A stretch of DNA of 64,000 bases from assembly GCA_963971405.1 (NCBI GenBank), contig OZ020490.1:32451464-32515463 (forward strand). Direction: 5' to 3'. Shown here in pieces: positions 1 through 64,000 of the stretch; positions within the stretch are counted from its first letter, which is position 1; each line of letters opens with the position of its first letter. Made by a program: the position numbers and the translations under genes. This DNA is from Psococerastis gibbosa (lineage: Eukaryota > Arthropoda > Insecta > Psocodea > Psocidae). The notes below the pieces were generated by a model. That model saw nothing but the letters and a program-made list of their open reading frames with translations. It was not told where the DNA came from and ran no database searches.

Positions 1-359
1 GTAACTTAACCGCGCTTTAACTAACACGTGGGAGCTTTTATTTCGCAAATTCGCCACATCTATACGTTAATGGAATATACTGTAAGGTATATAAGCTATA
101 GGGCCCTAAAAAGCCCGAAAGTCGTGTCCGAATCGAAAGGTTTGGGCAGGCTAGAGTTTTGTAGTCGAGCCAAATACTATTGTTACTGATCACAGAAATA
201 TAATGCATATATATCTGACCATATAAGACCAAATAATATTCGGCATTGTAGATGCACTCAATGAAACAGTTAGGGGCCAACATTATACTTATCTTTTGCC
301 AACAGATGACGTCACAGCCCAGATTTTTGCTTTCTAATTTATACGTTGTATAAGGAAAG
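1..359. other. No gene recognised
   Basis: AT-rich sequence with no ORF resembling a known protein and no splice-bounded exon that I could support. It precedes the first copy of dispersed repeat family Q. Confidence 0.4.
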
Positions 360-1560
360 CTTTGTGATGGTGAAACTTTTCCATTCCGAGATTTCAACGG
401 ATTTACACGTTTTGAGGTCCCAGGAACTCAAAAAAGTGGTTTTTACGGAATGTCTGTCTTTCTGTCTGTCGCTCTGTCTGTCGGTTCCTCGATTTCCGGG
501 CAAACTAGTCGGTCGGTTTTAAGAGTGTACACTCCGTAGGAACTTGACAACCCGAAATTTAATATTTTTTATTTTTTATTTAATTAACTAAGCTTGTTAT
601 TAAAGATTTGGCTCATCAAAGTTGTAGAAGACTACTTCATGCATCATATTTTAAGATATTTTTAATTTTCAAAATTGCCGTTTTTTCAGAAACATGCAAA
701 TATTTTATAAACAATAACTTTTCACGATTTTATAAAAAAAACTACGATTTCGAAAACTAAAAATACCTTTTTATATGATGCATGAAGTAGTCTTCTACAA
801 CTTTGATGAGTCAAATCTTATATAACATGCTTAGTTAATTAAATAAAAAATAAAAAGTGTTAAATTTCAAGCTGCCAAATTCCTACGGGCTGTACACTCT
901 TAATGAAATTTAGCATGTAGGTTTACAAAAATCATACCTCGGGACCACTTTTCTATTTTGGGCTAACTCAATTTGGAAGGTTTTATTCTCAAAAAACTCA
1001 AAAAAACGTCTAAAAAAATTATTTCTGAAAAATGGCTCCAACGATTTATTTAAAATTCGCATATATTGTAGTCGTTACTAATGTTGACAAAATGATAGTT
1101 TGCTTCTGGGGGTAAAAAAATAAAAATAACTAAATTTTAATGAAAAATTACTAAAAATAAGTTTTCTGCGAAACCTTTCTATCAATGATTTCTACCTTCA
1201 GACATGTTTTAGGTGTTAAATAGAGTAACCGGACAGGTTGCTTTCCCAAAAAACTATTTGGTTCTGCACAAAAAATAATTTTTTGAAAAAATGATAGAAA
1301 ATTTACGCTCAAATGCATTGCGTGCCCTGCCATTATTGCTGTGTGGTAATTAATTTGTTAGTCTGACCTATCTCTAGAATTTATCTCAGTTTCAGTGACG
1401 TCAGGTGGACAACCCCCCCCCCCTCCCCGAGATATCGGAAATTTGACCACTGGAAAGTTATTTACCATGAAATTAGTCATATATTCTCTATGTTGATAAA
1501 TTGGAAAGCATGTTCGAGTAAACTCTGACCGGTTCTTTGAATTGCAAATGAGTGACTATG
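360..1560 (-). repeat. Dispersed repeat family Q, interrupted copy
   Basis: This contains the motif string 'acacgttttgaggtcccagg' followed by GTCTGTC runs and 'caaactagtcgg'. The same order recurs in reverse orientation at 11590-12140 and 12190-12440, and in part at 46020-46380 and 63630-63700. The stretch with 'gttcgagtaaac' near 1515 also recurs near 46310. There is no coding potential; short ORFs through it are incidental. The copy is split by the TTAA-flanked element at 519-903. Confidence 0.75.
519..903. mobile_element. TTAA-flanked inverted-repeat MITE (piggyBac-like)
   Basis: The ends are near-perfect inverted repeats (TTAAGAGTGTACA on the left, TGTACACTCTTAA on the right), and inverted sequence continues inward around 'atgatgcatgaagtagtctt'. 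TTAA occurs at both borders (519-522 and 900-903). A TTAA target is the hallmark of piggyBac-type insertion; there is no transposase. Family Q sequence is continuous across the insertion. A half-copy lies near 8240-8395. Confidence 0.7.
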
Positions 1561-1589
1561 ATAATTTCCCTAAATGAGATACCTAGTTT

Positions 1590-1880
1590 TAAAAAAAAAA
1601 TGAATTAAACTCAACTTTTCAACAAACCAAAATTACCTTTTAAACATAATAGTCTCCTTAGTAACTTTGTAAAACTTGCTGTCACTCATTGTTAAAATTA
1701 ATAACTTTGTATAGTTTTACGTAATAAAATAAAATTAAAACATACACAACCGGTTTCGGCTCACGCCATCGTCAAGTGCGATTGAAAGTTATTAATTTTA
1801 ACAATGAGTTACCTTTTAAACTAACACACCATATGTGACCCCCCCCCCCTTTAAATTTCCCTCTGGATCCGCCTTTGGAC
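1590..1880. mobile_element. Decayed hAT-like MITE split by a second hairpin MITE
   Basis: The outer sequence matches the element at 19318-19496: 'caacttttcaac', 'accttttaaac', a C-run, then 'aaatttccctctggatccgcc'. It is interrupted at about 1687-1808 by a hairpin whose arms are CTCATTGTTAAAATTAATAA and its reverse complement, with an internal 'aaccggtttcggctcac' segment. No protein is encoded. Confidence 0.6.
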
Positions 1881-2320
1881 AATTAATACAAAGCTGCCAT
1901 ATGGAGAATGTCTCACTACAGGAAATTTCAACGCATTCTGAATGTATACAAAGCAGCAAATGGTATTCTATAGATCTTGCTTGTTTTAGAGGCAGAACAG
2001 TAACAGAACAACTTTCTCCCCCCCCCCCCCCTCTCTCTCTAGATCTCTCTCTAGTTACTGAACGTTCACTCAAAGGCTCATCACTGTTATTGCCCCATGT
2101 GCAAACTGCTCAAAAGGAAATTGGACGGCCCCAAATGCGCAGTCGACATTGGAAAGCATGTGTGTTGGGGCACAAAAACGAATAATTATACAGTATATAA
2201 TTTATTTTGATGTATATATATTCGGTCTACAACTACAATTGAAAGCTATATACAGCTAATTGCTAAGAAAAGTACTAAAAATTAGGCTACTCAATCATAT
2301 CAAACATATCAGTCGATGCC
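1881..2320. other. Unassigned, with C-run and CT-rich tract
   Basis: There is a 12-C run and a TCTC tract near 2020-2050. No gene or repeat family is recognised. Confidence 0.35.
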
Positions 2321-2326
2321 GACATA

Positions 2327-2725
2327 ATGTCAGGACATGGCGGCAACTATTCCCCCCATCACATAGCCATCCTCGGGCTACTGTGACTTCTCCTAGAGAA
2401 GCCTGCACCACCAGACTTGTCTCCACGCCCTCCAATTATGCCGATGCTTGGTCGGGGACTGCTTATTCGTTATATTCGCAGCTAAACACCATATCTGGTG
2501 CCTTTTCACTATCCTAGTCAGACATGTAGCGTAGTTGTACAGACTCTGGCTTTCACCCGAAAGGTTGTTGGTTCGAGTCCCACACTTGTTACATTCTCTA
2601 GCCATGTTTCGGAGGGCATGCAAAGCAGGAGGTCCCGGGTCTTCTTAGTTGACTGTAAGAGAGGGCTTTATAACCCTAACATCGATAGGATGGCTTTGTA
2701 ATGGAACAAAAATTCAAAATATATT
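2327..2725 (+). repeat. Repeat T followed directly by tRNA-derived SINE
   Basis: Repeat T ('ggcggcaactattcccccc' through 'atatctggtgccttttcac') recurs at 21139-21322 and, split by a LINE, at 56155-56860. At about 2521 it runs straight into SINE family 1. The SINE has an A-box-like 'gtagcgtagttgta' and a B-box-like 'ggttcgagtcc' about 40 bp apart, then the conserved body 'cggagggcatgcaaagcagg', ending in an A/T-rich tail. Box spacing fits a tRNA-derived pol III promoter. Confidence 0.75.
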
Positions 2726-2757
2726 TATTTATTTTTATTTTTGTTTATATTTTTAAA

Positions 2758-2932
2758 AAAGGTTAATTTGTGTACAAACAATTTAATGAATGTATCCGAT
2801 TAACCTCTTCAATCGCCTCACTAGGTCACCTAATAGGTACTTGTGTCGAGTTACGACACGTCTCCGATAGCAAGGTGTGTAGATACTCGCACAAGCACAA
2901 GCACGCTACCACCTTGCTACCGAAGTCGCTAA
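2758..2932 (-). repeat. SINE family 2 copy
   Basis: This is the reverse complement of the consensus seen at 7660, 22450 and 61330. On the minus strand it begins 'acttcggtagcaaggtggta' (A-box-like), followed by 'gcgagtatctacacac' and 'cgtgtcgtaactcgacacaa', and ends in 'taaattgtttgtac'. It is a short dispersed repeat of about 175 bp, probably tRNA-derived. Confidence 0.65.
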
Positions 2933-3582
2933 ATTTATAAAAAACTAATCCAAATACTCGGTAATCGTAAGGACTTTAAAAGCGTCTAGAACAATGACCA
3001 AAAATGCATACGGAGACAACACTAATAATGTACGAAAATCCGAGAGGTCATTGACATTGGGGAAAGTTCAATAGGCCACTACGTACAATAGCCTACTGTA
3101 CGTCCATAAAGAGATTTTTAAATAGTCCCATTGTACTCCACTATAATCATTCTTAAGCTATATTCCCACGGCGCGTGGCTCGTCGAGTCTCGTCCGAAGT
3201 TCGACTAACCTCGAGCCGTGCGGGCTTGTGGCTGTGAAGATCAATAGTCTCCAATAGTGCTCCAACGACGGGTGGTTTGTTTGAGATAAACGATGTTTTC
3301 GATAAACGAGACAATTGTCCGCGGCTTGCCGAGTGACAAGACGCTAGACTTCTTGACAAGCCTGTACAGACCATCAATGGCACGAGTCTCGGGCCGAGGC
3401 GAAACCACGCGTCTTGGGAACATAGATTTATATATTAAAGAAAAATTCAAACATTTTATTTTGAATAATAAAGAGCCTTATATAGCGTTGGCAGTGTGTT
3501 ATTTTTATACCAGCTGGCAGCTGCAAAACTTTTGATGTGTCAATGAACCTAAATAAATAGAGCGAGGGGGTGGGGGGGGGGG
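2933..3582. other. Unassigned spacer
   Basis: I see no gene. It ends in a G-run just before the satellite array. Confidence 0.35.
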
Positions 3583-5635
3583 TTAAAAGCTTTGAGGAGT
3601 TAATTTTACACACGGGTGCTGCTGCTGAGCGTTGCCTTTGATCTGCTTTTGAAACCTATAGGTTTGCCATAGCCATATCATTAGTTGGTGCCGAAATCGA
3701 TACTTGCAATAGTCCTGATTTAAACATTTCACCTTTCAGTGGCGAGGGGCCTATTGTACCTATTTGTATAAACAGCAATGGTACCAGTCATTAAAAGCTT
3801 TATAGAGTTAATTTCACACACGGGTACTGCTGCTGAGCGTTGCCTTTGATCTGCTTTTGAAACGTACAAATTTGTCATAGCCATATCATTATAAACTCAT
3901 TTCAACCGAAATCGATAGGCTACTTGCAATCGTGCTGATTTAAACATTTTACCTTTTAGAGGCAGAGGTTATTGTAACCCTTCAAAATTTTGTTAAAATT
4001 GTGTATAAACAGCGATAGTACTAATCATTAAAAGCTTTAAGGATTTAATTTTATACGCGGGTACTTCAGCTTAGAGTTGCCTTTGATCTGCTTTTGCAAC
4101 GTACAAATTTGTCATATTCATATCATTATAAAGTCGTTTCAACCGAAATCTATAGGCTACTTGCAATAGTGCTGATTTAAACATTTTACCTTTTAGAGGC
4201 AGAGGTTATTGTAACCCTTCAAAATTTTGTTAAAATTGTGTATAAACAGCGATAGTACTAATCATTAAAAGCTTTAAGGAGTTAATTTTATACGCGGGTA
4301 CTTCAGCTTAGAGTTGCCTTTGATCTGCTTTTGCAACGTACAAATTTGTCATATTCATATCATTATAAAGTCGTTTCAACCGAAATCGATAGGCTACTTG
4401 CAATAGTGCTGATTTAAACATTTTACCTTTTAGAGGCAGAGGTTATTGTAACCCTTCAAAATTTTGTTAAAATTGTGTATAAACAGCGATAGTACTAATC
4501 ATTAAAAGCTTTAAGGAGTTAATTTTATACGCGGGTACTTCAGCTTAGAGTTGCCTTTGATCTGCTTTTGCAACGTACAAATTTGTCATATTCATATCAT
4601 TATAAAGTCGTTTCAACCGAAATCGATAGGCTACTTGCAATAGTGCTGATTTAAACATTTTACCTTTTAGAGGCAGAGGTTATTGTAACCCTTCAAAATT
4701 TTGTTAAAATTGTGTATAAACAGCGATAGTACTAATAATTAAAAACTTTATGGAGTTAATTTCACACGCGGGCACTTCAGCTTAGAGTTGCCTTTGATCT
4801 ACTTACTTACTTCTTAGTACAGGGCTTCCAGCTCAGGTGATGCCGACTGCCTGATGTCTCAGAAATGCCCTTGACGCTAGTGCCCACATGTTCGGAGTGC
4901 ACAGGATCTTTTGATGTGCGCCCTCCTTTTGTCCAAACCTGATCCCGTAGTTTGTCCCGTAGTGTGCATGGGGCCGTGCACTGCAGGAGAATGTGTTCTA
5001 GTGTTTCATTAGCTAGACTGCATGCACGGCATACTGGAGATTCGATTAGATGAAAACGGTGTAGGTATTCATTGGTAGTAATGTGGCCTGTTCTTGCTCT
5101 AGCAGCAAGGGATGCAACGCTTCTGCTTATCCCGCGATACTGTACTGCTGATCTGCTTTTGCAACGTACAAATTTGTCATATTCATATCATTATAAAGTC
5201 GTTTCAACCGAAATCGATAGGCTACTTACATTACAATATCTACATTACTTGCTAAACCATAGTTCTGATTTAAACATCTTACTCCTGTCTCCACTGCTAT
5301 AATTTGTATAACCAGCAATGGTACCAATCATTATAAGCTTTAAGGAGTTAATTTCACACACGGGTACTTCCTGCTGAGCCTTGACTTTCATCTGCTTTGA
5401 AACCTAGAGATTTGGCACAGCCATATCATTAAAGTAGTTTCTTCAAAAAGAAGAAAAAGAAGAAAAATATAATGTACCGGCATCATTAGCTGGTGCCAAA
5501 ATCGATACTTGCAATAGTCCTGATTTAATTATTTAACCTTTTAGAGGCGGGGGGGGGGGCGGGCTATTATTGTACCCCGCAAAATTCTGCTTTAATTTTG
5601 TTTCAACACTGATGGTAATAAACATTAATGCAACT
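3583..5635. repeat. 237-bp satellite array, interrupted by a LINE
   Basis: The phrase 'attaaaagctt' recurs at 3790, 4027, 4264, 4501 and 4738, an exact spacing of 237 bp. Each unit holds 'cctttgatctgcttttg', 'tcatatcattataaag', 'aaccgaaatcgatagg' and 'acattttaccttttagagg'. The three central units are almost identical. More diverged units occur at 3583-3790 and 5329-5635. The fifth unit is split by the LINE fragment at 4801-5148. Confidence 0.92.
4801..5148 (-). mobile_element. 5'-truncated LINE (3' end of ORF2)
   Basis: On the minus strand this encodes the C-terminal end of a LINE ORF2, including 'RTGHITTNEYLHRF' and a C-x2-C...H...C knuckle ('CRACSLANETLEHILLQC'), as in jockey/I-type elements. 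It ends in a (TAAG)n-like tail at 4801-4815. The satellite hexamer TGATCT occurs at both junctions (4795-4800 and 5149-5154), consistent with a target-site duplication. The insertion is younger than the satellite unit it interrupts. Confidence 0.85.
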
Positions 5636-5704
5636 TATAGGTATAAAACTTATCTCATTTTTTTCCCTCGATACCGCAACCATTTAATAATAATAATCAG
5701 ATTA

Positions 5705-5930
5705 TGGGTATGTGCTTGCCGGCCGCCTTACCAAGTTGAATCCAGCGGACCAGAGCAGGTTCAAAGCTGCAGATAACTTGGTCGTGTGCACTGTGCCGGT
5801 AGGGAAACATGGTAGGACTTGTCCTGGTCCCCTCCGAACTAATCGTGTAACTTCACTGTGTTTCCCAAGTGGTTCGGAATCCGCAATAATCAGGAGGTCC
5901 CCTGTCCTATGGGCCCACACTATGGCCTGG
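5705..5930 (-). repeat. Dispersed repeat family R, partial copy
   Basis: It contains 'ccaagtggttcggaatcc' and 'aacatggtaggacttgtcct', which in either orientation also mark 9780-9985, 23060-23830, 24775-24965, 49380-49600, 53480-53600 and 60345-60615. It has no coding potential. Confidence 0.7.
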
Positions 5931-5943
5931 GACTGTGTCCAAC

Positions 5944-6227
5944 CAGACGCGGATCTACGGGGGGGCTATGGGGGCTGTAGCCCCCCCCCCCATTAGGGTC
6001 CTCAAAATGCGTAAAACCCCACTATTTCAGTCCTATTTTTCACTAATTTTCTCCCGGGGGAGACCCCCCCCGGCCCCCCTTGTGCTCGATTGTATTCATT
6101 ACCTATAATACAGAACCCTTCTTGCTCTGAAAATGCGTAAAACCCCAATATTTCGGGCCTATTTTTCAAAAACAATTCGAAATTTAATCTTAGCCCCCTC
6201 CTTGGTCTCATTCTAGATCCGCGCCTG
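5944..6227. mobile_element. hAT-like MITE with perfect 8-bp TSD
   Basis: Termini are CAGACGCGGATCTA and TAGATCCGCGCCTG. They are flanked by exact 8-bp duplications TGTCCAAC at 5936-5943 and 6228-6235. The interior has long G and C runs and two copies of 'aaaatgcgtaaaacccca', a phrase also seen in the 37.4-kb tandem repeats. An 8-bp target duplication and CAG-type ends are typical of the hAT superfamily. No transposase is present. Confidence 0.85.
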
Positions 6228-6235
6228 TGTCCAAC

Positions 6236-6690
6236 CATACTACTACTAAAAAAAAATGGGTATGTGCTTAAATTTCTGTCGTACGCTAAATCAATGGAAG
6301 AAGCAGGGAGGTTAAAAACTCAAGCAGAAACCCACAAATACAAAACTGGAAACCAACAGATCATGAACAAACCAATCAGAACGGAGAAATACTGAAAAGC
6401 TGCTTCTGTAACAGCAATAAAGCTTTATAACAAGCTTATATACTTCTCATGCCTGGCTTCTTCCAATGATACCGTACAAAATAAAACAAAGAAAATCTTA
6501 TAAATACGTTTTACCACTCTTACGAAGAAGTCTGTAATGGTACCAATTTCCTGGGTCTCTGAAAATAGTTAATAATTGTTCGTTCATTTATCTGTTCCTT
6601 CTCTCGTGGGCCAGCGACAGCCATATGTACCTACACATCCTAATGCCTGTACCTGTATATTTATGACGAGTTTACCTCTTACAGCAATAT
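6236..6690. other. Unassigned spacer
   Basis: No gene or known repeat is recognised. Confidence 0.35.
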
Positions 6691-6694
6691 TAAA

Positions 6695-7262
6695 TAAATA
6701 AATAAGGACTTTTTATTGTTTCTATTACTAAGCCAACCTAGCGGAGTTAGGGCTATAAAACCCTCTCTTAGGCGCCCTTTCCACCGACCGGCTAAGGCTA
6801 TTTACAAAAACGGTGACGTGGTAGCAGACATTCAAGACTTAGTTGGCGTTTCCACCGACCTCGCATTGCAGAATGCCAATGACATTGACGGAAATTAGAA
6901 TTTTTCTTTTTATAGAAATCTATTAAAATGTTTGTCCTTAACATATCCCATGAAGCCATTTTTTAATTTTAGTTTGTTTGTTTGTGATTTTACTGTATGA
7001 TCATTGATCAATTTTAACTATGGCCTAGAGTAAAATAAACATTTCCGTCAATTCTGCAATGCGAGGCCGGTGGAAACCCCGCCTAAGTCTTGAATGTCTG
7101 CTACCACGTCACCGTTTTTGTAAATAGCCCTAGCCGGTCGGTGGAATGGGCGCCTTACACTCAACTAAGAAAGCCCGGGACCGCCTGCTTTACATGCCTT
7201 CCGAAGCATGGCCAGAAAAAGTAGCCAGTGAAAGTCAGAATCCGTACCACTACGCTACATGT
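6695..7262 (-). repeat. SINE family 1 copy, reverse, split by a MITE
   Basis: The SINE tail ('aataaggactttttattg') and body ('ctagcggagttagggctat') lie left of the MITE. The rest of the body ('ccgggaccgcctgctttaca') and the reverse A-box ('ccactacgctacatgtcc') lie right of it. Joining the two flanks at the TTA target gives continuous SINE sequence. Confidence 0.8.
6771..7154. mobile_element. Composite GGCG-type palindromic MITE (element within element)
   Basis: The outer ends GGCGCCCTTTCCACCGACCG and its inverted partner are flanked by TTA on both sides (6768-6770, 7155-7157). The outer arms hold 'ggtgacgtggtagcagacat'. A second element with ends GGCGTTTCCACCGACCTCGC and GGAAACCCCGCC sits in the centre of the outer palindrome. 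A near-copy with the same nesting occurs at 49746-50131. The 3-bp TTA target fits PIF/Harbinger-type insertion (inference). Confidence 0.8.
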
Positions 7263-7442
7263 CCTGTGTGATGGGTTGATGTATATTTTTGGGGCATGTT
7301 GCTGACTACAACATCTCAAAAGGAGCAGTCGTCGTGAAATAGTATCATCTGCCTATGCTGAGGCCTACACCCTTATTATATTATATTATATTCATACCAA
7401 CAGAAATTACAATTTAATACTAGTAAAACAAATACTCCAAGG

Positions 7443-7589
7443 TAAGGCCGTGCCCAGGTTTTTGTTTCAGAGGGGTTACAAATGTTTTTTTTTTATTTTA
7501 TTAATGAAAGTCCATTCTATTCAGTGTGCAACCCTTCTATTTCGGAGGGGGTTCGAACCCCTTGGACCATCCCCCTGGGCAAGGCCTTG
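7443..7589. mobile_element. hAT-like MITE (AAGGCCGTGCC ends)
   Basis: Ends are TAAGGCCGTGCCCAGG and CCTGGGCAAGGCCTTG. The flanking 8-mers are CTCCAAGG (7435-7442) and CTTCAAGG (7590-7597), an 8-bp target duplication with one change. It is related to the elements at 13290 and 27671. Confidence 0.7.
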
Positions 7590-7659
7590 CTTCAAGGCAA
7601 TATGTGGCTTGACGTGTTGGTTAAAAGAGGGAAATACACGATATCGATTGATTGAATTT

Positions 7660-7850
7660 GACTACTTGTACATTTATGGCGACTTCGGTGACAAGGTGGT
7701 AGCTTGCTTGTATTGTGCGAGTCTCTACACACCTTGCAATCGGAGACGTGTCGTAACTCGGCACAAGTACCTATTAGGTTTCTCTTAGTGAGGCGATTGA
7801 AGAGGTTAATCTGATACATTAAATTGTTTGTACGCGATTAACCTTTTTTT
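7660..7850 (+). repeat. SINE family 2 copy
   Basis: Forward copy beginning near 'gcgacttcggtgacaaggtg' and ending near 'ttgtacgcgattaacc'. It is the same family as 2758, 19630, 22450 and 61330. Confidence 0.65.
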
Positions 7851-9230
7851 TAATAATAATGATAATAATATAAAAAATTATGACAATTTTAACTCTTACA
7901 GTAACCATAGTGATTCAGGTGAATAGTTTTGTACTTTGAGAAAGCTTGTACGTGCTATACCTTATATACTTTAATTATATATATATATATATTTAATTTA
8001 AATAAATAAATAAAATAAATACCTAATCATTTATTTATAAGCAAACAGGCCTAAAAGTCCAATAACTAAGGAAGTTATTAAAATATTGGTTCATTTCAGT
8101 CGCACAAGACTAATTTAAACATCATATAATCGGGTATTAGTAATTTTTGGTTTTGTAGTTCTTTACATGGCAGGTAGGTCTATCTAATTTATTTTACATG
8201 AAATTTTAGACCTCAATCATTTTTATGAAAAAGCTACTACGGTAACAAAAATTAAAAATACCCTTTTATAAGAAGCGTGAAATAGTCTTCTACAACTTAA
8301 ATGATCAAATTCTTCAATATTTAGCTTTGTTACTTGAACAAAAAATAAGAAGACTGTGATTTTGGGGTCCCTATTTCCTACGAGACGCACAGTCTAGTGA
8401 TAATAATATATATTTTTTCCACGTATTGTAATGTAAATTATTGAAGGAAATAAAAATGTAATTGAATATCATTCAAATAGAGCAGGCGCTCATATTACCA
8501 AAAAAATTGGGAAAGATATAATAAATACAAACTTTCTCATGGGTAAATTATTTACTGGGATGGTTCAATAGGTAGGGCCTAAAATTCTTTTAAACCTAAT
8601 TTGCAGTACCTAGATGTAATACACATCAGGATTTATTATAGATGAAATACTACACATAAATTAACATTGCTTCAGGCAAGAAGAAAATGAACATTTACAG
8701 CAAAAGGTTTTCTTTCATGCAGGCCTTACGTCGTTACACATTTTTATTTGTTTGGGGCACCGGAACGGGAAAATAATTTATTTCGTCAAAATTACTCAAC
8801 TGCCATTTTTGCACAAATAATAAAAAATATAAAAATAGCCTAATTAAATAAAATTTCAAAAATAATAAAAATAAAAAATTAGAAAGCTCTGCTATATCGT
8901 ACATAAAACTACAAAATACGATAAAGTAGGCTACAACATACCGTATATGTGAACATATAATAATATATGAGAATATCTACGCTGCATTTCTAATGCAGAA
9001 CAAAAAATTTGTAGGAGACCCGGTTTCAAACCCTTGACTCAGCCAAACCGCAGCAGCGTGTTAAACCATACATCAATTAGTTAAAGCCGTTACTTACAAA
9101 GTTGTGAGAAGTGCGTAATCCAAGTCACGAATTTGCGGTGCCGCGGAGACACAACAGCGCTACGTCCTGTTGCTGAATGCTGACTTAGCCAGGGTCGCGC
9201 GCTGGGCCCCCGCGCCTGCGTGCAGGAACG
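7851..9230. other. AT-rich spacer with half of a MITE
   Basis: No gene is recognised. About 8240-8395 resembles one arm of the TTAA MITE at 519-903 ('gaaatagtcttctacaactt', then 'cctacgagacgcacagtct'). There is an (AT)n tract near 7975. Confidence 0.4.
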
Positions 9231-9985
9231 CAGGCCATTCGCTCACTCCAAACCGAGCCTGAATAAATTCAGCAGCTGCGACATCCCTTGGAATGAAGAC
9301 CTCCAGGAGTCAAATTGCCCCCCCGAATAGTAGATTCCTAATATATTTTTGGTCATAGGTTTTTATTGGGGTGTCTGTCAGACCAGATGGATCACCGGCC
9401 ATTATCTCGCTCCAAATAGAGCCTGAATAAATTCAGTACCTGAGACATGGCTTGGAATGAAGATCTCCATGATTCGTCTTGCCTCCCAATAGCATTGTAT
9501 TGATGGTTTGTTTTCCAACGCCTGCTTTCAGCATTTCTGCTTTTAAGCAACCCTGTCAGCCTGGCGATGGGAGTGAGTCTGTTTCTTAACTAGAGGCACC
9601 CTAAGGTTAAACTCCTTATTATTTAATTAATTAATTATTGTTTTTTGTTTTTCCAACGCATCCTTTCAGCATTTCTGCTTTTAAGCAACCTTGTCAGCCT
9701 GGCAGGGGAAGTGAGTTCCCTAACTTGAGACCCCCTAAGGGCAGACTCCTTTATCTCGGGGAGAAGGGGAGTTGACTGACAGGGTGGACCTCCTGATTAT
9801 AGTGGATTCCGAACCACTTGGGGAACATGGTAAAGTCAAACGATAAATTCGGAGGTGACCAGGACGTAGACTGTCTGGACATAGTGTCAGCCCGTTATCA
9901 TGTCCCACCATGTTCCCCTGCCAACTCTGAGGTTTACTGTAGTTTGGAACAGGCTCTGTTCTGTTGGATTTCACTTGTTATGGCC
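9231..9985 (+). repeat. Repeat family R with internal duplications
   Basis: A block of about 85 bp ('gagcctgaataaattcag') occurs near 9255 and again near 9420. A block of about 138 bp ('ttccaacgc..tttcagcattt') occurs near 9515 and again near 9653. The right part ('ggtggacctcctgattatag', 'gaaccacttggggaacatgg') is the standard family R sequence. No protein is encoded. Confidence 0.7.
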
Positions 9986-10105
9986 GTTGGCAAAAGAAGA
10001 ACATCCTGGTTGAAAACCCTGAGGCAGTTTGGCAAGAGCACGACTTCCCTTTTGAGAGCAGCAGTTTCCAAGGTCCAAATTGCCATGATGATTGCCAATT
10101 ACATT
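9978..10105 (+). mobile_element. LINE ORF2 C-terminal tail (RTE-like)
   Basis: A short frame reads 'KRRTSWLKTLRQFGKSTTS' then '[14 protein letters not shown]'. This C-terminal signature is shared with the longer LINE piece at 51700-52240 and the tails at 58840-58930 and 61545-61700. Only the last 40 or so residues are present, so it is a dead 5'-truncated copy. Confidence 0.65.
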
Positions 10106-10786
10106 ATATAATTATATTTATATAATTTATATAATTATTTTTATATAATTATATAATTTATATAGTTATATTATTGTGCATACTTAATGCAGCCAATTGA
10201 AGAAGGATCTATGCACGGTCAGGTCATGGAGGGTCTTCTTACAAAATTTCCATAAGTATGGGGAAGAGCTTTTCTCTCTAATCTCCAAGCCCATGCAACA
10301 AGGGCAATTTCACGGCTAGAGTTGTAAATTACAATACATAAACCGATTATACTAAGATACTAAGTACTATGTATACTTTTTGGTTTACTTTAGAAACATT
10401 TCGAAACAACAGAGCAAGTATGACTGCTTATGACATGCATAGTTCGGATGCTACCTGTCTTAAACTAGACAGAAGCTGTATCGGAAGTGATGATATTGAA
10501 TGGTTATTGAAGTTACAGAGCTTTCAATTCGCACGGCTAGAGATTACAAACTTGTCAAAAAGAGAGAAACTTGTGGTTATTTGAACATGATGTATACAAG
10601 TTAGTAGGCTACGCTATGTCTCAGCAACTTTATGTTTAAGTTCGTGTAAGCTATACACAACCCCTAAACTTTGTAGTAGTTGCGAAGGCTATTTTATTAG
10701 TTTCAACTTGTACTGTATGTTAAGCTTGCATCATTTTGATCCAACTTGTGTGTCTGTGGGGTTTGGCATTGTGTAATACCTCATAA
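10106..10786. other. AT-rich spacer
   Basis: It begins with a dense TATAATTATAT tract. The 71-codon ORF at 10369-10584 has no recognisable domain and no supporting splice sites. Nothing can be assigned. Confidence 0.4.
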
Positions 10787-11165
10787 CTAAGAAACCTCCC
10801 CGTGTGGCGGATAGGGGAGCTCTCCGCAGGGACTTGTCACTAATGGGTACCTGGGAAATAAAATAGCAGGGGTGGGCCAAAATCTGAAGGGTAGTGTCAA
10901 TGGCCCCGAAGGCGGAAGAGAATGCCTAGAAACATTCCAACGGCGGAGGAGGCAGAAGAACGCGACCAAACCAGCTTGCTGCCTTGCGAGAAGAGGAGGG
11001 ATCGAGGGGGATCTGGCGACCCCTGGCGTCGATGACTGGCGAAGAAGAGCGCAGGACCGCGCAGGCTGGCGTGAAGCAGCAGAGCCGGCCAAGGCCCTTC
11101 ACGGGCCCTAGCGCCGCCAAGGAGCAAGTAAGAAACTCTTCAGTTGGCCAGAGAAATACCATATA
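10787..11165 (+). mobile_element. LINE ORF2 C-terminal fragment
   Basis: The plus frame contains 'LATPGVDDWRRRAQDRAGWR' followed by 'AKALHGP', the usual C-terminal end of an RTE-like endonuclease-reverse transcriptase ORF. The same motif type is seen in the LINE at 23100-23767 ('DRAEWRGIVRAAKSPHG'). Composition is clearly more GC-rich than the surroundings. Confidence 0.65.
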
Positions 11166-11589
11166 AGCTCGAAGGCGGATCGAGGGCGGATCGAGGGCTT
11201 TCCTATAAAATTAAAGAGTTAGAAATGAACTCGAACACGAAGCAAATGATCCTACATTGAAACAAAAATGGAACTCATGACAATTGTTAAAAATTCTCAT
11301 CAGTTAAATAGGAACGGAAATGGGAATGTCTTCCCATCTTTTATTATATACTATAGGCCTAGGTAAATAATTAAATAAAGAACAGATATGAGTTTCTTAT
11401 TTATCAATAGGACAGGTACTTGAATAGCTCGTTGATGTTGATGAGTTTCCCTATCCCATTGCGCTAAATTGATCGGTGGGACGATTGCATAGCCTATATG
11501 TAGAATGGCCCGAACAAGAAATTACAACAGAGTAACGATAACAGGGTTTGCAATGGATGGGGGCCCGAATTATCCGGATAATTTCTTCA
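11166..11589. other. Unassigned spacer
   Basis: No gene is recognised. Confidence 0.35.
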
Positions 11590-12440
11590 ACAAATATTTT
11601 TTTTGTTCAAAGCCAAATCTTTGTTTGGGGAAAGCAACCTGTTCCTACTCTATACACCTAAAACATACCTGAAGGTATCATCGATAGAAAGGTTCCGCAG
11701 AAAAATTATTTTTCATTCATTTTTCATGAAAATTAAGTTATTTTTATTTTTTTACCCCCAGAAGAAAACTATCTAGGGGCAAGCGACTCACCGCGTTTTG
11801 TTAACATTAATAACGACTACAATATGTGTGAATTTAAAAGAAATCATTGTAGCCGTTCTTTAAAACTAATTTTTTAGGCTTTTTTGGGGGTCTTTTGAGA
11901 ATAAAACCCCCCATAATTGAGTTAGCCCAAAATAATAAAAATAATCCGAACTATGATTTTTGTGAACCTACGTACATGCCAAATTTCATCAAAATCGACC
12001 GAGTAATTTGCCCAAAAATCGATGAAAAGACAGAGCGAGAGACAGACAGCGACAGACAGATATTTTTTTGGTTCCTGCGACCTCAAAACGTGTAAACCCG
12101 TTGAAATCTCGGAGTCGAAAATTTTGACCACCACAAAGCTTTCCTTAAATTACGTAAGCGGTGCGTAGGCCTATAACACAGAAAAGCAAAAATGTTTTAG
12201 AGGTATGATTTTTGTGAGACCATATGCAAAATTTCGTCAAAATTCATTGAGTAGTTTACCAACAAATCGACGAACAGGCAGACAGACAGACAAACATTAA
12301 AACAAACTGACAGACCGACAGACAGATCAAAATACAGACATTTCGTAAAATCCACTTTTTTGGGTTCCTGGGACCTCAAAACGTGTAAAACCACAGAAAT
12401 CCCGAAATCGAAAATTTCCACCATACAAAGCGTTCCTTAA
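11590..12440 (+). repeat. Dispersed repeat family Q, two adjacent copies
   Basis: A long copy (11590-12140) and a shorter one (12190-12440) carry the reverse complement of the motifs at 360-1330: 'gggaaagcaacctgttcc', 'taacgactacaatat', 'gacagacagacag' and 'acctcaaaacgtgtaaa'. Confidence 0.75.
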
Positions 12441-13289
12441 ATGCATATACGTAGGCTATATGAAAGCAAAAACAATCAGGTTAACGAACAACTTAGAAAA
12501 TTTTATATCTCATAATACTGCACGCGTTTATTTCTATTGACAACTCGAGATACATGCCACAGGTTGCCTATTGTTCTCATCATAATACAACTAGTGTCAT
12601 CAAGCGGAGTTTTCTGGAACTATTAATGACGTCATAGACGTTTTATTGATTCTCAGCACTCAGCAGCACGTTTATAATAAAAGTTTGAAGCTCCTGCGTC
12701 AGAGATACGCGTTATATAAGATATTTGTCTTCCATGTGAGTAAATACATTCTTTTGTGTGCATTTAAGGCCAGTGACTAAATAGTTAACTTAGATAGGTC
12801 ATAGTTACGTTTATTTCGGTACATCCGATGTGACAAATATGATCGCGGCAAAATGTACAATACAATACATTATTTATTTACTTCATTTTTAACCACAAGG
12901 TACAATATAATACAATGTAGCTTCTAGACGTCGTCAATATTAAATAGCCTATAAAAAATTTAGTTGTAAATAGTCTAAATTATAAAGTTCTGCACGGAGT
13001 ACTCTTTAATATCATGCAATACAATACAATACTTTTGATAAGAGTAACGAAAATAACACAGAAACAATCTGGAGCAAAAGAACTCAACTATCTACCAGTA
13101 GTTGATAGAGACTCCAAATGTATAGGTAAAGTACATACTGTAGTATATATATACTGCATTTATTTAATCCAGACAGGTGCGCGATTATTTTTTTATGCTT
13201 AATTTAATGCAGGGAATCCATTATGGCCTACATTTATTGCAGAGATTCGTTCATTGCAAGAGAATAAAAGTCCTTCAATCCAATCAATT
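12441..13289. other. Unassigned region upstream of the Ly6 gene
   Basis: No gene is recognised. The promoter and any 5' untranslated exon of the Ly6 gene would lie here or further left, but no specific element can be supported. Confidence 0.35.
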
Positions 13290-13460
13290 CAAGGCCGTAG
13301 CCAGGAGGGGTTCATGGGGGTTAAACCCCCCCGAAATTGTAAGGCTTACCGACACTAGATAGAATCGGATTTTGGGAAGAAAAAGAAAAACTACTATGTA
13401 ATGTACAATGAAGTATCTGAACCACTCCCCCCCTGAAATAAAATCCTAGCTACGGCCTTG
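13290..13460. mobile_element. hAT-like MITE (CAAGGCCGTAGCC ends)
   Basis: Ends are CAAGGCCGTAGCCAGGA and TCCTAGCTACGGCCTTG. Flanking 8-mers are AATCAATT (13282-13289) and AATCCATT (13461-13468), an 8-bp duplication with one change. It has an internal C-run and the phrase 'gacactagatagaatcgg' shared with the element at 27671-27827. It sits only 34 bp upstream of the first recognised Ly6 exon. Confidence 0.8.
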
Positions 13461-13532
13461 AATCCATTTTATATGTTTTTCCTTATTTTTGCAGGTACGT
13501 AAAGTTATGATAACGCGCAGAAAACGACCAAA

Positions 13533-13608
13533 ATGGCAGCAGTGGACACTTTTGTGGAAATATTAATACTTCTAAGCTACCTTCAAAAGTCACTAGTCTT
13601 CACGTCAG
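13533..13608 (+). CDS. Ly6 gene coding exon 1 (signal peptide)
   Basis: ATG lies in good context (accaaaATGG). It encodes 25 residues with a hydrophobic core 'EILILLSYL' and leaves phase 1 at the donor CAG|GTAGGC. A strong acceptor ('tatttttgcag') ends at 13494, which suggests the exon begins at 13495 and that an untranslated exon lies upstream. Confidence 0.8.
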
Positions 13609-16600
13609 GTAGGCCTATGCGCATTTCATAAGCCTAGGCTACATTTTCATAATTTTTCGGAGGGCATGTAAAGCATGCGGTCCTGGGTAAGACAGGAATT
13701 TATAGCCCTAACTCCGCTAGGTTGGCTTAGTAATAGAACAACAAAGTCAATATTTCAATATTATCAAGATACAGAACCTTCCCTCCTGATACAGATTTCC
13801 AGAAAGCAGTCTCCCGCAGTGCAATACTTCTCCAGCACACCATTCCTTTTCTTCACTCAGCAGCTCTGGCAAGCCTCATTTAGCAAACAATTCACTGGTT
13901 TAATACAAGCATCGGCAAACTGCTCTTAGACGGTCACTGGGCAACCCGTTGTCCAATGCCCTCCTGATCGCAGTTTGCCACACACCACCAACTCATAGTC
14001 TCATACACACACAATACAGACAACAAACACCGGCAAACTAACTACATACCAGAAAGCGCGTTTACCCACACGGGTCATTGGTCATGGCTTCATGGACATG
14101 GCAAAATCAAACCACATGAGAATTTTTCTCTGAATAATCCAAATTATGGCTACATTCAGAAGCCCGTATTCTCTAACATGATGCTTTACAGGGGCTATGT
14201 AATCCTGTCCCACTGCAGCAATGGAGATAGTACTGGACTTCCCACCCCTCCATGTTGCAGTGGAAACTTCTGCAGAAATGGCATTACTAGGAGTGGAAGG
14301 GCAATTAAGAGAGACTCAGCCTCTCTGACTACGTCTGACCACTGCCTGGATATGCCAAGCGATAGAATCCATCCAAAATACTGTTTTAGGAGGGAATTCG
14401 AAACTATATTAGGGACAATGAAAGAATGCTGCGAATCAGCAGGAATTCTCAATAGTCACACAATCAAGTGGTATACTGATGGCTCTAGGCTAGGAAGTAC
14501 CAAACCAAGAACAGGCCTTGGCGTCTTTGGTCCTGGGGTTAAATATCTGGAGTCTCTTAGGGAGACAACTATAGTCTTGCAGATTCTGCAATGAAGGTGC
14601 GGAGGACCTGCGATGCGATGCGATGCAATCGCACGAAGAAGAGCAGCATGCTCGGAAAGCTTGCAGTTACATGTAAAAGACCTACCACTTCTGAATCCCC
14701 TCAAGATCCTGGCTCTCGTAAGGGAGATAGGCCTCGAGAAAGTGATGTAGAAGTGATGTAGATACTTTGTTGTAGGGGGCACAATAGGCCAATAGGCTTA
14801 AGTGCACACAGGTAACACCTGTACCCCAACTTATATAAAAAAAAAAACTACATACCAGTAAGCGCGTTTACCCACACGGGTCTGGCGCTTTAAATTAAAA
14901 AAAAAAAAAAATCTCAACAAAAATTAAGCCTTTTTTTCTTCAGTGCAGTCCGTGTTTCATACATCCCTTCTCAGTAGTAAGTCAACAGCCGCCCTACACG
15001 CTTTTGCAGGGATGGAACTAGGTCATGTTTTTCATAAAAAGTCATTTTTTTAAGTCAAATCATAAAAAGTCGTGGACGTGGCCAAACCATTACAGCTGCT
15101 TGTTCTCCGTACATCGTCTTTAAAATTAATGTCTTGTTTCGCCCCCCCCCCCCCTGACTCGACGCCCGGGGCAAATGCACTCACATGCCGCCCATACCCC
15201 ATAGATGCGGGCTGCTTGGATGTTCATGGATGCTATGTTAGGCATATCTTCCTGTCTGACCGACATATCGCGCTTTCATTCATTCATTGTTCAATAATTT
15301 TTTTAGGATCCAGTGGGATTTTGAAATCGGACCAAAAACATCGGACACAAAAGGCTGCGGAGAAAGCGAATGAGTTACTGTGTTACGTGTGCCAAACACT
15401 GGATGCCTCCCAGAATCACTGTTACAATGTTACTGATGAACAGAATAATAAGTACATGCAACGGAAATGCGAAGATGATAGGAGAATTTGCACGGTAAGT
15501 AAGTAAGTACCTAAGTAAATAATATATTACAGGTTTTTCGTATACAGTTTTCAATGTCAACCCGCAGTACTAATAGTGGAGCCCCCTTACACAAAAAAAT
15601 GTAAAAGCCTCGGAATTCAGGGACAGTCAATGAATATTTATAAAAACTTCGAAAATGTGTTTTTAATAATATATAGAAAAATGTTTTAAAAAAATTGAGC
15701 CCGCTCTCAATTTTTACCTACAGAGTGCGGCAGCGTAACTTCCTGTTTTGTAGTGCGCGCCATTCGGTCGGTTTATGTCGTAACGGAGTGTTAGTGGTCT
15801 CGATCGAGAGGCGGGACTATAAAGACTTTTAAAGATCAAAACATGAAGATCACGTCTTTTAATCTCGATACAATGAGTATTGGTGGAGCGCCGTGAGTAG
15901 AAAAAAATGGTAACTCTGTAGGTAAAAATTGAGAACGGGCAAAAAAAAATTTTAAACATTTTTCCATATACAATACTATTAAAAACACATTTTCGAAGTT
16001 TTTATAAATATTCATTAACTGTCCCTGAATTCCGAGGCTTTTACATTTTTTTTGTGTTACGGCGCTCCACTAATAGTCAATGTATCGAGAATGGGGGACG
16101 TGATCTAAATGTTTTGATCTTCGAAACTTTATAGGCCTATGACAAAAGTGTATAGTCCCTCCTCTCGAACGAGACCACTAACACTCCGCTACGACATCAA
16201 CCGACCGAATGGCGCGCATTACAAAAAGAGGAAGTTATGCTGCCACACCCTATAGTTAAAAATTGAGAGCGGGCAAAAAAAAAATTTTAACCTTTTTCTA
16301 TATACTAATAACAACACATTTTAAAAATTTTTAGAAATATTCATGGACTGTCCCTGGATTCCGAGGTATAAAGCTTACGGCACTCCACTATTAAGTAGGT
16401 ACTCAAAGAGATTTGTATCACTGGGGCAATTTCAAGTTTACATTTATTTTATAGATTAATTTGAGAACAATTTCTTACAGTCAAATAATATAATATAGGG
16501 CCTAGGTCTAGTTATAGAATAAAATATAAAATATTAAGTTAGTATTTATTGACTCATTCAGAATACAAAATACTTACTCCTTGACGCTAGGGCCCGTGAA

Positions 16601-19600
16601 GGACTTTGGCCTGCTCTGCCCCTTCGCGCCAGCCTGTGCCTTAAATTGTCTTATTCATTTTTAGGCGAAAAAGGTGTCTTTTCAGTCGCAAGCAGAAAAC
16701 GGGTCGATTACACACAAAACGTTCTCAATAGAACGGGGCTGTGCGCACCGGTGTGAGCCTGGCTGCATTACAATAGGTAAGCAATACAAGTACATACAGT
16801 AAAGCTATGTAAGCAATACAAGTGCCTACAGTATAGCTATGTAAGCAATACAAGTACCTATAGTAGTATACCTATATTAGCATAAATAATTAGATTACTC
16901 GTGACTTCGTGGTATTTCATTTTAATAAACAAAAAATAACAAAAACTTAAGAGTTTGAGAAAAACTTGTTATAACAACCCGAATTAGTAAAACCCAAATA
17001 ATCGTTAAGAAATACATTACATTCAGAATTATCTTTCAAACTTCACTTTTTAGAATGGACCACCTTGCAAGATCAAATATACACAAAAATTAGTGGCATC
17101 CCTTACAAAAAACGCACAACACTAAATAAAAAAATAAAAGAACTGAGTCAAAACCAAAATAACAAATCCAACGGAATACATCACACATCACATCGCGACA
17201 CGAAACATCAGATGTGCGGGACAAACGAGTGTTCCCGGTCTAACCCCCTTCATCGATCGATGCAGACTGGGGTAGGTCAGGGCCTCACGCCTTCAGCGCA
17301 GACACTCACTGCACTACCCATCACAACACATAAATTCTATCCTCGTACCGTCAACTTATCTAACACGATTTTCAACACTAAAGAAATGGAACTTCTCAAC
17401 AAAGGCCTCAAGTATTGCCCCGATATAGGTCTAAACAAAAACACGTTAACCAATTGCAACAAAATTGTACTTATTTAACATTATTTTTTAAAAATATCCG
17501 CCCAGTAGTTTCGTATAACAGTGCCCCAGCCAGCAAAGTAGCTAGTTTTCTCAACAAACACATTCGCGAGCTATCAAACTTCACACCCCGCCACAGCGTC
17601 AAAAATTCATTCGAGTTGGTTTCCCGCCTTAAGCATCTTTCCTTATCCAGCAATGCCAAACTCGTCTCTTTCGATGTCAAAAATCTGTTTACTAATATTC
17701 CCGTACCCGAAGTACGTAAATTAGTTGCCCAGTCACTCTATCACAATAATAACTCGAACAGCCTTATTTCTGAAACCCTCCTTCTGTTAGACACATGCAC
17801 TCATCAAAACTATTTCCGTTTCGAATCCGACTACTACCAACAAAAAATAGGCCTACCTATGGGTTCTTCCCTTTCTCCCCTTCTTGCTGAAATTTTTATG
17901 GATAACTTCGAACACAAACTTCTACTCAATAAAAATCCCCTAGTTAAATGTATATCTTTCTGGACAAGGTATGTGGATGATATCTTCTGCATTTGGACAG
18001 GAAGTAACAGACAACTAGACAATTTCTTAAGTTTTATCAACACAATTCACCCAAAAATCCAATTTACCATGGAAGTAGAAGAAAACAACTCCCTGAACTT
18101 CTTAGACCTCACCATCACCAAAAATAATAGTACCCTAGACTTCAAGATATTTCGTAAAGAAACCCATAGCGATAATATAATCCCTGTTGATTCTTCTCAC
18201 CCATTCCAGCACAAACACGCAGCATTCCATAGTATGATTTTTCGACTTCTTAACATCCCTATGAATGAAACCAACTATAATAATGAATTAAATACAATAA
18301 AACAAATTGCCCAAAATAGCAATTTCAATCTCAATCTAATAGACAGAATCCTACGACATCACAAAATCAAACACAACCTCAAACTAATTTACCCCCCACA
18401 GAGCTTAAACCAGGAAACCAATAAATCATATTTCAGGATACAATACATAGAAAAAATCACAGAAAAAATAAGTAACCTCAATTATTCTACAACAGACAAA
18501 ACACCAGCCCCGTACAACCGCAACAATTTAGCCAATAAACTCATGAACTGCAAAACCAAACCAGAAAAGGAAAAAGGCAATGGCGTTTATCGTCTAAATT
18601 GTAACGATTGTAATGCAATTTACATAGGCCAAACAGGCAGAAGCTTTAAAACTAGGGTCAGAGAACATATAACAGGTATAGGAGACACCAACACCAACAG
18701 CACATTCGCGAAACACCTTAACTCGGAAAATCACACATTCGATCCTCACAATTGGACAGCCCTACACAAAATAAAGAAAAGTTACCCTTTAAATTTTTTT
18801 GAAAATGTTGAAATCAAAAGAGCTTTACACAATAAGGAAAAATTAACAAACGAAATAACATTCACACAATCATCCCCTCTAATAGATCTAGCTAGTAGGT
18901 TAGGAATAGGTAACCAGCCACGCCCCTCCCACCCCCTCCTCCCCCCGCTCCCAGTCCTATATAAACCAAGGTTTCCTCTCCCTAGTCACATTTGCATCTT
19001 CTCCTTGAGTTGAGCAAGTCTCAAATCGCAGATAAGGTGGATAAGTGGGTTTCCCTCTGTAGATGGCAGTTCTTGCCGAAAGCGCTCAGGGTTTTATACT
19101 AACACAAGTGGGTTTCTTAGACAAAGTTAATTTCTTAACGATTATTTGGGTTTTACAAATTCGGGTTGTTATAACAAGTTTTTCTAAAACTCTAAGTTTT
19201 TTTGTTTATACCTACCTATACTAGTACCAAACCTATATGGATGGACGCCCCACGTTAGTAGCATAGCGTTAATAAGGACATCCGATTCTATTCCTAGTTT
19301 CCACGTAACCCTAATGGCAGTGGCGGATCCACGGGGGGGGGGGGTCAGGGGGTCATGACCCCCCTAAATTATTAAATTCATAAGATACATAGTAAAAAAA
19401 AAACTCAATTTTTCAACAAAAAAAAATCACCTTTTAAACTTACCAAAACTTGTGAACCCCCCCCCCCCCTAAATTTCCCTCTGGTTCCGCCTTTTGCCTA
19501 ATGGGAAAAAGGAAAGACGCGGCTACCGAGCAAGGTGCTTACCGCAGCATCACAAATTGAGCAGTTGTCATGAGAGAGAGAGGATCAGTCCTCCGGTTGC

Positions 19601-20038
19601 CGTGTGATGACGGTTTTTTTTTTTTTTTCTAAAAAAGGTAAAATCGCATCCAAACAATTTAATGAATGTATCCGATTAACCTCTTCAATCGCCTCACTAA
19701 GTCGCCTAATAGGAACTTGTGTCGAGTTACGACACGTCTCCGACCGCAAGATGTGTAGATACTCGCACAAGTACAAGCACACTACCACCTTGCCACCGAA
19801 GTCGTTTAAAGTCGCTTTTATAGAAGAAGATGACTGAGTTAGCTATTGTTAGTTTATCGGACTTTCAAATATATGTTTCATTTTAGGGGAACGTTTGAAA
19901 CTGCGCAAGTGTGTGTCCTGCTGCTATGAGAATTTATGCAATTTTGGAAACTCGTCTCCCATACTTGCCTTATCCAACAACGTAAAATGTATCACTCTTC
20001 TCTTACCCATGTTTCTTTACTTCCATCATAAGCAATAA
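13533..20038 (+). CDS. Ly6/uPAR-domain (three-finger) GPI-anchored-type protein, four coding exons
   Basis: Four exons join with matching phases (13533-13608, 15307-15494, 16665-16776, 19887-20038) to a 175-aa protein. Residues 1-25 form a hydrophobic secretion signal. Exon 2 opens the Ly6 fold (LLCYVCQ, then C-rich DASQNHCYN and RRICT). Exon 3 holds RGCAHRCEPGC. Exon 4 ends with the diagnostic CVSCCYENLCNF (CC-x4-CN) and a moderately hydrophobic tail that could be a GPI-attachment signal. Insect Ly6 proteins (quiver, boudin and relatives) are extracellular or membrane-tethered regulators of ion channels and junctions; this one cannot be assigned to a named ortholog. Cysteine order and exon architecture fit the family. 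Intron 3 carries a Penelope-like element in the same orientation. A poly(A) signal overlaps the stop. A second last exon lies at 21429-21604. Confidence 0.85.
13655..13745 (+). repeat. SINE family 1 body fragment
   Basis: It contains 'cggagggcatgtaaagcatg' and 'ccctaactccgctaggttgg' but lacks the tRNA-like head. It lies in Ly6 intron 1. Confidence 0.7.
14195..14600 (+). mobile_element. Decayed LINE fragment spanning the RNase H start
   Basis: The frame at 14455-14560 reads 'IKWYTDGSRLGS' and 'GLGVFGPGVKYLES', the start of a LINE-encoded RNase H domain (jockey/I/R1 type). The preceding frame encodes 'FPPLHVAVETSAEMA'-like sequence in another phase, so frameshifts are present. It lies in Ly6 intron 1. 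Confidence 0.7.
14601..15300. other. Ly6 intron 1, unassigned part
   Basis: Poly-A and poly-C tracts and a repeated phrase 'agcgcgtttacccacacggg' (near 14055 and 14860). No exon is seen. Confidence 0.4.
15307..15494 (+). CDS. Ly6 gene coding exon 2
   Basis: Acceptor 'aattttttttag' at 15306; donor ACG|GTAAGT. It enters in phase 1 and leaves in phase 0. It encodes the beta-strand start LLCYVCQ and five cysteines. Confidence 0.88.
15567..16394. mobile_element. Multi-part hairpin element (CTATTAGTGGAGCGCC ends)
   Basis: The left end 'taatagtggagcccc' is inverted at 16057-16077 ('ggcgctccactaatag') and again at 16379-16394. The arms share 'gcctcggaattcagggacag' and 'gaatatttataaaaactt'. Blocks such as 'gcgcgccattcggtcggtt' at about 15757 recur inverted at about 16198. 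The pattern is a full palindrome followed by a further arm, as left by nested or recombined hairpin elements. No ORF is present. It lies in Ly6 intron 2. Confidence 0.75.
16570..16645 (-). mobile_element. LINE tail fragment
   Basis: The minus strand matches the 'GWR..AEQAKVLHGP' type of LINE C-terminus seen at 10787-11165. It is very short and lies just upstream of Ly6 exon 3. Confidence 0.55.
16665..16776 (+). CDS. Ly6 gene coding exon 3
   Basis: Acceptor 'attcatttttag'; donor ATAG|GTAAGC; phase 0 in, phase 1 out. It encodes 37 residues including 'RGCAHRCEPGC', the third-finger cysteines of Ly6 proteins. Confidence 0.88.
17065..17478 (+). pseudogene. PLE N-terminal coding segment
   Basis: The last third reads 'NTKEMELLNKGLKYCPDI', the conserved N-terminal PLE motif that precedes the RT domain. 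The frame stops at 17478 and the RT continues in another frame. The usual stretch between this motif and the fingers region is missing, so the break combines a deletion and a frameshift. Confidence 0.75.
17415..19013 (+). CDS. PLE reverse transcriptase with GIY-YIG endonuclease
   Basis: A 532-codon frame. RT motifs in order: SFDVKNLFTNIP (motif A, about residue 83), GLPMGSSLSPLLAE (motif B, about 145), RYVDDIF (motif C, about 185) and NFLDL. The C-terminus carries GVYRLNC..NAIYIGQTGRSF followed by RVREH, the GIY-YIG nuclease core used for target priming (about residues 395-425). The first 30 or so residues are out-of-frame reading of the upstream segment, so the true start is lost. The tail after about residue 500 is Pro/Leu-rich and probably not original. 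This is Penelope clade with endonuclease, not an Athena-type element that lacks it. Confidence 0.88.
   Translation: MPRYRSKQKHVNQLQQNCTYLTLFFKNIRPVVSYNSAPASKVASFLNKHIRELSNFTPRHSVKNSFELVSRLKHLSLSSNAKLVSFDVKNLFTNIPVPEVRKLVAQSLYHNNNSNSLISETLLLLDTCTHQNYFRFESDYYQQKIGLPMGSSLSPLLAEIFMDNFEHKLLLNKNPLVKCISFWTRYVDDIFCIWTGSNRQLDNFLSFINTIHPKIQFTMEVEENNSLNFLDLTITKNNSTLDFKIFRKETHSDNIIPVDSSHPFQHKHAAFHSMIFRLLNIPMNETNYNNELNTIKQIAQNSNFNLNLIDRILRHHKIKHNLKLIYPPQSLNQETNKSYFRIQYIEKITEKISNLNYSTTDKTPAPYNRNNLANKLMNCKTKPEKEKGNGVYRLNCNDCNAIYIGQTGRSFKTRVREHITGIGDTNTNSTFAKHLNSENHTFDPHNWTALHKIKKSYPLNFFENVEIKRALHNKEKLTNEITFTQSSPLIDLASRLGIGNQPRPSHPLLPPLPVLYKPRFPLPSHICIFSLS
19318..19496. mobile_element. hAT-like MITE with perfect 8-bp TSD
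   Basis: The left end is CAGTGGCGGATCCACGG and the right end GGTTCCGCCTTTTG. CCTAATGG is duplicated exactly at 19310-19317 and 19497-19504. The interior has G- and C-runs and 'caccttttaaacttacc', which defines the same family as 1590-1880 and 25340-25530. It is in Ly6 intron 3. Confidence 0.85.
19630..19805 (-). repeat. SINE family 2 copy
   Basis: It contains 'aaacaatttaatgaatgtat' and 'gagttacgacacgtctccga'. It ends about 80 bp before the acceptor of Ly6 exon 4. Confidence 0.7.
19887..20038 (+). CDS. Ly6 gene terminal exon 4a
   Basis: Acceptor 'gtttcattttag'; phase 1 in; TAA stop at 20036-20038. It encodes 50 residues starting GERLKLRKCVSCCYENLCNF. CC-x4-CN is the Ly6 signature. The tail 'CITLLLPMFLYF' is hydrophobic but ends in HHKQ, a weaker GPI signal than that of exon 4b. 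Confidence 0.85.
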
Positions 20039-20051
20039 AGTATTAATAAAA
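20034..20051 (+). terminator. Poly(A) signals of Ly6 exon 4a
   Basis: AATAAA at 20034-20039 overlaps the stop codon, and a second AATAAA lies at 20046-20051. The 3' UTR would be very short if the first is used. Confidence 0.5.
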
Positions 20052-20965
20052 TATTAGATATTAGTGGTTCAAGATTTTTTTATAAATATACAGATAATTA
20101 AACTTGGAATTTAGTAATTTACCTTTGCGGAACTCCGGTTTACCTTAATGCAGATGTTTCTAAATATTTTGTAAATATTGGTATTTTTATAAAATTAATT
20201 CCTTGTTCCACAGCCGCGCCAGAATGATATATAAATTATGAAAATAAAAAACCAGACTATAATAAAGGTAATTAAAATTGCTTGAGTCTTAAGATGAAAC
20301 AGTAGAATCTGGGTTGATAGCCCGTAGCCTGAAAACGTACTTCCAAACGTTTCGCCAACATCTGCGGGCTACATCTTCAGTGGCAATAACTAGACTTATA
20401 TTTATATTATTGTGTCTCGGAAATACAATTATAGCCTACAAGTCTATCTGCCCATATGTTAATATACTGCTTCATCAAAGAGCAAGCTATTTACCAGATT
20501 TATATGACAATTCTATAAAATCAGTGTAATGCCCTTTATCTTATTTTTCTAGAGCAATAACATTGCAGGTGCAAATCTTTCTTTATTCCTTTTCCTTGTC
20601 CAGGGAATACTGGAGCATATATTACAAAAATACAGTACATAATAATACCATACCGCATCCCCAAGCTAATATAATACAATAATAGAAATATAATATATAA
20701 TAATAATATATATGTTTATTAATAAGATCTCGTCTTTACAGTTATTGTCATTGCGCTCCCTCGTATTACGGAAGTTTATGAATTTTTCGTGAGACCACTG
20801 TGGCACCAGGAATATATTAATTTAGTAAAGAAATACCTCAAATAAAATTTTTAGAAATTCCTGCCATAAAATCACTCCATTCTTCTTCGAAAATTGGCGA
20901 TCATCATGGCAATTGTAGAAGCGTAGATACCGTACTTCGGACTCCCAAAAAAGGAAGCCAAGTAT
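20052..20965. other. AT-rich spacer between exons 4a and 4b
   Basis: No gene is seen. A LINE tail in reverse ('ttggcgatcatcatggcaat') lies at about 20880-20930, and a phrase 'cgccaacatctgcgggctac' occurs near 20355. Confidence 0.4.
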
Positions 20966-21325
20966 GTAGAGTATCGAATGTACTTAGTCATGATGACTGT
21001 ACTAGGAAATAGTAATAGAGTGGTTTCCCGTTGCCTTCTGCATCCTTGTGCCGTTGACTCTTCATTGAGTTACTCCTCCTTCGGGGCCCAACCCCAGGAA
21101 CAAAGAGTGCCCTAGTAGTGGTTGCTTATGTAGTGGCGGCAACTATTCGCCCCGGTCATATAGCCATCCTTGGGCTACTGTGGCTTTTCATATAGACAAG
21201 CCTTCACCACTAGACTTGCCACCACACCCTCCAATTATGCTGCTGCTTGGTCGGGGATTGTTTATTCGTTACATTCGCAGCTTACCACCATATCTGGTAG
21301 CCTTTTCGCAATCCACCACTAGCGA
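20966..21325 (+). repeat. Repeat S joined to repeat T
   Basis: Repeat S ('ggtttcccgttgccttctgc' to 'cggggcccaacccc') is the reverse of 63840-63960. Repeat T ('ggcggcaactattcgcccc' to 'atatctggtagcc') follows as at 56100-56280, but no SINE is attached here. Confidence 0.7.
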
Positions 21326-21428
21326 CCCCGCTAGTAGCCTACAGCCTAGCAGTCCTAGCAATCCACTCCATTGGAAAATGTAAAAGTGAAAAAGTCTATC
21401 AATAGTTACAGTTATGTTGTTGTTGCAG

Positions 21429-21604
21429 GCGAGAGAAACAAAATATTTGTATGCTGGAGTTGCTGTGAAACGTCTCTGTGCAACAAGGGCACCGGGGGCT
21501 CAGCAAGGCACAAGCCTATCTTCTTAATAACTTATTTACCGAGTCTGTCAACTATTTTATGGGTAGTAGGCACTATAGTAGGCACAAGCTTGCCTTTAGG
21601 ATAG
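21429..21604 (+). CDS. Alternative Ly6 terminal exon 4b
   Basis: It follows the acceptor 'atgttgttgttgcag' and enters in phase 1, exactly as exon 4a does. It encodes 58 residues to TAG: GERNKIFVCWSCCETSLCNK, then a segment ending in a strongly hydrophobic stretch ('STILWVVGTIVG'), a good GPI-attachment signal. Alignment with exon 4a is clear (GER-x4-x-C-x-SCC-x4-CN). Either exon 3 splices alternatively to 4a or 4b, or this is the remnant of a second, otherwise lost Ly6 gene. No other Ly6-type exon is seen between 20.1 and 24 kb. Confidence 0.72.
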
Positions 21605-22018
21605 AGTATTTACCAATCAAGATGATATTTGAGTTCCACAAGATATGCTATGCCTACAAAGGGCAGTAGATGGTGTGCCGTTCTGGCTGTTGCTCTATTG
21701 TCTATGGTTTCGGGGGACCTATGGGCCAAAATAGAGGCCTGGGTCCCGACTCCAAGTTCATACATACATTGTCTGTGGTTCTAGCCAGCAATGGCCTCCA
21801 GGACCCACGAGGCAAAAGCGCGCCAAAACAAACAATATAAACAAACTTTTTTAGAAAATTGCAAATACTGTAGACATTAAATAAGTAGCCTAAATATTAG
21901 AGTAGTGGCCTGTTAGGCTTGAATGCTAATATTATAAACTACGAGTATCAGTTTTGAGACTTTTACATTTTCAGAATGGCGCCTGTTATTTTTATTTAAA
22001 TTTTAGGAACGCACCTAG
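21605..22018. other. Unassigned spacer
   Basis: No gene is recognised; a 'gtctatggttt / gtctgtggttct' phrase repeats. Confidence 0.35.
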
Positions 22019-22309
22019 TTAAGGCGGCTATTCCACCTGCGATTTTATTTCATAGGCCTATTTGATTTTGTCATTGACGTTTGTTTTGTTTAAAGGAGAC
22101 TATTAAGTAGATACTTAACTTAACTATTATAAATTAAGTTGTAATATAGTAGCAGGCTCTTTTTAATCACATTTGACGTCTGCTACCATATTATAACTTA
22201 AAATAGATAAGTTATGTATCTACATAATAGTCTCCTTAAAACAAAACAAACGTCAGTGACAAAATCAAATATATGAAGTAAAATCGCCTGTAAAATACCC
22301 GCCTAAGTA
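22019..22309. mobile_element. GGCG-type palindromic MITE, TAA target
   Basis: Left TAAGGCGGCTATTCCAC and right CCCGCCTAA ends with a TAA target on both sides. The arms share 'aaaggagactatta', 'agatacttaactta' and 'gtctgctaccatattataac'. The same family occurs at 24154, 28416 and 44588. Confidence 0.8.
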
Positions 22310-22449
22310 GGTAGACCTAGTAAAATAATTTTAAATGTTCGATAGTTTTCAGCCAATTGATACCTACAGCCTATGCAAAATTTCTAACATAGGTTTTAAA
22401 AAATATTTTGAGGCGGGAAGTTAATGACCCATCTCTCCAAAATAAAATG

Positions 22450-22735
22450 TTGAAGATGACTTCGATGGCCAGGTGGTAACGTGCTTGCACTTGTGCGAGT
22501 CTGTACACGCCATGCAATCGGAGTCGTGTCGTACTCATCACGGGGAATAACCTACAGAGGTGACTGAAAAGGTCAATCGGATACATTCATTAAATTGTTT
22601 GTATGCGATTAATCTTTTCATAAAAAAAAAATGGATAGGGCATTTATTACGACACGAAAATCTGGTAAACACCATTGAGGGCACAGTGGAAGGAACCAAT
22701 AGAAGGAGGCGGCCAAAGGATGAATAAACTTTCAA
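22450..22735 (+). repeat. SINE family 2 copy plus LINE remnant
   Basis: 22450-22622 is SINE 2 ('tggccaggtggtaacgtgct'). 22630-22735 encodes a LINE-type end similar to 50930-51010 ('IGHLLRHENLVNTIEGT'), in a single short frame. Confidence 0.6.
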
Positions 22736-22904
22736 TTAGGAGGGTGTATCGTCTATTTGGCTCATTGGCTGTAGCAAACTATACAGACACAGAAACGCAA
22801 TTAACGCAAAACATATTTTTTTTTTTATGGTGGGCCCTCCTGACTGACGATATAGCCGTATTTTCATCCGTATCTCTGATAAAACGACCAATAGGCCTAT
22901 TCCA

Positions 22905-23830
22905 TATGCTTCCAACGCCTGGTTTCAGCATTTCTGCTTTAAGTAACCCTCTCAGTCTAGCGCGGTGGAGTCTAGGGGTGGAGTGAGTTTGTTTGTTAAC
23001 TTGAGACACCCTAAGGGCAGACTCTTTCTCCTCGGGGAAAGGGAAGTAGACTGACAGGGTGGACCTCCTGATTATAGTGGATTCCGAACCACTTGGGGAC
23101 TTGACTTAGGGTGGCGCTAACAGCCCATGGGGACTTTTGGCCGCACGTACTATGCCTCTCCATTCCGCTCGATCACAAGCCACCGTCCGCCACGTTTCTG
23201 GGTGCAAGCCCATTTTTTGGACGTCATCCGCCATCTGGTCCTGGTACCTCTTCCTTGGCCTTCCCAGGGGTCTGGGTTCGGTCAAGTGAGCCTCCCTTAC
23301 AGCGCGTGCTGCTCTGGAGGGGTCCATTCTCGCTATCCTATCCATTGGAGTCGCTGCCCCCTGAGACGATCCAAGACACTAGCTGATTTGTATAGGGCGT
23401 GAATTTCTGCGTTGGTTCTAGCTCTGTAGTTGCCGTCCTCAATGATCCCACCAAAAATCCGCCTGAGCATCTTGTTCTCGAACACTCGCAGTGCGTCGCA
23501 TTCCCTGGATGTTAGCGTCCAAGCTTCCGCGCCATACAGCAGAACCGGTAGTACGAGGGTTTTATAGAGCCGAGTTTTGGTGGTCCATGATAGAAGCCTG
23601 GAGTTGAAAAGGGGTCTCGTTTGAAAGTAAGCCACCTTGGCAGCTTTTATACGGCTGATTACGTCTGCTCTTACTCGGTTGTCTCTCGTGATTACCGATC
23701 CCAGATACCGGAACTCTTCAACTTCCTCCAAACGGCCTTGTTGGGGGGGAAGGGGGGGGAAGGGGGGAACCACTTGGGGAACATGGTAAAATTACAAGAT
23801 TAAACCGGAGGTGACCAGGATTCGACACGC
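22905..23830 (+). repeat. Repeat family R copy split by a LINE
   Basis: 'ttccaacgcctggtttcagc' through 'gattccgaaccacttgggg' lies left of the LINE, and 'aacatggtaaaattacaaga' through 'gaccaggattcgacacgcac' lies right of it. The two halves join into normal family R sequence. Confidence 0.8.
23100..23767 (-). mobile_element. 5'-truncated LINE with 13-bp TSD (RTE-like ORF2 end)
   Basis: The minus strand encodes the thumb and C-terminal part of an endonuclease-reverse transcriptase: 'EEFRYLGSVITRDNRVRADV', 'VLPVLLYGAEAWTLTSREC', 'RVFENKMLRRIFG', then after one frame change 'PLGRPRKRYQDQM' and 'RAAKSPHG'. The 13-mer AACCACTTGGGGA is present at 23087-23099 and 23768-23780, a target duplication. 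The 3' UTR is only a few bases. It is inactive, because it is truncated and frameshifted near 23340. Confidence 0.9.
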
Positions 23831-24078
23831 ACGGTCTACTCCATATAATAATATGCATGTTTTAAAATGAAAACTACAGGGCTGTAGTTTGCACTGGTTG
23901 TATTATAACATACACTAACCAACAGGCAGCTTTAAGATATATCAAAGCGGAATTTCTTAGAATAATAATTTAATCGACTCATAAAATCAAATGATGCACG
24001 GGATGCAACAGTGCAACCAGCGCAGCCCTTAAGTGGCAGTAGGTATACAAAATCATTATGATAAACATGCTGAGAACT

Positions 24079-24126
24079 TCAGTAGCAGTATATGGCGAAC
24101 ACAACTACGTTACAAAACAGCGTGTC
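24079..24126 (-). CDS. DYNLT2B: Tctex1 gene exon 3 (terminal, 48 bp)
   Basis: Acceptor 'ctttttgtcttttcag' on the minus strand. Fifteen residues and a TGA stop; phase 0 in. It encodes DTLFCNVVVFAIYCY. A branch-point-like CTAAC lies about 17 nt upstream of the AG. An ATTAAA poly(A)-like signal lies about 105 bp downstream (23969-23974). Confidence 0.88.
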   Translation of the reverse strand, partial: DTLFCNVVVFAIYCY

Positions 24127-27100
24127 CTGAAAAGACAAAAAGTTAGATAGGTATAAGGCGGCTATTCCACTTGTCAATGTTCCGTCATTTATGCATTAAT
24201 AATAAGTCTCTACCATATTATAACTTATTTATTATAGATAAGTTAAGTATCTACATAATAGTCTCCTTAAAACCAAAACCTCATCAATTATTTATGCACA
24301 AATGATGGAATATGTGCAGCCTAACTTATTAATGTCAGAATTGAGGCTTGTGGACTACGCTCAGGACATGTAGAGTAGTGGTACAGACTCCGAATTACAC
24401 CTGAAAGGTTGTAGATGCGAGTCCCAAGCTTGCTACATTTTCTGGCCATGCTTTGGAGGGCATGTAAAGTAGGTGGTCCCGGGCTTTCCTAGTTGAGTGT
24501 GACTCCACTAGGTTGGCTTAGTAATAGAACAGAAGGTCAACATTTATTTGCGGACATACTGTATATACAGCGTCGAATTACCTGCATCGGGCCAAGTGGG
24601 CTGCCCAGGGCACAGTCGATGTAATGGCGTCCAAAAAGCAAAAAAAAAACGCATTAGTGCGAAAAAAAATTTCAGTAGACCTACGTAGTAGTAGTAGTAG
24701 CAGGGTTCGTTGGGTTAATAACGACTTAGGCCTCATAGAGCGACCCCGACTTGACTGCCCTATGCCAGCCCATAGGACAGTGGACCTCCTGATTATAGTG
24801 GATTCCGAACCACTTGAGAAACACAGTGAAGTCACACGATTAGTTTGGAGGTGACCACGACAAGTCCTACCATGTTTCCCTACCGGCACTGTGCACACGA
24901 CCAAGTTGTCTGCAGCTTTGAACCTGCTCTGGTCCGTTGGATTCAACTTGGTATGGTGGCCGGCCAGTAGACCTACAGTCCAGTAAGTCAAATGTGTTTG
25001 CAGTTTTCATTTTTAATTTATTGGTGTGAATTGAAGTGACAAAAGCTACTGTTAGACCAGTGGTGGCGCTAGAAATTTTAATGAGGGGGGGGGGCACGAC
25101 TTCTATCTGGGGGCCAATGAAAAAACAAAACATTTTTCATTGGGAGTAGGTGTAATGAAAGTAAGTAACTTGTAACCAGTTTTAATTCTGGCGTTTATGA
25201 ATCACAAAAATTCTGCTTTATAACATTTAAAATATGGGGGGCAGGGGGGCTAGCCCAGCGCCGCCACAGTGCTAGACACTTATGTTTGTTAGCAGAAGAT
25301 AGCCTACCGACGGCGATGTCAACCTATACCGGCCAATTGCGGATCCATGGGAGGGGGGGGGGGCGGGGTGTCAGGTTGGTCATGACCCCCCTTAAATGAG
25401 TAAATTCATAAGATACCAAGTAAAAAAAAAGAATAGAACTCAACTTTTCAACAACAAAAATTACCTTTTAAACTTACAAAAAACTTGTGACCTCCCTAAA
25501 TTTTCCACTAAAGTAAAAAGTAAATTCGTGTCGGGGTGGTACTACCCGTGGTACAGGAGTTTTCAGGTTGCATCAACAGCCTCCTGTTTAACCTATCGAC
25601 AGTCAGGGAAGACTGCCGGGACCGCCGGCTTTACATGCCCTCCGAAGCATGGTAGTCAGAAGATAAATAATTGTACCACTAGAAAATTTTGGCATTCGGG
25701 TGGGACTCGAACCAGTCACCTTCCGAGTCGTTACCTCTACGCCATTCTGACTACTTTTTACACTGGATCCGCCCTTTCTGCTACAAACGATAATGGACAA
25801 GCTGAAAGAAGCTTACCATTGACACAATGAAACAGGCGTAAGCATGACTTAACCATGTACAGATACGAGTCTTCTACTCGGTACTTACATTAAAAAATGA
25901 GTCAGAAGCGTAGTTATCGGTATCAGCATCCCAAAGACACCTAGTGCCAATTTTGACACCTGATCCTCTATGTTCGCCAATGACACTCTGCACAATAATC
26001 TTATACCGTGGGAAATTCAGGTCTTTGACAGCGCTGTAAACGCTTCGGACGACATTTTTGGCCCAGGTTTCGCAGTTTTTGGCATGATAAACTTTTCCAG
26101 TTAATTCTTCGCTGAGTACTGTCCTGATGATTTCTTTCACCATTATTGATTTGAACCTGAAATTAGTTTTTTTAGTACTATTTCACTGTTTATGCAGGAC
26201 ATGTAGAGTAGTGGTACGGACTCTGGCTTTCACCCCAAAGGATGTTGGTTGGCTACATTTTCTGGCCACGCTTTGAAGGGCATGTAAAGCAGGCGGACCC
26301 GGGCCGTCCTAGTTGGAATGTAAGAGAGGGTTTTATAGCCCTAACTCCGCTAGGTTAGCTTAGTAATAGAATGAAAAAGTCCTTATTTATTTATTTATAA
26401 TAAAGGGCTAGGGGTGGATCCAGAATGTTGGTTTAGATGTGTGGGGGGGGGGGTGAATTTCTAGATTGAAACTTGCCAGGTTTGGTAGCTCTTACTGCAG
26501 CCGTTGATTTTGTAGCCCGGTTCCCCTCTCTTTTGTTTCTTGAGCTCTTAGTGTCCCTATATCTGCATACGTCTCATCTTATAGTTTAAGTATAACTTTG
26601 CTACAGTCCGGGTGCCATTCGTTCCATAAGGGAAACCGTCTTACATACATGCAAACTCCTATATCTGACCTACAAGTGTTTGTGCATTCTTAAATAAGGA
26701 CTTGTTATTGCTTCAATTACTAAGCCAGCCTAGCGGAGTTAGGACTATAAATCCCTCTCTTACACTCAACTAGGAAGGCCCGGGACCGCCTGCTTTACAT
26801 GCAGCCAGTGTGGGACTCGAACCAACAACCTTTCGGGTGAAAGTCAGAGTCCGTACCAATACGCTACATGTCCGGACAAATTCCTGCAGGGTTTTTTTTT
26901 CAGGTTCTATCGCGTATATATTGTGGGTTTATTGCCGAATGGGGCAATAGAAAATATAACGAGAATTGCATTTCTTTCTTTTCTTTTTTTCCTTCCTGCA
27001 CGGTCAGTGAGGCCATTGAACGTAGCAGCAGCTTCACAGCAGCAAAACTAAATAGTTTGTATAGGACTACATATTATATACAGAAAAAGCTATGTACATG

Positions 27101-28326
27101 TACAGTAAGTAATTACTATTATATACTATAATACTACAGACATATAGAGTGGTGGTACGGACTCTGACTTTCACCCGAAAGGTTGTTGGTTCGAGTCCTA
27201 CATTTTCTGGCCATGCTTCGGAGGGCATGTGTAAAGCAGGCGGTTCCGGGCCTTCCTATAGTTGAGTGTAAGAGAGGGCTTTATAGCCCTAACTCCGCTA
27301 GGTTGGCTTAGTAATAGAACAAAAAGTCATTATTATTAAGTATTTATATAGTCTTCTACACATATCTACATGCATACAACAGTCATTCAACTTAATTCGG
27401 CCCTGCCCTCGTTACTGGTCATATAGTTTGTTCAGAGCTCACATGGCCAAACTGGGTCAAGGCGGTCCTACCGCCTGGCGGCACAGCAATAAGTCCGGGG
27501 ATACCGCGGAACACTGGCTACTGTCCAGCCCTGGGGCGAGTGCAGTTGGACTGTTTTGGGGCTGCCTACATCGACCAGGTCGATCTGATGGACTTGCCAT
27601 TGAAGGACATGACTGTCTTTACTAACAAGGTTTAAGCTGCTGTTCCTCAACACTGGGATACACACTGATGCAAGGCCGTAGCCAAAGGGGGGTCCAAACC
27701 CCCCCTCCCCCCGAAATGAAATGGTTTGACACTAGTTAGAATCGGTAGGTAGTAGAAAAATAATGAAATTTCTGAACCCCCCCCCCCCCCCCCGAAAAAA
27801 TCCTGGCTACGGCCTTGCACTAATGTGATCTCAATAGTTACGTTCCTCAAAGGGCCCCAAGATCTATGCCAGCTCAACTCTAAATAATAAATAAAATATA
27901 AAATATATATGAATATATACTAGTATAATAAAATATAAATAATACAGCCACGTTAGCAAAGCTTATAAATTTTATACAGACCAAATTATAATATCTTATA
28001 GGTCTACGTTTATTAAATTTCGTTAAAAAAATGATTTTGGGGTGTTCCAGGGGTACCTATTCACCTTCCTCTACGTAACCAATTACTCCGAAATTATAGA
28101 GGATTTAGACAAATCTGGACTTGGCGAGATTCGAACCCATGATCTACCGAATGCCTACCCGGAGCATTATCGTACGAGTCATTGTAGTTACAGTACACTA
28201 ATACTAGGATAGGCCTACTTACTTCTCAGCTAGGGGTGGTCTAATTTGAAACTCAGTTAAACTGTGACCAACATCAACATTGCTTTCAATTTTATTGTCA
28301 GACTCCTTGCTTGCTTGAGATTGCAT
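24079..28326 (-). CDS. DYNLT2B: Tctex1-type dynein light chain (DYNLT2B/TCTEX1D2-like), three coding exons
   Basis: Exons 28223-28326, 25889-26156 and 24079-24126 join in frame (104+268+48 = 420 nt) to a complete 139-aa protein. Residues 1-30 are polar; 'EFQIRPPLAEKFKSIMVKE' leads into the Tctex1 fold. 'FPRYKIIVQSVIGEHRGSGV' and 'CLWDADTDNYASDSFFN' are the hallmark core strands, and the last exon supplies 'DTLFCNVVVFAIYCY', the dimer-forming strand. In animals DYNLT2B is a light chain of the cytoplasmic dynein-2 complex that drives retrograde intraflagellar transport. The length and C-terminal Y are usual for the family. DYNLT2B is the best match by motif memory; another Tctex1 paralog (DYNLT4 or DYNLT5 type) is possible. 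Both introns are full of SINEs and MITEs. Confidence 0.88.
24154..24324. mobile_element. GGCG-type palindromic MITE beside a splice acceptor
   Basis: Ends are TAAGGCGGCTATTCCACTTG and CAGCCTAA, with TAA on both sides (24154-24156, 24322-24324). The core 'ctaccatattataactta' is shared with 22019 and 44588. It begins about 25 bp upstream (in gene sense) of the acceptor of the 48-bp Tctex1 exon. Confidence 0.75.
24364..24548 (+). repeat. SINE family 1 copy
   Basis: 'ggacatgtagagtagtggta' (A-box), then a B-box-like 'gatgcgagtcc', the conserved body and the tail. In Tctex1 intron 2. Confidence 0.75.
24775..24965 (+). repeat. Repeat family R copy
   Basis: 'acctcctgattatagtggat' and 'gaaccacttgagaaacac' mark the family. 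In Tctex1 intron 2. Confidence 0.7.
25058..25269. mobile_element. hAT-like MITE (CAGTGGTGGCGC ends)
   Basis: Left CAGTGGTGGCGCTAG and right CCAGCGCCGCCACAG ends. Flanking 8-mers TGTTAGAC (25050-25057) and TGCTAGAC (25270-25277) differ at one base. G-runs sit near each end. In Tctex1 intron 2. Confidence 0.78.
25340..25870. repeat. Broken hAT-like MITE carrying an inserted SINE-like piece
   Basis: 'gcggatccatgggagg' with 'caacttttcaaca' and 'accttttaaacttac' matches the 19318 element. Its other end 'actggatccgcc' appears only near 25763. Between lies a reverse SINE-like segment with 'gtgggactcgaaccagtcac' (inverted B-box). The right flank (25785-25870, 'aacaggcgtaagcatgactt') is a further dispersed repeat, also at 51490-51560 and 55230-55560. 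Confidence 0.6.
25889..26156 (-). CDS. DYNLT2B: Tctex1 gene exon 2
   Basis: Acceptor AATTTCAG|GTTC; donor AAT|GTAAGT. It enters in phase 2 (completing a Lys codon) and leaves in phase 0. It encodes most of the Tctex1 domain, including VIGEHRG and DADTDNYASD. Confidence 0.92.
26196..26397 (+). repeat. SINE family 1 copy
   Basis: 'aggacatgtagagtagtggt' head and 'cctaactccgctaggttagc' body, ending in a TTTATTTATT tail. In Tctex1 intron 1. A fragment 'gggtggatccagaatg' of a hAT-like end follows at 26408. Confidence 0.8.
26695..26873 (-). repeat. SINE family 1 copy, reverse
   Basis: 'gtgggactcgaaccaacaac' is the inverted B-box and 'ccaatacgctacatgtcc' the inverted A-box. In Tctex1 intron 1. Confidence 0.8.
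27136..27335 (+). repeat. SINE family 1 copy
   Basis: Complete head 'gagtggtggtacggactctg', B-box 'ggttcgagtcc', body and tail. In Tctex1 intron 1. Confidence 0.82.
27418..27660 (+). mobile_element. Possible LINE C-terminal remnant
   Basis: A 65-codon frame contains 'WRHSNKSGDTAEHWLLSSPG', resembling the H-containing zinc-knuckle end of R1/jockey-type ORF2. It is GC-rich against an AT-rich background. The match is short and the call tentative. Confidence 0.35.
27671..27827. mobile_element. hAT-like MITE (CAAGGCCGTAGCC ends)
   Basis: Ends CAAGGCCGTAGCC and GGCTACGGCCTTG are perfect inverted repeats. Flanking 8-mers CACTGATG (27663-27670) and CACTAATG (27828-27835) differ at one base. It has an internal 16-C run. 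Same family as 13290-13460. Confidence 0.85.
27836..28222. other. Tctex1 intron 1, unassigned part
   Basis: AT-rich. 'gattcgaacccatga' near 28130 resembles an inverted tRNA-like B-box, but no tRNA fold can be supported. Confidence 0.35.
28223..28326 (-). CDS. DYNLT2B: Tctex1 gene exon 1 (start codon)
   Basis: ATG at 28324-28326, 34 codons plus two bases, donor GAGAA|GTAAGT. It encodes MQSQASKESD... ending RPPLAE. The start is chosen because it is the only ATG in frame before the donor. Confidence 0.82.
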
Positions 28327-28415
28327 GATGTTTTGTATTTTGAGTTTAGGTAGGAAAGCCGTTGCTAAGCAACCACACGCGCAGACAATCACACAACGGA
28401 ACTTCTCTCCAGTCT

Positions 28416-28846
28416 TTAGGCGGGTATTCCACTTGTCAGTTTTTCTTCATTTGTGCATTAAAAATTGATTTTTGTTTTAAGGAGACTATTATGTACATAC
28501 TTAACTTATCTATTATAAATTAAGTTATAATATTGGAGAGACTTGTTATTGATGTACTTATGCCTCTACCATATTATAACTTAATTTATAATAGATAAGG
28601 TAAGTATCTACATAATAGGATCCTCTATATTAGGGAATATAGTGCCTTACTTAAAACAAAACAAACGTCCATGAAAAAATAAAAAATTAAGTAAAATCGA
28701 CCAGTGGAATAGCCGCAAAGTTCACCGACCTCATATTTGAAAGTGATCATGATATGACGTGGACATTAAAGACTGTCTAAAAATGTCTGCTACCACGTCA
28801 TATCATGATCACTATCAAATACGAGGTCGGTGGACAATGCGCCTTA
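28416..28846. mobile_element. Two fused GGCG-type MITEs sharing one TTA target pair
   Basis: The left part (28419 to about 28715) belongs to the 'ttaacttatctattataaat' family. The right part (about 28717-28843) is a different palindrome with arms 'gtgatcatgatatgacgtgg' and centre 'ctgtctaaaaatgtctgct'. Only the outer ends keep TTA copies (28416-28418, 28844-28846). It lies between the Tctex1 start and the divergent ORF at 28941. Confidence 0.7.
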
Positions 28847-28940
28847 CCATCCAATGCATAGACTCAGTAAATATTTATTCTATGACTCAGCCCGCTACCG
28901 TTCTATGTTTACAAACAAACATGTCATAAATATTTTGGAA

Positions 28941-29117
28941 ATGGTGGACGTGGCTTTGCCTGCCGCCAATGTAAATTTTAATTTAAACTTCCAACTGGAC
29001 CCGTACGGGACCGTTATATTTCTCAGTCTGCTTGTGACCCTTCCCTGTCTTGCCCTCTTCGTTGAAACCTTTTTTTCTGGGTTTATGCCCAACGTTTTTA
29101 GGACTATTTCTAATTGA
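28941..29117 (+). CDS. Possible 58-aa single-pass membrane microprotein
   Basis: The ATG is in good context (GAAATGG). It encodes MVDVALPAANVNFN, then LDPYGT and one hydrophobic helix (about residues 24-46, 'VIFLSLLVTLPCLALFVET'), ending FRTISN. It is transcribed away from the Tctex1 gene, about 600 bp from its start. Family not recognised. It could be a first exon or a chance ORF; the only support is start context and a well-formed membrane segment. Confidence 0.35.
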   Translation: MVDVALPAANVNFNLNFQLDPYGTVIFLSLLVTLPCLALFVETFFSGFMPNVFRTISN

Positions 29118-29129
29118 TTGCGCGACATG

Positions 29130-29824
29130 AAGTCTTAAATTAGCAGTGTATTTGAAGTATAGCCTGCAGATTGGTAAGTGTTACCCAGGGTTTATAGTTA
29201 AAAAAAGACTCTTGCAACTGTAAACTTCGAATTTGTCATAAAATATATCAATAGTGGCGTGGTCAAAAATATCAGTAGGCTACTAACGAAATTTTAGCTA
29301 GAATAATAATTGATAGACCATTTTACCTTCAATTAACAGATCAAAGAAAATAATTAGAAGTGGTATGCAAAAACTTAGGCAATTGTGTACAATATCAGAA
29401 GAGAGATAGCTATGTGTATGGTAGGCAGTTTCCTCCATATATTTTCTGTTAGATTATACAATCAAGTAATCAACAAGTAATTGACAAGAAAGTATAAAGT
29501 AAAATCATCAAAATATCGTCAAAGTCAAGTAGTTCTGTCATTGTCATCGAGCTAGTGCCTCAGTGACAGTGTAGAAAGCTTTCTCTAAGAGATGGTCTCT
29601 AAGCAATTTAGGGAAGTATTTCTCGCTGCTCTCAGTTCAATCGGGAGTTTTCTATAAGGTAGGCGAAACCTGACCGGCGACAGGAAATCGACGTTAACCT
29701 CCTCTCCTAATTGTTTTCAGGCCATGGCGGGTAGGAAACTGTGCGTCAGAAGTGTTGGCATTGGACTCAAGCAGATGAAGAAGAAACGAGTACTGTTTTC
29801 GTACCCAAACAAAAAGAACTTATG
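29130..29824. other. Unassigned spacer
   Basis: No gene is supported. An acceptor-like 'ctaattgttttcag' at 29722 precedes a short frame (MAGRKLCVRSVG...), but part of that frame is a repeat also seen near 30130. Confidence 0.35.
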
Positions 29825-30580
29825 TAATTGGGAAGGTTTTGCCATATATTACTGCATTTTTTAGCTATGCAACCATGCACAAATTGACTTCAAAAAGGTC
29901 TGATACTTTACATCAATTTCTGCATGATTAGACTCATACGCAGGAGCTCGTACGTACCTGCGTCCTCCAATCTCCGCGATTGCTTGCTAGCGACTGTTAT
30001 CTATTCTCTCTTGGTCCTGCACCTTCCACTTCAACTCGTGGTACGTACGAGCTCCTGCGTCATCCTATCTCAGCGATTGTTTGCTAGCGACTGTCATCTC
30101 CCCTCTCTCGGTCCTGCACCTTCCACTTCAGATGTGTTGGCATTGTACTCAAGTAGAAACGAGTACTGTTTTCATACCCAAACAATAAGCACTTCCCCTT
30201 ATGTAATTGGGAAGGTTTTTGCCATATATTACTGCAATTTTTAGCTATGCAACCAAGCACAAATTGACTTCAAAACGTTCTGACACTTTACATCCATTTC
30301 TGCATGATTAGACTCATACTGAAGGAGTACGCAGGAGCTCGTACGTACCACGAGCTGAAGTGGAAGGTGCAGGACCGAGAGAGGAGAGATGACAGTCGCT
30401 ACCAAGCAATCGCTGAGATTTCCTCTTCAGCTCGTGGTAAGTACGAGCTCCTACGTCCTCCTTCAGTATCAGTCTAATCATGCAGAAATGGATGTAGTGT
30501 CAGAACTTTTTGAAGTCAATTTGTGCTTGGTTGCATAGCTAAAAATTGCAGGAATATACGGCAAAATGTCGCATGTGGAA
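29825..30580. repeat. Direct and inverted repeat cluster with LINE-derived pieces
   Basis: 'tatgtaattgggaaggtttt' to 'gcatgattagactcatac' occurs at about 29820-29945 and 30192-30320, and inverted at about 30465-30575. Between these, 'caggagctcgtacgtac' and 'tggaaggtgcaggaccgaga' occur in both orientations. Those stretches encode the 'ELKWKVQDRER' part of the LINE tail at 30677-30931. Confidence 0.7.
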
Positions 30581-30676
30581 AAACTTAACTTTTCAGGAGC
30601 AAAAATGAACTGTCTAAAAATTTTGGGAACCCCTGTTATATCTTAATATTATAGCTTACATTGCTTTACATAGGTA

Positions 30677-30931
30677 ATGCACGACACGGTAAATAACTTC
30701 CTTTCTGAATTTAATTTAATCCAAAAAGGTTATACTTTTACAAACTGTAACTCAACTATTATCGAGGGCACATTAGAGGGAAATAACCGAAGAGGACGGC
30801 CGAAGAAGGAATTCATGGATCAAGTAAAAGAAGACGCAGGAGCAATATCATATCAAGAACTGAGGAGGAAGATCGAGGACCGAGTAAACTGGAGGACGAT
30901 ATGCAAGGAGCTGCTCCCAACCAATCGCTAA
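30677..30931 (+). mobile_element. LINE ORF2 C-terminal fragment
   Basis: An 84-codon frame with '[20 protein letters not shown]' and 'DRVNWRTICKELL', the usual end of an RTE-like ORF2. The upstream part of ORF2 is missing. The same element type occurs at 50840-51080. Confidence 0.7.
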
Positions 30932-31941
30932 GATTGTAACCTTAAGAAGAACTCAACTCTCTGAGCTTAAATACCATGAAACCATTGTTATCTAATAGAA
31001 AGCATAATACATCAATTCCAACTGAAATGTAAGAAACAGAGTTCAATTTCCTTGCGGGCCAGATTACAGCCTCTATAGCCTTAAGGTAGGTATACTAATT
31101 AGTATACGACATGTTATGTAAGGAGCCTACTTGTGTTTTTTACACAGACGACACGTAGGTTTGCAACGCATATAATTATTATATAAGTTAGGTACTGAAT
31201 TCTAACCCTTTACTTATTAATTACTAGAGCAACACTGAAGGGTTCAGTCTAGTTCACTGAAAAATTAATTAAGAGTTAAGGCAAAGCTTCCAAATTCCAA
31301 AACAAAAGTTCCAAAGTTTTGGCAGATAAACGGTGGATTTTCTACAATACGAAACTACGGGAATTAATTTCTTGATCCACAGCCACCATATATTTAGGAA
31401 TAACCTTTTTAAGACTGATTACTAAAGCATACAAACTTTCTTATTTTGCATTTCACACATGTTACTATAAAAAAACGTTAAAGTACATTTTTAAGATTTT
31501 ACAGTAGACAGTAACTGCACGTTCTGTACGTGATAAGTATACCAAAAAACACGTCGTAAAACATACAAACTTTTGCAATTTTACACTGAACTATAGCTAA
31601 CATGTAATTCCACAAAAAAAGACACTATAAGTACATTTCAAAGGTTTTAGAGAAAATTATACAGTAACTCCGAGTAGTAACCTTAAACCTACGTGAGAAT
31701 AGTCTTTTGAAGACTTCAATTTAAAAAAATACAAAATTTCGCATTAAATTTGCCTTTTCTAAACTTTTCTCAAATACCTCTAAAAACACAATGGCGTAAA
31801 TATTATATATAAACCTAGCTAGTGAGTTCACGTGTTACATCGACGCCTAGAGAAAGTTTATAGGCCTACCTTATTACAATTATTATTTTTCTTTTACAAA
31901 GTCTACAAAAGGCTATTCCTATAGATGTTTGAGGCCGATGA
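30932..31941. other. AT-rich spacer, nothing recognised
   Basis: About 1 kb with no gene and no repeat that I recognise. Confidence 0.4.
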
Positions 31942-32295
31942 TCAAGAAAGTAATTCAGTTCGTAAAGAAACCCGACTGCCATTAGTTAAAAAATTGAAAT
32001 TTCTAGTCGTATGAACAAGAGTAGGTGCACTGCCACCAGAAACAAGTCCATCCAGTACTAGCCTAGAATAAGTCCAATGAAAACCAACAGTTCGGATCAC
32101 ACTATCCGAATAAAATTCGACGAGTTGTCGAATAATGCATATTGACGTGTTGAAATAGAACGTTGGGAGCTCTGTCAAAGGAATACCCAGCAGAAAACGA
32201 TGGTGGTATTTCTGACGGTAAGGTGGCAACAGCGTTAAGAGCCACGCGACATGGTATGCGATATGGCGTCCAGAAACCAAAAATCTCCCCCTCAA
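31942..32295 (-). pseudogene. Possible frameshifted C-terminal extension of the unknown ORF
   Basis: After the stop at 32102 the +1-type frame continues for about 60 codons with protein-like composition ('IRTVGFHWTYSRLVLDGLVS') to a stop at 31942. If it belonged to the same gene, the present copy would be frameshifted. This is inference from composition only. Confidence 0.35.
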
Positions 32296-33769
32296 TGGGT
32301 TTTTGATAATAATTTGCTATGGAATGGTTGAACTGGAAATCAGGAACTTTCATACCACTCATGTTATTGTTCAACAACATGCCTTCATGTCCAATTCCGT
32401 CGAACTTTAACGACAAATCAGCCTTCAAGCCCGCGTTCTTCACCAAAAACCAAGTGACTGTGTGATAATGTTCGATATCACTAACATAATTATAAAAGTC
32501 ATAGTCGGCACGAATTATATCGTCTGGATTCTGAAGAATATCATTCTTCCATTTAGCTTGTGGTATAGGATTGTTTAAGTGAAATAGCTTTCTCACATTC
32601 TTAGGTGTTTTAGGATCACTTAAAGCGACGACAACCTCCCTGAGATTTGACAAAACAACGTTACCAGGGCTGGGAACAAATCGTCCGCGACGGTCCGTCA
32701 ATCTAGCAACTTTGCCAATGAATTTCCCTTGACATCCTTCGTACGCGCCTATCATATTGAGATAGGTCCTGATATCCGTTGGCACAAGGCGAACAGAAGA
32801 GGCAGCATGTATGACATTGGATTCCAAATTCAATGGCTCGAATCCGTCAATTATAGAATCTTTATCGATACGTTTTCGTGCCTCGATAAGTTGATACTCG
32901 GCAAGGCCAAGGCAAGCACGATAAAAGGCAATCGATAGGATAGGTGGGGGACTTCTTGCAGCATAAAATTTAGACAGGAGTAAAAAAGATGAGAACCCAA
33001 TTCCTCTAGTGGTTACATTAATAACTGCAGTAGTTCGAAGCGGCTGCGAAACTTTTAGCGAAAAATTTATGAGATTCACCATCTCATCCACATACTTCTT
33101 TCCCCATTTTTTTGCAATGGCTTGCTCAACGTCGTCTACGCTCTCCTTACCACAAGCTTCTGCCTCTGTACTACTCTCCACGTCCTCCTTCCCACGCACC
33201 TCCTCGGGAACACTTTTGTCCATGCCTTCCTTCCCAATACTTTGCTCAACGACAGATACGTTCTCTTCCCCACAAGCCACTGCATTATTACCCTCCGTGT
33301 TCTCCTTCCCACGCGCCTCCTCGGGATCACTCTGGTCCATGTCTTCCTTCCCAATGCCTTGTTCAATGACAGATACATTCTCTTCCCCACAAGCCACTGC
33401 ATTATTAGCCTCCGTGTTCTCCTTCTTACACGCCTGCCGCTGGGGATCACCCTCTTGCACGCTATCCTTCCCAATGGCTTGCTTGGTATCAACTAATAAG
33501 TTCTCCTGCCTACACTTCAACTCGTGGTCAGCCTCCCTCCCAACAGCATCCTCAATGTCAACCATGTTCTCATTCCCATAAGCTTGTGCTTCTGTAGTGC
33601 CCTCGATGTTCTCTTGCTCGCTGTCATATAAGTCCTCATTCCCAATTGCTTGCTCAGCGTCAACAATGTTCCTCTTCCTATCCACTTCGGGATCGTGATC
33701 CATGGTTAGGTACTTCAGTCTAAAACTAAAAAAAAAATCATATTTATTTAGCACCAAAGCTGTATCCAT
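32102..33769 (-). CDS. Unknown 555-codon single-exon protein with acidic repetitive N-terminus
   Basis: Family not recognised. The likely start is the inner ATG at 33700-33702 (MDHDPEVDRKRN), because a T10-AG acceptor-like tract lies just upstream. Residues about 40-205 are acidic and built from a degenerate unit of about 40 aa around 'ACGEENVSVIEQGIGKED'. The C-terminal 340 residues look globular ('RTYLNMIGAYEGCQGKFIG', 'HYHTVTWFLVKNAG', 'FGFWTPYRIPCRVA'). The frame stops at 32102, but another frame is open on the same strand to 31942, so a frameshift or second exon may extend the C-terminus. Candidate explanations are an old integrated viral gene, a transposon-borne gene or a lineage-specific host gene; none can be chosen from sequence alone. 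Confidence 0.55.
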   Translation of the reverse strand: MDTALVLNKYDFFFSFRLKYLTMDHDPEVDRKRNIVDAEQAIGNEDLYDSEQENIEGTTEAQAYGNENMVDIEDAVGREADHELKCRQENLLVDTKQAIGKDSVQEGDPQRQACKKENTEANNAVACGEENVSVIEQGIGKEDMDQSDPEEARGKENTEGNNAVACGEENVSVVEQSIGKEGMDKSVPEEVRGKEDVESSTEAEACGKESVDDVEQAIAKKWGKKYVDEMVNLINFSLKVSQPLRTTAVINVTTRGIGFSSFLLLSKFYAARSPPPILSIAFYRACLGLAEYQLIEARKRIDKDSIIDGFEPLNLESNVIHAASSVRLVPTDIRTYLNMIGAYEGCQGKFIGKVARLTDRRGRFVPSPGNVVLSNLREVVVALSDPKTPKNVRKLFHLNNPIPQAKWKNDILQNPDDIIRADYDFYNYVSDIEHYHTVTWFLVKNAGLKADLSLKFDGIGHEGMLLNNNMSGMKVPDFQFNHSIANYYQKPIEGEIFGFWTPYRIPCRVALNAVATLPSEIPPSFSAGYSFDRAPNVLFQHVNMHYSTTRRILFG

Positions 33770-34666
33770 TCTATGTGCCTATGTTGAAAAATTGGGTTCA
33801 TACGAAAACAATTTACAGTAGGCTATATAGGATCACTATTGAATATCACTCATGAGTCTTTATCAAAAACATTGACAAATCTGAATTGTTTACTTTTAAT
33901 TATTTTATCAACTCAAAATTGCCCGTTAACATTTTTTTGGGGTCCTGTTATATTCTTTCTACCTATAACTGACGTGGTTTGTCTTCATTTTCAACAATAA
34001 CAGTTTTAAACGTGTTTGAAGATTAGGAGTCACCGAAATTTGTCATGAGTGCAACGAGACAACTTCAAATATTTTGCGTCTTACGTAAAACTTTCCTTAA
34101 GCATTTTTCAACCCAATTAGTTTTGCCATGTGTCCTATCCCCCTGCCCTTCTGCTAAATGTCTCAATATCTGAAAGTTGCTCAATGTTCTACTAAATCGA
34201 ATTCATGAATGTCACAATTGCTTGTAATGAGAAGGTCTTCAATTCTGAAAAATATTTTTAAACGTAAGGGAAAAGTTAAAGACACATCAAAAACGTATGA
34301 GACCCTACAAATTATCGCAATTTATTTAAACTTCGTCTAAGAAAAGTCATAAGAAAGTTTGGAAAAATATTTAAAACAGGTCCGTTGCACTCATGATTAT
34401 CTAGTTGCACTCATGACTGTTGGAGGTTTGACTGACTAGAAGAAATAGAAACAATGGTATCTTTTTGAAATTTCTATTTTTTGAAGAAATTTACGTCACA
34501 TTGAAACTTAAAAAAATTTCTTTTCCCCTTGTTCTGAATATTAAGAGAGGGAAGTAGGTATTTCAATAATATCATCGAATTTGATGTAGGCCCTATGCTA
34601 TATCATTATCGTCCAAGCGGAATGTTATTCTTGCACACCCTCATGAACACAACCACCTTCTCTCCT
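33770..34666. other. Spacer with recurring TTGCACTCATGA motif
   Basis: No gene. The 12-mer TTGCACTCATGA or its reverse complement occurs at 34043, 34385 and 34405 here, and continues at 35400 with partial copies at 33847, 35029, 35046 and 35072. Confidence 0.5.
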
Positions 34667-35026
34667 TCATCGTCGTCGACAGTTTCTCTTGCAACCGCAG
34701 CAATGCAGCATAACGGAACCTTTTTCAAGTAGGTGAGTTCCGGTTTGTAGCTTGTCGCCAGTAACTGCTCGAGCGTCTGCTAGTTTTCTGACACCTTGAT
34801 GGGGTGGTGAAGGCTGACAAATTCTTGGTTTTTTCTGTTCAAGTTTTGTCAAATCTTCTACCTTCTTCCTTCTATCATTCCTCATTTTATGCATTGTCTT
34901 GTGTAGTAATTCTCGCTCTGGGTTCAATTTTCTATTCATTCGGCATTTTCTTGATCTTTCTGCACTACTCATTGTCATATTTATAAAAGAAAATGTACTT
35001 TCCAAAATCTTATTACCATTGTCCAT
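34667..35026 (-). CDS. Small basic protein, SAERSRKCR-type N-terminus
   Basis: A 119-aa ORF. From about residue 18 it reads 'MTMSSAERSRKCRMNRKLNP', a basic start seen in many uncharacterised insect and cnidarian proteins, some repeated in genomes. The C-terminus has 'CCGCKRNC'. It lies on the same strand as, and about 0.9 kb upstream of, the unknown 555-codon ORF. It is surrounded by TTGCACTCATGA motifs. It may be the N-terminal piece of a larger mobile or repeat-family gene. Confidence 0.4.
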   Translation of the reverse strand: MDNGNKILESTFSFINMTMSSAERSRKCRMNRKLNPERELLHKTMHKMRNDRRKKVEDLTKLEQKKPRICQPSPPHQGVRKLADARAVTGDKLQTGTHLLEKGSVMLHCCGCKRNCRRR

Positions 35027-35119
35027 AATGAGTGCAACGCTCGATCATGAGTGCCACGAGTGGCTTTGTAGCACTCATGAGAAAACCGAGAAAACTAAAA
35101 AAAATCTCCGGTATTAATA

Positions 35120-36038
35120 GCCTGATAGGGCTAGGTTAGCTGTGAAGTTAAACTGAATGGCTTCATTGTTAAAAATAATTATGTTCCAACAAACAATTCA
35201 TAATTTTTATAGGTGAACCTTATGTTGCTCTTATGAGATCGAATAAAAATACGCAAACGCATTTTTTAGTAACCCCTATAAAATTTTTAAAACAATTGCA
35301 GAAACGTCTATAGGTAGATAACAACGATGCGAACATATATGGCGACGACTTTGCTCTAGTGATACGTTTTCACGCGCCTTTCTAAGTTATTTCTTAACGT
35401 TGCACTCATGACGTAGCAATCAGGTCTTATGTCACAGACAATCCAAAAACATCGTGTTAACAGCTCAAGACTCGATGCAGGCCTCTTAAGACATCACAAA
35501 ATGTAAGATGGATAGTTGTTGCAATATATTACACTACCGCCAAAGTGATCAGTCTTTTAGTTTAGGCGAGAAAAAATCATGAAGTATATTATTTTTGGTG
35601 TGGACACACATTTTGAGCCCACTTTCCAACTTTAAAAATGTCCCAAATACTTAAAAAATGGTTATTTTACACATGAATATTATTATTATTATTAGGCTAT
35701 TTTTTTTTTTTTTTTTTTTTTTTTTTGCCTTGATCACATCATTCGGCCATGCTCAGGTTTTGATGTATATGGCTATGGAGTTAATTTATTTGTTTTATTT
35801 ATATTAGTTTGGTGTATGCTGGACGGATATGGAACAAGTTTGTATGAAATTGTGGAGTAAATGGAATAACTCATAACTGCTTAAAATCTGTTGATAATTG
35901 AAAGGTGATGTAATAAGTGGTATTAAACTGTCGAAAAAAAATTTCTCGATGGGTGGCCCCATTTTTAGTTTAAGAGTATGGTAACAAAGTCTGGCCAATC
36001 TCATTCCCGCAACCAACTACAAAGCGCCACTAGATGGT
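35120..36038. other. Unassigned, with 27-T run
   Basis: No gene. There is a long T-run near 35700-35726. A full TTGCACTCATGA motif occurs at 35400-35411. Confidence 0.4.
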
Positions 36039-36356
36039 CTAATATACACTGGACACGAAATTGTCAATGTTTGTGATAATGACTCTCATATAAAAAAAAT
36101 GAAATAATAAGGCGCACCAACGGTCTTGCGGGGGGGGGGGGGCAGCAGATGTTATTTGCGCTACTGCTGGGACCTCAAAACGAGTAAATCCCTTAGAAAT
36201 TAATACATTAACTGGAGCGGCGGGAGCCATAATATGCCTTACGAGGCACCCGTTAACCATAACCCAAGTATCAGAGATAAGTAGGCCTACCAACGCAAAA
36301 AATATAGAAGTCTTTGTAATGTTCATACACATAGGTTCTAGCCAGATCAACAACAC
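36039..36356 (-). CDS. Possible signal-peptide-bearing exon
   Basis: The minus-strand ORF begins MLLIWLEPMCMNITKTS and continues 'IFFALVGLLISDTWVMVNG', a plausible secretion signal, then CLVRHIMAPAAPVN directly before a GTATTA that could be a donor. Downstream the frame enters a G-run repeat and looks non-coding. If real, only about residues 1-50 are coding and the rest of the gene is not found. Confidence 0.22.
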   Translation of the reverse strand: MLLIWLEPMCMNITKTSIFFALVGLLISDTWVMVNGCLVRHIMAPAAPVNVLISKGFTRFEVPAVAQITSAAPPPPQDRWCALLFHFFYMRVIITNIDNFVSSVY

Positions 36357-36359
36357 ACA

Positions 36360-37377
36360 GCTTCAAATGACAACTCGTATATTGTGTCTCTAACGCGCAG
36401 GGCTGCCACATTCCGTGGTTTACCTCGGAATTCCGTGGGAAATAATTTTATTCCGAAAAATTTCCGGGGTCGACAATTTTTGAGGTTTTTCTGTGGGATT
36501 TTAGGGAAATTTGTTTTTATTTTATTTTTTAAGATTTTTGTCGAATGACCATTGATTCTCTCGTGGTTTCATAAAATTTTCGCAAAAATTCAAAAAATAT
36601 AAACACTATTTCCACCCCGACTCCCCCACTCCATATGATTTGCATGCAGGGGACCAATCGAAAGTCCACCATATTTTGGCCTAAAATTTTCGCGCCAAAT
36701 GAAACTCAATAGTTATCTTATGGCAGTTATGACAGTTAATTGTCAGCTATTTATTACGACTTAGCTGTCGTGTATTTCCCGCCGCTAGCGCACTAAAAAT
36801 TATTCTAGATTTCTGCATGTTTTTAAAAAGTTACTAACTTGAGTAGCTTCAGCTTTGTATAATGAATAAAACTTAGATGAACCTGAAATAAGATGCCGGG
36901 AATTTCATATCAGCCTATAAAAGTGTGAGGGTGAGAAAAAAGTCAAATCAAATGATTAAATCATGGGAGCCTATTGCATTATTTCCATCACAAACCTATT
37001 TCAAGAAAGGTTTGTAAGTTTATACATACATGTATTGGCGTAAATAGGGGGGTCCTGGGGGGGAGGCTAAGCCCGCAGGCCCCCCCCCAGGATTTCTGGT
37101 GACAAAGACGTTATGGAGGCGAAAGGCATAGTATCCACAATAACGAAAGGGAAATTAATTCTTGATACTGGTATGCTTATTTTACATGAAAAACATCATG
37201 AAAAAATCAACACATTGACTTATTTTCACAAAAATATATTACTCAAAATGCTTAAGAACCCCAATAGGCCTATTTCAGACCTATTTTTTCAAGTTTTTTC
37301 TTCGGGGGAGACCCCCGGGTCCCCTCAGTGGTAGGTTTATTTGTCGGTACAATCTCAACTGTACTGCTTCCAAAATT
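36360..37377. other. Unassigned, with G/C-run repeat
   Basis: 'gcagggctgccacattccgt' begins a region with no gene. Around 37035-37095 a 'gtaaataggggggtcctggg' stretch with C-runs resembles the start of a G-rich MITE. Confidence 0.35.
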
Positions 37378-37660
37378 CGTAAATCCTCACTAATTTGGAC
37401 CTATATACATCAATTTTCCTTCTCCGGGGGAAACCCCCGGCCCCCCATTCTCCAGGGTTTAATATGCGTAAAACCTCACTAATTTGGGCCTATTTATCAA
37501 TTTTTTCCTACGGGGGATACCCCCGGGCCCACCTATCACCAGGGTATAAAATGCGAAAAACCTCATTAATTTGGGCCCATTTATCATTATTTTTCTGCAG
37601 GGGAGACTGCGCCCCCTTCTCCAGGGGATAAAATGTGTAAAACCTCACTAATTTAGGTTT
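37378..37660. repeat. About 87-bp tandem repeat, roughly 3.3 units
   Basis: 'cgtaaaacctcactaatttg' recurs near 37378, 37467, 37552 and 37636 (spacing 84-89 bp), each unit followed by 'cgggggaaacccccgg'-like hairpins. Related single units lie in the hAT-like MITE at 5944-6227. Confidence 0.8.
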
Positions 37661-38093
37661 ACCATAACATTAATGGCTTGGATTCACGGAGAACAGCTTA
37701 GATCTGATAATGACAACCCAAACAACATAACCCCCCCCCCCCCCTCCAGTCTCCAGTCCAGAAGGTTACGCAGCCCCCTATAATGCTTTTCTCAGCGCTC
37801 CAAGTAATTTTAATTCTCAACTGCCAATTTTGAATTTGCCACAATTAAAGGTACCTACTTATGGTATACGTGGGTGTAGCTTAGGAGCCTTGGACTATAC
37901 TGCTCTAGCTTCTGAAAATTAGCAAGATTAAAAGATGAAAACTGGTGAAGTAGGCATGGTGACGTACAGCAGTCGATACTCTCAAAAATAATAAAAATCC
38001 GCCTATGCTTAGCATACTACATGAAAATAAACTTTATATCCAGTTTAATTTGTAACATCGTTGGTGTTCCAAAATGAAAAAAATCATATAAAA
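37661..38093. other. Unassigned spacer
   Basis: It contains a 14-C run near 37731. No gene is recognised. Confidence 0.35.
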
Positions 38094-38232
38094 GGCGCTT
38101 ATTCGATCAACGTCAATAGTGATAGTAAATGTGGTATTGACGTGGTAGCAGACATTAAGACAGTCTAAAAATGTCTGCTAACACGTCAATACTACATTTA
38201 ATATCACTATTGACGTTGGTGGAGTATGCATC
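38094..38232. mobile_element. GGCG-type palindromic MITE (third arm type)
   Basis: Arms 'aacgtcaatagtgatagtaa' and their inverse surround the centre 'tggtagcagacattaagaca', whose inverse is 'tgtctgctaacacgtc'. The left end GGCGCTTATTC is kept; the right end is altered (ATGCATC). Confidence 0.72.
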
Positions 38233-38578
38233 TAAAGGGGACCAACATTTAAAAAAAATTCCGGGGTATTCTGAGGAACTATTTAACAATTTCCGAGGAA
38301 TACGGCAGAAGACATTTGGCAGCCCTGCTAACGCGGCCCGACTCCCGGACTCCGACTCACGACTGACCAACCTGGCCGGTGCCGCAACTACCCCTACCAT
38401 ATTCCACACATTACACTTACTTAAGAAAAAAAAGAGAAAAAAATTGTTTTTCATCATAAAAACCCTAAAACTAAAAACACAAAATTCAGTTCATCATAAA
38501 AAAACACTAACTAAAACACAAAATGATTGTAAGTGAAAGGGAACAATATAAATTATTCTTAATTCGACCCTGCAGTCC

Positions 38579-38824
38579 TTACAAATTCAGGCGTGAAGGC
38601 GGCTTAATTATCCTCGACGACCGCGTTAAGGGTTGAGGGCTACCTGAGGGTATGTTATGACTCACAGGAGACGTGTCCCGCTCACTATCCCGGCCTGCTA
38701 CCGGAGTACCCAGATCTTTTGAAGTGTCACACATCTGTTTACGCTCCGGTGAAGCCATAACTCCCTTTCCATTCGCATTGCTTTGTTCATAATTGTTTTG
38801 ATCTGCATTTTTACGAGCTTGCAT
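38579..38824 (-). pseudogene. Gypsy pol C-terminal tail
   Basis: A hydrophilic tail ending 'TRSSRIIKPPSRLNL', typical of the last residues of Ty3/gypsy integrase polyproteins. Confidence 0.75.
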
Positions 38825-39476
38825 ATTTGGAATCGCAATTTAATTGTCTTTCCATTAACAATGGCTGTGCCATGTTTGCTTGATCCAACCCTGGATAACC
38901 GTTACCATTATTAGGATGCTCAGAATATCTATTTTCAGCGTTCTCAATTCTTGACTGAGCCTCCCTTACTTCCCTCAACCAATTCACATGAACAAGTCTT
39001 TCTCGCCCAAATATTTTTACAATGTAGGTAGTGGCACTGTTTTTCCTTACAATATGCCCTATTACCCACTTTTGTGACAGGTTCATTCCATCAGTTTTTA
39101 CCCATACCTTTTGAGATGAATTGAATTCTTTTCCTTTGAAACAATACGACTTCGTTTGGGTAGTTTTAGGGTTTATCAATGAGATTTTAGTACGTGGTAA
39201 TTGTCGAAATATTATTTCATATGGAGACTTTCCAGAAGCCCTAGGTGTCATTCTTACATGAAATAGAACATTGTCTAATTTCTTTTGCAACTGCATTTCC
39301 TTATATTTACTTTCCATAAACTCTCTTTTCAGCATTTCTTTAACCGTTTGGACCCCCCTCTCTGCAAGACCATTTGATGATGCTTTATAAGGTGGACTAT
39401 TTTTCCACTCAATTCCCAGCTTTTCAAAAAAAGTTCTTAGCTCCTCAGAGGCAAATGGCTGACCATTGTCAGATAC
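38811..39476 (-). pseudogene. Gypsy integrase C-terminal half
   Basis: 'FFEKLGIEWKNSPPYKASSN' and 'GLAERGVQTVKEML' carry the catalytic Glu; 'RERLVHVNWLREV' is the C-terminal DNA-binding part. The sequence continues in the neighbouring frame to 38579. Confidence 0.87.
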
Positions 39477-39641
39477 CAGGGACGGTTTCAGAAAAAGTTT
39501 TCGGGGGGGGGGGGGCGGTGACCTGAAAAAAATCGCGTTTCCCTTACTTGAGTAACAATTTCTCTTCATTTCCTTCAAAAGTCCATTCTATCTAGTATAA
39601 AGCTATTTTTCGGTCGCCCCCCCCCCTAGGATCCGTCCCTG
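39477..39641. mobile_element. hAT-like MITE in the gypsy integrase, perfect 8-bp TSD
   Basis: Ends CAGGGACGG and CCGTCCCTG. TCAGATAC is duplicated exactly at 39469-39476 and 39642-39649. It has internal G- and C-runs. It interrupts the integrase core just after the second catalytic Asp region. Confidence 0.9.
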
Positions 39642-40483
39642 TCAGATACTACTAGTTCAGGCAAAGAGTATGTGGCGAAAGCTTTCCTCAACTTATCAAT
39701 TACGTCTTTAGCTGTTGTACTACGCATTGGCCAAACTTCTATCCACCCCGAAAATGCGTCTACGACCAGTAAATATTTTATTCCCTGTAACTCAGAAAAA
39801 TCCATATGTATACGTTCCCAGAATCTTGATGCCGAAGGCCAAACAGTTACCACTTTAGTGTTAGGTGTAGACCTTGATGATTGACAAATATAGCAAGTTT
39901 GAATTTTCATTTCAATATCAGAATTATAATTAGGCCACCATACATGACTACGGCTCAGTGATTTCATTCGGACCACCCCAGGGTGTCCTTCATGCAACAA
40001 GTTTAACACCTCTTCCCTCAACTTGGAAGGTACAACAACTTGATGGTTTCTGACCACACAACCTTTCTCTACTGAGAGTTCCAACCTTTTCACATAATAC
40101 TGTTGAACCTCTACCCGATTATTAGGCCATCCGTATTTCAAATACATTATCACCTTCTTTAAAATCGCATCTTCAGCCGTAGCTTGAGCTACCTGTTCAA
40201 TTTTTAAAGGAAATTCAGAGTCAACTAAGTCAAAACTGTTTACATCAATTAGCGTATCCTCGATTTCACAACTTATTTTCCTTTCTTTTATGGGATTCCT
40301 TGAAAGTCCATCTGCGTTTCGCAGATCTGTACCCTTAACCCATTTTATTTCATATTGGTATGCTGCTAGAAATAATGCCCATCGCTGCAGCTTTGCAGCT
40401 GTCATTGCCGGAACATTCCTATTAGGACTCAAAATAAATTGAAGTTGCACGTGCGTCACTTTTAATAGTAAAGGGTCTACCAT
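39626..40483 (-). pseudogene. Gypsy RNase H end and integrase N-terminal half
   Basis: 'RWALFLAAYQYEIKWVKG' (RNase H end), then the H-x-H...C-x2-C integrase zinc finger ('HEGHPGVVRMK' ... 'CYICQSS') and the start of the catalytic core ('IHMDFSELQGIKYLLVVDAF'). The frame is cut at the hAT-like insertion. Confidence 0.87.
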
Positions 40484-40595
40484 ACAGAAATTTGTGAAAT
40501 TTTCTTACACCCATTACCAGAGCCAAAGCTTCTCTTTCCAGCTGAGAAAAATGTTGCTGGCTTTTATTCAGTGTGCAACTATAAAAATATATAGG

Positions 40596-40913
40596 TCATT
40601 CTTCTCCATCTATAACATGAGATAATACACAACCACAACCATGTGGAGATGCATCCACTGATAATACTATAGGCAATGAAGGGTTATAGTAAAGCAATCC
40701 TTTTGACTCAGCAAGTAAACTTTTCACCTGTTCAAACGCTTTTAGAGCTTCATCTGACCAATTCAACTTTTTATTACGCGAACCCCCCTCTTTTGTATTC
40801 GTCTTGCCTTTTTCCGACCCTGACCTATTCTCGGAACTTTGCAACCTATACAAAGGGGACATTACCGTCGCTGCGTTTGGGAGGAACTTGTGGTAATAGT
40901 TAACCAATCCCAA
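40596..40913 (-). pseudogene. Gypsy RNase H N-terminal region
   Basis: It contains 'GLVNYYHKFLPNAATVMSPL', then a linker and 'LSVDASPHGCGCVLSH', the RNase H start. It continues across a short break to 40483. Confidence 0.82.
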
Positions 40914-40957
40914 CCAACTTCTAAGGTCATCACTATTTTCTGGTGGTTTAACCCCAG

Positions 40958-41303
40958 ATATTCAACTTTTTCTTTGAACCATTGACACTTATAGACGCGA
41001 CTGGGCGCTAGAAGGGGGTGTAGGAGCACTGTGGCTTACCGGTGAGCGTCACCTACACGTCGCAAGGTAAGCCACAGTGCTCCTACACCCCCTTCTAGCG
41101 CCCAGTCGCGTCTAACTTATTTATATTCAATTTAACAATAAAGTCATTTAATTTCTCCAAGGTTTTGTGTAACTTATCTTCACAATCAGATTTAGACGTA
41201 CCACTTATTAAAATATCATCTAGGTAAGCCATTACCCCATTTATCCCCTTAAGAATTGAATCAACAACTCCCTGAAACACAGAAGGTGCGCATGCCACCC
41301 CAT
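40958..41303. repeat. 346-bp duplicated block, unit 2
   Basis: Second copy of the RT-plus-MITE block. The 102 bp between the blocks (41304-41405) encode the normal RT continuation ('GQMLTPQGVFPSDEKIAAV'). Confidence 0.9.
40992..41114. mobile_element. 123-bp hairpin MITE, 5-bp ACTTA TSD (copy 2)
   Basis: The same hairpin as 41440-41562, differing by one base in the loop (taccggtgagcg versus taccggtaagcg). ACTTA occurs at 40987-40991 and 41115-41119. Confidence 0.85.
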
Positions 41304-41405
41304 GAATGGATTGCATTGCCCTTAAGTCTGTGAAATCATCATTCGTACGGCTGCAATTTTCTCATCAGATGGGAATACCCCCTGTGGTGTTAGCATTTGT
41401 CCCAA

Positions 41406-41751
41406 ATATTCAACTTTTTCTTTGAACCATTGACACTTATAGACGCGACTGGGCGCTAGAAGGGGGTGTAGGAGCACTGTGGCTTACCGGTAAGCGTCAC
41501 CTACACGTCGCAAGGTAAGCCACAGTGCTCCTACACCCCCTTCTAGCGCCCAGTCGCGTCTAACTTATTTATATTCAATTTAACAATAAAGTCATTTAAT
41601 TTCTCCAAGGTTTTGTGTAACTTATCTTCACAATCGGATTTAGACGTACCACTTATTAAAATATCATCTAGGTAAGCCATTACCCCATCTATCCCCTTAA
41701 GAATAGAATCAACAACTCCCTGAAACACAGAAGGTGCGCATGCCACCCCAT
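41406..41751. repeat. 346-bp duplicated block, unit 1
   Basis: It is nearly identical to 40958-41303 at an offset of exactly 448 bp and includes the hairpin MITE and part of RT. Only a few base differences are seen. Confidence 0.9.
41440..41562. mobile_element. 123-bp hairpin MITE, 5-bp ACTTA TSD (copy 1 in element order)
   Basis: Near-perfect palindrome with ends TAGACGCGACTGGGCGCTAG, separated by a short loop. ACTTA lies directly on both sides. No internal ORF. Confidence 0.85.
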
Positions 41752-42270
41752 ACGGTAGTCTTTTCACTTTATACAACCCCTTAATGGTATTAATAGTAAG
41801 CAAATCAGAAGCTGTTTCAGAAACACGCAATTGTTGATAAGCCTCTCGCATATCTAATACACACCACATTTTTCCTGTTCCTACCCTGGAAATAATATCT
41901 TCTATAGTAGGCAATGTGTAACAAGTTCAATATTCTGACTCAATTTTTTATAGTCAAAACAGAGCCTCAATTTACCATTAGGTTTTCTCACAGGTACTAC
42001 CGGACTTGCCCATTTTGCATATTTGACTGGTTCAAGAACTTTCCTGTTAACCAAAGCTTCTAACTCTTCCTTTAATTCTGCTTCAAGCGCATATGGGACC
42101 GAATAGGCCTTTTGGAACACTGGTGTCACCCCAGCTTTTAATACAATATCAATTTCAACCCCGATTATACATGAATCATCCTTTGACATAAACACCTTAG
42201 GATATTTACATTTTAACTCAGACAAAAAATTATCATCATTAAACAGGCTGAAAACAAACTGATCTCTCAA
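41543..42270 (-). pseudogene. Gypsy reverse transcriptase, N-terminal and catalytic part
   Basis: Two overlapping frames (41902-42270, 41543-41914). They contain 'WASPVVPVRKPNGKLRLCFD', 'LDMREAYQQL' and the catalytic 'YLDDILI'. The upper part of the motif before 'MPTIEDI' is frameshifted near 41910. The frame is cut by the hairpin insertion at 41440-41562. Confidence 0.82.
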
Positions 42271-42632
42271 TTAGGAAATAAAATATCAAGCCAGGCACGT
42301 CCCAGCAAAGGAAACCTTAGTTTGTCCCTGACTACAAGTAAAGGGAGATAATTATTCTCCACGGTCACTTCACAAATACCCTGAACCTGCAAGGGTGTAC
42401 CATTGACCGATTTGAAGGTGGACTGCACATCTCTCAGCTTGGGACCTCCCAGGTAGTTCCACTCCGACAACCCCACTAGAGATATAGGCGCGCCCGTGTC
42501 AACCTCGAATTCCAGAACCTTCCCATTGACCTTGGTTGATACTATGCCTCGTCCTTCTGAGAAATTCGCCACTTCGAGATTGTTGAAAATTCCTTCGTCT
42601 TGTAAACATTCTTCTTCATAGACTTCTTGCAC
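42267..42632 (-). pseudogene. Gypsy protease region
   Basis: It contains 'VLEFEVDTGAPISLVG', the retropepsin active-site DTGA, and 'LLGRAWL' near the C-terminus. It continues into RT in a neighbouring frame. Confidence 0.8.
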
Positions 42633-42700
42633 AGGTTCTTGGCGCTGTCTACTCTTGTTCTTATAGTCAGTTCTCTCGCATTCTTGCTGTCGTGACAGGG

Positions 42701-44587
42701 GGAAACAATTGGCAGCTATATTCTGGCTTTAAAGGAAGCCGCAAAAGACTGTGACTTCGGAACAGCGTTGAAGGAAAATTTACGCGACCAACTTGTATAT
42801 GGGTTAAGTTAAGTCTTAAACGCCAAATTGCGTAGCCTACTCATCTTGTGCAGCCTACGGTCTACACTATAGCAGCCATATATTGATAACGGTCTCCAGG
42901 CACGGGATGGTAAATCCAGAAATCATAAGCTGACAAAGCATTCCTTATGCTTTGTAGGAAAATAGGAAAGCAACAAGATCCTTGCTTAAAATATACATTA
43001 TCTTGCCAATGAGGCGTTTGCCTTCCCCCATATAAGCATTTTTTTAAGGTTTAAATAAATTCCGACTAGTCTCTGTTAGCCTATATTCAGATGAGCTCTT
43101 GTGGAATTTAGGAATAAAACTTATCAAAGCTTGTTGTGAAATAGGGAAAACTGTCAATGGTTCACATTGTTGTAATTATATTTCAACTGAAACTTTATAC
43201 TTTTCGACGCCATGGTAAATGATATGATGCGTCTTGCAAGGCTGTTTCAATCCAGTTAGAATAGCAAAATTAAGAAAACTTGCCCGTGAAATTGTATTGT
43301 AAAGGACAGTGATGTTAGCAATATTTAAAGACGTTAATTAATTTGTTAGATTTGCCAAATTCAGGCATAAATTCAAATTTAAAACAGAAACTAAAAAACT
43401 CACCGAACAAAACAGAAACGACGCCAATAAAACAAGGGCTCTATATAAAACAACAATGCATCTGCATGCCGGAAACAAGTTTGCAATTTGGCGACAAAAC
43501 TTGGCGCTTCTTTTCAAACAAAGTACGCTTTCATCTATAAAATTATGGACGATATGAATTAATTTTGTAATGTAGGCCTCATAAAATAATATAAATGAGA
43601 CTAAGTATTTTGGAAAACGTTTTAAGTAATAATCTAAGTCTTCAACAGTAACAGTAATGCTGATTTTTACGGTTGATCGAGCTAAATTGAACTTTCAATA
43701 GCTGCGGTCGTTAAAATTCAATTTCTTATTAATTATAAATCGTAGAGCTATAAATGAAATGTCAAGAAGTAGAAGAAAAATTCTCCTCTATATTATGATG
43801 CAGTACCCACAATACTTAATTGTTAGTGAGTGACATCAATATTAGTCACAGTTTTGAAACTCAATCGACCTGACATTCTCTTCAGTGCCGCTATAGGCTA
43901 TTAATTTTTACAAACAGCAAACTAGACAATCGGAGTTAATATGACGGCCATCTCTATTAGGGGCTTCGTCCCCATTAGTTCAGCCTTTGTTCTCTCAGCT
44001 CCTCGTGTACGTCACGGGTCCTCATCGCATGCCTTATATCTTGGTTACTACGTTTGTCTGTGTTACACCGCAGCATCATCTTAACATTCGCATTTCTGCT
44101 ATGTGAATCATATTTTCCTCTCCTCACGTAACGCGTAACACTCTGACCCATTCAACACATTGATGGGAGTCCGAAGGCCTTCAAATGATATAGTGGTAGC
44201 TTGTTAATACTTACCTAAAGAAGAGACTGAAGAGGTTATTAGGATACATTCATTGAAATGTATGTATCCAAGGCTCCACTGTCTTTTTTTTAAAATACAA
44301 TTAACGAACATGGTGATCTAGACCCCTTTTGCAGCCTACCTGTTTAAAATTTGTTAACGGGGTTTTATGAATTGACGATTGCTTATTAACGCTAACCTAA
44401 TTAACCTAACCTGTTAAATATTTCTGTGTTGTAAATTGCCGTTATTGGATCCATTTATTTCTGTTGTTGGCATATATTAAATATTCTATTCTATTCTAAT
44501 AAATGGCCGTGTATGCGAAAAATCATTTTAAAAAATAAAGTCCATGTAGTGTTGTTCTTTGCTTACTATCCACCTAACCTACACTGA
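42701..44587. other. Unassigned region
   Basis: AT-rich. The 65-codon ORF at 43343-43540 has no recognisable domain. A partial SINE 2 copy lies at about 44185-44290. Confidence 0.4.
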
Positions 44588-44862
44588 GGCGGCAATTCCA
44601 CCGGCGAATTTACTTCATTAGTGATTTGAGAATTTTAGTTTGTTTTATTTTAAGGAGACTTAACTTATCTATTATAAATTAAGTTATAATATGGTAGCAG
44701 AAATATTTGAAATGAAAAACGGCTTTATCATCATTAATAAGTCTACCATATTTTAACTTAATTTGTAATAGATAAGTTAAGTATCTACATAATAGTCTCC
44801 TTAGAACAAAAACAAAAATCTCGAATCACAAATGAAGTAAATTCGCCGGTGGAATTGCCGCC
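44588..44862. mobile_element. GGCG-type palindromic MITE
   Basis: Ends GGCGGCAATTCCACCGGCG and its inverse, flanked by TGA and TTA. Core 'taacttatctattataaatt' then 'atggtagcagaaat'. Long arms include 'tttgagaattttagtttg'. Confidence 0.8.
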
Positions 44863-46019
44863 TTACAAGGTAGATATAGAAGCAACTATGGCCAAGGAAT
44901 GGCCTATCAAATCAGTTTTACTACAAGGAGTAGAGGTATTAATGATAGGTAAAAATCTAGCAGCATCAGATTGTAAAGAATTGTATTAAACATAAAAAAA
45001 TACACGAAAATAACTCTCACAGGTTATTTCATCAATGTAAACTGGATTTCAATAGGTACAAAAATTATTCAATAAATTTTACAATACAGTAATCAGGGGC
45101 ACAAATATAATTGAGATCGGTGCCAACTAATAAACAGCAACAGTAAATTAAAGGCTGCAAAAATAACGAAAAGTTTATAGGTACAAGAGATCGATGGGAA
45201 AATGCAATGGACAACTTTCTTATTGGAAAATTCTTGCTTCTAACCAATTAAATCACTCGCCCAACCGCACCCAACCAATCAAAACATTGGGATTTGACAT
45301 CCTTACTCTACGGATTGCTATATGAAAGTAGTCCACTGGTTAACATAAACAAAGGGCTGATGAGTTCTAGAAGTAACCACCTCCGTATTTAAAAGCAATT
45401 AAGTAATGAGAAATTCTGCCAAAATAAGCGAACTAACTGAATTACTGGACAGCATCTGATTAGATTTAAGCCAAACATCAACAATGTATTCCCCTTCTAT
45501 CGAATGTATTACATGAAACAGTTGTACAGCTTATAGGAGGGGTTCGCTTTATAACCCTAAGTTATTCAAGACACAAAACTGAAAGACAAAATTCATCTAA
45601 TCCATACTAAACAAATTTGTTCTTCGAAAAATATATATCAAAGCCTTTAAAATGTGTTCGATACAGGCAAAAATTATTCGGTAACGGCGTACATGTTCAC
45701 GACTGTTACCTACTTGTACCAAATTCCTATGAAAACCAATTCTTTCAGATGTTTTCTTAGTTTCAGGTATTCCTCGTAACACTGAGGGTAACCATCCATT
45801 TGAAAATTGAAATCCGAAGGACAATTGAGCCAATCGAGGTGAAATCAGTCAATTTCATAAAAGTGCATGATAGGTAACTAAGGCCAACTGCGCATGGTTC
45901 AAATATATTTCTCACAAATTGTTTTGGTTCCTTTGTCATATTGAGGCTCGTTCCCCAGTGAAAAAAAATCTACTATCAATATGCACTATTATTGCTTTCC
46001 AATTTATACACAGTATAAG
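44863..46019. other. Unassigned region
   Basis: No gene is supported. The ORF at 45597-45833 lacks a recognisable domain. Confidence 0.4.
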
Positions 46020-46380
46020 AGAAGGTTGGTTATGGTCAAGACATTCGATTCAGATATTTAAACGGATTTACACGTTTTGAGGTCCCAGGAACCAAAAAGT
46101 TTTTTTACTAAATGTCTGTCTGTTCATCGATTTGCGGGCAAACTATTCGATGGATTTTGTTGAAATTTGGCATAGAATATGCAATCCCATCGAACAATTC
46201 AGTGCTTTGGGATAGGGGATGTCAAAGGATCCGAAATTTAACCATACGAAAATTATTTACTATGGAATTACTCAGATTACGTAACTACTAATTCATAAAC
46301 AGGAAAGCATGTTCGAGTAAACGTGGACCGGTTCTGATTATAAGCTTTTAAATAATAAGGAGAATAATTTCAATTAAATC
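46020..46380 (-). repeat. Dispersed repeat family Q, partial copy
   Basis: 'gatttacacgttttgaggtc' and 'gcatgttcgagtaaacg' match 400-1550. Confidence 0.75.
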
Positions 46381-47128
46381 AATTCAGGTAAATCGTGTTA
46401 GCATTTTTACATTGTCTCCCGGATCTCCATTGTCAACGAGGTAAATTAATCCTAAAATTGGCTGGAATATTTCAATAAATGCAACACTGAATGTTGAAAC
46501 AAAAAGCACTAAAAAAATCAAACTATTTCTGAAATTCTATGGGAGAATAGGCTACCCAACTGCAACGAACTGTTCTTACATGGAGTAGGGTTGATAAATT
46601 TTATACAATACTAATGACATAGGCTACAACGTATCTTAGCAACCGATTCAGCCGAGTGACTTCGTTTGTTTAGGATGTTAAGAGGAAGCTGGCCGTCGAC
46701 GTTGGCCACTCCTGGATCACCCTAACCAATACATATGTGGAGTTGAAGCGGGTCTGCCAGGGTGGAGGGGAGTGGAGGCATGTTGCTGCCAACCAGCCAG
46801 CCGGCTGTAACTTGAAGAAGAACCTAACCTATTTTGGGATGAGCCAGGGGTGGCCAATGAAAAGGCTTCCTTTTAAGAAAACTCTGGAGTGACTGGAATG
46901 AATTTAGCAGCTCGAGTATTGTCACACCATCTGCTTTGTACGAGGCTACATAAGGTTCTTCAACAAAACCCATCACCCGCCCGAATATTCTGCTGGCTGT
47001 AGTAATTTGTTGCAAATTGAATCGAGAAGGTAACATTAATTGGACGGCTTGTGATATTAAAGTCACTAATCATTTCATCTAAGCTTCCCCAAGGTTATAT
47101 CGTAACATTGCGACATTAGCGCCAGTTT
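46381..47128 (-). other. 3' flank of the echinus homolog
   Basis: The 3' UTR should start at 47128 and run leftward. No canonical AATAAA was identified with confidence. A GC-richer segment at 46690-46830 may be a LINE tail. Confidence 0.35.
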
Positions 47129-49197
47129 TTAAGTTCTCGGACGGAATCTGGACATGTAAAAATCACAGTCGGGACAGTATCTCGCAGGAAGCACAACCAG
47201 TTTTTTCCTACACAAATGACACGCATTCGTCCTAGCCTGCCCATTCGTCTGTCCAACAACAATCTCCTGCGCAGGCGCTGCCATCCGAGGCGGCTCCATC
47301 TTGTTGGGCACATATTTCGGAAGGGGCGGGAACTGGTACGTCGTGAAAATTTTAGTCCGTTGCTGTGGCAACAGTGATTGGTAATACTGATGAGCCGCAG
47401 CAGTTGGCGGCATTGCTTGGTAAGGTGTAGCTTTGTTCACACCCAACCGCACTGACGCACTTTTATCAGGTTGACTAACACTACCGCGCCCGGAAACTTC
47501 AAAATTCTTGACCGGAACTTGCATGTACGGTCGCGGCGCGTCGCACTGCGGGGGTGGGTTGTACTGCGGTGGTCTCGAACGTTCTGGCGCGCACAGTGGT
47601 ATCTGCATCCTGTTATGCAACATGGTTTGGTTTGCCGGTGTCTCTGTAGCAGTCGGTATGGCAACACCATCCTCTTTACCCATAGCCGAACGTAGAACCC
47701 GCTCTAAAATCGGATTAGGTATAAAGCTATCGTCTTCATCGTCATCCGCAGTGGCGACTAACACAACCTGGTCACAAAACGTCACGTTTTTCTTCTTACC
47801 ACCACTCTTTCTCCTGAACAGCCCAATATCCCCGCAATTGTCATCCTCAACGCTACCAGCGAGCTTCAAAACACTTGTCGTGAAGTTACCCTGGAAGCGC
47901 AACTCAGGCATCGGCTCCTCCACATGAACCTGTTCAAATTTGGACGCCAAATCCTTAACAGAGCAATCAGTCTTTCGGTCGTAGGCAAAATCAACAACAT
48001 CCTCAGAAACGACCTCCGGTCTCGTCACTTTCTGCTGCAACTTTGCCTGAAGCTCTTGCAACAAGCCACCACCCTGTTGCTGATAGTCAACCGCCAGGTA
48101 CGCCTGCAACATAGCACCACCATGCGGGTCAACAGCCATCAGCTCATCAGGAGGCGGTGGAAACTCCTCGCTGGCTTGCCGAGAATGCGTCACCGACTGG
48201 GCAGGGCTCGGGTATGGCGGCAAATCTTCGTCCATGTCCTCCTGTTGCATGTGAACATCAGCACGAGTCACCATGCCCTGCACGTTCGCATACTGCACCG
48301 GGTCGTCCCTCACTGTAAACTTCGGCTTGGGCTTCGTCAGTTGCGACGTCGTTCTCAGTGGTGGAGGCGGAGGCACCCTAGCCGCAGCAAGCACCCTACC
48401 ATGGAAGCTCTTCCTCATTAGACGACTTCTCTCCAAATTAGGGTTCCCGGCAAACTCCAAATGCCCTTCAGACAAATACCCAGAGAGTTGTTTCTCCGGG
48501 TTAGGCGGTTTGCACACGATATCGTCCTGAGTCTTCAGATTTACCTGCTTCAAATCCTCGTCCTCCCTCAAATCAGGCATACTCCTGTTTTTCCTCTTTA
48601 TCAGCCCGCCCATAAGCAACTTCCTCCTAATCTTATGCTGCTTACTCTTAACCTTAGGTTCAGGTTCTGCTTTCACCTCAGGTTTCTTGTTTCTCTCCTC
48701 ACTTCTCGCCCGTTTCTCCTTGGTCGGACTCGTCTTGTCCTTCCTTCCCGGCCGATCATACACCAAATACTCGGCATCTTCAATAACATTCGGCGTGGGC
48801 GACTCATTCCCCCTATTTCTCACCCTGGACATGACGCCACCCTTCTTCTTAGGCAGCGTGGCATAAATCTCAATATTATTGGCCTTGTTGGAGAGATCAT
48901 GGACGCCAATAACGGGCTGCGGCAACATCTCGCGCACAATCTTGTTGTTTGCAATGTTGGCGGCATTGCTCACCGTCGTCTGCTGCGTGATGTGCTCCCT
49001 CGAGTTTTGTCTGAGGACAGTGGGATTGTTCACTGTTGGTGGTTGAGGTTGCGTGAGTAGTTCCCTGGAATTCTGCCGGCTGTGCAGACCTTTGTTGCTG
49101 TCCCGCGAGTTTTGCCGGCTGTGGTTGCCCTTCGATCCGGAGCTACGTTGGCTCGATGTGCTGTTTTCCCGGCTATGACGAGCTTCTAGAGTTCCCT
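47129..49197 (-). CDS. ec: echinus homolog, last exon
   Basis: Acceptor 'tttttttttctttcag', phase 1 in, TAG-type stop at 47129-47131; 689 residues. It begins with four spaced SR-x-NSR repeats ([29 protein letters not shown]), then basic, Pro-rich and acidic segments. The extreme C-terminus '[20 protein letters not shown]' followed by DFYMSRFR is a probable zinc-binding CxxC/CxxC module. Codon use and GC content differ sharply from the flanks. Confidence 0.9.
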
Positions 49198-52100
49198 CTG
49201 AAAGAAAAAAAAATTGTAAATAAGTAAATTAAAAATGTGTCACTTAAACTCGTACTATTAACATGTCAACGGCCATACCATGTTAAATCCTCCAGAATAG
49301 AGCATGCTCCAAACTGCGGCAAACATGGCAGTGTGCAACGCGTTGCCAGGGGAACAAGGTGGGGCATAATAATGAGCTGAGACTACCAGTCAGTCTTAGT
49401 GCGTGACGAGTCCTGGTCACCTTCGAATTAATCGTGTAACTTTACCATGTTCCCCGAGTTGTTCGGAATCCACTATAATCAGGAGGTAATCACCTGAGGT
49501 TAAGGAGTCTGCCCTTAGGGAGGCTCACTTTAATTAACAGACTCACTCCCCCCGCCAGGCTAACAGGGTTGCTTAAAGTGGCAACGCTGGAAAACAAACA
49601 AATAAACGCACCTACAAAGAGCTTTCAGGACATTCAGAGTATCATACTAACCGAACGTATAAGTATTGAAGTTCTCCTGACAGTTAATTTACCATATTAA
49701 GGTTGCGCCCCGAAAGAAATTTGCTGACTTGAACAAGCATCGACTATGGTGCCCATTCCATTGACCGGCTAGGGCTATTTCCAAAAACGGTGACGTGATA
49801 GCAGACATTCAAGACTTAGGTGGCGTTTCCACCGACCTCGCATTGCAGAATTGACGGAAATGTTTATTTTCCTCTATGCCATAGTTAAAATTGATCAATG
49901 ATCATACAGTGAAATCACAAACAAACTAAAATTAAAAAAATGGCGTCATGGGATATGTTATGTACAAACATTTTAATAGATTTCTATAAAAAGAAAAATT
50001 CTAATTTCCGTCAATGTCATTTGCACTCTGCAATGCGAGATCGGTGGAAACGCAACCTAAGTCTTGAATGTCTGCTACCACGTCACTGTTTTGGGAAATA
50101 GCCCTAGCCGGTCAATGGAATGGGCGCCTAAGAGTAAAGAAAAACTGCTATATTTGGGTTGTGCTTCCTCTACCACTATCGCCCATGGTATGCCACCTTT
50201 GACCTTCCTTTCCATAGTCTAAGTTCTAGTTCTAAGAGCCACCTGGTTCTTACAAAATGAAAATCGCACATCTGTTGTGTTATGATCATAATATGATGTG
50301 TTTGTGGTCTTTCGGTACTGCATTGGCTATAACGTACTGTTTAAATTGTTGGCTGAAAATTTTCCACTTTGAAGTTATCGGATTGAAGCACGCTACATAA
50401 CCTATATTGGTTACCGACTGGGCACTGCTTGTTGCAGCAGAAGCAGATCCTGATCCTCCTGTCATCGTCCCAAATAATTGTAAGTACCTTATTTAGTCCT
50501 AGTCGCAATCCCCATGCGTTTTTATACTTAGTCGAGATTGACAGGAAGAGCTATCAAAGAAATTGCATAACATAGAAGAAATACTCCTCAACATTTTGAT
50601 ACATGATGTGTAGCCGTCACAAACACCGGGCGCCCTCACCAACAGTTTTTTCTTCAAGTTCTACAATTGTGGTTAACCTATGTTGAGGCCGGGCACATAT
50701 CTTGTATCAAAATGCAGAGGAGCATTTCTGGCAAGGGATATGATATGATATACGATATAGAGATTTGATTTTTACACTTGCAAGGGTTTTCCCTCTGCAA
50801 TTGTCTCACCTTAATGCTACTTTGGAGAGATCACGTGACGATTGGGAGAGTGCTAGAGGCTATTGAAAAAGAGAGACAGCTGTCACCTCATATAAAAAGT
50901 AGAAGAGCGAAATGGGTACGGCATTTGTTAAGAAACGAAAATAGAAGAGGGCGGCCGAAGAAGGAATTCATGGATGAAGTGAAGGAGGACGCAGGAGCTC
51001 AAACGTACGTAAGAGCTGAAGAGGGAGGCGCAGAACCAAGAGAACTGGAGGATATGCAGGGAGTTGCTGGCAACCAATCATTGAGATGGTGACCGCACAA
51101 GGAGAATGTTACTCTCAATCTACTTACCTTTATCTCCAGACACCTTCCGCTGCAGACTCCTCAACCCGACTACGCACGAGTTGTGCTTCATGCGCGCCAT
51201 TGAGATGTTGCCGGGATTGTTGTAGGGCGCATCCAGCGCCGCCCGCGACTTGCCACACGCCGCCTGAACTAACACCAGCGCCGCCTCCATGTCGCCCTGC
51301 TCCTCCAGAATGCGCCCTCGCTCCATCAGGTCGTCCACTTCCCGACAGAGGTCCTCACAGTCCTGTCCAACTGGAAGAATAAAATCTAAAATGGAGAGGA
51401 AGAAACGCAAGAAAAATGGGACAAGCTAGAGGCTCCAACCCCCTTTTATTCGGCTTTGTTTAACAGTTAGCTGACTCGTACTTGGCATGTCATGCTTTCG
51501 CCTGTTTCATTGCGTTAATGGTAGGCTTGTCTCAGTTTGTCCATTATCGCTTGTAGCCGGTGTAGGTTGACATCGAGAACGTATATATATATATATAACA
51601 GCTTGCCAATGGCCAAAATTCAAACGGAAACAATACAAATAATGTCCGTAATTCATGGGATCGTTGGCATTGGACAAAGCTATGGGCCACTATAAGTAGG
51701 CCTGGGTCCATAAGAAGGCCTCGAAAAGAATTACAAAAACAGTTAGCCACGAAAGAAAGGAGGTTAAATATTTTAAATTTTATTTATACGTCAGAATCTG
51801 CAGTTGGAGACATTGCGAATGCAGAAACGAATTATGTTCCCAATTGTACTATATGGTATGGAGGGATGGACTTTGACACAGGCTATGGAAAACTCAATCA
51901 GTGCATTTGAAATGTGGGTATACAGACGAATGATGCGTATATCCTGGAGAGATCGTGTCCCTAATGCTGAGGTCCTGAGGCGAAAGGATACAGAAGCCAA
52001 GTTGCTGCTGACGGTTAAGAAACGGAAACTAACATACGTCGGTCATGTGCTGAGGAACGAAAAATATCGCCTTCTGTATGTAATAATCCAAGGGAAGATG

Positions 52101-55100
52101 GAGAGACAGAGGGCTCCTGGCAGAAGAACGTCCAGATTGAAAACCTGAGGCAGTGGTTTGGCAAGACCACTACTTCCTTTTTCAGAGCCATGATGCATTT
52201 CATTGCCTTGATGATCGCCCATCTTCGTTAGAAGAGACATTTCATTGTTGTTCCTAGCCCAATTCTCGACCAACTAAGCCGGCTAACAATTCCAGATTGC
52301 CTATCTTACCTGGTAATCTAGCTTCTGGTATCTGTGCCAGTTGGAAACTGTGTTTGAGTCCTTGCTGGAGTGGTAGCGAGTCTGTGGAAGACAGCGAGTA
52401 TGAGTCGTAGCCAGCGTCAAGATGAGCACTCGTTTCAGTCTTGGCAAGAGGACTGCGGGGAACTCTGCAACACAAAAAGTACAAAATCAGGCAAGACCAA
52501 TAATTATTTCACCACGGGTTTGTTGGACTTATACTGTGTTAGTAGTCATTGGAGGCAGGGGTCTCACAATCATCGGACAATTAGGGCGGACTTCTCAGGA
52601 CTAAGTCTGATGATAGCACCCACTCCTGAAACGTCGCCCCTTCCCTCGAAGGGGCTACGCCCTAATTGTTAAAAATAGTAAAGACAAAACACGCCAGCTC
52701 ACCTCTGTTGCATTTTGCCGACGATATAGAGGTACGGATTCTCCATGGACGTGGAAGAGGAAGACGAGGCACTGTTCCTGTCGCCACTCCAGTTGCCCGA
52801 GTCCCTGCGGCGTGGCGAGGCGTTCTCACCACCCGGCGTCGCTCCAACCCCACGCGACCCATCCGACTCAGTGAACACGGAGCTGCGCTCGCTGTCAGAG
52901 CTGTTGGACCTCTGCACGGGTTTGCGTAGAGTGCCTGACATCTGGAAGTAACAAAGAGCAACTTTAATAAACAAATAAACATCATCAGCAATCAGCATCA
53001 TCATTTATGATTAGCTCCTAGTTGAGAATTATTCCTCCACTACTTGCTGTCCCTCAAATGTAGACCATTCTAACTCTCATGAATTTTTTGAAAAGTTAAT
53101 ATTTAGGCGCGGGGTTCTTTCGAGTACCTAATACGCCAGTCCGCGTGTGTCTGCTGTTTATTAAATGTTTTGTCTACGGTAGGGTCGGGTTCTAGTGATT
53201 GGGCCATGGCTGTTCCCAATGAGGTGTTGCAGAGTGTTTGGTTTTAAGAGAAAGAGTCTGGTTGACGAGCAAGAACGGCCTTCGGTTATTAAGTGATGGA
53301 CAGAAAACTGTAAGAGGCTCGCCACACTTGGCATATATGTATATATATATATGTTTATATGTTTGCTTTCCAACGACTGTTTTCAGAATTTCTTCTTTAA
53401 ACTATCCTGTCAGCCTGGCGAGGGAGTGAGTCAGTTTATACACTTGAGGCACCCTAAGGGCAGACTCCTTCCCCTCAGGGAGAAGGGAAGTTGACAAACA
53501 GGGTGGACCTTGGTCCTCCTGATGATAGTGGATTTCGAACCACTTGGGGAGCACAGTTAAGTCCCACGATTAATTCGGAGCTGACCAGGACTCGACACGC
53601 ACTTAAACTGACCGGTATAGTTTCAGCGCATAACCATGTCTCATGAGTCTTACCGAGTTAGAGCGATAAAGAGGATTCTGATGTTGGTACGCCTGCGCCA
53701 TAATAACAGCCTGCATGTCCGACAGGTTCTGGTAGTCACTTATCGTCTGCTTGGACTGCTCGGGGTTGGGGGTGACAGCACGGCGCGTGGAAGACGCGGT
53801 CTGTACGCTCTGCAGCGGCTTCTCGGGCGACGGCGTGACTGCTCTACGCCCTGGCGACAAAGGCGGCAACTGCGACCCTGAAAGCAACAACAACAACAAA
53901 GTTAGTTTCTTCCAAAGATCCCACTAGGCTGACAGGGTGGCTTAAAGCAGAAATGCTGAAAGCAGGTTTTGGAAAACAAACAACAACATTGTTGCCGTCA
54001 CTTTGCCGGTTCTTTTCCTCGGAAGCCAGCACATTAACAATTTCCCTTACTTCCTCAATGTCACTATCCTTTGTGTACAAAAATTATCTTAGTACCTAAC
54101 AAAACATGCCAATAGAAAACCTAACAAAATTATTTGTAAACCTACCATTACTATTAGGCTGAGCATTCCTCACAGCATATCCACTAGTCGGCAAATTGCC
54201 CGGTGCCGTATTCTTCGAAAATCCCGGCTGTCCCGCACTGTTCGGCACCGCCTGGTACGTCCCGTTCGGTACAGCCCTGTAACTCTGATGGTAACCACTT
54301 GGGGGCACAACACCATGGTACGGTCCATAACCATTTGGATACCCCTGATCCGCCACCTGGTACACACCACTAGCATTCGTCCTGTAGCCACCAGGCATCT
54401 GGTAGCCGTTCTGTTGGTACCCCTGCAGCGGATACCCTCCATTTCCATAATAGCCGCCATTTTGCGGCGGATATTGCTGTGAGTGGACTGCGCAGGGTTT
54501 CTCCGGTGGGTATCCATTTTGACTGGGTTGTCCATTGGTTTGAGGGATGGGTTTGGGGAAGCTGTTGGGTGCCGGTCGGAGGAACCTGGACGGCGAGGTA
54601 GTGGCAGTCAGGTTCGTAACGGGCGTTATGAATTTAGGTGCGTCTTGAGTGTTGACGGGTGACCCGCCGAGTGCTGCATACAGGAGAAGGAGTGGTTGGT
54701 AGCGACCCCTGCGGCATTTCTCCACAACCTGAAATACAGACGAATATCGTCAGATGGAGCTGGGTATAATAGTCCAATATTAATGGGGGAAAAATCGGAG
54801 GGCGTAAAGACTTATTATAAGACAAGTTTGAACCAAATATCTTATGATAATATGAAATATGCCTCGTAGAGCTTAGTAAAAAGTACGAGGACAAACAGAA
54901 GAAATTTTTCTTAAAAGTGTACAAAATGAAATATCTCATGAAGTATACACCGTAAAAATAAAACATCCCTTAGCAGAAATGCTCCGCTACAACGATCTTG
55001 ATGTAGGCGACCCTAGCTTGGTTCAACGTCCATCCCTCCATACAATATAGAATGATTGGGTTACTGAGTTTGGGGCCTAGAAACTAAATTCTAAGTGGGA

Positions 55101-58100
55101 AATGATAGTGCTAGGTGTCCAGCACTTTCCTGGCACATACCATAGAAAGTCATTCATTGAGAGCTACAGGGTGTTACAGACAACAGTAAATGAGACAGAT
55201 TCAGAATGCAATACTGGTATACGTCCTCAACCTACACCGGCTACAAGCTCTTACCATTGACGCAATGAAATAGGCGAAAGCATGGCTTAAGGCTGAGTGT
55301 TCAATTTTATATTTTCTGAACTGAAATATTATTACCTTAAAAAAATTGGATAAAGAGCCTTAAACCCATTTTGTAGCACAGTTGTAAATCTGTAAGACAG
55401 CTTTCACAGAAAGCTCGTATTTTTTTATGATTTTTTCATCTGTTCCCTTTTATATCTTTGTAGCTGTGGAACGAGCAATTAATTAATTTCGTCCAAAAAG
55501 TACGATAATTTCTTGTTTACAAAACATTTTGAACACTCAGGCTTAACCAAGTACAGATACGAGCCACTATGACACTATGCTAAAAATAATATTAAATAAA
55601 AACAAACCAACCTGTTCCCATCTAGGTCCAACTTCACGGACGGTCGCATCGTCAAAGTAAATCCACAAACGGAGTTTCGTGTGGAAAAAGAACGTCGAGT
55701 AGTGTTTACCGTAGTACGTCACTACGCCGACTAGGGCGTGCTGCGAGTTGAGGGCCCACCGCTGGTCGACGACCGAGTGAAAGACGTCACCAAGACGCAG
55801 CGTTGTCCCGATAGTCGCAAAAACGGCCATTATTTGATCAAGCGTCGGCCGCTCCGAGTCCCACACGATGCCAACTGACACGATTTCCGGTCGGTTCATT
55901 AGGGAGCGGCAAATTTGAATTTTGGCGCCACAGTTACTCTGCAATTAGAAAAGGAGTAAGTTATTAATTTTTAGTAACTGAAGTCGCAAACCGTTCCCGC
56001 CATTATTTAACTAATTTCCCACACAATTTTGGGACGATTCTTTCCTCTTCTGAGGTGTCATCCGCAAAGACTGGTTTGGCTACAACTCTCATATCCTCCA
56101 GCCCTCTCGGTCCAACTCCAGGACAAACGAGTGCCCTAGTAGTGGTTGCTTAGTTAGTGGCGGCAACTATTCCCCCCATCACATAGTCATCCTCGGGCTA
56201 CTGTGACTTCTCCTAGACAAGCCTGCACCACCAGACTTGTCTCCACGCCCTCCAATTATGCCTCCTCACAATCAATTGCCGAAAAAAACTGGAGGAACTC
56301 ATTTCGGCAGGGTGGGCAGCCTCCCTACAGTGGGTACCTAGCCATGTGGGATTATATGGCAATGAAAAAGCTGATGCGAAAGCCAAGGAAGGAGCGGAAA
56401 TGGACCAACCAAACGTGCCACTAACCCTGAACCGAGCCAAGAGCCAAATAAATGCAGCAATCTGCAGTGCCACGAAGAACACCCTCAAGACCCTAAGCAC
56501 TGGCAAAAAGTGGGAGAATCTTGCTACAGTGGGACCCATCTGTAGGAACCTTGAGAGAGCTGAAGCTGTTGCTAGATTCCGCCTCAATACCGGCCATGAC
56601 TACCGTCAGGCCCACCTACACCGCATTGGCCTTGCCACCGATGACACATGTCCACTATGTCACGGTGGAAGAATGGACGAAGACCACCTGAGGGACTGCA
56701 CGGCTCTCACCTACCCGAACGATGACTTGGTGAACCGCTATTGGGAAGCTCGGCGACGAATGGTTGAACTACCACGTTCGGGCGTTGGATAAAGTAAAGT
56801 AAGTCCAATTATGCCGATGCAGCTAAACACCATATCTGGTGCCTTTTCACTATCCTAGTCAGGACATGTAGCGTAGTGGTACGGACTCTGGCCATGCTTC
56901 GGAGGGTATGTAAAGCAGGCGGTCCCGGGCCTTAATAGTTGAGTGTAAGAGAGGGCTTTATAGCCCTAACTCCGCCAGGTTGGTTTAGTAACAGAAACAA
57001 TAAAAAGTCCTTATTTATTTATTTATTTATTATATCCTCTGACCTCGCTCGTAGCATGCAGCTCAGCCCTTTATGGAAGAGGTACTACCTCAGCAAACAA
57101 CTAGAACAGAAAGAACGAGTTACTCACCGGACAGTCACGTATATCGCCCATACCACCGGCTCTTCTCAGTAGCTGACCGAACAGATCAGAGTGCGACGGA
57201 CTGGTAGCAGCCAGCTGTCGGGCTTGGTCTGTTAAGGCAGAGGCAGACACGTAGTGAACCATCTGCAAATTTAATATATAATATTACTATAAGTATTAAT
57301 TATTATTATTCAAAATTGCATTCCGTGGTAGAGACGGGACAGAAGTTCCCATATACCGGGAAGCAAAATTATTTTTTTGGTTAGGTTTGACATAAATTTA
57401 GTCTCGAAACGAAACGAGGTTAACTATTATTTATTTATAAATCAAAATTGCGAACTCTGATAAATTCATCAAGGACTGTGATACAGAGACATCACTCAGG
57501 AGTTTTATGTATTAAAATGAAGTTGTCATTAGTATACGAGTAATTAGTTTATTGAACAGCACCGAGCGTATGCTGAAATTCGAACAGATCATAAAAGAAG
57601 TTCAAAGCCAGTGCCAGATTAACCCTTGAGGGGGCCGTGGGTGCAAACTCTGTCTACCAACATTGCAGCAAAAAAAAAAAAAACGTTTAATTTCCCGCCA
57701 ATTTCAAAACTTGGTTTGGAAATTGTTTTCATTTTATTATTATTTTTTTTTAAATCTCGTTTGTGCGGCCGGAATCTTAGGCATTTTTGTGGGGGCCGTG
57801 CGCCTGTGCCCCAAGTGTCCATGGGTTAATCTGGCACTGTTCGAAGCTCACTTTTTCCTTGTTGCATTACCAGCACATTGGCCACAATTGTTTGCACAAA
57901 AAACGAATGGTGTGGTCGTGTGGAAGTCCCAAGGAAGAAGTCCAAGAACAGTGGCTAATTGGAGTTGTGAAAGCCACAAGCTCTGCATTGAAATGTAAAT
58001 AAGCATTTCTGGTACTTGAACGAATATTTTTGATTTACAACCACTCCGATTTGGCCATAACCCGGAAATCTACGAAAGACTAGTGTTGCAATTCTTTTTA

Positions 58101-61100
58101 AACAAAAACTCATAAGTCATAACCACCTACAATTAGTGACATAACGGCCTCAATATATTTGGACACCTAGTTAAGAGAGGTGAAAAAGTGTGCGATTCGT
58201 TATGTGGGAGAGCCGGAGCCGGGCCTGCGGTTCCCACAGCGATTTCCATCTGCGAAATGACGTTAATCTTGTTATATAGCATTTGAGTGACGGTTCTCCC
58301 ATTGTTAGAGACTCCCCTATGGAAATCTATTAGCCTTTTCATTGTGTATTATCATACAAATGTGTCATGTTATATGTTGGCAGCCCTGTCTGATTCCCAT
58401 TAATGCAGGGTTATAAAAAACAACCGTAGGGAGAAACCTAATAAGTGTAAAAACTCAAATTTCATAAGAAATATCCATAGTGTGGCCACCAATAGGGGTA
58501 TTCACTGTGTTTGGTTTAACTTAACGGAAAGTAGGATACTGATGGAAAATAGAGAAACTGAATTCCAGTTTTTTTTACGTAGAAAAATAACGCCATGGAA
58601 ACGTGTATCTCTACGTTTCCCACTTTACCCGACCGGTAGGTTGGGGAACTGCACTTGGGGAATCGAAAACGGCCATATTTGTTGTTGTTTTGAATTTTGC
58701 TTTTTACTTTATTCAATTTAAATTAATTTAAAATATGAGCTCTGCAACATATATTAATAAAAAAAGGACAAAAACAAACATGTGGCAAGAGGTGGACGAC
58801 AGCAGATGGTCATAAGTTAATAGCCAAAGGCAAAGAAACTTTGGAGGTAAGTTAGAGCAGCAGTCTCCAAAGTCCAAATTGCCATGATGTTCGCCAATCT
58901 TCGATAGAAGAGGCATTTAAAGAAGAAGGTTATCCCTCAAAGAGTTTAACACTTGCTACGAGCCTAGGTGTGGAAAGAACCTTTAGATGTGTAATTGTGT
59001 ATAGTCAATATAACACGTCCCCTGACTTTATGCTTAAGTGAATGTAGACAAGCGAAGGTCAGGTATAGAATGCATGTGGCAAACCTTGGCTCAGTCATCT
59101 TCCCACTTATTTCTTTTTATTCATCTTACGTACTGAAAATTATCATTGGAATCCTAAAGAGACAATCAATTTTTTTTATATATATAAAGTTATTAATCAA
59201 GAGACAATCAGTAAGGCGGGGTTTCCACATACGTCAATCGTCAATGAGAAATATGAAATTGAAGGTTTAGCAGACATTAAAGACATACTAAAAATTCTGC
59301 TACCACGTCAAAACCATATTTCTCATTGACGATTGACGTATGTGGAAACCCCGCCTAAGGAAATAGCTAATTTAATATTACGACGGGTACTTCATTTGTA
59401 TTTGCTTCTGTATCTTAGTTTCTGTTGTGTGTGGTCATTGATTAATTGTTTTGCGTACTGTTGTTAATAGGACATTCCTTCAGAGGACAAGATGAGGTTA
59501 GTTAGTAATGAAGAAATGGGACGACAGTTTGTGTTGGAACAAACATTGGTAAAGAAGATAGCGAGAAGAAGACTGCAGTGGTTCAGACGCGAAAAGCGAA
59601 CAGATAACAGCAAGTGCGGGATAAAAGGCAAGGGTGGAGAAATAGAGGGAACACGGAGAAGAGAAGATCAAGGAAGACAAACAGAAACCAGACAGAAAGC
59701 AGATAACAGCAGGTGCGGGATAAAAGGCAAGGATGGAGAAATAGAGGGAACACGGAGAAGGGAAGATCAAGGAAGAGAGACAGACACCAGACAGAAAGCA
59801 GATAACAGCAGGTGCGGGATAAAAGGCAAGGATGGAGAAATAGAGGGAACACGGGCAAGAGAAGATCAAGGAAGAGAAACAGAAACCAGACAGAAAGCAC
59901 ATAGCAGCAGGTGGGGGATAAAAGGCAAGAAATGAAGAGAAGATCAAGGAAGAGAGACAGAAACCAGACAAAAAGCAGATAAAAGACAAGGATGGAGAAA
60001 TAGAGGGAACACGGAGAAGAGAAGATCACGGAAGAGAAATAGGAACCAGACAGAAAGCAGATAACAGCAGGTGCGGGCTAAAAGGCAAGAAATGAAGAAG
60101 ATCAAGGAAGAGAGATAGAAACCAGACAGAAAGCAGATAAAAGACAAGGATGGAGAAATAGAGGGAACACGGACAAGAGAACATCAAGGAGGAGAAACAG
60201 AAACCAGACAGAAAGCAGATAACAGCAGGTGCGGGATAAAAGGCAAGGATGGAGAAATAGAGGGAATACGGACAAGAGAAGATCAAGGAAGAGGGACAGA
60301 CACCAGATTAAGGACCATCTTAAAACAGTTGGACTGGTACTTGAGGAATAATGTTGCCAACGGCCATATAGAATCTTCTAGAACAGAACCTGTCCAAAAC
60401 TACAGCGAACTTGGTAGTGTGTACATAGCGCTGGCAGGGGAACATGGTGGAACATGATAACGTGCTGAGACTATAACAGTCAGTCTCAGTGCGTGTTGAG
60501 TCCTGGTCTCCTCGGAAATAATCGTGTGACTTTACTATGTTCCCAAGTGGTTCGGAATCCACTATAATCTGGAGGTCCAAACTGTCAACTGCCCTTCTCC
60601 CTAAAGAGAAGGAGTCTTTGGGAATGATGAGAATAATGATAATTGTCGTTAAAAAGTAAATTTCGAACTGCTGCACCGCTTCCCCAATTTAACGTTTGGG
60701 AGCTTTAGCTTCACCATAGGTGCTGTTCATGCTGATTAGAGCAGAATCCTAATAAAGTAGAAGATCCAAAGCGTGTTTTCTTCGCTTACAGCAGGAACGT
60801 ACCTGGGTAAAGGGCAGCGGTTCACTCGTAGCTTTACACGCATCGCAGACACTCTGCTCCACCAACGTCATCGCAAACTTCTGATGAGGAATGCAATGCC
60901 TGGCGTTGCACATGTCCTCGGCTTCTTCGTGGGCAATATGGAAGTGGATGCGCAGGAGAATGTTCTCGAAGCACTCGGCAGCATCGTCCATGCAGCCCAG
61001 CTGGAAGCGCTGCTGGTCAAAGAAGGTCTCCGCGAGGGCCCGGCGCAAGGCATCTGGAGGCAGTGCACTCTCCTGGGAGAATTGCAGCTGCGAGAAGAGC

Positions 61101-61102
61101 TC
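47129..61102 (-). CDS. ec: Echinus/USP53-USP54 homolog (USP-family protein), 3' nine exons
   Basis: Nine exons join with consistent phases to 4,275 nt (1,424 codons plus stop): 61102-60803, 57262-57128, 55938-55612, 54728-54146, 53877-53654, 52941-52703, 52464-52310, 51370-51128, 49197-47129. The first three and the start of the fourth give the USP fold from before '[20 protein letters not shown]' to '[11 protein letters not shown]'. Visible are the zinc-ribbon cysteines (CDAC, then DCPSNCG), the His box (GKHYSTFFF) and FDDATV. The Cys box exon is not in the recognised set. In Drosophila, echinus is needed for cell death between ommatidia. The vertebrate relatives USP53 and USP54 were long called inactive and have more recently been reported as K63-selective deubiquitinases. 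The C-terminal 1,100 residues are low-complexity with conserved islands and end in a CxxC pair. Introns carry at least a dozen transposon fragments. Confidence 0.9.
49380..49600 (-). repeat. Repeat family R copy
   Basis: 'ttgttcggaatccactataa' and 'ctaacagggttgcttaaagt' mark it. It lies in the last intron of the echinus homolog. Confidence 0.72.
49746..50131. mobile_element. Composite GGCG-type MITE, sister of 6771-7154
   Basis: The same outer arms ('ccattccattgaccggctag') and the same inner element ('ggcgtttccaccgacctcgc') as 6771-7154, with the asymmetric interior in opposite orientation. In the last echinus intron. Confidence 0.8.
50840..51080 (+). mobile_element. LINE ORF2 C-terminal fragment
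   Basis: '[20 protein letters not shown]' then '[16 protein letters not shown]', the same family as 30677-30931. It ends about 50 bp from an echinus exon, antisense to the gene. Confidence 0.72.
51128..51370 (-). CDS. ec: echinus homolog, exon 8 in window
   Basis: Phase 1 in and out. It encodes a conserved helical island: '[18 protein letters not shown]', '[20 protein letters not shown]' and '[18 protein letters not shown]'. The pattern resembles a short helical-repeat module shared by echinus proteins. Confidence 0.88.
51490..51570. repeat. Dispersed repeat, reverse copy
   Basis: 'tttcgcctgtttcattgcgt' is the inverse of sequence near 25805 and 55265. Confidence 0.55.
51700..52240 (+). mobile_element. 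RTE-like LINE, 3' part of ORF2
   Basis: Frame at 51804-52148: '[20 protein letters not shown]', '[20 protein letters not shown]', '[16 protein letters not shown]', 'RQRAPGRR'. It continues frameshifted to '[11 protein letters not shown]' and the common end 'atgatcgcccatcttcg'. Antisense to echinus, in its intron. Confidence 0.85.
52310..52464 (-). CDS. ec: echinus homolog, exon 7 in window
   Basis: Phase 2 in, phase 1 out. It encodes '[20 protein letters not shown]' then TDSLPL, a conserved Tyr/Ser-rich island of the family. Confidence 0.88.
52703..52941 (-). CDS. ec: echinus homolog, exon 6 in window
   Basis: Acceptor 'ctttgttacttccag', phase 0 in, phase 2 out (donor AG|GTGAGC). Ser/Arg-rich: '[20 protein letters not shown]', ending '[13 protein letters not shown]'. 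Confidence 0.88.
53370..53600 (+). repeat. Repeat family R copy
   Basis: 'gtggatttcgaaccacttgg' and 'accaggactcgacacgcact'. It ends about 55 bp from the next exon. A fragment in reverse lies at 53925-53985. Confidence 0.72.
53654..53877 (-). CDS. ec: echinus homolog, exon 5 in window
   Basis: Phase 1 in, phase 0 out. It contains two RRAVTP repeats ([10 protein letters not shown] and [10 protein letters not shown]) and '[20 protein letters not shown]', a conserved island. Confidence 0.87.
54146..54728 (-). CDS. ec: echinus homolog, exon 4 in window
   Basis: Phase 0 in, phase 1 out. It starts '[20 protein letters not shown]', the last strand of the USP fold, then changes to a Tyr/Gly/Pro/Asn/Gln-rich low-complexity stretch ('[20 protein letters not shown]'), probably disordered. 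Confidence 0.9.
55010..55080 (-). mobile_element. LINE fragment
   Basis: The minus strand encodes '[15 protein letters not shown]', matching the 51804 LINE motif. In an echinus intron. Confidence 0.5.
55612..55938 (-). CDS. ec: echinus homolog, exon 3 in window (USP His box)
   Basis: Phase 0 at both ends. It encodes [15 protein letters not shown], '[20 protein letters not shown]' and '[20 protein letters not shown]'. His in GKHY and the following DDA are the expected third and fourth USP motifs. The donor is the less common CAG|GTTGGT. Confidence 0.93.
56155..57030 (+). repeat. Repeat T plus SINE family 1, split by a LINE
   Basis: Repeat T ('ggcggcaactattcccccca') is interrupted at 56263, resumes at 56804 and passes at 56862 into SINE 1 ('ggacatgtagcgtagtggta'), as at 2327-2725. 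The SINE lacks part of its head. In an echinus intron. Confidence 0.8.
56263..56803 (+). mobile_element. LINE 3' end with RNase H and 12-bp TSD
   Basis: One open frame to 56790: '[20 protein letters not shown]', '[18 protein letters not shown]' (RNase H His/Asp motif), then a zinc-knuckle tail '[17 protein letters not shown]'. It ends in (TAAAG)n. TCCAATTATGCC is duplicated exactly at 56251-56262 and 56804-56815. Little decay, so a relatively young insertion. Confidence 0.92.
57128..57262 (-). CDS. ec: echinus homolog, exon 2 in window
   Basis: Acceptor 'atattaaatttgcag', phase 0 at both ends, 45 residues: [18 protein letters not shown] ... [13 protein letters not shown]. 'VHYVS..AL' is the conserved link between the two halves of the USP domain. 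Confidence 0.9.
57609..57839. mobile_element. hAT-like MITE (CAGTGCCAGATTAACCC ends)
   Basis: Ends CAGTGCCAGATTAACCC and GGGTTAATCTGGCACTG are perfect inverted repeats. Flanks TTCAAAGC (57601-57608) and TTCGAAGC (57840-57847) form an 8-bp duplication with one change. A truncated relative lies near 62551. Confidence 0.88.
57848..59214. other. echinus intron, mostly unassigned
   Basis: No exon is seen. An RTE-like LINE tail ('gtccaaattgccatgatgtt') lies at 58840-58930. Confidence 0.4.
59215..59355. mobile_element. GGCG-type palindromic MITE with TAA TSD
   Basis: Ends GGCGGGGTTTCCACATACGT and the exact inverse, flanked by TAA on both sides (59212-59214, 59356-59358). Arms 'caatcgtcaatgagaaatat'; centre 'tttagcagacattaaagaca'. 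Confidence 0.87.
59492..60330 (+). repeat. 99-bp minisatellite expanded in a LINE-like reading frame
   Basis: 'agataacagcaggtgcggg' starts at 59602, 59701 and 59800, with a variant at 59899, all 99 bp apart (33 codons). Later units are deleted versions. The first 30 codons ('[15 protein letters not shown]') resemble an RTE-like LINE tail, so the array probably grew from a LINE fragment. The repeated peptide is '[20 protein letters not shown]'-like. It is antisense within an echinus intron, and its translation is doubtful. Confidence 0.8.
60345..60615 (-). repeat. Repeat family R copy
   Basis: 'aagtggttcggaatccacta' and 'gagtcctggtctcctcgg'. In an echinus intron. Confidence 0.72.
60803..61102 (-). 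CDS. ec: echinus homolog, exon 1 in window (USP domain)
   Basis: Acceptor 'ttttcttttttccag', donor ACCCAG|GTACGT, exactly 100 codons in phase 0. It encodes [20 protein letters not shown], '[20 protein letters not shown]', '[20 protein letters not shown]' and '[15 protein letters not shown]'. MDDAAECFE and the CDAC zinc knuckle are strong USP53/54 signatures. Further 5' exons are needed for a full protein. Confidence 0.93.
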
Positions 61103-61124
61103 CTGGAAAAAAGAAAACAGGTAT

Positions 61125-61262
61125 AAGCAAACGAAGGTCAAATGCGCAGCAGAATGCTTTCGAGCACGAGGAAGCATCTTCCATTGGAAGATGGTCTCCG
61201 CGAGGGCGCAGCGCATGGCATTTGGAGGCAGTGCGCTGTGCTATGCGAGAAGAGCCCCTGCA
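61125..61262 (-). pseudogene. ec: Decayed duplicate of the echinus USP exon
   Basis: Reading leftward, a good acceptor ('cttctctctgcag') is followed by sequence closely matching the start of the exon at 60803-61102 ('ctcttctcgca', 'cactgcctcca', 'ccctcgcggagacc', then 'cattctgctgcgcat'). There are small deletions and frameshifts, and the copy breaks off after about 130 bp. It is a partial tandem exon duplication that no longer codes. Confidence 0.75.
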
Positions 61263-61329
61263 GAGAGAAGAATAGTACAGCACTAGGAAACTAGCAGTGA
61301 TCCTAAAACAAATTTAGTATGTTTAAATC

Positions 61330-61495
61330 GACTTCGATGGCCAGGTGGTAACGTGCTTGCACTTGTGCGAGTCTTTACACGCCATGCGATCGGAGACGTG
61401 CCGTAACTCAACACGGGTACTAACCTACAGAAGCGACTGAAGAGGTCAATTGAATTGGATACATTCATTAAATTGTTTCTATGCGATTAATCTTT
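61330..61495 (+). repeat. SINE family 2 copy
   Basis: 'atggccaggtggtaacgtgc' head through 'attaaattgtttctatgcga'. Confidence 0.72.
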
Positions 61496-61544
61496 GGTTT
61501 GCAGGTTTGTGTTTGACTAGTCTATGGCATGTTATAATTCCAGG

Positions 61545-61700
61545 GAAGATAGAAGGACTTCCGGCAGAAGAAGATCATCCTGGTTGAAAAATCTCCCTTC
61601 TGGTTGTAAAACCGGCGGCAGCAGTCTTCAAGGTCCGAATTGCCCTGATGATCGCTAATCTTCGCTAGAAGAGGCATATAAGGAAGAAGAAGAAAAAGGA
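61545..61700 (+). mobile_element. RTE-like LINE tail
   Basis: 'cggcagaagaagatcatcct' through 'gatgatcgctaatcttcgct' matches the 3' end of the LINE at 51700-52240. Confidence 0.62.
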
Positions 61701-62723
61701 GAAGTCTATGAAGAGCAACAGCTCATGGAAATAGATGAGAGGGTAACAATAATGAGTAGAATGTACAAAAACTTATTACATACTTGAAGTAGTTGGGGGA
61801 AGAGCTTCTAGAAAATACTGCAAGAACTGGGAAAATGCACTTTCACAAGAATGTTGGGGAAACTGTTGATAGAACTTGGTAGCGGTGGAGCAAGAGCATC
61901 TCTATCGTGGACGAAGCTTTCTCCAGAAAAAGTCAACAGCTACAAAACGCAAACCTACATAACAATTTATTGTACCTTAGGTAGGTGTAAGGATACAAAA
62001 GAGTCTACAATATCAAACCTTACAAGTGGACGTAATGCTTTTCGCCAATTATTAAGCCGCGAGACCGGGTCAACTGCGTCCGAGTCAGCTTCTCGCCAAT
62101 CAGTTTGCAGATCTCAAACGGCTAGACCTAAAACTTGGACACAAACAAGGAAAAGAGTTATTGAGAGATAAGGCACGAGTTGCCTTTCCCCTGGAGTCAC
62201 GCCTGGACAAACAGTACACTGGACACTGCGTATCCATCACTAGCGCCATTTACCAGCAGTTCGCCCCACGATTTGCTCCGGTTTTTGACGTGAAAGACGT
62301 AGGAAGAGATTTACGGACGTAGTTGGTGGAAAACCATAAAAGGAAAAGGGTTTTTTATTTGTGACTACTAGCCGGTAAATCGTTTGGATACTTGAAAGCT
62401 ACGACTAAACCACAAGCTGTTTTATTTATTTTCATAAATACTGGTCTAACGCGTGGTTATCACGGCAACTGGCGAGCTATAATGTCTAATTTTTACGTTA
62501 ACCGTTCTATCCAACCCGAGCAACTGTCACAGGTACGGATTTACTAACAGAGCCGGATTAAGGGCGCAACGTCAAGGGGGCGCACTGAGCAAGTGTACAT
62601 AAAACCTATGAAAAAAAGAGAAAGAACTAAAGTCTTTAATGTCATTTTTGGAATAGTAGGTGGGCGGAATCCTGAACACCCCATTCACACGGGACATCCC
62701 TGGCAGCACCCAATCCCCACTTG
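61701..62723. other. Unassigned region
   Basis: No exon of the echinus homolog was recognised here. The ORF at 61851-62171 has no known domain. A truncated hAT-like end ('cagagccggattaaggg') lies near 62551. Confidence 0.4.
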
Positions 62724-62900
62724 GCAGTGGTGGTCTTCGAGAGTCGGTTCAAAGTACGCCAGATGGGAAAATGGAGGCCAGAACCCGCCGCGGTGGTCTT
62801 CGAGAGTCGGTCGAAAGTACGCCAGATGGGAAAAGGGAGGCCAGAACCCGCGGTGATGGTCTTCGAGAGTCGGTCCAAAGTACGCCAGATTGGGCACCCG
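62724..62900. repeat. 63-bp tandem repeat, about 2.7 units
   Basis: 'tggtcttcgagagtcggt' occurs at 62731, 62794 and 62857, exactly 63 bp apart, each followed by 'aaagtacgccagat'. All reading frames are open through it because 63 is a multiple of three, but there is no other evidence of coding. Confidence 0.88.
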
Positions 62901-63630
62901 CCACCAGTTTCTCATAGGGAAGGGGTAGTTGTGGGTGAAATTTTCTCGATGCCTGTATGTGGGGATGAGGGTGGCGCTGAGCAGGAAACTTTTTCTTGGT
63001 GAAAGGTTGCGAGGAGGAGGTATTTGGCCGTACATCATGTGTTTCTTGTTTGTTGTCTGCTTCCACCTCTCAACAGCAGCAGTATGTTACCAGAAGGTCC
63101 CAAATAGGGCTAGAGGCAAGAGAGGGGATCCTCATGTCATGGCGTCGTTTAAGTTTTACCCCTTCCGTTGTCTTTTAAACGCAGTTTTTAGAAAAAGCGG
63201 AAGTGTAATTCAGAAGAAGAAAGAAATGGTGAGAAGGGGGGGGGGGTAGCTATTATACGGGTACCGTCCAAGTCGCCCGAAGTCCATTGATTAGTACAAG
63301 TTCACCTCTCCTTCGCCATTCTAATCGTAACCTTTAGTGCCAATCCATAGCTAGCTCATCTCCTCCCATTTCGAAATCGGCTACTATCTCCCTAATGCCC
63401 AGTCAATGGAGCTTGAATGTCGAAACACTATACCCATCTTTATCGTGACTTGCGTAACAGGCCCCCAAATACCGTACGTGCAGTCTGTATGCAAATTACT
63501 AGTCTATGGGCAGGCAAGCGCACAGGATTCAATTTCTGCAATGATGCATAGAATAAGGAGGAAGCTGCAGCAACAATGGAGTGTTTCTTACAAGGAAACA
63601 ATAGTATTTATTATTTTCCTATTTATAAAA
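62901..63630. other. Unassigned region
   Basis: No gene is recognised. There is a G-run near 63236. Confidence 0.35.
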
Positions 63631-64000
63631 TAGTATAAGGAAAGCTGTGCGATGGTCGAAATTTTCGACGGATTTACACGTGTTGAGGTCTTCTGAGTAA
63701 TGCCTTACGGTCTCAGAGGCAAAGACATGAAAATCCCTAATCTGCTCCTCCTCGTCATGAAGATGGAAGCGCAAAATAAGGAAGTGAGTTTGAGTCGGGA
63801 TAAACTAAAAAAAAAAACAGTCTTTTCTGTGTACTCTATTGTCCTGGGGTTGGGAAACTGGCCCCGAAGGTGGAGGAACTCAATGAAGAGTCAGTGGCAT
63901 AAGGATGCAGAAGGCAACGGGAAACCACTGCATTCACAATTCCCTAGTATAGTCATAATGTCATCAATTACAACTATGATCGTCAATATTCGAAAGAAGA
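63631..64000. repeat. Repeat Q fragment, then repeat S and a LINE-like tail
   Basis: 63631-63700 holds 'gatttacacgtgttgaggtc' (family Q). 63840-63960 ('ctggggttgggaaactggcc' to 'caacgggaaaccactg') is the inverse of 20966-21090. The window ends inside this repeat. Confidence 0.65.

What the first reader, a model, noticed from the sequence alone, without database searches (positions are those of the whole stretch)
6771..59355. Palindromic MITEs with constant ends and constant centre but different arms
Elements at 6771, 28717, 38094, 49746 and 59215 share GGCG...CGCC-type ends, TTA/TAA targets where visible, and the centre 'GGTAGCAGACATT' (inverse 'AATGTCTGCTACC'). Their arms are unrelated palindromic sequences: 'accgacctcgcattg', 'gtgatcatgatatg', 'gtcaatagtgatag' and 'caatcgtcaatgag'. 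The group at 22019, 24154, 28416 and 44588 has the same ends and 'atggtagcaga' or a near variant. This suggests either one transposase mobilising hairpins whose arms are swapped or captured, or strong selection on ends and centre only. I know of no named family described this way.
Basis: partly seen in the sequence, partly recalled or inferred. Interest (0 to 1): 0.72.

Follow-up and report, generated by a model that had tools for sequence, protein, structure and literature searches.

The report
Mirror-image jumping genes evolving in concert
The window holds several small palindromic jumping genes that look unrelated in their arms but belong to one large family, whose two halves appear to be copied onto each other so that new variants stay mirror images.

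Summary
The palindromes are real. They are Tourist-like MITEs of the PIF/Harbinger group: mostly TWA duplications, and ends shared with longer elements in the same genome that carry a MADF/Myb gene and, in one degenerate copy, also a DDE_4 transposase. The genome holds 1918 perfect paired centres (reversed control 0). The arms only look unrelated: sampled copies link the extremes through intermediates that match beyond shuffling. Elements 6771 and 49746 are composites: a deletion derivative with about the first 18 codons of a MADF gene sits in a sibling MITE's central TTA. Eight related copies keep the expected unequal junctions (a/b); others are a/a or b/b. Among 19 composites with comparable arms, 161 arm changes are shared by both arms and 38 are one-sided. 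One copy (L131) has identical, much changed arms yet unequal junctions. This points to short-tract copying between arms rather than repeated rebirth of palindromes. That suggests arm capture, or parallel gain or loss. The centre's function is unknown; an internal transposition enhancer is my guess.

The parts
6771..7154 (.). Composite MITE, 384 bp, flanks TTA/TTA; outer arms CCGACCGGCTAGGGC..., symmetric a/a junctions
6820..6841 (+). Left core plus junction a (GGTAGCAGACATTCAAGACTTA)
6842..7083 (.). Inner element (deletion derivative of a PIF/Harbinger element) lying in the central TTA of the outer MITE
6906..6959 (-). About the first 18 codons of the MADF/Myb ORF ([18 protein letters not shown]) inside the inner element
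   Evidence: longer relatives
7093..7105 (-). Right core
49748..50128 (.). Second composite MITE, 381 bp, a/a junctions; flanks TAT/TAA (one mismatch)
49819..50057 (.). Inner element of the second composite; MADF ORF start at 49940 on the + strand ([18 protein letters not shown])
28717..28843 (.). Palindromic MITE, arm type H (CCGACCTCGTATTTGATAGTGATC); left end missing against the 28419-28716 element
38094..38232 (.). Palindromic MITE, arm type B (GTCAATAGTGATAG), carried inside a larger repeat
59215..59355 (.). Palindromic MITE, arm type T (CATACGTCAATCGTCAATG), flanks TAA/TAA; the inner parts of its two arms differ (AAATTGAAGG versus GTTTTGACG)
22023..22303 (.). Second-group MITE, similar ends and a diverged copy of the centre, longer arms; flanks TAA/TAA
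24157..24300 (+). Truncated second-group MITE (end approximate)
28419..28716 (.). Second-group MITE
44588..44862 (.). Second-group MITE

Best explanation
These are non-autonomous, palindromic Tourist-like MITEs of one PIF/Harbinger family. Each half reads: TWA target, GGCG(N5)TCCAC end, an arm of about 36 bp, TTGACG, and the core TGGTAGCAGACATT; two halves meet head to head. The family descends from a core-bearing palindrome; arms drifted through intermediates until the extremes look unrelated. Arms stay matched because one arm is repeatedly copied onto the other over short tracts (fold-back template switching, or gene conversion between inverted arms). The composites at 6771 and 49746 arose when a deletion derivative of a long element inserted into the central TTA of a sibling MITE, giving unequal junctions a and b; later arm-to-arm copying levelled some lineages to a/a and others to b/b, and an a/a lineage multiplied. 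Shown by sequence: duplications, ends shared with long elements, the MADF fragment, the three junction classes, matched changes in both arms. Inferred: the copying process, the order of events, mobilisation by PIF/Harbinger proteins, the size of the a/a lineage (from 15,462 junction-a strings), and any function of the core.
For: Arms: the extremes T and s9 are no more alike than shuffles (72 of 300), but 15 of 16 links of a 17-arm chain beat all 300 shuffles and one beats 299. With the constant edges trimmed, 14 of 16 links beat all 1000 shuffles, H-F is reached by 4 of 1000 and E-H fails (222 of 1000); the 17 trimmed arms still form one component at 3 of 300 or fewer, and arms added afterwards bridge the gap (D with each J arm: 0 of 5000; 42 pairs tested). 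Duplications: 45 of 67 items had both ends found; 21 of 45 have identical flanking 3-mers (19 TWA, 2 other); next-outward 3-mers match in 0 of 45. A 142-bp MITE in L104 has TTG on both sides, and 6 of 6 relatives compared show the empty site. Long elements: L092 carries DDE_4 (1e-27) and MADF (6e-8); a GGCG/GGCC end lies directly upstream of ORF2 in 9 of 13 printed loci, and in L109; the composites hold about 18 codons of that ORF. Junctions: a/a 11 rows (10 places), a/b 8, b/b 5 (the a/b ones re-read). A symmetric uninserted centre is nearly absent (one place, 2 mismatches); the unsplit a|b centre occurs 430 times. Matched change: 23 composites tried, 22 measured, 19 comparable: 161 changes shared by both arms, 6 left only, 32 right only, 10 different in both; L131 has identical arms, 11 shared changes and a/b junctions.
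Against: The exact pre-insertion ancestor with composite outer arms was not found: one search gave 4 places at 3 mismatches, all with other arms (L132-L135). Sampling is biased: 40 copies by exact centre from the first 11 Mb of C1, 16 of 25 places by junction b, L001-L008 by junction a on one side. So centre conservation cannot be measured from them and junction classes are not frequencies. The chain was ordered by hand; it is not a tree. Shared changes are inherited among copies, so 161 is not a count of events. In 24 of 45 copies the flanking 3-mers differ: decay, mis-called ends (at least the four with GCC on the right) or no duplication. No intact autonomous copy with transposase, MADF gene and both ends was recovered; L092 is degenerate.
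Confidence: 0.8

Rival explanations
1. Arm capture: a core-bearing MITE centre recombined with the ends of different long PIF/Harbinger lineages, so one centre now carries arms taken from each.
For: MITE arm T_L137 is 97% identical to the long end L112; S0 and s1 arms are 92% and 91% identical to the long S end in L119, itself the inner deletion derivative of a composite. T arm with core: 1246 places; T arm with the long-element continuation: 2294 (up to 2 mismatches). Core joined to the long-element leader: 0 places at up to 1 mismatch and 8 at 2; 219 at up to 3, of which 100 are listed, none with AGCAG. T-type MITEs keep the long-T bases AAGG up to the join, and 59215 has one long-T-like and one A-like inner arm.
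Against: MITE arms also form a continuous chain between T and S, as plain descent predicts. Repeated loss of 8-9 bp from long ends, or extinct core-bearing autonomous lineages, would give the same four combinations. The direction of any exchange is open.
Confidence: 0.28
2. Independent births: each arm type is a separate MITE made by joining the two ends of a different autonomous element that carried the core as a subterminal motif.
For: Arms equal the terminal bases of long elements for T and S types. L099 has the core upstream of its MADF ORF.
Against: In L099 the core lies in an outer module, with a second end module between it and ORF2. The ends directly upstream of ORF2 in 9 of 13 loci plus L109 lack it, as do the ends in L114, L136 and L142. 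Arms form a chain rather than separate clusters.
Confidence: 0.15
3. Selection on ends and centre alone: arms are free spacer, and halves match only because each new subfamily starts from an inverted duplication of one half.
For: By eye, ends and core vary less than arms between subfamilies (not measured; copies were sampled by centre). Symmetric a/a and b/b composites could arise this way.
Against: Copies with unequal a/b junctions but matched, changed arms: L131 (identical arms, 11 shared changes) and L118 (91%, 3 shared). A half duplication would have made the junctions equal too.
Confidence: 0.15

Closest known systems
PIF/Harbinger transposons and Tourist-like MITEs (mPing/Ping/Pong)
   Same: TWA duplications (PMC4482050, passages); a transposase plus a second element-encoded protein (PMC2836001, start of abstract in search listings); very short non-autonomous derivatives in high copy number.
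   Different: Palindromic over almost the whole length; a shared core not seen in the long ends examined; nested composites with three junction classes.
ISL2EU transposons
   Same: Same PHIS superfamily; ISL2EU-like transposases give the top DDE_4 hits here (assignment by eye)
   Different: Target A|AT|T, THAP and YqaJ proteins (PMC4482050 passages); the MITEs here have TWA flanks and MADF partners.
Inverted-repeat arm homogenisation by template switching
   Same: One arm serves as template for the other and differences as short as a few bases vanish (PMC8604942, abstract and passages)
   Different: Shown there for short repeats in yeast; here inferred inside a mobile family, with unequal junctions as a marker.
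Internal sequences that raise or lower MITE transposition (mPing, Ost35)
   Same: Internal regions can promote or inhibit transposition (PMC9921582 passages; the Ost35 work seen only as cited there)
   Different: That study found no specific promoting sequence shared by mPing and mPong; this family shares one short core whose effect is untested.

Membership tests
PIF/Harbinger (Tourist-like MITE) | 3-bp TWA target site duplication | tested here: met
   45 of 67 items with both ends found: 19 identical TWA, 2 other identical (GTA, TAT), 24 differ; control 0 of 45. The L104 insertion has TTG.
PIF/Harbinger (Tourist-like MITE) | Short terminal inverted repeats shared with an element encoding a Harbinger-type DDE transposase | tested here: met
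   L092 with L142: DDE_4 gene between a GGCGGCTATTCCATCGAC end and a GGCCCCCATTCCACATACG end. One degenerate copy; the two ends match each other only in part.
PIF/Harbinger (Tourist-like MITE) | Second ORF with a Myb/SANT or MADF domain in the partner | tested here: met
   MADF in the L092 ORF (6e-8) and in two L099 ORFs (1.6e-4 and 5e-10)
PIF/Harbinger (Tourist-like MITE) | Mobilised by that transposase | not testable with these tools
   Needs an excision assay
ISL2EU | 2-bp AT duplication in A|AT|T | tested here: not met
   Flanks are mostly TWA
Core as part of the autonomous end | Core TGGTAGCAGACATT next to ORF2 or transposase in long elements | tested here: inconclusive
   Not in the ends directly upstream of ORF2 in 9 of 13 printed loci plus L109, nor in L114, L136, L142; 0 core-plus-leader matches at up to 1 mismatch. 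L099 has the core in an outer module upstream of ORF2.

The most novel reading that the evidence does not exclude
A short core acts as a MITE-only module that keeps pace with the host's transposases: the palindrome takes over the end of whichever autonomous lineage is active, one arm at a time, and arm-to-arm copying then restores the mirror image. MITEs would thereby track changing transposases without being born anew.
Probability: 0.25. Interest if true: 0.65.

Novelty: new variant of a known kind. Interest (0 to 1): 0.42.

Why it matters
How MITEs arise and keep working while transposases change is an open question. This genome holds unsplit, unequal and levelled forms side by side, so arm-to-arm copying and arm capture inside a transposon family can be tested by counting. 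It also warns that a match of ends and centre between MITEs need not mean swapped modules: a denser sample of copies can reveal the intermediates.

Tried and rejected
Nested insertion was first doubted from the window alone, because the inner flanks read TTA...TAA (inverted, not direct); copies with a/b junctions resolved it. ISL2EU-like transposases, the strongest DDE_4 hits, were considered as drivers and set aside on target site. An end-motif scan of 8 of their 30 loci found only a carried T-like MITE, an inverted-repeat scan of all 30 showed no such ends among the top pairs printed, and four 5-kb stretches showed none. Twelve Harbinger-query loci and stretches showed MITEs nearby but no matching pair of ends; L092 was recognised only. 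A fixed-window arm comparison was confounded by small indels (14 of 40 copies put their two arms in different clusters) and was replaced by aligned arms. L004, L101 and L123 were left out of the shared-change count (arm identity 0.6 or less) and L128 was not measured, its core not located by that script. Literature: searches listed no paper recognisable from title or abstract start as describing this arm-copying pattern in MITEs; one review (PMC12595863) had 0 occurrences of template switch, nested, gene conversion or palindrom. That covers open-licence papers and these terms only. The host was not identified.

Full report
Observation. The window lies in a 409-Mb genome of 68 contigs. There GGTAGCAGACATTCAAGACTTA has 15,462 exact matches (7685 forward, 7777 reverse), and the paired short-loop centre has 1918 places with 0 in the reversed control.

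Anatomy. Forty of the paired centres listed were fetched (L043-L082) and printed. The typical half reads GGCG, five variable bases, TCCAC, an arm of about 36 bp, TTGACG, TGGTAGCAGACATT; several of the 40 are truncated or degenerate on one side. Six (L047, L048, L053, L057, L062, L070) share flanks with window element 38094, which therefore travels inside a larger repeat. Elements at 6771 and 49748 differ: the core sits about 50 bp inside each end and an inner element lies between.

Mobility group. Of 67 items checked, 45 had both ends recognised; 21 of these have identical flanking 3-mers (19 TWA, GTA, TAT), 24 differ, of which four have a visibly mis-called right end; the next 3-mers outward match in 0 of 45. 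In L104 a 142-bp MITE splits a sequence that is intact in 6 of 6 relatives compared, with TTG on both sides. The strongest DDE_4 hits look ISL2EU-like (my reading by eye; THAP and YqaJ not tested), a group whose published target is A|AT|T (PMC4482050 passages). A generic Harbinger query gave 50 matches, some of them already. One fetched stretch, L092, matches the middle of the composites (81.6% over 158 bp). It carries a DDE_4 gene (1e-27) and a MADF gene (6e-8); its neighbour L142 has a GGCGGCTATTCCATCGAC end on the transposase side. Of 16 stretches around relatives of the MADF gene, 13 were printed from a called ORF2 start; 9 of 13 (L103, L104, L105, L106, L108, L110, L111, L112, L115) show the GGCG/GGCC end directly upstream, as does L109, whose ORF start was not called. 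L100, L101, L102 and L107 do not. The composites encode MASWDML(C/R)[10 protein letters not shown], about the first 18 codons of that gene, and then leave it. So the inner element is a deletion derivative of a PIF/Harbinger element.

Arms. Twenty-eight end modules, each found verbatim in fetched DNA, were compared. T and s9 arms, the extremes, are 50% identical, no better than shuffles (72 of 300). Yet a chain of 17 arms has 15 of 16 links beating all 300 shuffles and one (G-K) beating 299. Trimming the constant edges leaves 14 of 16 links at 0 of 1000, H-F at 4 of 1000 and E-H failing at 222 of 1000; over 136 pairs the 17 still form one component at 3 of 300 or fewer. Arms I and J, added afterwards, bridge the weak place (D with both J arms 0 of 5000; 42 pairs tested).

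Composites. If a MITE with centre GGTAGCAGACATTCAAGACTTATTAATGATATCTGCTACC receives an insert at its TTA, one junction should read CAAGACTTA-GG (a) and the other, from its own side, ATCATTAATAA-GG (b). Junction b occurs 25 times at up to 2 mismatches of one pattern. Of 16 such loci fetched, 8 are a/b, 5 b/b, one is unsplit (L124) and two (L121, L122) lacked a recognisable far side (the eight a/b re-read). Among other copies, one search lists 11 a/a rows (10 places, the window's two included); those in L001-L008 were picked by junction a on one side, those in the window, L101 and L137 were not. L097, fetched for its MADF gene, keeps a b junction with its other half lost. The unsplit a|b centre is present 430 times at up to 2 mismatches; a symmetric uninserted centre is nearly absent (one place at 2 mismatches). 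So insertion came first and levelling later, in both directions. The exact ancestor with composite outer arms was not found (4 places, other arms).

Concerted change. Taking s1 as reference, 23 composites were tried; one core was not located, three had arm identity of 0.6 or less, 19 were counted. Changes shared by both arms: 161; left only 6; right only 32; both changed but differently 10. These are inherited among copies, so 161 is not a number of events. The informative case is L131: arms identical and 11 steps from s1, junctions still a and b. A half duplication would have levelled both, so short-tract copying between arms is the better reading. Such homogenisation is known for inverted repeats (PMC8604942, abstract and passages).

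Is there swapping? T-type MITE arms are up to 97% identical to the long end L112, and S-type arms 91-92% to the long S end in L119. The core insert is in MITEs of both types and was not seen directly beside ORF2 or transposase in the ends examined; L099 has it in an outer module. T arm with core: 1246 places at up to 2 mismatches; with the long-element continuation: 2294. Core plus long-element leader: 0 at up to 1 mismatch, 8 at 2, 219 at up to 3; none of the 100 listed has AGCAG. All four combinations of arm type and core exist, which recombination explains; repeated loss or extinct core-bearing lineages would also do so.

Function of the core. Unknown. The long elements whose ends were examined spread without it. 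By analogy with internal promoting regions in mPing and Ost35 (PMC9921582 passages), an enhancer of MITE transposition is my best guess, untested; that study itself found no specific promoting sequence shared by mPing and mPong. Conservation of the centre was not measured without bias, because copies were chosen by it.

Verdict. A family of a known kind with an unusually legible history of nesting and mirror copying. On checking, the MADF fragment was cut from 23 to about 18 codons and several counts were qualified; confidence in the best explanation was lowered slightly (0.82 to 0.80) and in arm capture (0.30 to 0.28) for the sampling bias.

Noticed in passing
38094-38232 and about 38060-38300: This MITE travels inside a larger repeat: 6 of 40 sampled centres share its flanks.
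   Followed up: partly
window 17382-19013: ORF with reverse transcriptase and GIY-YIG domains (Pfam 3.7e-13 and 1e-4), as in Penelope-like elements (name recalled).
   Followed up: partly
window 38811-42728: Broken retroelement with integrase zinc-binding and rve matches, the latter below Pfam's cut-off; a perfect 49-nt inverted repeat occurs twice, at 40992 and 41440.
   Followed up: no
G000, DDE_4 hits at 127.2 bits: Dozens of DDE_4 transposase copies share the same score and mostly a 384-aa open frame, suggesting a recent burst.
   Followed up: no
L137 (C1:12788700-12790250): A cluster of nested and adjacent MITEs of several arm types within 1.5 kb, next to a Harbinger transposase.
   Followed up: partly
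L136 and L114: A further Harbinger lineage with end GGGGGATATTCCACTACATC found on the transposase side (L136) and on the MADF side of another copy (L114).
   Followed up: partly
L105, L107, L109, L110: By eye, four copies join the MADF fragment to an inverted transposase-side end and run on into shared sequence like that inside L142.
   Followed up: no
window 59471-60077: Open frames with an internal tandem protein repeat.
   Followed up: no
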